From a virus, in the IMG/VR virus record IMGVR_UViG_3300028920_002952, positions 1 to 29,326 of that record: DNA of 29,326 nt, one strand, 5' to 3'. Shown in pieces: positions 1 through 29,326 of this stretch. Position numbers and translations under genes: made by a program. Below the pieces are notes generated by a model. It had not been told where the DNA came from, made no database searches, and saw only the letters and a list, made by a program, of their open reading frames with translations. Numbering within the stretch: the first letter of the stretch is position 1; each line of letters starts with the position of its first letter.

Positions 1-1035
1 TATGGTAGGCTGAAAGCGTTTGCTTGCTGTTGCATTGACTCGGACTTTTGGATTGTCTTTGCATATGTCACATGGAACCCACTTTGTATGATCTTCAAAG
101 TATACTTGCTGTCCGGGGTTTTCAAACAAACGCTTTTTCTTTTCCCGAGCTTTGCGAAATGTAGATTCGCAAGTACCATGTTGATTGTTTTCGCAATCAA
201 GAACTGGATAGATGTTATCACCGGACTGCCATGAATCTGTTGCGCCTGTAATGCGTTTCCATAGACGTTCTCGCTGCAACGTTTCTGACAATTCAAGGTT
301 GATCTTTAGCACCTTTTTGTCTTGGTACATGACGGCATTGTAGCCCATCTCCTCAAGGAGATAACTCTTGCCTGACTTTTCAATGCCGGTAACAGCGACC
401 AACCATGAACGCCTCAAATCTCCTATGATATACTTTAGCGCCCGTTGATTGTCTACAAACTTGTAGACCACATCCTCTTCGTTGTATGCCTTGTCTTGAT
501 TCTGTAAGACATCGTCTCTTGTAAGTGGCAGAAAAACACCAAGATTCTCATCGGTATCATCGATGCTGACACGTTGATACTTTGATAAGATTTCCTCTGC
601 TTCTTCTGTTTGCCCACGTTCGATCTTGCTGTTAACCTTGTCCGTGATATACATCATTTCACGTTCACGGATAAAGTTCACCAACAGTTCGTCACGAACG
701 TATGAGGGGTCAAGGGCATCCTCTTGTTCATCAGCATAACTATCAGCTAATGTAGCAAGATAAGCCTCAACGATCTCCCTTTGATTTGGACTTAGATTCT
801 TTTTGCGGTTCTTGTAAATGTTCTCGATGGTGAATTTGGGCGCTTTGTTATGCTTGGCAAAGTACCGTATAACCCATCGAAAGATAAGCTTAAAGTCTTT
901 GGTGAAATGACCAGTTCTAAGCTCGCCAGATTTGTAACGGTAATACATGCTCGCGCACACATCACTGTCCATGACTGCATGGCCGAGAATAGTAATTTCA
1001 TTTTCAAGTTCAACTCGCTCTGTATTGATGATCAT
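1..1035 (-). CDS. DnaB-family (SF4) replicative helicase, C-terminus cut by window edge
   Basis: The frame is open from the ATG at 1035 to base 1 with no stop, giving 345 residues of an incomplete protein. A Walker A-like GIEKSGKS lies at about 217-224, followed by NLELSETLQRERLWKRITG, the arrangement DnaB-type RecA folds show after the P-loop (typically LEMS...R). Residues 1-110 are helical and fit a DnaB N-terminal domain. Expected role: unwinding the replication fork and working with the primase at 2549-3478. Between the P-loop region and the missing Walker B lies an insertion with C281, C289, C322 and C325 (CDIC), which looks like a zinc site. The start is set by an ATGA overlap with the stop of the upstream gene, implying translational coupling. 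Helicase motifs 2-4 lie outside the window, so a related RecA-fold ATPase cannot be fully excluded. Confidence 0.8.
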   Translation of the reverse strand, partial: MIINTERVELENEITILGHAVMDSDVCASMYYRYKSGELRTGHFTKDFKLIFRWVIRYFAKHNKAPKFTIENIYKNRKKNLSPNQREIVEAYLATLADSYADEQEDALDPSYVRDELLVNFIREREMMYITDKVNSKIERGQTEEAEEILSKYQRVSIDDTDENLGVFLPLTRDDVLQNQDKAYNEEDVVYKFVDNQRALKYIIGDLRRSWLVAVTGIEKSGKSYLLEEMGYNAVMYQDKKVLKINLELSETLQRERLWKRITGATDSWQSGDNIYPVLDCENNQHGTCESTFRKAREKKKRLFENPGQQVYFEDHTKWVPCDICKDNPKVRVNATASKRFQPTI

Positions 1036-2030
1036 TGAAGTAACTTATCCCTATCTGTTATAAGCGCATCTCGGCGATACATGAAATGCTTGTCATAACT
1101 GACGAGATATTCCTCCAATGTTTCACTCCAAAATATGTCAGTCGTTATGTGGAACAAACGCTTCAAATATATTTTGTGATATTTGTTCAAGCCTTCGTCA
1201 ATTCTATCGAGGAGCCAACCCCATTCTATATTGTTCAACTTGCCAAAGTTGAATAGTTGTTTTGAGAATTTCACCGCGACCTCCAAGCCACGTTCATTAA
1301 GTTTCTTCCGTTGGTGACGTTCTAACATTGGCACCACAAGTTCAGTTATCTCAGGATGTTCATCCTTGTGTCCTACCCTTACAAAGTAATGCCGTTCAAA
1401 GTAGTCTGAGCCTTTAAGACATTCAGCCAACCACGATTCGGGATATTCAACGTCATGTCTACGTTGAATCTGTCGCATCTTTGGATAGTTGCGTATGGTT
1501 CTTAGTTCTGTTGGGAGATATCTTATGAATTCTGAAAGCGGAATACGTTCTTTCCTACGAATAAAGTAACCGGCAAATGCAAAGCTTGGATCAAGGCAAT
1601 ACCGGTGAAACAGTTCAATGGCACTTATGATCTGTCGCTGCTCGTTGTGCTTGGTAGCTGTAAGCAGTCCGGAAACAATGCGCATTGTAGTTTTGGTTTT
1701 GGTCTGACGGTGGGTGCGGAGTGGATATCCAAGTGTGTTCCAGTACTCGAATATGATTTTGATTTTGGGGTTTGGGAAGTACAACCGTTCATCGCTGATA
1801 GGTTGTGCAGTTTGAGCTTGCAAAAGTTCTTGGTGAACTACTGATCTGCGCTTCTTCGTGGGTTTGTTTTGAGAGGATGTAAGTGTGCTGGCACTAACAC
1901 AAACCCTTCTGGATATCTTACCGGAACCATACTTCTTCCCCTTGACTGCAAAGACGTTCTTCCGGCCATGTTTGCTGTGGATAAAACAGGGACGTAATGC
2001 TTTTAGCTCTTCTCTGCCATTCACGTTCAT
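1032..2030 (-). CDS. Unrecognised protein, possible replication initiator or helicase loader
   Basis: A 332-residue basic protein. The start is supported by GGAG nine bases before the ATG, and its stop overlaps the helicase start (ATGA). Residues 1-75 are basic and low in structure (GRKNVFAVKGKKYGSGK, PTKKRRS). From about residue 88, KIIFEYWNTLGYPLRTHR followed by helices resembles the 'EYWN ... AI..Y' pattern seen in phage replisome organisers and DnaD-like proteins, but I cannot assign a family. Its position directly before a DnaB-type helicase and after a dyad-rich gap suggests origin binding or helicase loading; this is inference from context. No enzymatic motif is visible. Confidence 0.6.
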   Translation of the reverse strand: MNVNGREELKALRPCFIHSKHGRKNVFAVKGKKYGSGKISRRVCVSASTLTSSQNKPTKKRRSVVHQELLQAQTAQPISDERLYFPNPKIKIIFEYWNTLGYPLRTHRQTKTKTTMRIVSGLLTATKHNEQRQIISAIELFHRYCLDPSFAFAGYFIRRKERIPLSEFIRYLPTELRTIRNYPKMRQIQRRHDVEYPESWLAECLKGSDYFERHYFVRVGHKDEHPEITELVVPMLERHQRKKLNERGLEVAVKFSKQLFNFGKLNNIEWGWLLDRIDEGLNKYHKIYLKRLFHITTDIFWSETLEEYLVSYDKHFMYRRDALITDRDKLLQ

Positions 2031-2548
2031 TTCGGATGTCTCCTATGTGCGCCCACACACGTAGCGGTAGAACTTGTCTTGATATAACTATAGGATACGT
2101 AGTATACTTACTTCGTAAGTAACTACTTATGCGTTTTGCCCTGCAAAACTTTGGGGGGCGGGGATAAGGAGGGGTTTGGTTTACTAAACACTCCATTACT
2201 TCCTGCAAGTTTTGCGTATGTTTTATCTCTGAGCTTAACATGGGGTTCCGCCCGTCCTATTTCCTCGATAGTTTCAAAATGCCATAAAAAAAAGCTTGTA
2301 AACTTTGGCAAAACCGTTTGGCCCTTTATTCCTGTGTCCCACCTAACAAAATCCCACGACACAAGACCTCAAACGGTTTTACCAAAATCGACAAGCTTTG
2401 GTTTTGTCAGGTGGAGTTGTTGGATTGCTGTGGGATATGTTGGTACTTGTTATGCAAGCAGGGCAACCGACATAACGCCAATTTCTAACACAAATCTAAC
2501 ATGAATTGCAAGTGATTTTTTTGTGCAATAATAGCAAGTAATTGCACA
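2031..2548. other. Intergenic gap with nested and crossing dyads, candidate origin or structured RNA
   Basis: No convincing gene lies here. Several inverted repeats do: ACTTAC/GTAAGT (2106-2120), GTTTTGC/GCAAAAC (2133-2149), and GCAAAACTT (2143-2151), which can instead pair with AAGTTTTGC (2207-2215). A 30-base dyad has arms at 2291-2320 and 2370-2399 with 26 of 30 positions matching. Its 49-base loop holds TGTGTC/GACACA (2333-2338, 2358-2363). A second dyad, 2339-2351 with 2402-2414 (12 of 13), crosses the first. A G-rich run (G6 C G4, then G4) lies at 2153-2175. The gap sits between the primase and the putative initiator, so a replication origin or a regulatory leader for the 1032-2030 transcript are both plausible. 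Confidence 0.5.
2291..2399. repeat. 30-bp imperfect inverted repeat, 49-base loop
   Basis: Arms 2291-2320 and 2370-2399 match at 26 of 30 positions. Read as minus-strand RNA, two of the four mismatches become G-U pairs, so a structure in the transcript leading into the 1032-2030 gene is possible. The arms carry AAAGCTTGT and AAAACCGTTTG blocks. Confidence 0.75.
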
Positions 2549-3478
2549 TCACTCGCGTAAACCGAGGTGGCGCATAAGCACTTCTGCATCGGCATTTGCG
2601 AGCTCGCCGGGATCAGATTTCATTTCCGGTACAGTGACAATTTCTACTCGCTTAACCAGAGGGGCAACATCTTCAGCAACCTTTTTCCTGTTGATCTTAC
2701 CTGCTCTGTCGTTATCAAACAGGATGTAAAGCTTTTTTAGTTTAAGCTTATTGAGTTCAATGTACTGTTCTCCACTTAGCTTTGTACCCAAACTGGAAAT
2801 GGCATTGTCGCCCAGACGCCATACATCAAACACACCTTCCACCAGTACAGCTTCACGTTTTGGGGAGATATTGTCAACGTTATAGATTAGCTGTTTGGCC
2901 TTTATCAGTGCATCCTTGGGCATTGCATGCAAGTACGGTGGTTCGCCATAACCTGTAACGTCACGAGTGGTAAATGACCTTAGAACTCCCCCAACATAGA
3001 TCGGAATAAAGATACGAAAGGCATAATTGCCGCTGTTATATATCGCTCTGAGCTTGTATTTTCTTGCCAACTGAAACGGTTTAAAGTTCCGCATTTTCAA
3101 ATACTCTCGGTGCAATCTTGGAAAATGCTTCGTTGCTTCTTTAGGCACCTTGACCAAATTATGTTGCCATAACTCTCGATCTTGGATGCGGAGTCTATCA
3201 GTGCTGGTTTGTATTGTACGCCCATCGGATTCGACGGACATTGCAATTCGTCTTGCCTCAGATGGTGTAGCCTCCTCAACCAAACGTTGCACCAGTTTGA
3301 CAAAGTTTTTGCCGCCACACTTCCAGCAATGAACACGCAAATCTTTAGGGCGGATGCCACAATGATTGCTTCTATCATCGCAGAATGGACACTGAATATT
3401 AACCCATCCTTGGGAAACGTTCTTGCCACGATCCCAATACTTGATATCATATTCGTCGAAGAATTCAGTTAGTTCCAT
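2549..3478 (-). CDS. DnaG-type primase (CHC2 zinc finger plus TOPRIM)
   Basis: A 309-residue primase that would lay RNA primers for lagging-strand synthesis. The N-terminus has a zinc-binding domain: CPFC at 30-33, H39/C40, and HCWKCG with C51 and C54. The TOPRIM core follows: VLVEGVFDVWRLG at about 212-224 with the catalytic glutamate, SSLGTKLS, then LYILFDNDRAG with the DxD-like acidic pair. It is shorter than chromosomal DnaG (about 600 residues) and lacks an obvious C-terminal helicase-binding domain, as in many phage primases. The ATG overlaps the end of the SF2 helicase gene by 14 bases. After its stop comes the dyad-rich gap rather than a U-tract terminator. Confidence 0.93.
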   Translation of the reverse strand: MELTEFFDEYDIKYWDRGKNVSQGWVNIQCPFCDDRSNHCGIRPKDLRVHCWKCGGKNFVKLVQRLVEEATPSEARRIAMSVESDGRTIQTSTDRLRIQDRELWQHNLVKVPKEATKHFPRLHREYLKMRNFKPFQLARKYKLRAIYNSGNYAFRIFIPIYVGGVLRSFTTRDVTGYGEPPYLHAMPKDALIKAKQLIYNVDNISPKREAVLVEGVFDVWRLGDNAISSLGTKLSGEQYIELNKLKLKKLYILFDNDRAGKINRKKVAEDVAPLVKRVEIVTVPEMKSDPGELANADAEVLMRHLGLRE

Positions 3479-4883
3479 TGTTTAACCAACCCTGTTCGAT
3501 ATAGATTTGAATGCGTCTAATTGCATGTTCTGCCAAGAATTTGTAAGGGTCGAGAAAGTCAGTTAGCTTGATAGTTGTCTTGCCCTTCGCAGTTCTAAGT
3601 CCACGACCCATAGCTTGCAAGATAATCTTTTCCTCCTTCATGCCATGCGCATTTATGATATGGTTCAACGCTGGTATGTTAGTTCCCTCTCGCCAAACTC
3701 TTGAACATATGGCACACTTTAACCTTTTGCGTTTTAGCAGGGTCTTAACCCTTTCACGCTCCTCTTTGTCGGTGTGACCATATACAAATGGTACATCTTT
3801 ACCTTGTCGGGCAAACAAGCGTTGTAGTATTTTACCATGCTCTGTCTTCTCGATGATGATCAAAACTACCTTCCTACGTTTGATGTCTTTCATCGCAATA
3901 TCGACTATTAAACTATTACGGGCATGATTTTCAACAATCCCTTGCTGGTAGTACTTCTTATATATCTTACCACACTCTGTAGCAATGTGTGAATCGTACT
4001 TTACAGGAACCAAATTGATTACAGGTTTGGCGTTGATACCTTGTTTGATTGCGTCGTCCATTTTCAATTCGTTGAGTACAGGCCCAAAGAAACCTTCGTT
4101 GATTAAGACTTGTTTTCTTTTGTTGGGCATCGTAGCTGTCAGACCGTAACGCCTTGGTGAAAGATTACATTCCATCACCTTTGCGTAAGCTGATGTTTTG
4201 GAATTGACATGGTGAACTTCATCGACAATGGTAATGTCAAAGAAGTCAGAATACACATTGGGATCAATCTTGGAGAATGACTGTATCGTAGCAACCACAA
4301 TGGGAGCACGTTTACGCTTGATTTGACCCCAATTAGCCTTATTCCCACCACCTATAACAAACACATTGCGTCGTGGTAGGAATTCATGTATAGACTCGAC
4401 TGTTTGTGTAACCAAGTCTTTAGTGTGGCACAGGAACAGTATGCGGCGTTTTCTAAACATGGAGAAAATGCCATTGGCAATAACAGTTTTGCCACTGCCT
4501 GTCGTTGCTACTATGTTCCCTCTTTGTATTCTTGCCACCTTGCGCAAGAACCGTGTTTGATCCTTGCGAAACTTAATGCCTTTTAGTTTCGGCCTTTGGT
4601 TAATGTTGATATGTTCAATGTTTTCATGGCCGACAAACTGCACAAGCAAATTGTTATCTTGGCAATACTTGCGCACTCTTGGAAGGAGACCTGTTAGGAA
4701 TGCACCGGTTGTACCGTGTCTTCCTGTGATCAAATGTGCTTTTTTGGTTACTTGACTTGTACCGTATCTTGATCGCTTGAAATGTGTATCTTCATAAGCA
4801 AGACAAGGGAGAATTAACTCCCTTGCTTCCTTATCTGCTCTACAGTGAACGGGATCAAGTATTAGGATAGTTGGTGTAGCCAC
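3465..4883 (-). CDS. Superfamily 2 DNA/RNA helicase (UvsW/XPB-like)
   Basis: A 472-residue SF2 ATPase. Visible motifs: FRKDQ at about 105-109, Walker A TTGSGKT (127-133), motif II DEVHH (221-225), motif III TAT (249-251), LIIIEKTEHG (motif IV region), and motif VI QAMGRGLR (423-430). The order and spacing match phage recombination or repair helicases of the UvsW and ComF/XPB type. Residues 1-100 form an N-terminal domain I do not recognise. Likely roles are branch migration, D-loop or R-loop unwinding, or origin remodelling. Its start overlaps the 4862-5212 gene by 22 bases and its end overlaps the primase gene by 14, so all three are tightly coupled. Confidence 0.92.
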   Translation of the reverse strand: MATPTILILDPVHCRADKEARELILPCLAYEDTHFKRSRYGTSQVTKKAHLITGRHGTTGAFLTGLLPRVRKYCQDNNLLVQFVGHENIEHININQRPKLKGIKFRKDQTRFLRKVARIQRGNIVATTGSGKTVIANGIFSMFRKRRILFLCHTKDLVTQTVESIHEFLPRRNVFVIGGGNKANWGQIKRKRAPIVVATIQSFSKIDPNVYSDFFDITIVDEVHHVNSKTSAYAKVMECNLSPRRYGLTATMPNKRKQVLINEGFFGPVLNELKMDDAIKQGINAKPVINLVPVKYDSHIATECGKIYKKYYQQGIVENHARNSLIVDIAMKDIKRRKVVLIIIEKTEHGKILQRLFARQGKDVPFVYGHTDKEERERVKTLLKRKRLKCAICSRVWREGTNIPALNHIINAHGMKEEKIILQAMGRGLRTAKGKTTIKLTDFLDPYKFLAEHAIRRIQIYIEQGWLNNGTN

Positions 4884-5212
4884 CTTTTTATTTCCTCCAA
4901 CACGTACTTGGTAATGAACTTGCTATTGAGTAATTTGTTTAACCCGATACGCACACTGCGCTCTGTCAGCTTACCTGTTTTGGTTGAACATTCGTGCAAC
5001 GTTTCAAAGCTTGGGTTAACTATGATATCAATAACGGCCCGAGCTTCATTAGACAATTGTTCGTATGCATCTTTGCGTAATAGTATACGTTCCGGGTCAT
5101 CCATATACTTGGGTAGCTGCCATTCATTGTCGGGGTCATCCATGTGCAAGAAAGCAGCACCAGTATAGATTTGCCATGCTCGGTAATAGTCTTCCTCTGT
5201 TACCTTTGGCAT
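4862..5212 (-). CDS. Small helical protein of unknown function in the replication operon
   Basis: 116 residues, mostly predicted helices; not recognised. Residues 52-115 (LSNEARAVIDIIVNPSFET ... LTERSVRIGLNKLLNSKF) read like a winged-helix or helix-turn-helix domain, with the SVRIGLNKLL segment a possible recognition helix. The ATG overlaps the preceding stop by one base (TAATG). Its Shine-Dalgarno GGAGG lies inside the last KIKRRR codons of the upstream gene. Its own end overlaps the SF2 helicase start by 22 bases, so it is probably made in step with the helicase and may be an accessory factor for it. Confidence 0.75.
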   Translation of the reverse strand: MPKVTEEDYYRAWQIYTGAAFLHMDDPDNEWQLPKYMDDPERILLRKDAYEQLSNEARAVIDIIVNPSFETLHECSTKTGKLTERSVRIGLNKLLNSKFITKYVLEEIKRWLHQLS

Positions 5213-5829
5213 TACCGCCTCCGCTTGATTTTGCGTTTAGCTTGCTCCGGTTTGTATTGACATATCCGACAATAGTTTTCACGCATACCATCCATGCCAC
5301 ATTGGGGGCAAAGGGTGTATTGCAAGCCATTATCTCCGGTTGCTGGCTTGCTCCTACGCTTGATTGTACGTTTTTTCTTGTTGGTGCCAGTGCTTTCACG
5401 CCTTTTGATTTTGCGTTTACTGGTGGGTCCCTGCTGCTCCTTATTTCTCCGTTTGATCTTGCGTAACGGTGGTACATCGGATTCCCCTTGCCCTTGCAGA
5501 TGACGAGGGGTTACAATAGGGACCATGTCTAACCAGTAGGCCTCGATAATAGGTCTAATCTCCTTATCAAATTGGCGGCATTTCTTGCACTTGCTATAAG
5601 AGTTGAATCCTTTGGGATTGCGTCGGCGGGATAAACATTGTTCAAATTTGAGGCGTTGATTGAATTGATCGCAATAGAAGTAATTAGCCTTGAAATACTT
5701 GCAAGCTTCGCTGTCAGAAGCACGACGCATTTTTTTAGCAACGCACTTCCTTTTGCCAAGTGTGCCTTTATCGCCCTTCGTGACAATAGGTGAGTTTGCG
5801 AACCAGTCGCATAAACCACATTTGATCAT
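5212..5829 (-). CDS. Cysteine-rich protein with repeated KIKRR motifs
   Basis: 205 residues, very basic. The N-terminal half has scattered cysteines (CGLC at 4-7, C29, C43, C53, C65, CKKC at 81-84) that could bind zinc. A C-terminal zinc ribbon is clear: CPQC (174-177) and CRIC (187-190). KIKRR occurs at 124-128, 140-144 and 200-204, with a TIKRR variant at 155-159, each set in a low-complexity basic linker. Codons differ between copies, so the peptide is what is conserved. Start: AAAGGAGATAAGG before the ATG. It follows a promoter-like sequence (5900-5928) and is the first gene of the replication operon. Nucleic-acid binding is likely; the exact role is unknown. Confidence 0.85.
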   Translation of the reverse strand: MIKCGLCDWFANSPIVTKGDKGTLGKRKCVAKKMRRASDSEACKYFKANYFYCDQFNQRLKFEQCLSRRRNPKGFNSYSKCKKCRQFDKEIRPIIEAYWLDMVPIVTPRHLQGQGESDVPPLRKIKRRNKEQQGPTSKRKIKRRESTGTNKKKRTIKRRSKPATGDNGLQYTLCPQCGMDGMRENYCRICQYKPEQAKRKIKRRR

Positions 5830-5899
5830 CCTTATCTCCTTTCATTGTGTTGATTGCCAAAACTGTTTCTATGTGTTTAATTTTGTTGTCAAAAGCTGC

Positions 5900-5928
5900 A
5901 CTATAACACAATTGAAAACAAAAGTAAA
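5900..5928 (-). promoter_or_regulatory. Sigma70-like promoter for the replication operon
   Basis: On the minus strand TTTACT (5928-5923), a 17-base spacer, then TATAGT (5905-5900): four and five of six consensus positions. It lies just after the terminator. The -35 is inside one arm of a 22-base dyad and the -10 is in the loop, so a dimeric repressor or activator could act here. Confidence 0.55.
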
Positions 5929-5933
5929 CACAT

Positions 5934-5961
5934 AAAAAATGGGGGATTGCTCCCCCATTTT
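5934..5961 (-). terminator. Rho-independent terminator after the 5983-7308 gene
   Basis: On the minus strand AAAATGGGGGA, a GCAA tetraloop, then TCCCCCATTTT, with the T-run extending to six Ts before ATG. The stem is 11 bp. It would stop the upstream operon before the replication genes. Confidence 0.8.
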
Positions 5962-5982
5962 AGGATATATGGTACTTTGTTT

Positions 5983-7308
5983 TTACGATTTAGGCCAAGC
6001 TTGCGCTACGTGGTAGTAATCCAGATCCGGTTTTTCACGTATAATCAATGTTATGTAAATACTTTTCTCGCGGTACTTGCGAAGCAAACCTTTGATTTTG
6101 GTTTTTGCCCTCGCTTCAGGTATGTCATACTTTTCAGAAACCTTTTTGGCAATATCGCCAAATGTGCCACCTTGCTCGATTAAAGCAGTAATGAAGGACC
6201 GGATGGTGTCTTTGCCAAACCCATACTTGTCAACGCTATCTCGCTTTTGAGTTTGCCGTTGTGCAATCTTGCTCTCTCTGGTGGAACGCCTTTTGATCTT
6301 CCTGCTTTTGGGTTTTTCTCTGCGTTTGATTTTTCTGCGTTTTGGTTGTCCGGTTTCGGGTAATGCCTTTCTTCTTTTGATTGATCGCTTTTGGGTTTTT
6401 ATCTCGGGAATCCATGCTTCGCCATTAAATACAAATGTCACATTGATCAGGGTAACTTTGTCACCCTTTTTTGCCGTAGGAGTCATGGCGTCCAGTACTT
6501 CTTTTATTTTCTCATCCGTGGACTTTTCCTTACGGCGATCTATTCCCGGATCAATGTCATTCTTAACGCCCATAGATTTACATGCTGCCTTGAAAGCTTG
6601 GTTGATTTTCTCGATGAAATCTTTGGGGCAAGGATCACCTTTGTTCTCCCACTTTACCTTGACATTCCCAAGGTATTTAATTGCCGTATCCACTACGTTT
6701 GGATCAACGTTATTAAATAACGTTTGCCCTGTTGGTGTGTGTACGATGTATACCTTTTGTTTTGGGCCTGTTTTGGCAACAAATGTTGGGAGTTCCGCCG
6801 GTTTTTTCTCGCCGTCCCCAGCCATAAACTCCTTGTAATTTTCTTCGGTCAGCGGAGCCTTCCCGCCGCCGCTCGGTCCGGGTTCGCGGGAAACTTCCGC
6901 ATCATCCGGGTTCGCGGGGTCATCTGAGACTTCCGCATCATCCGGGTTCGCGGGGTCATCTGATCCAGCCCGTTCATCCGTCGCTTTCTCAGGCGTCGCT
7001 TCGGGCGCATCCGCATCCGTGGTGTCTTTTGGATCGGGTTCGCCTTGAGCTTCTTCGGGTGGGGGCGCATCAGGGCGTTCCAGTTCGGCAAGTCTTGCCT
7101 TGTGATCGGCGTATTGCCTACACTTGGAACACGAGACATCAACCACGCCAAGGTCGTCAAATGGCAAAACGATCCGCTGTTTGTCACAACGGGCATAGTA
7201 CTGCCCAATGGCATCTGCGTTCCCGGGCCACATTTTCTCTCCCTGGATGGCGTAATGCACCAATGTCCCTGCTGCTGGTTTACCAAAAACCAATTTGTCC
7301 TCAGCCAT
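5983..7308 (-). CDS. KIKRR-repeat protein with acidic linker and C-terminal helical domain
   Basis: 441 residues; not recognised as a known family. The N-terminus has a CxxC (C60, C63) and perhaps C41. An acidic proline-rich linker (about 78-150) contains a 12-residue tandem repeat, SDDPANPDDAEV, at 116-127 and 128-139. A globular middle (about 175-300) follows, then SIKRR/KIKRR/KIKRR at 309-313, 326-330 and 337-341. The C-terminal domain (365-415, with TFGDIAKKVSEKY and ARAKTKIKGLL) looks like a helix-turn-helix. Start: AAAGGAGG before ATATTTATG. The linker DNA is much more GC-rich than the rest. Nucleic-acid binding is likely; it may be a transcription or replication factor. Confidence 0.8.
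   Translation of the reverse strand: MAEDKLVFGKPAAGTLVHYAIQGEKMWPGNADAIGQYYARCDKQRIVLPFDDLGVVDVSCSKCRQYADHKARLAELERPDAPPPEEAQGEPDPKDTTDADAPEATPEKATDERAGSDDPANPDDAEVSDDPANPDDAEVSREPGPSGGGKAPLTEENYKEFMAGDGEKKPAELPTFVAKTGPKQKVYIVHTPTGQTLFNNVDPNVVDTAIKYLGNVKVKWENKGDPCPKDFIEKINQAFKAACKSMGVKNDIDPGIDRRKEKSTDEKIKEVLDAMTPTAKKGDKVTLINVTFVFNGEAWIPEIKTQKRSIKRRKALPETGQPKRRKIKRREKPKSRKIKRRSTRESKIAQRQTQKRDSVDKYGFGKDTIRSFITALIEQGGTFGDIAKKVSEKYDIPEARAKTKIKGLLRKYREKSIYITLIIREKPDLDYYHVAQAWPKS
6893..6964. repeat. 36-bp tandem repeat, two copies, within the 5983-7308 gene
   Basis: Units 6893-6928 and 6929-6964 differ only at the last base. A partial third unit (CCGGGTTCGCGGG) lies just before. They encode the in-frame acidic repeat SDDPANPDDAEV, so copy-number change would lengthen the linker without frameshift. 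Confidence 0.85.
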
Positions 7309-7402
7309 AAATATCCTCCTTTGTTAAGTTGATACACCAACTAAACATACGATGATTCATATGCTTAGTTGGTGGGGGAACCGAAGTTCCCCCTGCCACC
7401 TA
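7309..7402 (-). promoter_or_regulatory. Intergenic hairpin cassette 2
   Basis: Hairpin 1 is at 7374-7393: GGGGGAAC, UUCG, GUUCCCCC on the minus strand. Hairpin 2 is at 7335-7374, with CACCAACTAA/TTAGTTGGTG outside and an inner stem containing a G-U pair. The leader ATCAACTTAACAAAGGAGG then reaches the 7308 start. Hairpin 2 starts where hairpin 1 ends, with no U-tract. Confidence 0.8.
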
Positions 7403-7927
7403 CTAAAATCGAGAATCGCGCAAATCAAAAACGCGGTCATCAGCAAACAGGAACTGCTCAGCCTTGTCAGCATTCTCAGGGGTATCTAACTCTTCAAGCA
7501 TTGCGTCTATTTGATGCAGCATATGAAGTCCGAGTGCTGCATGCCTATCAACAAGCTTGCCGCCGTGTTCCCTGAGCCATTCAATCGTAGCCCACTTAAA
7601 TTCATCCCATTCAGAATCATCTAACTGAGGTTTTGGACTGTTCTCGCTTATGTCCATGATCGGGTACAGACATAGAAACATACCGTTTAGGACAAGAGTG
7701 CAAAGATGCGCCGGTTCCTGAATGTACACGCCAGTCGCATGAATGAATTGGCGCTGAAAGTCTTTTTGCATCTTCGGTGGGTCGATCAACTTTGCATCGG
7801 AGATGAAAGTTGGGAGTTCCCAACAAGTGCTCAGCTTTGAACGCACCAATAGTGTCATGTTCTGGTGTGTGGTTAGGCCCACCATGACGATGTGTTGTCC
7901 GGTAGGCATCTCTGGTACTTGATCCAT
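7403..7927 (-). CDS. Unknown protein with faint Nudix-like features
   Basis: 174 residues from the ATG at 7927, chosen because AAAAGGAGAACTT precedes it and the cassette leader TGGCAATCACAC is just upstream; a 16-residue longer frame has no ribosome site. HIVMVGLTTHQNMTLLVRSKLSTCWELPTF resembles the opening strands of a Nudix hydrolase, and FQRQFIHATGVYI could align with the REUxEExGU helix. However, the catalytic glutamates and the leading glycine are absent, so if it is a Nudix fold it is probably inactive as a hydrolase. The C-terminal 70 residues are acidic and helical. Function unknown. Confidence 0.75.
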   Translation of the reverse strand: MDQVPEMPTGQHIVMVGLTTHQNMTLLVRSKLSTCWELPTFISDAKLIDPPKMQKDFQRQFIHATGVYIQEPAHLCTLVLNGMFLCLYPIMDISENSPKPQLDDSEWDEFKWATIEWLREHGGKLVDRHAALGLHMLHQIDAMLEELDTPENADKAEQFLFADDRVFDLRDSRF

Positions 7928-7994
7928 AAGTTCTCCTTTTCTAAGTGTGATTGCCAATACTACAGAGGTTGGCACCCATCTGGTTTAGGCGTAG
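7928..7994 (-). promoter_or_regulatory. Short leader cassette 3
   Basis: This holds the leader TGGCAATCACACTTAGAAAAGGAG and a small stem, TGCCAA/TTGGCA. The two large hairpins seen in other cassettes are missing, so this is a reduced form. Confidence 0.55.
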
Positions 7995-8303
7995 TTATGC
8001 GTCGGTAGTTTGTATAATGTCAAGGATTGCGTTGAAAAAGAAGTATAGCTCTCCAATATCTGTCATGTAATATTTGGTATCGGTTACCACATTTTCTACG
8101 ATGATGAATCCGGGCTTGTCAGTGTTCTCATCAGTTATGATGTTGTACTGGAAAACTCCCGGTGTCATTTTACTTGCGTTGATGATATCAATAACAAACT
8201 TGACCTGTTCGATGGTTATGCGGTTGTAATGCTCCTTCCGAAACTGGTCAAATGCGGAATTGAAAAACGGATACGACTTAAAGGCAACGTCTAAGTTATC
8301 CAT
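7995..8303 (-). CDS. Small protein of unknown function
   Basis: 102 residues; not recognised. It reads as an alpha/beta protein (FKSYPFFNSAFDQF, then QVKFVIDIINASK, strands FQYNIITDEN and GFIIVENVVTDTKYYMTD, and a final helix). There is no signal peptide, cysteine motif or membrane span. The start at 8303 follows AAAGGGAGGATTGA. It has its own upstream hairpin cassette and is separated from the next gene only by a short leader, so it is probably co-transcribed with 7403-7927. Confidence 0.72.
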   Translation of the reverse strand: MDNLDVAFKSYPFFNSAFDQFRKEHYNRITIEQVKFVIDIINASKMTPGVFQYNIITDENTDKPGFIIVENVVTDTKYYMTDIGELYFFFNAILDIIQTTDA

Positions 8304-8413
8304 TCAATCCTCCCTTTCAGTTGTGGGTGCCATAAATAAGCGGCACGAACGGTTGCTCATGCCCTTATTTATGGCGGGGGCCGAAGCCCCCTGCCAAGTG
8401 TAGCATGTTGATG
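8304..8413 (-). promoter_or_regulatory. Intergenic hairpin cassette 4
   Basis: Hairpin 1 is at 8376-8391 (GGGGGC, UUCG, GCCCCC on the minus strand). Hairpin 2 is at 8329-8375, with a 12-bp outer stem GCCATAAATAAG/CTTATTTATGGC and an inner stem with two G-U pairs. The leader ACAACTGAAAGGGAGG follows. Confidence 0.8.
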
Positions 8414-9283
8414 TTAAACATCGAGTTTGCGTTTGAAGTTCATTTTGGGTATTGCTTCAATCCGGCCAATGATCTTGCCGAGCTTTTCACTGGCCTTGTT
8501 ACGAAAGTCTTCGTTGTTTTTCAAACGGTCGGCAGAAGTACGGGCCATCTGGACACGCAAGCTTTTCATAATACTGTTCATGCGCTTGTTATCAACGTGA
8601 CCATCCCAAAGGTTGCGCCATTTGTCCATGAAACCGTCCATTGCCTTGACCGTTCTCAGGTTAACAGAATCGTTGTCACATTGCGCTTTCAACGCTTCGA
8701 TACGTTTCAGCAACTCATTGCCAATGACATTCAATGTCAAGTTCTCCATCTCGGCAACCATATTCTGAAACTTACGCTGTTCGCGCTTGTACATCTCAGG
8801 TGACAGGATTTCAGTTTCTTCATCGGGGATTGTGAACTGAAAGAAATTCCACGTAAAACGATGCCGTTTGATTAAAGCGGCTTTTGTGGGATACTTGCGT
8901 TCATTGTAGTATTCGGGGTACTTCCGACGAAACCGGCGTTTCATTTTCTGGAGACCATCAGCAAGCTGCAATGCCTGACGTTCATACAAGCGTTTCAGTT
9001 CACCGAACTTGTCATCCAGCTTGGGTATGTGATCCCGGCGTACCCAAAACACACCACGTACAGGAAACGGAAGCGAGTTCTCAATCAGAAATGACTTCGC
9101 TTGCCGCTTGATCGAATGAATGTCTTTGATCAAGGTTTTATCCTCAATCAAGTCTTGCATTGCCCGTACGATCTCCTTGGGTACTTCATCGCCCAGCTTG
9201 TCTTTGGACATACGAGAAGTAGCGGCCCAACGTCCAATGTTCAGTTGACACAATGCACCCTCTTGTAGTTGTTCGACTTTCAT
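8414..9283 (-). CDS. DUF3150-like protein
   Basis: 289 residues, highly charged and helical. The N-terminal pattern (L..GALCQLNIGRWAATSRMSKDKLGDEVPKEIV, then helices with LIEDKTLIKDIHSI and SFLIENSLPFPVRGVFWV) matches my memory of the DUF3150 family, whose members often sit beside AAA+ ATPase genes. Here the next gene upstream is exactly such an ATPase (9390-10820). The rest is coiled-coil-like with many basic residues (KMKRRFRRKYPEYYNE). It probably acts with the ATPase, perhaps as an adaptor or substrate-binding partner; the biochemical role is unknown. Start: AAAGGGAGGATACT before the ATG. Confidence 0.7.
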   Translation of the reverse strand: MKVEQLQEGALCQLNIGRWAATSRMSKDKLGDEVPKEIVRAMQDLIEDKTLIKDIHSIKRQAKSFLIENSLPFPVRGVFWVRRDHIPKLDDKFGELKRLYERQALQLADGLQKMKRRFRRKYPEYYNERKYPTKAALIKRHRFTWNFFQFTIPDEETEILSPEMYKREQRKFQNMVAEMENLTLNVIGNELLKRIEALKAQCDNDSVNLRTVKAMDGFMDKWRNLWDGHVDNKRMNSIMKSLRVQMARTSADRLKNNEDFRNKASEKLGKIIGRIEAIPKMNFKRKLDV

Positions 9284-9389
9284 AGTATCCTCCCTTTAAA
9301 GTGTTAATTGATTGCCATGCTACACTAAACAAAACACACGAGAAAACCCGTATGCTTTGTTTAGTGGGGGACCGAAGTCCCCACACTGG
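9284..9389 (-). promoter_or_regulatory. Intergenic hairpin cassette 5
   Basis: Hairpin 1 is at 9367-9382 (GGGGAC, UUCG, GUCCCC). Hairpin 2 is at 9323-9366: an 11-bp outer stem CACTAAACAAA/TTTGTTTAGTG and a 7-bp inner stem with two G-U pairs. Leader: GGCAATCAATTAAC then AAAGGGAGG. Confidence 0.82.
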
Positions 9390-10820
9390 TTAAGCGTCAA
9401 TCTTCCTGCGTCGCTTCAAAGGTGTAACCTTGCCACCTTTGATAGACTTCTCCGCTGATATACAACGGTCTTTAGCCCATTCGCGCAGTTGTTCAACATT
9501 TTCAGCCATCGTTTTTGCTTGCGGTATGATGGTATCGGCTGCTGCCTTTAATGAAATACCACGCATGGAAGCGATGTGTACGAGAGCTTCAATTTCAGCA
9601 CCGGAAAACAGATCCATCTTCGGTGCCAATTTGCAATCGATTTTGGCTTTCTTGCAGTAGTGCTCCAAGATGTTCTTTCTTACTTCGGGCGTTGGTAAGT
9701 CAATAAAGAACGGTGAAGTATCCCAACGTCCAGGTCGCAAGTACTCTCCGGGTATACCGGCAAAACTGTTGGCAGTACCTACGATGTAAACACCCTGTGG
9801 ACGATTCTGCAAAAAGTCCAACCACCGACCAGTTGCACGTCGCGTTGTACCACTGTCAAGTGATCCGTCGCTTGACGCACCAGCAAACTGCTTTTCAAAT
9901 TCATCCACCAGCACAATGCAATCTCCAATTGCCGTAATCAGATCAATTACCGTGTTGATGTTCTGATCGGTTTCACCTTGGAACTTACTGAACAAGCTTC
10001 CCATGTTGACACTAAGGCCAAACTTGCCGGTTTCTCCAACCAGTGCTTTCATAAAGGATGTCTTGCCACAACCTGGAGGGCCAATTGCCATAATACCTTT
10101 TGCCCGAGGATCATCAATGGTCTCGAGCGTAAAATCTTTAATGACATTATACCCAATTACATCCGCGAATGTGAGGTCCCCGGCAAGGACGTCAAGAAAG
10201 CCCGTTTTCTGTATAGCTTGTGCTTTATGGTCGTTGATCGTGCTGACCTTGAAGCTTTCTCCTTCAGTTTCGACTATACTTAGTGCTAAAACATTCTCCA
10301 ATTCAGCACGGGCCAATCCCTTGCACGAGTTCACCAAACGGTGCATGTCACCGTTGCTTTCGGGCAACACGTCCTTGCTTGGTGCCATATGGTTTATGAT
10401 ATGGGTGATTTCCTCAGTATCGGGTAATGACAGGTCGAGCAGAACAAAATCTTTTGAAAGCTCCGGCGGGATTTCATTTGTGTGTGATACGCAAATGATC
10501 GCCTTGCCTTGGTTACCCCATATTCTCAGGTTGTCTTGAATGGTCTGGACAACTCCGGGTTGCTTGCTGAACCAATGCCAATTGTACAGGAACATAAGAT
10601 TGTAGTCTTCGGCACTGTTTAATGCGTCAAGCGGTGATTTGGGGTCCTTGTTTTGATGCGACATTGACCACTCGTTGATGTTATACTGTCCGCCATCTTT
10701 ACGTGTGAACGCTTTGATGGTTTCGTACACCGTTGCACGTACATGGTCAGGCTCCGACGTTCTCAGCCAAAATGCACTGAAACCCGCTCGCAGATAGTTA
10801 ATGATCTTGTCCGCTTTCAT
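9390..10820 (-). CDS. Ycf46-like AAA+ ATPase
   Basis: 476 residues. An N-terminal domain (1-200) has the features of Ycf46-type proteins: SPLDALNSAEDYNLMFLYNW, AIICVSHTNEIPPEL, then LPDTEEITHII. The AAA+ core has Walker A GPPGCGKT (247-254), Walker B IVLVDEFE (302-309), sensor 1 GTAN (348-351) and the FtsH-like RPGRWD (362-367) carrying the likely arginine finger. A C-terminal helical lid follows and the protein ends in a basic LKRRRKIDA tail. It likely forms a ring and remodels a protein partner. Neighbours with DUF3150, DUF1257 and DUF2997 features suggest one module. The start at 10820 follows AAAAGGAGGATATT. Confidence 0.9.
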   Translation of the reverse strand: MKADKIINYLRAGFSAFWLRTSEPDHVRATVYETIKAFTRKDGGQYNINEWSMSHQNKDPKSPLDALNSAEDYNLMFLYNWHWFSKQPGVVQTIQDNLRIWGNQGKAIICVSHTNEIPPELSKDFVLLDLSLPDTEEITHIINHMAPSKDVLPESNGDMHRLVNSCKGLARAELENVLALSIVETEGESFKVSTINDHKAQAIQKTGFLDVLAGDLTFADVIGYNVIKDFTLETIDDPRAKGIMAIGPPGCGKTSFMKALVGETGKFGLSVNMGSLFSKFQGETDQNINTVIDLITAIGDCIVLVDEFEKQFAGASSDGSLDSGTTRRATGRWLDFLQNRPQGVYIVGTANSFAGIPGEYLRPGRWDTSPFFIDLPTPEVRKNILEHYCKKAKIDCKLAPKMDLFSGAEIEALVHIASMRGISLKAAADTIIPQAKTMAENVEQLREWAKDRCISAEKSIKGGKVTPLKRRRKIDA

Positions 10821-10956
10821 AATATCCTCCTTTTAGTTGGTTGATTGCCTTCCTGGTATATTTGACCAGTTTAAGAACACTCTCGGTTCGCTGACAGTGT
10901 GCTTAAATTGATCGGGGGGCCGAAGCCCCCCAATACACAGTCCCAGTTCGCGGTGT
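10821..10956 (-). promoter_or_regulatory. Intergenic hairpin cassette 6
   Basis: After the small gene's stop come CGCGAACTGGGA (10952-10941 on the minus strand), hairpin 1 at 10914-10931 (seven base pairs capped by UUCG), hairpin 2 at 10864-10913 (GATCAATTTAAG with CTTAAACTGGTC, one G-U and one A-C), and the leader GGCAATCAACCAACTAAAAGG. Confidence 0.82.
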
Positions 10957-11055
10957 TTACGGATTCATCAGATTGTAAATCACGCTACCCCACGAGACGA
11001 TGATTACGAAACAACATACGATCATTGCATATGCTCGGGCTTCGGCCGTTTTCAT
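10957..11055 (-). CDS. 32-residue single-span membrane peptide
   Basis: A short frame below usual ORF cut-offs: MKTAEARAYAMIVCC at the start, then FVIIVSWGSVIYNLMNP. Residues 10-27 (AMIVCCFVIIVSWGSVIY) form one hydrophobic span with a charged N-terminus, so a membrane peptide is likely. It is supported by CTAAGGAGGCGACC before the ATG, a short gap (10 bases) after the DUF1257 gene, and a full cassette straight after its stop. It is placed between the DUF1257 gene and the AAA+ ATPase and may tether or regulate that module. Function unknown. Confidence 0.7.
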   Translation of the reverse strand: MKTAEARAYAMIVCCFVIIVSWGSVIYNLMNP

Positions 11056-11065
11056 GGTCGCCTCC

Positions 11066-11443
11066 TTAGTAATTGACAACAAGTTGGATGTCACCGTTTT
11101 CCAACGTTTCTTTGTTGAAGTCCTGCAACTTGTCGAAAGGCAGGTTGTCCATTACAACGCTTTCATTGTAGGACTGCAGCAACTTGCCGAGTTGGTTGAT
11201 TGTATGGGAAGCAGAACCGAAGTGATCGTACATAATTTCACCACTTGCGGTTACCGCCAAAGGATACCGCCAACCGAGCAAATGAATTTCTGCTGCACTC
11301 TTCACGGCATTGCTGCCATAGTGCTGAACGGTCAGGTAACTGCCATTCTCGGCTATTTTAGCTTTGTGACCGTGGTCTATAGCAATTGCGCAGAACCGAC
11401 TAATGTCAGTGATCTTCTGCTTATAGGTTGTCGTGTGACTCAT
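11066..11443 (-). CDS. DUF1257 family protein (Ycf35-like)
   Basis: 125 residues beginning MSHTTTYKQKITDISRF, close to the MSHFTTIKTxIxD opening typical of DUF1257/Ycf35 proteins. The rest also fits: a G-Y/W strand segment (LGWRYPLAVTASGEIMYDHFG) and a final helix with LGKLLQSYNESVV, plus NKETLENGDIQLVVNY. The family's molecular role is not known to me. The gene sits immediately downstream of the DUF2997 gene and upstream of the 32-residue peptide and AAA+ ATPase; I recall the same grouping in other genomes. Start: AGGAGAGTAAAAGCA before the ATG. Confidence 0.82.
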   Translation of the reverse strand: MSHTTTYKQKITDISRFCAIAIDHGHKAKIAENGSYLTVQHYGSNAVKSAAEIHLLGWRYPLAVTASGEIMYDHFGSASHTINQLGKLLQSYNESVVMDNLPFDKLQDFNKETLENGDIQLVVNY

Positions 11444-11467
11444 TGCTTTTACTCTCCTATTTTGAGG

Positions 11468-11665
11468 TTAACCGCAGTATCCGTTACCGACGCCGTTGAC
11501 CAAGGTGTCCCCGTTTTCGTAATAGGAATCCTTGTACTTGCGCTTGTCGATACCGAAAATCTCATCGAGGAAAGCAGTTGCTTCCTCACACGAACCACCC
11601 TTAAAGCCTTCCGCTTCGACCTTAATGGTGCCGTCCTTGCCAAGCAAGATTTTTACCTGTTTCAT
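11468..11665 (-). CDS. DUF2997 family protein
   Basis: 65 residues. VKILLGKDGTIKVEAEGFKG, then GSCEEATAFLDEIFG and KYKDSYYEN, matches the DUF2997 signature (DG.v...GF.G.sC..at..l...lG). A single conserved cysteine is at residue 25. It is a small soluble protein usually found next to a DUF1257 gene, as here, with about 24 bases between them. Function unknown; it is probably a partner of the DUF1257 protein in the ATPase module. Start: AAAAGGAGGATATT before the ATG, preceded by a full hairpin cassette, so this gene opens the module. Confidence 0.82.
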   Translation of the reverse strand: MKQVKILLGKDGTIKVEAEGFKGGSCEEATAFLDEIFGIDKRKYKDSYYENGDTLVNGVGNGYCG

Positions 11666-11774
11666 AATATCCTCCTTTTAGTTGGTTGATGTTGCCATAT
11701 ACTACAAATAGGAACACAGAGCAAGCCCTATGTGCCTATTTGAAGGGGCGAGAATACCGTCTCGCCCATTCGGG
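11666..11774 (-). promoter_or_regulatory. Intergenic hairpin cassette 8
   Basis: Hairpin 1 is at 11746-11767 (GGGCGAGA, six-base loop, TCTCGCCC). Hairpin 2 is at 11705-11742, with outer stem CAAATAGG/CCTATTTG and a broken inner stem. The leader GGCAACATCAACCAAC then leads to AAAAGGAGG. Confidence 0.8.
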
Positions 11775-11978
11775 TTAGTCATTCTGTTTTAATTTCATGC
11801 GTCGTGCCAGTGCATCCATGTGAAAAGTATAAATGTGTGGATGCGTACTTTCCTCCAAACCAAACGGTACGGTTCCATCTTTGATTATTGCTTCAGTTTT
11901 GAGAACCTGAGCAATAGCTTTAAGCTGATCGTCCGGTATTGGTTTGTAGGCGTGGATGATATAGCTTTCGGTTGTCAT
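11775..11978 (-). CDS. Small protein of unknown function
   Basis: 67 residues; not recognised. It has a beta-alpha-beta feel (SYIIHAYKPI, DDQLKAIAQVLKTEAII, HIYTFHMDAL) and a basic C-terminus (RRMKLKQND). No cysteines and no membrane span. The ATG overlaps the stop of the 11978-12193 gene by one base (TAATG), so translation is probably coupled to it. Confidence 0.68.
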   Translation of the reverse strand: MTTESYIIHAYKPIPDDQLKAIAQVLKTEAIIKDGTVPFGLEESTHPHIYTFHMDALARRMKLKQND

Positions 11979-12193
11979 TACTTGCCTTTCTCCAATATGT
12001 CTTTCAACATATTGGCAGCGACGTTGTACGCCTCGGCTCTACCAGCAGCCGACGTGTTCTCGATTACGGCATACGGGTTTTTCTGGCGTTGCTTCCAGAA
12101 CAGTGACCGTTTTGCCAGTACTTCGCAAAGTTCATTCAACATGTTTTCTTTGCTTCGGCGACGATTGATGTTCATCGGAATTTCGTAAGTCAT
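11978..12193 (-). CDS. Small basic helical protein of unknown function
   Basis: 71 residues from the ATG at 12193; a TTG two codons earlier is possible but unneeded. It starts MTYEIPMNINRRRSKENML. Mostly helical, with an RRR patch at the N-terminus and KQRQK in the middle; could touch nucleic acid. Its ATG overlaps the upstream stop (ATGA), with GAAAGG about eight bases before. No recognised family. Confidence 0.68.
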   Translation of the reverse strand: MTYEIPMNINRRRSKENMLNELCEVLAKRSLFWKQRQKNPYAVIENTSAAGRAEAYNVAANMLKDILEKGK

Positions 12194-12579
12194 GAGCAAT
12201 GCCTTTCAATCAATTTGTCCATCGCTTTTGCCATAGCACCGTCGTTGTTGGATTTAACCTCCAAGCAAATCAACTTGAAGATTTCATCGTGGTCTTTACC
12301 GGTGTCCTGTTTGATAGTGGTTGCTTCATCATATATGCGGTCGCCGCATAAGTCAACCAGTGTGTCAACATCGCTGTACATGTGGTCGGCCAGTGCTTCT
12401 CCGATATATGCTTCCTCAACACCACTTTCTCGCAGTTCGGCAACCTTCCTTGCAGCAAAACTATCGGAATCCCAAAGAGTATCCTTGTAGGTGTACCCGA
12501 GGTCTCCAACGGCATTTTGCGCCCAATGCACAACCTCCCTTGCGGCCAACTCAATCGCTTTGCTTAGAATCACTCGCAT
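12190..12579 (-). CDS. Acidic helical protein of unknown function
   Basis: 129 residues from the ATG at 12579, chosen because GGAGG lies nine bases before it; an in-frame ATG six codons earlier has no ribosome site. Helices dominate (AIELAAREVVHWAQNAV, FAARKVAELRESG, EALADHMYSDVDTLVDLCGDRI). No enzymatic motif and no recognised family. It overlaps the end of the 12551-12841 gene by 29 bases and its stop overlaps the next start, so four genes (12841 down to 11775) form one coupled block behind a single cassette. Confidence 0.7.
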   Translation of the reverse strand: MRVILSKAIELAAREVVHWAQNAVGDLGYTYKDTLWDSDSFAARKVAELRESGVEEAYIGEALADHMYSDVDTLVDLCGDRIYDEATTIKQDTGKDHDEIFKLICLEVKSNNDGAMAKAMDKLIERHCS

Positions 12580-12841
12580 CTTTCTTGTCCTCCGCATCCG
12601 GGTTCGGGTTTTGGTAAATGGTAGACAACGGAACGTACTTTTTGCCGTGAAACTTCATCGCAGTTCGGCGGCAGCTTTGACAGTAGTTCAAATCATCGTA
12701 CCGATGGTGGTGCCACAAGACATTGTCCTTATGGGCAAAGCATTGCACCGCCATCACCAGTCCGCAAATGGACACCGATTGACCGTACTCGAACAAGTGA
12801 AGCCGACGTGTCGGCCACGCCTTCATTTGCCGATACTTCAT
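12551..12841 (-). CDS. Small basic protein with a possible zinc site
   Basis: 96 residues; not recognised. CFAHKDNVLWHHHRYDD followed by YCQSCRR gives C-H-HHH-CxxC, a plausible zinc-binding cluster, between basic flanks (MKAWPTRRLHLF and MKFHGKKYVPL). The acidic C-terminus (NPDAEDKKDASDSKQSD) contains the ribosome site for the next gene. The start at 12841 is supported by AAAAGGAGGATAT. Nucleic-acid binding is possible but unproven. Confidence 0.68.
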   Translation of the reverse strand: MKYRQMKAWPTRRLHLFEYGQSVSICGLVMAVQCFAHKDNVLWHHHRYDDLNYCQSCRRTAMKFHGKKYVPLSTIYQNPNPDAEDKKDASDSKQSD

Positions 12842-12949
12842 ATATCCTCCTTTTGTTAAGTTGGTTTGCCAGTACTCCAGATAAAGGTATAACAGACTTC
12901 GCTATACCCTTATCTGGAGGGGCAAGTTGCCTTGCCCGACCATTCAATA
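12842..12949 (-). promoter_or_regulatory. Intergenic hairpin cassette 9
   Basis: Hairpin 1 is at 12920-12937 (GGGCAAG, GCAA tetraloop, CTTGCCC). Hairpin 2 is at 12875-12919, with 17 paired positions (CTCCAGATAAGGGTATA with TATACCTTTATCTGGAG), one of them G-U. Leader: TGGCAAACCAACTTAACAAAAGG. Confidence 0.84.
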
Positions 12950-13297
12950 CTACATGTTGCTGTACCCCGTATCGCCCGGATGGGGCGTCCAATGGGTGGA
13001 AGGTGTTGGTTTTGGTAATTCACCGCAAATGATGGTATCTTCCGGTGACAGATGGGTGCAAGCGAACCCGTAGGTATCGCTGTAACAGTATTTGGCACCC
13101 TGATGCACAAAACCGTCTACTTCACAGAACCGATCTCTGAGTTCGCGCTTCATTGCTTCCGTAGGAAGTGGGTGTAAAACGCAGTAGAAACCGGTTTCTC
13201 GCTTCTCGACATTGACGATCACGCCAACTAACCGAGAAGCTTTCATCCCTTTCGGGTAACGTTTGGTCTGCATGACCACTTGTCCGACCTTGAACAT
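12950..13297 (-). CDS. Small protein of unknown function with a beta-rich N-terminus
   Basis: 115 residues from the ATG at 13297, one base after the upstream stop and preceded by AGAGAGGTTAGC. MFKVGQVVMQTKRYPKGMKASRLVGVIVNVEKRETGFYCVLHP reads like an SH3-type barrel, as in small regulatory or RNA-binding proteins. The rest has a few cysteines (FCEVDGFV, YCYSDTYGFACTH) and a proline-rich tail. No recognised family. Confidence 0.68.
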   Translation of the reverse strand: MFKVGQVVMQTKRYPKGMKASRLVGVIVNVEKRETGFYCVLHPLPTEAMKRELRDRFCEVDGFVHQGAKYCYSDTYGFACTHLSPEDTIICGELPKPTPSTHWTPHPGDTGYSNM

Positions 13298-13298
13298 G

Positions 13299-13748
13299 CT
13301 AACCTCTCTTTTTTCCCATTTGGGTCCATACTTGGTTTTTGGCAATGCGGATCATTTTGGTAACAATCCGCTCCAAGATTTCAGACAACCGCTTTACTTC
13401 GGGCAAGTTGCCATACTGCCATGCTTCGAGCAATTGCGTACCGAGATTTGGCAGATAGTTGAAGTCAGCCGAACGTGCATTGTTACTCGACGAAATATCA
13501 GTCGGTTTTAACTTGTCCGGTACAATTACTGACGTTTTGTTTGACGTCAGGCGTTCAACCGTAGCGGTTAGGGAGTCGATGGTATCGTTCTGCTCATCGG
13601 TATAATCAATGAGCAATTGCAATGCAACGTTATCCATCTGGTTGAGATTGCCAACCAGTTCATCGAAGTATTCACTGATATCCTCAGGGAAACCTTCTTT
13701 GATTCGGTTAGCCAGTATAAGATCCAAACGCCTTTTACCCTTTGCCAT
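13299..13748 (-). CDS. Helical/coiled-coil protein of unknown function
   Basis: 149 residues from the ATG at 13748, chosen for AAAGGAGGGTATT just before it. MAKGKRRLDLILANRIKEGF is basic. A segment at about 45-75 (NVALQLLIDYTDEQNDTIDSLTATVERL) is heptad-like and could form a coiled coil, so the protein may be oligomeric. The C-terminus is basic (MIRIAKNQVWTQMGKKRG). No catalytic motif; not recognised. Its stop is one base from the next start, so the two genes are coupled. Confidence 0.7.
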   Translation of the reverse strand: MAKGKRRLDLILANRIKEGFPEDISEYFDELVGNLNQMDNVALQLLIDYTDEQNDTIDSLTATVERLTSNKTSVIVPDKLKPTDISSSNNARSADFNYLPNLGTQLLEAWQYGNLPEVKRLSEILERIVTKMIRIAKNQVWTQMGKKRG

Positions 13749-13873
13749 AATACCCTCCTTTAAAGTTGTGATTTGCCTCTTGTGCGAAATTGCACAAGTC
13801 AAGAACCACGATTTCTCATGGGTCTTGATTTGTGGGGACGGTGCGTTAACACCGTCCCAGTTCGCGGGGTACT
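13749..13873 (-). promoter_or_regulatory. Intergenic hairpin cassette 10 with alternative pairing
   Basis: CGCGAACTGGG (13866-13856) overlaps hairpin 1 at 13835-13858 (nine-base arms GGGACGGTG/CACCGTCCC). Hairpin 2 at 13793-13834 has a GAAA loop on the minus strand. A third stem, 13779-13785 with 13792-13798, shares bases with the arm of hairpin 2, so only one of them can form at a time. Confidence 0.78.
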
Positions 13874-14272
13874 TTATTTGCCTCGTTTGATATACTTTTT
13901 TACCAAGGCAGCGAACTCGTTGTCATAGAAAGACACCGATACATACTGACTGTCCTGTGGATAAATGGTTGCCATTCCATAAGTTGAGAACTCAACATGG
14001 AAGACCTTGCCATCGATCTCAAGCATAACTACCGCTTCGGCGTAAGTGCATTTCTTCGGTTTGTTGGTTCGGCCGTTGAAAGTCGACTGCTTTACCATAC
14101 GCATCTTGTCGCCCTTTTTATTGGGTTCGATCCAGAAATGCATCGAACACCGTTTGGATCGACCGTAGGGCCAATCCTCGATAGTGAAGTCATCGGGCAA
14201 AAGTTTGGCATTGAGCAAGTCATCCAGTTCGGGCATAAGCTTGTCTTTACCGTACTCTTCGCGTACTTGCAT
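13874..14272 (-). CDS. Small protein of unknown function
   Basis: 132 residues from the ATG at 14272 (AAAGGAGGATATT before it); a longer frame has no ribosome site and would run through the hairpin. It begins MQVREEYGKDKLMPELDD. The middle and end alternate strands (MHFWIEPNKKGDKMRMV, AVVMLEIDGKVFHVEFST, YVSVSFYDNEFAALV), so a beta-rich fold is likely. Basic C-terminus (KKYIKRGK). No recognised family. Confidence 0.7.
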   Translation of the reverse strand: MQVREEYGKDKLMPELDDLLNAKLLPDDFTIEDWPYGRSKRCSMHFWIEPNKKGDKMRMVKQSTFNGRTNKPKKCTYAEAVVMLEIDGKVFHVEFSTYGMATIYPQDSQYVSVSFYDNEFAALVKKYIKRGK

Positions 14273-14375
14273 AATATCCTCCTTTAAAGTTAATTGATTG
14301 CCAGTACTCCAAATAAAGACACATATCGCTTTTGACATATGTCTTTATTTGGAGGGGCGGTTGCCCGCCCTCCAA
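14273..14375 (-). promoter_or_regulatory. Intergenic hairpin cassette 11
   Basis: Hairpin 1 is at 14355-14370 (GGGCGG, GCAA, CCGCCC). Hairpin 2 is at 14307-14354, a 12-bp perfect outer stem (CTCCAAATAAAG/CTTTATTTGGAG) followed by more pairing after a bulge. Leader: GGCAATCAATTAAC then AAAGGAGG. Confidence 0.84.
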
Positions 14376-14591
14376 CTACTTGTGCAACCTTTCGGTCTTA
14401 GCATAGATTCTGTGTGTGCATTCGCGGTTATTGTAAAACACGACTGCCAACACTTCACCTCTGCTATTTGTGAAATTGGTACTTTCCTCACCGGTTTTAT
14501 GGTAAGTCCAGTTCGGGTCCTGTTTGCGCAACCATGCCGCAAACTGGTGGTCGCCCCATTCAACAAGCGTAAAGCCATGCATTTCAGCCAT
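14376..14591 (-). CDS. Small protein of unknown function
   Basis: 71 residues from the ATG at 14591, with AAAGGGGGTCGTA in front; a longer frame lacks a site. It begins MAEMHGFTLVEWGDHQFAAW. It looks like a small alpha/beta protein with aromatic residues and a strand pair (EVLAVVFYNN, THRIYAKT). It overlaps the end of the upstream gene by eight bases. Not recognised. Confidence 0.66.
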   Translation of the reverse strand: MAEMHGFTLVEWGDHQFAAWLRKQDPNWTYHKTGEESTNFTNSRGEVLAVVFYNNRECTHRIYAKTERLHK

Positions 14592-15123
14592 TACGACCCC
14601 CTTTGTACCATTCCGGTACATCATCGTAATGTGTGTGCTTCATCGGATAATGAGAAGTGTGTTCTCTCAGAAGCTTGTCAATCTCCTCACATGCTGAAAC
14701 CGGAACGCCGTTGGCACGTGGATGATACAGGTAAAACGTTGAATATCTCACCTTGTCATAATCAAGCCGATGTTCATTGACAAAGGCGAACAACCATCCC
14801 TGCGGCAAGGCAGGGTCGAAACTGGTTTTGCTAATACCCATTAGATTCGCCAGTTCAGCGCCGGTCAGGTTGAGATTTTCCAACACTTCCCAATCGAAGG
14901 TATTGTACTCGAAGTCGGGGCAATTCTCTGCTACTGCATCACCACCAATGTCAATACCATTGGGTTCGGGTTTCGTGTCGATTTGCACGTACCGGTTACA
15001 CGAACGGCAATATGCTGTTTGCAAGATCCGGTTTGTATGCATTCTCGGTGGTTGCCATACCATCTCGTGATTTCTGGCCTTGCACGACTCGGTCGCTTGT
15101 TTACGCAATTCATCCAATTTCAT
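14584..15123 (-). CDS. Protein with a CxxC site and an IDIGGDAVA motif, function unknown
   Basis: 179 residues. The N-terminal half has HEMVWQ, AYCRSC (C39, C42), and PNGIDIGGDAVAENCP. I recall this arrangement (CxxC followed by a P-N-G-I-x-I-G-G-x-A-V-A stretch) in small phage and bacterial proteins of unknown function. A zinc site from C39, C42, C68 and a histidine is plausible. The middle (NLTGAELANLMGISKTSFDPAL) resembles a helix-turn-helix. The C-terminus is rich in His and Tyr. The start at 15123 follows AAAAGGAGGATATT. Confidence 0.72.
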   Translation of the reverse strand: MKLDELRKQATESCKARNHEMVWQPPRMHTNRILQTAYCRSCNRYVQIDTKPEPNGIDIGGDAVAENCPDFEYNTFDWEVLENLNLTGAELANLMGISKTSFDPALPQGWLFAFVNEHRLDYDKVRYSTFYLYHPRANGVPVSACEEIDKLLREHTSHYPMKHTHYDDVPEWYKGGRNG

Positions 15124-15238
15124 AATATCCTCCTTTTAAGTTAAGTGATTGCCATTGTTCTACTCCAACAAAAGATATAAACTGTCGCTTATATCTTTTG
15201 TTGGAGGGGCAGCAATTCTGCCCTTCCGTTTTATCACG
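15124..15238 (-). promoter_or_regulatory. Intergenic hairpin cassette 12
   Basis: Hairpin 1 is at 15207-15223 (GGGCAG, five-base loop, CTGCCC). Hairpin 2 is at 15163-15206, with a perfect 16-bp stem CTCCAACAAAAGATAT/ATATCTTTTGTTGGAG. Leader: GGCAATCACTTAAC then AAAAGGAGG. Confidence 0.84.
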
Positions 15239-15317
15239 GCGATAGGTTGGTCAATTTGCCCGGAGTCGGTGACCATGATCCAACTCAACTATCCGTTACG
15301 GGAACATCTCCTATCGC
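15239..15317. other. 79-base element closed by an 8-bp perfect stem
   Basis: GCGATAGG (15239-15246) pairs with CCTATCGC (15310-15317). Inside, GGTCA/TGACC, GTTGG/CCAAC and CCCG/CGGG can form competing stems. It is extra sequence not found in the other cassettes. I tested it as a tRNA on both strands: no T-arm or D-arm consensus. It may be a structured RNA or a binding site; no supported gene. Confidence 0.4.
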
Positions 15318-15324
15318 TTTGACA

Positions 15325-15753
15325 CTAATCCATTAAAGTATTGCACAGGGAGTCGGTTGCTGCTTTTCTCGAGCGAAACGAAAAACTCCACAGATCATTG
15401 TACCACATCGTACGCCCATGTTTGTCAAGATCACGCCAAACTTCTCCCAGTTCGCGCTTGCCAAATATGACAAGGTAACGTCCGGGTTCAGTTTTGCGGA
15501 ATCGGGGTTTGATACCAGTCGCTTCCCACTGCGAAAAGCAGAAGTCAAATCGGTTGGTTTCAGTAAGCCGGTCGCTCGGGCCGTACATGCCGTGTTTGAT
15601 CGGAACTTCAACACGCTCAGGCATTGTCTTCCAAGTTTTTGGTTTGCCTGTTACCCGATACTTGATCGGCATACCCTTTGAATCACGATACAGGGTCGAC
15701 CAAATTTCAACGTGGTAATCCAGCTTCTTAGCTTTCTCCAATGAAATTGCCAT
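15325..15753 (-). CDS. Small basic protein of unknown function
   Basis: 142 residues; not recognised. It begins MAISLEKAKKLDYHVEIWST and is rich in Arg, Lys and Trp. Strands (YHVEIWSTLY, RYLVIFGKREL) and an aromatic patch (MWYNDLWSFSF) are visible. The codons for RELGE contain a copy of the 11-base motif CGCGAACTGGG (15456-15446). The start at 15753 follows AAAAGGAGGATATC. Confidence 0.7.
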   Translation of the reverse strand: MAISLEKAKKLDYHVEIWSTLYRDSKGMPIKYRVTGKPKTWKTMPERVEVPIKHGMYGPSDRLTETNRFDFCFSQWEATGIKPRFRKTEPGRYLVIFGKRELGEVWRDLDKHGRTMWYNDLWSFSFRSRKAATDSLCNTLMD

Positions 15754-15861
15754 GATATCCTCCTTTTAGTTGATTTTTGCCTCACAGAAAGGTACAGGTC
15801 GCTTTAACCTATACCCTTTTGTGAAACGGGACCGGCATGCCAACCGGTCCCAGTTCGCGGG
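15754..15861 (-). promoter_or_regulatory. Intergenic hairpin cassette 13
   Basis: CGCGAACTGGG (15859-15849) runs into hairpin 1 at 15828-15851 (GGGACCGG/CCGGTCCC). Hairpin 2 at 15782-15824 has 18-base arms with two G-U pairs and one A-C. Leader: GGCAAAAATCAACTAAAAGG. Confidence 0.82.
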
Positions 15862-16017
15862 TTACTTTTTGGAATAGCTTTTGATCAGGTCTTTTCTGCG
15901 CCATTGCGCTTCACGTCGGTCGCAACCGGTATAAACGGGGCGTCCATTAACGAAAACGGCATAGGAATACTGATCGTCGCCCATGTACTTGCCAATCGTG
16001 ATTTTTGGCTTTGCCAT
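15862..16017 (-). CDS. Very small basic protein of unknown function
   Basis: 51 residues from the ATG at 16017, two bases after the upstream stop and preceded by GGATGGTAATT. It begins MAKPKITIGKYMGDDQYSYA. Strand-rich, then a basic helix (REAQWRRKDLIKSYSKK). One cysteine. Not recognised; coupled to the gene before it. Confidence 0.66.
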   Translation of the reverse strand: MAKPKITIGKYMGDDQYSYAVFVNGRPVYTGCDRREAQWRRKDLIKSYSKK

Positions 16018-16019
16018 AA

Positions 16020-16544
16020 TTACCATCCAATCTTTGCTTGATCCCACATTGCCGCTACAGGATCGCCCTTATGCGGTTTCTCCAACACGATAAATTCGTA
16101 CAGACTCATCATGTATTTGATAATGTGGTCGGTTTTGACATACTGGTCGATTTTACCATCAATCGCCACCACTGATCTTGACTTCGGTGCAATGGCGCTA
16201 ATCCGCCATTTTGCACCTTTCAACATATGACCATGAATCGCACAACCGGCACCGTTTGGATCCGGATTCGGGTTATACTCAAAAGAAGCATGCACCATAC
16301 CGTTTTCGGCCATCGGTGTGTGATTTTCGCCATAATGCCTTACTTCGCCAAAACCCAAATTGACATTCAGTATGCCACTGGAGATTTCGTCCCTTTTGGC
16401 ATATTCAATTTGGACTTTGGCAACGCCCCACTCGAACCGATATTCGCGGTTCATGTTTGTGTTGGTAGTCGGAAACTCTTTAACAGGGTATCGTCCAACC
16501 AAGTCAAGTAGTGCGTCGGTCAAAGCCATTTGATGCTTTTCCAT
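16020..16544 (-). CDS. Beta-rich protein of unknown function
   Basis: 174 residues; not recognised. Alternating strands are seen (YRFEWGVAKVQIEYAKRD, GILNVNLGFGEVRHYG, MVHASFEYNPNPDPNG, WRISAIAPKSRSVVAIDG). A helical tail (IIKYMMSLYEFIVLEKP) follows. The start at 16544 has AAAAGGGGGATAA, a slightly altered ribosome site. No catalytic signature. Confidence 0.7.
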   Translation of the reverse strand: MEKHQMALTDALLDLVGRYPVKEFPTTNTNMNREYRFEWGVAKVQIEYAKRDEISSGILNVNLGFGEVRHYGENHTPMAENGMVHASFEYNPNPDPNGAGCAIHGHMLKGAKWRISAIAPKSRSVVAIDGKIDQYVKTDHIIKYMMSLYEFIVLEKPHKGDPVAAMWDQAKIGW

Positions 16545-16708
16545 TTATCCCCCTTTTCAGTTGATTTTTGCCACACATCCAACAAAAGGTACACATCGGT
16601 TTTGACATATACCCTTTGTTGGATCGGCAAACGTAAGGTGCTTGCCAATCCCAGTTCGCGTTAGCTGTTGTTGAACGGGATCAACCAAGCAGTTGATCCC
16701 AGTTCGGG
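16545..16708 (-). promoter_or_regulatory. Intergenic hairpin cassette 14 with doubled first hairpin
   Basis: Two compact hairpins follow each other: 16677-16700 (GGGATCAAC/GTTGATCCC) and 16621-16651 (TTGCCAATCC with GGATCGGCAA), each preceded by a CGAACTGGG motif. Hairpin 2 (16577-16624) shows three G-U pairs over a 20-base arm and shares four bases with the second compact hairpin. Leader: GGCAAAAATCAACTGAAAAGG. It looks like a duplicated hairpin-1 unit. Confidence 0.8.
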
Positions 16709-17065
16709 TTACAAATAGCTGATCGTGAGTTCAAGATACCACATGCTCGGTCCGCTTTTGCCAATACGCTTGCGCTTGCAATCGTATTTGATGCGTGGTG
16801 CATCAGTTCGGTTGGAATTGTGCTTGCGCATCTTTCGCATGGGTACGCCCATCTTTCGGGCAACCTTTTTGACTTCGGACAAAGCCGTTTCAATATGCGG
16901 TTTGCGCTTCGTCTTAAAAATCACAAAGTAGCTGCTCTGGCCGTTTTTGCGTGGAATCGTGTTGAAACGTACGTTGCACTTGTCCCAGTTCGCGCCAGCA
17001 CTTTTGGTGCGCACTTTAATGCCCATTTCGTCCAGGATCCCATTTCTGATTGCTTTTGCTTCCAT
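16709..17065 (-). CDS. Strongly basic protein of unknown function
   Basis: 118 residues, very rich in Lys and Arg (KTKRKPHIETALSEVKKVARKMG, MRKMRKHNSNR, KYDCKRKRIGKSG). A nucleic-acid-binding role is likely from charge alone. Family not recognised. SAGANWDKCN is encoded across a copy of the CGCGAACTGGG motif, in a different frame from the copy in the 15325-15753 gene. The start at 17065 follows AAAAAGGAGAAGTAAA and the leader GGCAATCAACA. It is the first gene of the 7-17 kb series. Confidence 0.7.
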   Translation of the reverse strand: MEAKAIRNGILDEMGIKVRTKSAGANWDKCNVRFNTIPRKNGQSSYFVIFKTKRKPHIETALSEVKKVARKMGVPMRKMRKHNSNRTDAPRIKYDCKRKRIGKSGPSMWYLELTISYL

Positions 17066-17121
17066 TTTACTTCTCCTTTTTAAAAATGTTGATTGCCAGC
17101 GCCGCTTCCCAGTTCGCGGCG
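17066..17121 (-). promoter_or_regulatory. Leader cassette 15 before the 16709-17065 gene
   Basis: A compact GCCGC/GCGGC stem containing the CGAACTGGG motif, then TGGCAATCAACA and AAAAAGGAG. No long second hairpin. Confidence 0.55.
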
Positions 17122-17435
17122 AAAATTGAAAGCTTTGTTGACGTTTGACACACGCATGATCCCAGTTCGCGCTTGCAAGTGATCCCAGTTCGCGGGGGCA
17201 TTTTGCCCTATAGGAAATCCGGTTTGGGTCTTGACTGCATAATTGCGCCTAACTATGCCTAACTATGCCTAACTATGTATAATTATAGGTAATTATACCT
17301 AATTACATGCAGTTATACCTAATTATAGGCAATTTTTTACACAATCTATAACTATGCCTAATTATGCATAATTATAGGCAATTTTTTACCTATGGCTTAT
17401 TGTGTTAAAAAGCTTGTGCAATGCAACAAAAAACG
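17122..17435. repeat. AT-rich iteron-like array, no gene
   Basis: Three tandem copies of CCTAACTATG-like units lie at about 17247-17278, followed by interlocking TAATTATAGG, TTATACCTAATTA and GGCAATTTTTTAC units to about 17390. The last is repeated (CCTAATTATAGGCAATTTT and CATAATTATAGGCAATTTT). The first part (17122-17200) has two CCCAGTTCGCG copies. No gene or ribosome site is seen. The layout resembles iterons plus an AT-rich unwinding region, so it is a candidate origin. Confidence 0.55.
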
Positions 17436-17485
17436 AAAAAAGCACAAAGCCCCTTTGCACACAAAAGCATGCAAAGGGGCTTGTG
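17436..17485 (-). terminator. Rho-independent terminator ending the AT-rich gene block
   Basis: On the minus strand CACAAGCCCCTTTGCA, a ten-base loop, then TGCAAAGGGGCTTTGTG (one bulged base) and CTTTTTTCGTTTTTT. Long GC-cored stem and two T-runs. It lies directly after the stop of the 17486-17584 gene. Confidence 0.8.
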
Positions 17486-17584
17486 TTAAACTGGTAAAGG
17501 CAAATTTAATGTAAATGCAAAAAAACTATAAAACACAATAAAACTAATAAACATGCCATGAATAACACAAAAAGCTTTTAACAT
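17486..17584 (-). CDS. 32-residue hydrophobic peptide
   Basis: Too short for normal ORF calling. MLKAFCVIHGMFISFIV begins it and LNLPLPV ends it, and residues 11-25 are almost all hydrophobic or aromatic, so a membrane peptide is likely. Support: AAAGGGGCTTATA before the ATG (the same site type as its neighbours), a full hairpin cassette upstream (17627-17713), and a strong terminator right after the stop. It has the same length as the peptides at 10957-11055 and 18994-19092. Function unknown. Confidence 0.6.
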   Translation of the reverse strand: MLKAFCVIHGMFISFIVFYSFFAFTLNLPLPV

Positions 17585-17729
17585 TATAAGCCCCTTTCAT
17601 TTTAAAATTATGTGTCAAAAGTCAATGCCATATCAAAAGCCATAAGCACACAAAAAAACTTGCTTATGGCTTTTGATATGGCTTTGTGTCTTGTCAATAA
17701 AACAAGACACAAAAGCCTTTAAAAACTTG
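17585..17729 (-). promoter_or_regulatory. AT-rich hairpin cassette 16
   Basis: Hairpin 1 is at 17683-17713 (12-base arms TTTGTGTCTTGT/ACAAGACACAAA). Hairpin 2 has arms 17627-17648 and 17661-17682, a perfect 22-bp stem. The leader ATGAAAGGGGCTTATA runs to the ATG at 17584. Same order as in the GC-richer cassettes. Confidence 0.8.
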
Positions 17730-17897
17730 CTAACGTTTTAGCTTGTTCATTTGTTCAACTTTATCAATCAAACGTTTTTTTTCACGTTCAAGTGATTGTG
17801 TCAAAAATCGTTCAAACCTTTTGTTTTCATCATAACGAAAAAACTTGAACGGGTTTAAATGACTGTTTTGAAATGTCAAATCGTTTTCAAGATGCAT
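17730..17897 (-). CDS. Small basic protein of unknown function
   Basis: 55 residues from the ATG at 17897, which has AAAGGGGCTTGAAA in front; an earlier in-frame start lies within the leader. It begins MHLENDLTFQNSHLNPFKFF. The second half (RFERFLTQSLEREKKRLIDKV) is a charged amphipathic helix that could form a coiled coil. AT-rich codons. Not recognised. Confidence 0.62.
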   Translation of the reverse strand: MHLENDLTFQNSHLNPFKFFRYDENKRFERFLTQSLEREKKRLIDKVEQMNKLKR

Positions 17898-18029
17898 TTT
17901 CAAGCCCCTTTCATTAAGTTGATTGTGTACCATTTGCTAAGGGGCTTATAAGCCCCTTATAAGCCCCTTAGCAAATGCAAGGGGCTTGTGTGCATAACAC
18001 ACAAGCCCCTTTGCCTTTGATTGTGTCAA
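17898..18029 (-). promoter_or_regulatory. AT-rich hairpin cassette 17
   Basis: Hairpin 2 has arms 17931-17952 and 17956-17977, a perfect 22-bp stem with a three-base gap. Hairpin 1 spans 17979-18011 with 14-bp perfect arms (AAGGGGCTTGTGTG). Leader: ACACAATCAACTTAATGAAAGG. AAGGGGCTT words form both stems. Confidence 0.82.
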
Positions 18030-18320
18030 TTACTTGGTAGTTAAAACCTGTAACATAGAATCCAGAAATGTTAGTTCATTATGTGTTAATTTATTCAAGA
18101 TGGCTTGCAATTTGTTACAGTCATCTTGACTTATGATTTGACTGTCAAAATCAGACCAAAAGTCAATGATATCATCACTTGCAATGATATGCATTTCATT
18201 TTGAGCATTTTCAATTAGCAAAGCCAAATCATGCAAAGAAATGTCACACAATAAACTTGCCATTTTTGTGTTTGTTTCAATACGTTCTATTGCCTTTGGA
18301 TCAATTGCATTGTCTACCAT
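18030..18320 (-). CDS. Small acidic helical protein of unknown function
   Basis: 96 residues; not recognised. It begins MVDNAIDPKAIERIETNTKM. Mostly helical (LHDLALLIENAQNEMHII, DDCNKLQAILNKLTHNELTF), acidic, with no zinc site and no membrane span. The ATG at 18320 follows AAAGGGGCTTATAA and the leader CACAATCAACTTAATG, shared almost base for base with the 17730-17897 gene, so the two are expected to be regulated alike. Confidence 0.68.
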   Translation of the reverse strand: MVDNAIDPKAIERIETNTKMASLLCDISLHDLALLIENAQNEMHIIASDDIIDFWSDFDSQIISQDDCNKLQAILNKLTHNELTFLDSMLQVLTTK

Positions 18321-18464
18321 TTATAAGCCCCTTTCATTAAGTTGATTGTGTACCATTTGCAAAGGGGCTTATAAAAAGCCATAAAAGCCCCTTATAAGCC
18401 CCTTTGCAAATGCAAGGGGCTTGCATGCATAACACACAAGCCCCTTTGCCTTTGATTGTGTCAA
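18321..18464 (-). promoter_or_regulatory. AT-rich hairpin cassette 18
   Basis: Hairpin 2 has arms 18354-18374 and 18392-18412 (21 bp perfect, CATTTGCAAAGGGGCTTATAA). Hairpin 1 spans 18414-18446 with AAGGGGCTTG/CAAGCCCCTT. Near-duplicate of cassette 17 with a longer loop. Confidence 0.82.
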
Positions 18465-18872
18465 TTACTTGACAGGTTTAAACCAAAGTTTAACACGTTT
18501 TGACAATGGAAAAGTCTTTTTACGTGAAACGAAACCAGCAATGTATTTCAATTTACGCATATGCTTTGTGGCGGTTTCGACTTCATTGTACTTGTGAACG
18601 TGAAAAACTGGCTTTTTGCTTTCATTGTCTTTAATAGCTACAAAAAAGCCATTTTCGGCAATGCATGCGGCAACGTCAAAGCGGTTGTTCTTGCCTTGTT
18701 TTTCAACGTGCACCAATGGTTTCAAGCCATTAGTAAATGACTTTGCCATACTAAAAACTTCATTGACTTTCATATTGCTTGTCAATGGCTTGTATGACCA
18801 TTTACAATTGCCAGCGTTTAACGTTTCAATAAAGTAAGCCTTGGTTTCTTTGTTCATTTCATAAATTGCCAT
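18465..18872 (-). CDS. Basic protein of unknown function
   Basis: 135 residues from the ATG at 18872, chosen because GAAAGGAATGGAAAA precedes it; a longer frame would run through the upstream hairpins. It begins MAIYEMNKETKAYFIETLNA. Alternating strands and helices (DVAACIAENGFFVAIKDNES, KPVFHVHKYNEV, HMRKLKYIAGFV) with a basic tail (RKKTFPLSKRVKLWFKPVK). One could read a small nucleic-acid-binding fold, but no family is recognised. Confidence 0.68.
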   Translation of the reverse strand: MAIYEMNKETKAYFIETLNAGNCKWSYKPLTSNMKVNEVFSMAKSFTNGLKPLVHVEKQGKNNRFDVAACIAENGFFVAIKDNESKKPVFHVHKYNEVETATKHMRKLKYIAGFVSRKKTFPLSKRVKLWFKPVK

Positions 18873-18993
18873 TTTTCCATTCCTTTCAAATAAAGTTGTA
18901 TGATTGCCTTGTGTGAAACCATTTTCACACAATAAAAAGCTTGAAACGTTCAAGCCCTTTATTGTGTGCAAGGGGCTTACAAGCCCCTTGAAA
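18873..18993 (-). promoter_or_regulatory. AT-rich hairpin cassette 19
   Basis: Hairpin 1 is at 18969-18990 (CAAGGGGCTT/AAGCCCCTTG, two-base gap). Hairpin 2 is at 18926-18968 with CACACAATAAA/TTTATTGTGTG outside and GCTTGAA/TTCAAGC inside. Leader: GGCAATCATACAAC, then GAAAGG. Confidence 0.8.
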
Positions 18994-19092
18994 CTAAACA
19001 CACATTGAAAGCAAATAACTAACGGCTATAGTGCAAAAAGAATAATAAGGGAAAAGCCTAATTACCATAGAATGCTTTGTAAAGTTTTTCAT
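18994..19092 (-). CDS. 32-residue peptide, possibly membrane-associated
   Basis: Short frame: MKNFTKHSMVIRLFPYYS, then FCTIAVSYLLSMCV. A basic N-terminus precedes a hydrophobic stretch (about residues 13-32). Support: GAAAGGTTAAAAA before the ATG, a candidate promoter 40 bases upstream, and a hairpin cassette starting three bases after its stop, as for every other gene in this series. Most upstream minus-strand gene I can support. No recognised family. Confidence 0.55.
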   Translation of the reverse strand: MKNFTKHSMVIRLFPYYSFCTIAVSYLLSMCV

Positions 19093-19131
19093 TTTTTAAC
19101 CTTTCAAGTTATTGTGTTTTTATGTTCACTA

Positions 19132-19161
19132 ATTATATCGACACAATAAAGAAAAACTTAA
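19132..19161 (-). promoter_or_regulatory. Candidate promoter for the 19092 gene
   Basis: On the minus strand a perfect TATAAT (19137-19132), 18 bases after a weak TTAAGT (19161-19156). It lies about 40 bases upstream of the ATG. The -35 match is poor, so activator help or chance are both possible. Confidence 0.35.
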
Positions 19162-19180
19162 TCAAAAAAATTAAGTTTTT
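19152..19180. terminator. AT-rich hairpin with T-runs on both strands
   Basis: AAAAACTTAAT (19152-19162) pairs with ATTAAGTTTTT (19170-19180). A T-run follows the stem on either strand, so it could act as a weak bidirectional terminator. It overlaps the candidate promoter. Confidence 0.4.
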
Positions 19181-19187
19181 TCATATT

Positions 19188-19262
19188 CCTTTTTTTAAGC
19201 ACACAAAAAGCACAAAGCCCCTTGTGTGCTTAAAAAAAGGGGCTTGCACAAGGCAAGCCCCT
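19188..19262. promoter_or_regulatory. Orphan hairpin pair (cassette 20) with no gene attached
   Basis: A perfect 19-bp stem (19188-19206 with 19222-19240) is followed by AGGGGCTTGC/GCAAGCCCCT (19238-19262). On the plus strand the next bases, TGGCATTCAACTTTAAAAGG, copy the usual leader, but the ATG position is degraded (ATATTTC). This looks like a decayed or inverted cassette. Confidence 0.55.
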
Positions 19263-21561
19263 AATGGCATTCAACTTTAAAAGGAAAAGGATAATATTTC
19301 ACAATAAAAAGCACAAATTGTGCTTTTTCAAATGCACTTAGGTTATAACATTTTTAATGTGTTTACGCCATACAAGCCCCAAAAAAACACAAAGCCCCAT
19401 TGATTGAAACCAATGCACACAAGATGGACTTTTTTGTTACTACGCCATAAAGACACAATAACAAGCCCCTATTATAACCATATGCAAGGGAAAACGAAAA
19501 AAAACACGTTTTCACATTGTCAAGATTTTCAACTTGCACTTATAAGCCTTTGTTTATTTCTTTGCACCGCTTAGGTTATAGACAAGCGCCAAGGCTTTTT
19601 GACTAACATGCACTTTTGAAGTGATTGCATGATTTGCTTGAATAAACTTTATTACGGGCATAAAATAAAAAAGGAAAAGTGATTTAATTGCTTGAACGTC
19701 AAAGCCATATCAAAGGTTTGATTGTTTTATGCATGCTACACAATGGAATAAACACAATAGACAAGCCATGCACTTAACAATCTTGCCAATAACTTAGGTT
19801 AAAACGTTTTCCACAAAGCCCCTTGTATTTTTCACCGCGCCGTACTTTGCACCGTATAGACGGTTTATATCTATTTCAATATTGCATAGCCGTGTACATT
19901 TCCGGAATGTGTTAACGTAGGCACTTTGTATATTTTCAATGAACAAAAAAGGTTGTTTATGCTGGTTTGCACCGTTTGCAGCACAAGCCTTGCTTTTACC
20001 TTAAAAAAGCCAAAACACACAATTTTACTTTTGCCATACAATGAAACCGTATAGAGTCAAGGCTTTTCAGCGCCCCTTTTTCAAGGCTTGTCTACTTGCC
20101 TTTATTGTGTGCTATTTTTAAAAGATCAATTAGAACGGCAATTTTAACTTGCAAGGGGCTTGCCATTTATGCCGGTAATGTAAAAAGAAAATACAAGCTT
20201 TTTTTTCATTTTCTTGTCAAGCCCCTATTGTCAAGGCTTTGCAGTAATAAACACAATTAAAAATAGGTAATTGACACAATCACACAAGCCCCTTTGCAAA
20301 GCTTGAAACCACAAGACACAATTAAAATTGTGTAAAAATATACATTTTTTCACAATCAATGTATAATAATTGACACAATCACACAAGCCCCTTTGCAAAG
20401 CCATTGACGAAAAACGGCATAAAATTGACGAAAAACGGCATGCAAGCCCCTTTGCCTTGTATCAAAGCCCCTTGTATCAAAGCCCCTTGAAACGTCAAAA
20501 GCACACAATAGGACAAAGCACACAAGCCAGTTAAAAAGGTATATGTTTTTTGAACGTCAAAATGGCTGAAAATGAAAACAAGCCCCTTGAAACGTCAAAA
20601 GCTTGTCAAGCCCCTAAAATAAAGGCTTTGTGGCAATTTAACTTGATTGTGTCAAAATGGCTTTTTTATATGCCATTTAAAGCCCCTTAGAAGCTTATTT
20701 TCACGATTTATTTTTAAACCCATATACAGGTATTGACACAATACAGAACGTCGAAAATTGCATTTTGCAAAACACAATGAAAAAAGTACTCTGGAAAGTA
20801 AAGACGTTTTTCTCAATTGAGAAAATGCAAGGGGCTTTGTTCAACCGTTCGACACAATATAACATGCTAATAATAAACACAATTTGACACAATATAGAAG
20901 CTGAGAACAAAGTAAAGTATTGTGTGAGAAATTAAAGAGAAAAACGTTAAAAACTTGTGAGAAATTAAAGAGAAATTGTGTCAAAAATGTCCTATACGTT
21001 TGCACATTGCAAAAAACACCGTAGCATATTTTCAAGGCTTATATTGCAAATTGCAAACGTTATTCAAAAAACACAAGACAATTGAAACCGCTTCAAAAAA
21101 CATAACACAAGACACACAATCAAAGCCCCTTGTTTAACAGACACACAAGACACACAAGCCCCTTTTAACTGGTAACACACAAGACAAGACACACAAGACA
21201 AAGCCAGTTTAACAAGACACATTGAAACCATAAGACACAATCAAAGGAATAACAAAAGGGGCTTTTAACTGACAATGGGAAAAGCTTTTAATGTTAAACA
21301 CAATAATAAAACACAAGACAATAGAATCAAAGTATGTTCAAAAAACACAAGACAATTGAAAAGGAAAGTAGACACAATCAAAAAACATAATACAACTAAA
21401 CACAATCAAATTAAAAAAACAAAAGCCATTACAACCTAATAAACAAAACAAAAAAAACAAAAGCACACAAGAACACAAACGACATTGAAAAGGTATAACA
21501 AGACACACAAGAACATTGAAAGGTTGTAAACAATAGAATAATGAAAGTGAAAGGGTACTAA
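19263..21561. other. Gene-free AT-rich stretch built from repeated short words
   Basis: I find no gene with a start and ribosome site here. Words recur: AAGCCCCTT/AAGGGGCTT, TTGACACAAT, GAAACGTCAAAAGC, TTTGCACCG, CTTAGGTTA (at about 19337, 19570 and 19793), and ACACAAGACACA. Perfect direct repeats: 35 bp (20268-20302, 20367-20401), 18 bp (20403-20420, 20424-20441) and 20 bp (20923-20942, 20956-20975). The palindrome AAAAAGCACA/TGTGCTTTTT is at 19306-19328. From about 21050 to 21540 the plus strand is A- and C-rich with little G or T. On the minus strand 19797-20000 is open for 68 codons but has no good start. Possible roles: origin, DNA-binding array, or decayed small genes. Confidence 0.5.
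20268..20401. repeat. 35-bp perfect direct repeat
   Basis: Copies at 20268-20302 and 20367-20401 start TAATTGACACAATC and end CCTTTGCAAAGC. The 64 bases between them hold smaller palindromes. A reversed relative of the same phrase occurs after the stops of the 18030 and 18465 genes. Confidence 0.85.
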
Positions 21562-21774
21562 GTGAATAAGGAAAGTGATGGACTATTTTTTCGTCACTCA
21601 TTTTTATATAAAAAAAGCTTTGTTTTTACACGTTTTCAAACGTTCATCGACTTTTCAATTGACACACATTCAAAGCACATTGTAAAGCATTTGACATTGT
21701 GCAAAGCACCAATCCAATGGAAAAGAGGCAAAAAGCCCCTATGTAAAAGAATACATATAATTACAGAACATTAA
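21562..21774 (+). CDS. Possible small basic protein, GTG start
   Basis: 70 residues if the GTG at 21562 is used; GAAAGGGTACTAA precedes it at good spacing. It begins NKESDGLFFRHSFLYKKSF after the initiator and is basic (QWKRGKKPLCKRIHIITEH). An alternative 35-residue frame starts at an ATG inside it (AAGGAAAGTG before ATGGACTAT), so only one of the two is likely real. It would be the first plus-strand gene. Not recognised, and low-complexity DNA makes the call uncertain. Confidence 0.35.
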   Translation: MNKESDGLFFRHSFLYKKSFVFTRFQTFIDFSIDTHSKHIVKHLTLCKAPIQWKRGKKPLCKRIHIITEH

Positions 21775-22236
21775 CCTTAACAATGACACACAAAGCACAA
21801 GCGCAGAACATTAACCTTAACAATGCATAACAATGCATAACTATAGAACATTGCACACAATTGACTTTAGTTAACTTTAATTATGTTTAATTATAGCCCC
21901 CACCACAAGAAAATGAACATGGGCGCGTGGCTCACACCCCCACAAATCTGCTCCTATAAAGAAGTTTTATTTCGATGGGGCCGGGGAGATAAAAAAGGGT
22001 TTATAAAGCAAGGTATCAAAACAAGGAGATAACAAAGGTGGGAAGCATAGGGTTGAAAAACATGGGCAAAAACCCTATTTCACCGGTAGCAAAACATTTA
22101 TATCTCCATGTAATATAAGGGGTTTACAACTCTCGCCATTCTAAGGATGGGAGGGCTTAACCAACAAGTAGAGGATGAAAAAGGTATAGAAACCATGCAA
22201 TTACCATGAGGTAATTGTGATCATGAGAGGTAAGAT
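21775..22236. other. Leader and candidate packaging region before the terminase genes
   Basis: No supported gene. A direct repeat CAGAACATTAACCTTAACAATG-like unit (21763-21785 and 21802-21825) is followed by CATAACAATGCATAACTATAG, echoing the 17.25-kb array. A GC-rich island (21925-21955, GGGCGCGTGGCTCACACCCC) breaks the AT-rich context. Hairpins: ATAGGGTT/AACCCTAT (22047-22078) and CAATTACC/GGTAATTG with an ATGA loop (22198-22217), just before the small terminase gene. A 26-codon GTG frame at about 22038 has a ribosome-like GGAG but no other support. cos or pac sites often lie here; none can be proven by eye. Confidence 0.45.
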
Positions 22237-22800
22237 ATGCCAAGTAGGATCAACAAAAACAAACGCAAGATCAAACGTAGAGGCAGTCTAAGCGGCAAGG
22301 GTCGCAAAGGAAGACCGTCAAAGTTTACACCCAAACGTAGGAAGCTGATCTACCGAGCATTTGAAGCAGGGATACCATCAAAGAGTAGGATAGCTGAACT
22401 GGTAGGCATAGACCGAAGTCTGTTAGAACACTGGTTGGACAAAGGCAGGGACCCGAAGAACAGTGACTTCTATGCGTTCCGCAAACGTATCATGCGCATA
22501 CAGGCACAGAGAGAAGCAGACCTGTTAGCAACGATAGAACAATGTGCGCATGGAGGTTGTACTATCAAGGAAACTGAGGTCAAGATAGGGCCAAAAGGCA
22601 AAGAAATCAAGACCCGAAGAAAAGAAATGGCACCCCAATGGCAAGCAGCAGCATGGAGACTTGAACGGTGGATGCCAGATGACTACGGCCTCCGACCTGT
22701 TAACTTGAATGTAGACCAGACACCTGAAGACTTAGCCCGAGAAATACAACAAGCTGCACAGGCACTGGATGCAAGCATACCTACGTTTGAGGATGAGTAG
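22237..22800 (+). CDS. Terminase small subunit
   Basis: 187 residues. The basic N-terminus (NKNKRKIKRRG) carries the KIKRR motif also found at 5.2-7.3 kb. A helix-turn-helix follows (about 30-70: RRKLIYRAFEAGIPSKSRIAELVG and LLEHWLDKG), then a helical segment and the conserved tail APQWQAAAWRLERWMPDDYG typical of phage small terminases. It would recognise the packaging site and load the large subunit, encoded five bases downstream. The start at 22237 has AGAGGTAAGAT before it. Divergence within the family leaves the fold assignment by pattern, but the neighbour makes it firm. Confidence 0.88.
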   Translation: MPSRINKNKRKIKRRGSLSGKGRKGRPSKFTPKRRKLIYRAFEAGIPSKSRIAELVGIDRSLLEHWLDKGRDPKNSDFYAFRKRIMRIQAQREADLLATIEQCAHGGCTIKETEVKIGPKGKEIKTRRKEMAPQWQAAAWRLERWMPDDYGLRPVNLNVDQTPEDLAREIQQAAQALDASIPTFEDE

Positions 22801-22805
22801 ACAAC

Positions 22806-24182
22806 ATGTATAAAACCGGAATCGAAAGTAATGCTGCGCATACCATGCCGAAGTTCAAACCGTTGCGTTATCATAGGACGCAAGCTGCCTTGTGGCAAAG
22901 TCAAGCCCGTTTCAATGTAGTACCCGCAGGCCGCCGAAGTGGGAAGACTGAAATAGCTGGAAAGCGTAAACTGGTTGTCAAAGCTATGAAAGGCAATGAG
23001 GAAGGCAACTGGAAAGGCTTTGCGGCGGCTCCTACTCGTGATCAAGCCAAACGTATTTACTGGGAAGACTTGAAACGTTTGGTTCCTGTAACTCTCCGAG
23101 CAAAAGCACCTTCCGAAAGTAGTCTTATCATTACAATCGTCAACGGTAGTGAGATCCACATCTTGGGTATGGACAAACCAGAACGTGCCGAAGGTACGCC
23201 TTGGGATCATGGTGTGATGGACGAGTACGGCAACATGAAAGAGGAAGCATGGCCGATGCATGTGCGACCAGCGTTGTCTGACCGTCGAGGTACTTGTGAC
23301 TTCATAGGTGTGCCCGAAGGACGTAATCATTACTACGATCTTGCTATGGATGCAATGGCCGACATGGACATGCATCCTGATGGTAATAATACATGGGGTT
23401 ATTACCACTGGCTGAGTGAAGATATCTTGCCCGAAGAGGAGATCTTACAGGCCAAGAAGGATCTGGATGAACTCACTTATCAGCAGGAGTACTGTGGATC
23501 ATTCGTTGTGTTCAGTGGTTTGGCTTACTACAAGTTTGATCGTAAAGTGCATGTAAGCAGTTGCAACCAGTTTTACAACAAACACCATCCCCTCATACTT
23601 ACCTTTGACTTCAACGTATCTCCCGGAACAGCTAATGTCATTCAAGAAATGACAGAGTGGCCTCAGAGTCAAGTGCCATTGATAGGGCATACTTGTACCA
23701 GTGTTATCGATGAGGTTTACATTCCGAAGAACAGTAATACCGAACGTGTGTGCAATACCATTGTCGAGCGTTACGGTAATCATCAAGGGCTTGTGTTCTG
23801 TTACGGAGATGCAACTGGAGGGGCTAAAGGTACTGCCAAAGTAAAAGGCAGCGACTGGGATCTTATCAAAGGCATTTTGAATCCTGTGTTTGATACCCGG
23901 ATCAGTTACAAGTATCGCCGAAGTAATCCCAAAGAACGACGGAGAGTCAATGCTGTCAATTCAAGGCTAATGAATATGATGGGGGACATACACTTGCAAA
24001 TCGATGGCGCTAAAGCGCCAAATACCGTGAAAGACTTCGAGGGTACACGTATCTTAGACGGGACTGCAGGTGAAATTGATAAAAAGTCCGATCCGAAGCT
24101 TACCCACTTAACTGACGGCATTGGTTATTACATTGCAGAGAAGTTTCCAGTTATAAAACCACAAGCAGCAACAGGATACTAA
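22806..24182 (+). CDS. Terminase large subunit (ATPase and nuclease)
   Basis: 458 residues. It pumps DNA into the prohead and cuts it. Walker A AGRRSGKT at 41-48, Walker B VMDEY with D139-E140, and GVPEGRN (168-174) as the coupling region. The RuvC-like nuclease has LTFDFN (D268), VIDEVY (D302/E303), CYGDATGG (D335) and a final HLTDGIGYY. The ATG at 22806 has only GAGG about eleven bases upstream; M14 (MPKFKPLRYHRTQ) is an alternative start that would keep all motifs. It ends one base before the portal ATG. Confidence 0.96.
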   Translation: MYKTGIESNAAHTMPKFKPLRYHRTQAALWQSQARFNVVPAGRRSGKTEIAGKRKLVVKAMKGNEEGNWKGFAAAPTRDQAKRIYWEDLKRLVPVTLRAKAPSESSLIITIVNGSEIHILGMDKPERAEGTPWDHGVMDEYGNMKEEAWPMHVRPALSDRRGTCDFIGVPEGRNHYYDLAMDAMADMDMHPDGNNTWGYYHWLSEDILPEEEILQAKKDLDELTYQQEYCGSFVVFSGLAYYKFDRKVHVSSCNQFYNKHHPLILTFDFNVSPGTANVIQEMTEWPQSQVPLIGHTCTSVIDEVYIPKNSNTERVCNTIVERYGNHQGLVFCYGDATGGAKGTAKVKGSDWDLIKGILNPVFDTRISYKYRRSNPKERRRVNAVNSRLMNMMGDIHLQIDGAKAPNTVKDFEGTRILDGTAGEIDKKSDPKLTHLTDGIGYYIAEKFPVIKPQAATGY

Positions 24183-24183
24183 C

Positions 24184-25710
24184 ATGGATCTTTTTGAAAG
24201 TATTGTTGAACAGATCACAAGTAAAACCCTGTCCAGTCTTTTGACGAAGGAGCGTCAAAACGATATTCTCAATATCGGCAAGAACTGGGACTTCTACAAT
24301 GGCGACCAACAGGGTTATATCAAACAGTACCGAGGCGAGGATCACGATGACTATGTTGACAAGGATAAACCTACGTTCAACTATACCAAGTTGATTATCG
24401 ACGAATATGTGAGTGGTGTCTTTGGCAAACCGGTGCTGGTCAAGTTCGATGATGATGCTCATACAAAACGTTGGGATGAGATTACACAACCGATCTCCTT
24501 TGTCAATCAGATACCATTTATGAAACAGGTGCAGCGGATTGCTGAAGTGTCTGAAACCTGTTTGATAATGACCCGTTGGGATGAAAACAAAAAACTGCCT
24601 TATTTTGAGGACATCCGTGGTGAGTTTATCTCGTTTATACCCAAGGATGACAACCCCAAAGAAATTGGCGTTTTGATCATCTCCTATGTGTATGACACCG
24701 GCATTCCTGATCCTGCCTTGCGTTTTATGGAACGTGTGGAATTGTGGAATGATGAGAAATGGGAGATATGGGTTTCCAATACCAATACCAAACAAAAGGA
24801 GAAGGTATCTGGAGGCAAGAATCCATACGGTATTATACCGGGAGTACTTTTCAAACCCGAAGAGGACGACAATAGCTTTTACGGGAAGAGTACTACCAAA
24901 GACTTTGTGACGATCAATGAAGTCTACAATAACCTGTGGACCGCTTTGATGCGTATCTCAGTCTTTCAGTCATTCTCGGTTATGGTGGTCACTTCTGACA
25001 ACGAGATCAAGATTGAAGTAGCACCGACCAGATACCTTAAAATCCCTGAAGTAGATAAGGCTGATGTCAAATATATTACGCCGGATGCCAAGATAGAGGA
25101 TGTTCGTAAGGTACTGCTCAGCCTTAAAGAAGACTTGCAAGATTTCAGCCGTGTGCCTCAAAGTGTTTTTGCGTCCCAAGGTACGAAGGGTGCGCCTCAA
25201 TCTGGATATGCACTGAAAATCAAACGTATACCCATTGAGGAGGTTTGGGAGAATAGGCGACTGTCTTATGGCCCGACCTACACAGACCTAATTCGTATCA
25301 CGATGCATGTGGATGCCGTACACACCGGTAACGGTGACACAAGCGTTTTCTTGGAAACAAAGCCAAGTGTAACATTTTCCAGCACTGTTCCGGGCCTTAG
25401 CCCTCAGGAACAGTTGATTAGTGACCAGTTTGATCTGCGTTATAACCTGATTACACCGGTTGACTTGTTTGTTCGCAAACATCCGGGTATCAAAAGGGAA
25501 GATGCACGTAAGCAGATTGAAGACAATATGAAGGAGAATATTCAACTCGGTGCTAATGTATTTGAGCCAATCAGCACTGCCGGAACGGACGTCGTGCTTG
25601 AGAACATCTTAGATATGAAACAAGAAGACAAAGATTTGCAAGACCCCGAGAAGCAAACACAGCAATCCGGCACCAAAAAACCTGACAATTACAAAATGAA
25701 AAAAGACTAA
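24184..25710 (+). CDS. Portal protein (SPP1 gp6-like)
   Basis: 508 residues. It forms the ring at one vertex through which DNA enters and leaves. The order is typical: WDFYNGDQQGYIKQ near residue 35-50, NYTKLIIDEYVSGVFGKPV at about 66-84, a long middle with NPYGIIPGV, and a helical stem region (EVYNNLWTALMRISVFQSFSVMVV). The acidic, lysine-rich tail after residue 470 is low-complexity. It begins one base after the large terminase stop and ends three bases before the MuF protein start, so the packaging genes form one translational chain. Confidence 0.93.
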   Translation: MDLFESIVEQITSKTLSSLLTKERQNDILNIGKNWDFYNGDQQGYIKQYRGEDHDDYVDKDKPTFNYTKLIIDEYVSGVFGKPVLVKFDDDAHTKRWDEITQPISFVNQIPFMKQVQRIAEVSETCLIMTRWDENKKLPYFEDIRGEFISFIPKDDNPKEIGVLIISYVYDTGIPDPALRFMERVELWNDEKWEIWVSNTNTKQKEKVSGGKNPYGIIPGVLFKPEEDDNSFYGKSTTKDFVTINEVYNNLWTALMRISVFQSFSVMVVTSDNEIKIEVAPTRYLKIPEVDKADVKYITPDAKIEDVRKVLLSLKEDLQDFSRVPQSVFASQGTKGAPQSGYALKIKRIPIEEVWENRRLSYGPTYTDLIRITMHVDAVHTGNGDTSVFLETKPSVTFSSTVPGLSPQEQLISDQFDLRYNLITPVDLFVRKHPGIKREDARKQIEDNMKENIQLGANVFEPISTAGTDVVLENILDMKQEDKDLQDPEKQTQQSGTKKPDNYKMKKD

Positions 25711-25713
25711 TCG

Positions 25714-26751
25714 ATGGCAGACCTTGGGAAACAATTTGTGCGGCAAGCGGTAATTGCTAAGAAGCAATCCGATGCGTTTTTCAAACGCTTGATTAACCAG
25801 TTGAAAAAACTGAACAAGCAAACCCACAAAGCCGCAATACAATCATACGACAGTCTTATTGACAGGTTGCATGTCGATGGTGTATCTATTGACAACTCGA
25901 TGGAAAACCTTGAATTGCTCTCGATGTACATGCAAGGTTTTGATCAATTGATTAGCAAGTACCGCACAAGGTATCAAACGGTTTACTCCAATAGTCGTGT
26001 AGAGTTGTTTGAATATGTGCGAGACAAAGAGTTAAGGTTAATGAAAGTAGTTGCTAAGATGGGTGTCAAAGATGATCGTATTTCTATTGATCAAAAGACG
26101 CTCGATCTTTTGCGAGAAGTCAACCTTAACATGTATCGCAATATCGAAAAGACTTTGATCAAATGGAGAAGCTTTGTTTATGATGCCTTTTTTGTAGGTA
26201 TTACACAAAGTAAAACCAGAGCAGCACTTCGAGAAGACTTTGTAACGAACACTGGCACATTGAAAATTGGCTCCTCTTTGGAGGAGGAAACAGAATTAGA
26301 AGCATCAATGGCCGCTGTACGCGAACGTACTGCATATCTTCGAGAGCAAGCACGGAGAAATGGGTATCGTTATTGTTGGAATGTCAACCCAATGGATCGT
26401 AGAACAAAGCCTATGTGTATGGAGGCAAGCTTGGCCGGTGTTATTACAGAAGAAGAAATGGGAAGGGTGCATGGGTTTCCCCCTCGTCATATTTGCCGGT
26501 GTGAAATTGCTTACACTCATGAAGATTGGGTAGAGCTTAATCAGTCGATCAATAATGAGTTGCGTATAATTCGAGAAAGGTTGATTGATGAACTGGTGGA
26601 TGCCCCAAGACAACTTGCTCAGTATTATGTGGGTGGTAGGTTGGTTATTCCACGGGATCCTGTTAGGGCGTCTGGTGAAAAGATGTATGCTGACATCGAA
26701 GAAAAACTTGAAACGGCAAGGGCGAATGAGGTTCCTGACTTTGAACCATAA
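25714..26751 (+). CDS. MuF-type minor head protein (SPP1 gp7-like)
   Basis: 345 residues. The N-terminal 200 residues are helical and basic. The C-terminal domain has the MuF signature: CWNVNPMDRRT (221-231), C235, then GFPPRHICRCE (254-264). Such proteins sit inside the head near the portal and can be injected or help assembly. The start at 25714 is two bases after the portal stop plus one (TAATCG ATG), with no strong ribosome site, so translation probably depends on the portal. Its stop overlaps the next ATG (TAATG). Confidence 0.92.
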   Translation: MADLGKQFVRQAVIAKKQSDAFFKRLINQLKKLNKQTHKAAIQSYDSLIDRLHVDGVSIDNSMENLELLSMYMQGFDQLISKYRTRYQTVYSNSRVELFEYVRDKELRLMKVVAKMGVKDDRISIDQKTLDLLREVNLNMYRNIEKTLIKWRSFVYDAFFVGITQSKTRAALREDFVTNTGTLKIGSSLEEETELEASMAAVRERTAYLREQARRNGYRYCWNVNPMDRRTKPMCMEASLAGVITEEEMGRVHGFPPRHICRCEIAYTHEDWVELNQSINNELRIIRERLIDELVDAPRQLAQYYVGGRLVIPRDPVRASGEKMYADIEEKLETARANEVPDFEP

Positions 26752-26987
26752 TGGGGGAGGTCATGGTAAAACTTACGTCACGAGGCAGAAAAAGGGTCAA
26801 AAAAAGCAATTTTGTTTTTCCGGCCAAAAGGAGATACCCGATTCATGACCTTGCACACGCAAGGAATGCGTTGGCAAGGGTTTCACAACATGGTACTCCG
26901 TCGGAAAAAGCTAAGGTAAGAGCTGCCGTCTATCGCAAGTATCCGGGCCTTAAAAAACGCAAAAAGGCAAGGAAAAAAGGCAAATGA
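26751..26987 (+). CDS. Small basic protein with a YPIHDxxHARNALARV motif
   Basis: 78 residues. The core RRYPIHDLAHARNALARV and HGTPSEKAKVRAAVYRKYP matches a short domain I recall from phage and actinobacterial proteins (DUF6582-like). It binds an unknown partner. The tail is all Lys, Arg and Ala (KKRKKARKKGK). The start overlaps the MuF gene stop by one base; an inner ATG (MVKLTSRGRKRV) has GGGGGAGG just in front but too close. It is encoded between the MuF and scaffold genes, so it could be a head accessory factor or a DNA-condensing peptide. Confidence 0.8.
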   Translation: MGEVMVKLTSRGRKRVKKSNFVFPAKRRYPIHDLAHARNALARVSQHGTPSEKAKVRAAVYRKYPGLKKRKKARKKGK

Positions 26988-27025
26988 CAATTTATAGCGA
27001 ATTGCCACCACCCATGGAGGTAAGT

Positions 27026-27286
27026 ATGGCCCCAAGAAAGCTTACAGCAGAGGAAAAACGTTGGCGAGCAGAATCAGATGCACACACCTTGGCAGCAGCC
27101 GAGGAGATTGCAAACAACAAGGCTCGCTTAAACGCCGCAAAGAAGGAAGCTCGGCGCATGGCGCAAGCTGCCATCGATCAGGCGAACAAATATGTGAAAG
27201 TGACTAAAACGCCGACCGCTAAGAAGCGGCCGAAACCTAAACCCAAAGCAAAAGCAAGGCCAAGAAGACGAACCACAAAACGATAA
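27026..27286 (+). CDS. Small basic head-operon protein, function unknown
   Basis: 86 residues from the ATG at 27026, which follows GGAGGTAAGT. A longer frame from 26984 overlaps the upstream stop (ATGA) and would add 14 residues; I prefer the better ribosome site. It begins MAPRKLTAEEKRWRAESDAH and has a long alanine-rich helix (ARLNAAKKEARRMAQAAIDQA) then a Lys/Pro/Arg tail (KKRPKPKPKAKARPRR). Likely nucleic-acid binding; no recognised family. Confidence 0.72.
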   Translation: MAPRKLTAEEKRWRAESDAHTLAAAEEIANNKARLNAAKKEARRMAQAAIDQANKYVKVTKTPTAKKRPKPKPKAKARPRRRTTKR

Positions 27287-27302
27287 ACGGGCGAAAGGAG
27301 GA

Positions 27303-27371
27303 ATGCTTTACAAGCGGCGAGGCAAGAAACCACGAGAGTTGAACTCTCAAACATATTTACACAAGGGATGA
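27303..27371 (+). CDS. Possible 22-residue peptide
   Basis: MLYKRRGKKPRELNSQTYLH begins it. AAAGGAGG ends one base before the ATG, closer than is usual, so this is uncertain. The hairpin GAGAG/CTCTC at about 27342-27356 lies within it. The rest of the gap up to 27416 holds no other candidate. Confidence 0.22.
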   Translation: MLYKRRGKKPRELNSQTYLHKG

Positions 27372-27416
27372 CCCTTAATAACAATTAAGACTCCCGATTG
27401 ATGAAGGAGAAAGCAA

Positions 27417-28274
27417 ATGCCAGATGATGATAAAACCAAAAAGGGTGATGACGACAAGGGCAAAAACCGAGGCGCGATGACGACCGAAGAAATTGAAGCA
27501 GCAGCAGCAAAAGCAGCCGAGATTTTGAAAAAGGAAGATGATGACGCCAAGGATAAAAAGGGTGGCGACGATGACGACGCCAACAGTGGAGATGATGATC
27601 TGAACATCGATCCGAATAACATCGACACCGAAAAAACCCTGAAGTACATTGACAAGCTTAAAGACGAGAATGCGCGACGTCGCATTGCTAATAAAAAGTC
27701 TGAGAAGCGTTTGACTGCCCTTGAAACCCAACTTGCCGATGCTCAAAAAGCATTGGAAGCGGCCACTGAAAAACTGAAAGATGTTGATACCAAAACGGCT
27801 AAACAAAAGGAGAAGGAGCAAACTGATCTGGAAAACGCCTTGAAGCAAGTTGAGGATTTGACCGGTAAAGTGGATACCCTTTCCAAAGACTTGGCCGAAA
27901 AGGATGTGGCCCTTGCCAATACAAACCGTCGTGTGATGGTGCAAGATCGTGAGAACATGATCGAGCGATTGGTGCAAGAAAAAGGCGTCAAGTTCTCCAC
28001 AGGTTTTGAAAGGGATGGATTGATTGCCTCTCTGACAAAGATGGAGGACGGTGAGTTCCAAAAAGACAATGACGAAGTAGTCCTCGATGTAATGAGGTTC
28101 ATCAAAGACGCACAGGCAAACGATACTAAAACTCCGGGTGCTGGTCCGGGTGGCCGTAAAACGTCAACACCTATTGGCGATGAGATTCAAGCATTACTGA
28201 AAACCAAGAACTTGTCGCCAGAACAAAAGGCACGTTTGGACGAGCTTACCGAAATGACCGGTCAAACCGGATAA
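27417..28274 (+). CDS. Scaffolding protein
   Basis: 285 residues. It begins with a highly charged acidic stretch (MPDDDKTKKGDDDKGK, EDDDAKDKKGGDDDDAN), then a long coiled coil from about residue 70 to 170 (KLKDENARRRIANKK, ALETQLADAQKALEAATEK, DVDTLSKDLAEKD). The C-terminus is helical (LLKTKNLSPEQKARLDELTE). Composition and position directly before the major capsid gene are typical of scaffolding proteins, which guide capsid assembly and then leave or are cleaved. Start: GAAGGAGAAAGCAA before the ATG. No protease gene is seen beside it. Confidence 0.86.
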   Translation: MPDDDKTKKGDDDKGKNRGAMTTEEIEAAAAKAAEILKKEDDDAKDKKGGDDDDANSGDDDLNIDPNNIDTEKTLKYIDKLKDENARRRIANKKSEKRLTALETQLADAQKALEAATEKLKDVDTKTAKQKEKEQTDLENALKQVEDLTGKVDTLSKDLAEKDVALANTNRRVMVQDRENMIERLVQEKGVKFSTGFERDGLIASLTKMEDGEFQKDNDEVVLDVMRFIKDAQANDTKTPGAGPGGRKTSTPIGDEIQALLKTKNLSPEQKARLDELTEMTGQTG

Positions 28275-28312
28275 GGATTCGTTTGCCGTAATAATCGAAG
28301 GAGGAAATACAA

Positions 28313-29326
28313 ATGGCAAATGAAGTAACAATGAATAGCAATCAGGCCACTGATCTTGACCTTTGGATTCCCGAAATTTGGTCGAGAAAAGTATACGAAG
28401 AAGCGAAATCCCGACATTTCTGGCAACGTTTCTCCGGCCCCGAGGGTTCCGGGATGCCGTTTATCATCAAGGAAGAATTACTTACCAATCCCGGTGATGT
28501 AATTCATATCTCTCAGGTCGCACATCTTACCGGAGCGGGTGTTACCGGTGAAACTCGGTTGCGTGGAACGGAAGAAAAACTGAGCCTCGCCGAAGTACAG
28601 GTCACTCCCGAGTGGAACCGTCACGCTGTTTCCGATACGGTAAAGGCGAGCAAACAAATCATGCACGAGTTCCGTGTCAAAGCTTCCAATGCGCTGTCCT
28701 ACTGGATGGCCACCAAGTTTGACACCAGTGCATGGACTGCTGCACGGACACTGACCGGTTGCGGTTTTGAGAACGTGACCATCGATCAGGTTTTTGCCAA
28801 TAGTGCCGCCGATTTGGATTCGTTGGATTCAGCAGATACCTTTGGTGTGGCCGAAATTCGCAAGGCCGCAGCGATTCTGGAGAGCAAGAATGTTGCCAAA
28901 GTCTCCGTGCCGGGAATGCCCGCCGGTGAGGGTTACTACCTGCTTTTCATCCATCCGTGGCAGGCATACTCGCTGAAGTCCGATAGCGAGTGGATTGCCA
29001 ACCATCAGTCTGCATCGCCTCGTGGTGATACCAACCCGCTGTTTACCGGTGCGTTGGGTGAAGTGGATGGCGTTATCGTACACAGCACCACTCAGTGTAC
29101 TACCGCCGACAATGCCAACTCTCCCGCAATTGCAACCGCCAGAGCCGTTATGGTTGGTCAGGAGGCAATGTGCCGTGGTTTGAATGAGAACATCGTCTGG
29201 TCGGAACAGATCGACGACTACGAATTTGAGCATGGCATCGGCATCCGCGCTGCATGGCAAGACAAAATCCTGTCGGCCAATGCAGTTGTCCATATCGTTT
29301 CTGCTGCTATTTCTCAGGCTACATAA
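28313..29326 (+). CDS. Major capsid protein (HK97 fold, N4 gp56-like)
   Basis: 337 residues, complete: the stop codon is the last three bases of the window. The opening fits the N4 gp56-type capsid family: LDLWIPEIWSRKVYEEA, then GMPFIIKEELLTNPGDVIHI and LSLAEVQVTPEWNRHAV. Other blocks: YYLLFIHPWQAYSLKSD, GALGEVDGVIVHSTTQC, and ARAVMVGQEAMCRGLNE. It assembles as the icosahedral shell over the scaffold. Start: AAGGAGGAAATACAA before the ATG, the strongest site in the head operon, in line with its expected high expression. Confidence 0.94.
   Translation: MANEVTMNSNQATDLDLWIPEIWSRKVYEEAKSRHFWQRFSGPEGSGMPFIIKEELLTNPGDVIHISQVAHLTGAGVTGETRLRGTEEKLSLAEVQVTPEWNRHAVSDTVKASKQIMHEFRVKASNALSYWMATKFDTSAWTAARTLTGCGFENVTIDQVFANSAADLDSLDSADTFGVAEIRKAAAILESKNVAKVSVPGMPAGEGYYLLFIHPWQAYSLKSDSEWIANHQSASPRGDTNPLFTGALGEVDGVIVHSTTQCTTADNANSPAIATARAVMVGQEAMCRGLNENIVWSEQIDDYEFEHGIGIRAAWQDKILSANAVVHIVSAAISQAT

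Follow-up and report, generated by a model that had tools for sequence, protein, structure and literature searches.

What do the paired hairpins that recur between the early genes of this phage do to its messenger RNA? The window, meaning the whole stretch of 29,326 nucleotides that was analysed, is a 29.3 kb phage record (IMG/VR IMGVR_UViG_3300028920_002952) with a late operon (terminase, portal, capsid) on the plus strand and early genes on the minus strand, encoding a primase, a helicase, an AAA ATPase, a DUF3150 protein and many small products. A preliminary description had listed about fifteen minus-strand gaps sharing the order hairpin, hairpin, leader and start codon. We folded each gap and scanned both strands for adjacent hairpins, with two dinucleotide-shuffled controls, and re-derived 16 such gaps among the early genes, from 7.3 to 19.3 kb, each with two hairpins placed end to end.

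Architecture of the intergenic cassettes

All 16 copies follow one order: a compact hairpin (HP1), a hairpin of 17-27 bp (HP2), a short leader, an SD and a start codon. HP1 and HP2 are separated by 0 nt in 14 copies and by 1 nt in two, and no pair in either dinucleotide shuffle joined energies as low with a flush junction. The leader resembles GGCAAUCAACUUAAC in most copies, the SD is strong, and the start codon lies 25-53 nt after HP2. The HP1 loops are those described earlier, with cUUCGg in four copies (gaps before 7308, 8303, 9283 and 10820) and GCAA in three. Eleven of the gaps lie in a block of 45% GC and four in an AT-rich block, where two copies (17925..18011 and 18348..18446) are near-duplicates; the outermost copy is at 19188-19259. 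The cassettes are listed below with the position of an AAG triplet in HP2, followed by a variant from the other edge of the region.

7328..7393, minus strand: cassette before gene 5983-7308; HP1 7374-7393 (UUCG), HP2 7336-7373, AAG at bp 8
8322..8391, minus strand: cassette before gene 7995-8303; HP1 8376-8391 (UUCG), HP2 8329-8375, AAG at bp 10
9305..9382, minus strand: cassette of the gap immediately downstream from the ATPase gene, before gene 8414-9283; HP1 9367-9382 (UUCG), HP2 9323-9366, AAG at bp 10
10843..10931, minus strand: cassette before the AAA-ATPase gene 9390-10820; HP1 10914-10931 (UUCG), HP2 10864-10913, AAG at bp 10; this gap holds a hammerhead in nine relatives
11684..11767, minus strand: cassette before gene 11468-11665; HP1 11746-11767, HP2 11702-11745, AGG instead of AAG
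12863..12937, minus strand: cassette before gene 12551-12841; HP1 12920-12937 (GCAA), HP2 12875-12919, AAG at bp 9
13768..13858, minus strand: cassette before the gene ending at 13299; HP1 13835-13858, HP2 13793-13834, AAG at bp 9
14296..14370, minus strand: cassette before the gene ending at 13874; HP1 14355-14370 (GCAA), HP2 14307-14354 (21 bp), AAG at bp 10
15151..15223, minus strand: cassette before gene 14584-15123; HP1 15207-15223, HP2 15163-15206, AAG at bp 10
15772..15851, minus strand: cassette before gene 15325-15753; HP1 15828-15851, HP2 15779-15827, AAG at bp 10
16563..16647, minus strand: cassette before gene 16020-16544; HP1 16625-16647, HP2 16577-16624, AAG at bp 9
17627..17713, minus strand: AT-block cassette; HP1 17683-17713, HP2 17627-17682, AAG at bp 11
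17925..18011, minus strand: AT-block cassette before gene 17730-17896; HP1 17979-18011, HP2 17931-17977, AAG at bp 9
18348..18446, minus strand: AT-block cassette before gene 18030-18320; HP1 18414-18446, HP2 18354-18412, AAG at bp 9
18926..18990, minus strand: AT-block cassette before the gene ending at 18465; HP1 18969-18990, HP2 18926-18968, AAG at bp 10
19188..19259, minus strand: outermost copy; HP1 19241-19259, after which comes a terminator-like T run; HP2 19188-19240, AAG at bp 10
5868..5960, minus strand: variant at the other edge; HP1 is a U-tract terminator (5936-5961), HP2 is long and AT-rich, lacks AAG and contains a promoter-like sequence (5928-5900)

Double-hairpin cassettes are absent from the late operon and from genes located below 5.8 kb, as well as from the gaps between overlapping genes and from gap 7928-7997. 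At the DNA level, the early region had no match among GenBank phages.

Other repeats were observed in the same region. The sequence CGAACTGGGA (mostly GCGAACTGGGA) has ten exact copies, all on the minus strand within window positions 10941-17192 (at 10941, 13855, 15445, 15848, 16649, 16697, 16983, 17107, 17160 and 17183), where about one is expected even with a mismatch. It often stands just before HP1, two copies lie inside genes in different frames, and it is absent from the relatives that were fetched. The AT-rich block, and only that block, repeats AGGGGCTT 37 times (17447-21740; 0.7 expected), and this sequence also serves as the SD of the block's genes; a large part of 19.3-22 kb seems to be non-coding. 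In two AT-block copies the 3' arm of HP2 complements the SD. An anti-SD role was rejected because of this abundance of AGGGGCTT and because the other copies do not follow. A strand exchange between HP1 and HP2, in which the 5' flank of HP1 resembles the 3' base of HP2, holds in some copies only, and we found no support for the earlier suggestion of translation control by a phage factor. At the protein level, basic stretches such as KRKIKRR recur in several phage proteins (window 5212-5829, 5983-7308 and 22237-22800), in some of them several times and C-terminally, and the protein encoded before the terminase has one at its N terminus as well.

Selection on the RNA

The stems differ between copies while their pairing is kept, as had been proposed. 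Changes on both sides were found at 15 of 18 aligned HP2 pairs; 95.5% of the alignment cells are paired, against 70.6% in shuffles, and the covariation score is 0.746 against 0.271, with slid controls at or below 0.19. These pairing statistics are somewhat overstated, since the stems were used to trim the alignment rows, which favours structure; yet every stem is palindromic by itself. The copies within one genome are, moreover, paralogues, so that their counts are not all independent.

The excess of G-U over A-C pairs, given before as about a dozen against about three, proved stronger: 24 against 4 in 11 HP2 stems (p = 2e-4, with G-T and A-C scored alike and copies treated as independent), which indicates selection on the minus-strand RNA. 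In 18 of 19 gaps the minus strand is also the better folding strand. Taken together, the G-U bias, the two-sided changes and the minus-strand folding support selection on RNA and not on DNA, in agreement with the preliminary description, which had argued against DNA operators.

A covariance model of HP2 trained on the 45% GC block found the AT-block copies at 17629-17680 (E 0.0014) and 18928-18966 (E 0.002); therefore the element continues into that block with different stems, as had been claimed. The same model matched an untrained copy in a related viral record, L007, at 7823-7869 (E 0.002).

A conserved box in HP2

A 5'-AAG/CUU-3' box lies in HP2, 8-11 bp above the base, in 15 of the 16 copies. 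Among 15 HP2 stems, 14 have an AAG starting at bp 8, 9, 10 or 11, where 2.1 are expected, and 14 was not reached in any of 20,000 shuffles; for any fixed triplet in any register, 1,500 shuffles gave at most 10 stems. The 16th, outermost copy also has AAG, at bp 10. The box is common to the 45% GC and AT-rich blocks, whose stems otherwise share little.

The RNase III sites of T7, refolded at coordinates that we take to be those of the T7 map, have AAGG/CCUU at the base of an upper stem of about 10 bp, over a lower stem of about 9 bp, and are cut about 3 nt 3' of the CUU. This T7 box is reported to be dispensable in vitro. The position of R1.1, 5887, agrees with the literature (PMC8708148), and the CUU of the T7 sites falls at the place of the proximal box, which sits -4 to -6 from the cut (PMC4357697). 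For E. coli RNase III no strong consensus has been found, and a 12 bp stem with a tetraloop suffices for one-strand cutting (PMC8708148). In the cassettes, the HP2 stem of all 16 copies, at 17-27 bp, exceeds these 12 bp and is thus long enough for RNase III, and 15 of the copies carry the CUU/GAA box at the base of an upper stem of about 10 bp. An internal loop below the box, which would limit cutting to one strand, is absent from most copies, whose lower stems are paired. The ACCU motif of Mini-III (PMC4357697) occurs in three copies only.

A model built from the T7 sites recovered R6.5, a site on which it had not been trained, and therefore works; against the window its best match was no better than E 1.2 and no cassette rose above chance. 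Conversely, the HP2 model found none of the T7 sites. As the two models match in neither direction, the likeness to T7 rests on the 3-bp box and the geometry.

Ribozymes in the same gaps of related phages

The ATPase gene gave the best handle on relatives, with 11 viral records at about 44-66% identity. Searches with the DUF3150 protein, the helicase and the product of gene 16020-16544 returned no relatives; the leader pattern had a single, unrelated match in viral contigs, and the major capsid protein led to an 89% relative (L009) on a contig without the early region.

In nine of the 11 relatives (L005, L006, L007, L013-L016, L018 and L019) a type II hammerhead lies directly upstream of the orthologous ATPase gene; three of the nine fall below the Rfam cut-off but have the full core, and L005 and L006 are near-identical, so that not all of these counts are independent. 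Most of the hammerhead-bearing relatives have several to many further hammerheads in neighbouring gaps, and L019 adds five pistol ribozymes. In the early region of L019 the two ribozyme types stand side by side in one phage.

Double hairpins of the window's type were found in two relatives. L007 has a hammerhead before the ATPase gene and a double hairpin directly after it, where the window likewise has one; L013 has hammerheads on both sides of the ATPase gene and window-type double hairpins elsewhere. In L008 neither element was found. L017, also without either, has intergenic hairpins with variable stems between 3600 and 12800 (gaps near 3635, 4301, 4600, 5312, 8597, 9231, 9900 and 12635). 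Their internal loops are conserved, with AAUUGG on the 3' side or UUAACUU opposite ACGCUUG, and have no match to an Rfam ribozyme; these hairpins are candidates for a new ribozyme or an RNase III-type signal.

Cleavage by a hammerhead leaves an upstream mRNA that ends in one hairpin and a downstream mRNA that begins with another. Clustered phage hammerheads have been proposed to cut long transcripts into mRNAs of operon or gene length (PMC3088659). The presence of self-cleaving ribozymes at these places in relatives points to cleavage at the cassettes. Together with the AAG/CUU box, it is one of two new facts that bear on function.

A proposed processing site and its alternatives

We propose, as the reading that the sequences make reasonably probable, that the cassette is an intergenic mRNA-processing site cut within HP2, most likely by host RNase III, with HP1 left behind as a 3' cap. 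A long minus-strand transcript would run through the early genes and each gap would fold into the two hairpins, HP2 offering a double-stranded stem with its box about one helical turn above the base. If the box is placed as in T7, the cut would fall in the lower stem just below it: on the 3' arm about 3 nt past CUU in the 3' direction, and on the 5' arm near the same level, because the lower stem of HP2 is fully paired. The upstream mRNA would then end in HP1 and a short tail, its 3' end protected by HP1, and the downstream mRNA would begin with a short unstructured leader and a strong SD, so that one long messenger would be split into single-gene messengers.

The same model would account for the two hairpins. 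T7 signals need no extra hairpin, since with one strand cut the upstream product keeps the upper stem. A fully paired R1.1 stem (R1.1 WC-L), by contrast, is cut on both strands (PMC8708148), and a stem cut in this way would lose its upper part, which, we infer, would give HP1 its reason to exist.

It is unlikely, in our judgement, that the hairpins stay uncut and act as insulators and stabilisers, with HP1 stopping 3' exonucleases after decay has begun elsewhere and HP2 blocking 5' access or separating translation units. The very stable HP1, with its UUCG or GCAA loops, would suit such a role, as would the distance from HP2 to the start codon and the free SD; however, neither the conserved box inside HP2 nor the self-cleaving ribozymes in the relatives' gaps would be explained.

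Still less probable is that the cassette is itself a self-cleaving ribozyme, either of an unrecognised new class or a reduced hammerhead, cleaving where HP1 meets HP2 in the way that the relatives' hammerheads cleave between their two hairpins. It occupies the same gaps in the same order of hairpin, hairpin and leader, and in two copies HP2 ends with UACUGGCAA, which is like UACUGAUGAGGCAA minus part of the core. However, Rfam searches, run at the gathering threshold and also with E values of up to 10 allowed, found no ribozyme or other known element in the cassette region, the leader apart there are no conserved nucleotides of a catalytic type outside the stems, and the conserved AAG lies within a helix.

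A role of the hairpins as DNA operators, or as terminators or attenuators of transcription, is very improbable. Inverted repeats can be protein sites, and the edge copies at 5961 and 19262 have U tracts; however, the stem sequences vary and the G-U bias indicates RNA of one strand. A GC hairpin with a U tract, the mark of an intrinsic terminator, is not formed by 15 of the 16 HP1 copies (at most three T in the next 8 bases), and only the outermost edge copy has the tract. Terminators are therefore unlikely for those 15 copies. Promoter matches in the region equalled the shuffle mean. On the minus strand at 5961-5900, a U-tract terminator stands immediately before a promoter-like sequence that has an extended -10 (TTTACT, 17 nt, TATAGT), ahead of the primase and helicase genes. 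Most unlikely, too, is a repetitive palindromic element that has spread between genes and has no function itself: the many copies, shared leader and two near-duplicates would fit, but the stems have strongly diverged while pairing and box were kept, and the copies, oriented with transcription, are confined to the gaps between a gene and the next SD.

Comparison with known RNA-processing systems

Type II hammerheads (RF02276) resemble the cassettes in their place, the gaps of orthologous genes, and in the order of hairpin, hairpin and leader; the cassettes differ in lacking the GAAA and CUGAUGA core and any Rfam match, and the type II pattern of GAAA and CUGANGA around two hairpins is not present in them. 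Pistol ribozymes (RF02679) are intergenic in L019, near phage genes, and had no match in the window; nor did the other Rfam models of self-cleaving ribozymes match a cassette.

The T7 RNase III signals (R0.3 to R18.5), like the cassettes, are intergenic, occur in multiple copies in an early or middle region, and place a lower stem before an SD and a start codon; both have the AAG/CUU box at the base of an upper stem of about 10 bp. A T7 signal is a single hairpin that has an internal loop and is cut on one strand, whereas in the cassettes HP2 is mostly fully paired and a separate HP1 stands in front. The T7-like RNase III model of the preliminary description thus gains from the position of the box and from the relatives' ribozymes, but is not borne out as sequence kinship: the cassette probably works like a T7 signal without being a sequence member of that group. 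This comparison draws on E. coli and T7 data, and their enzyme may not be like the host's.

Most relatives keep self-cutting ribozymes where this phage has double hairpins, and different RNA devices seem to serve one and the same task. If this is true, the split design, with HP1 as cap and HP2 as cut site, would be explained as a response to a stem that is fully paired and cut on both strands. Related phages would cleave their early mRNA at the same gene boundaries by hammerhead, by pistol ribozyme or by a protein-dependent double hairpin, a natural comparison that would show the purpose of phage ribozymes, a question open since clustered phage hammerheads were reported.
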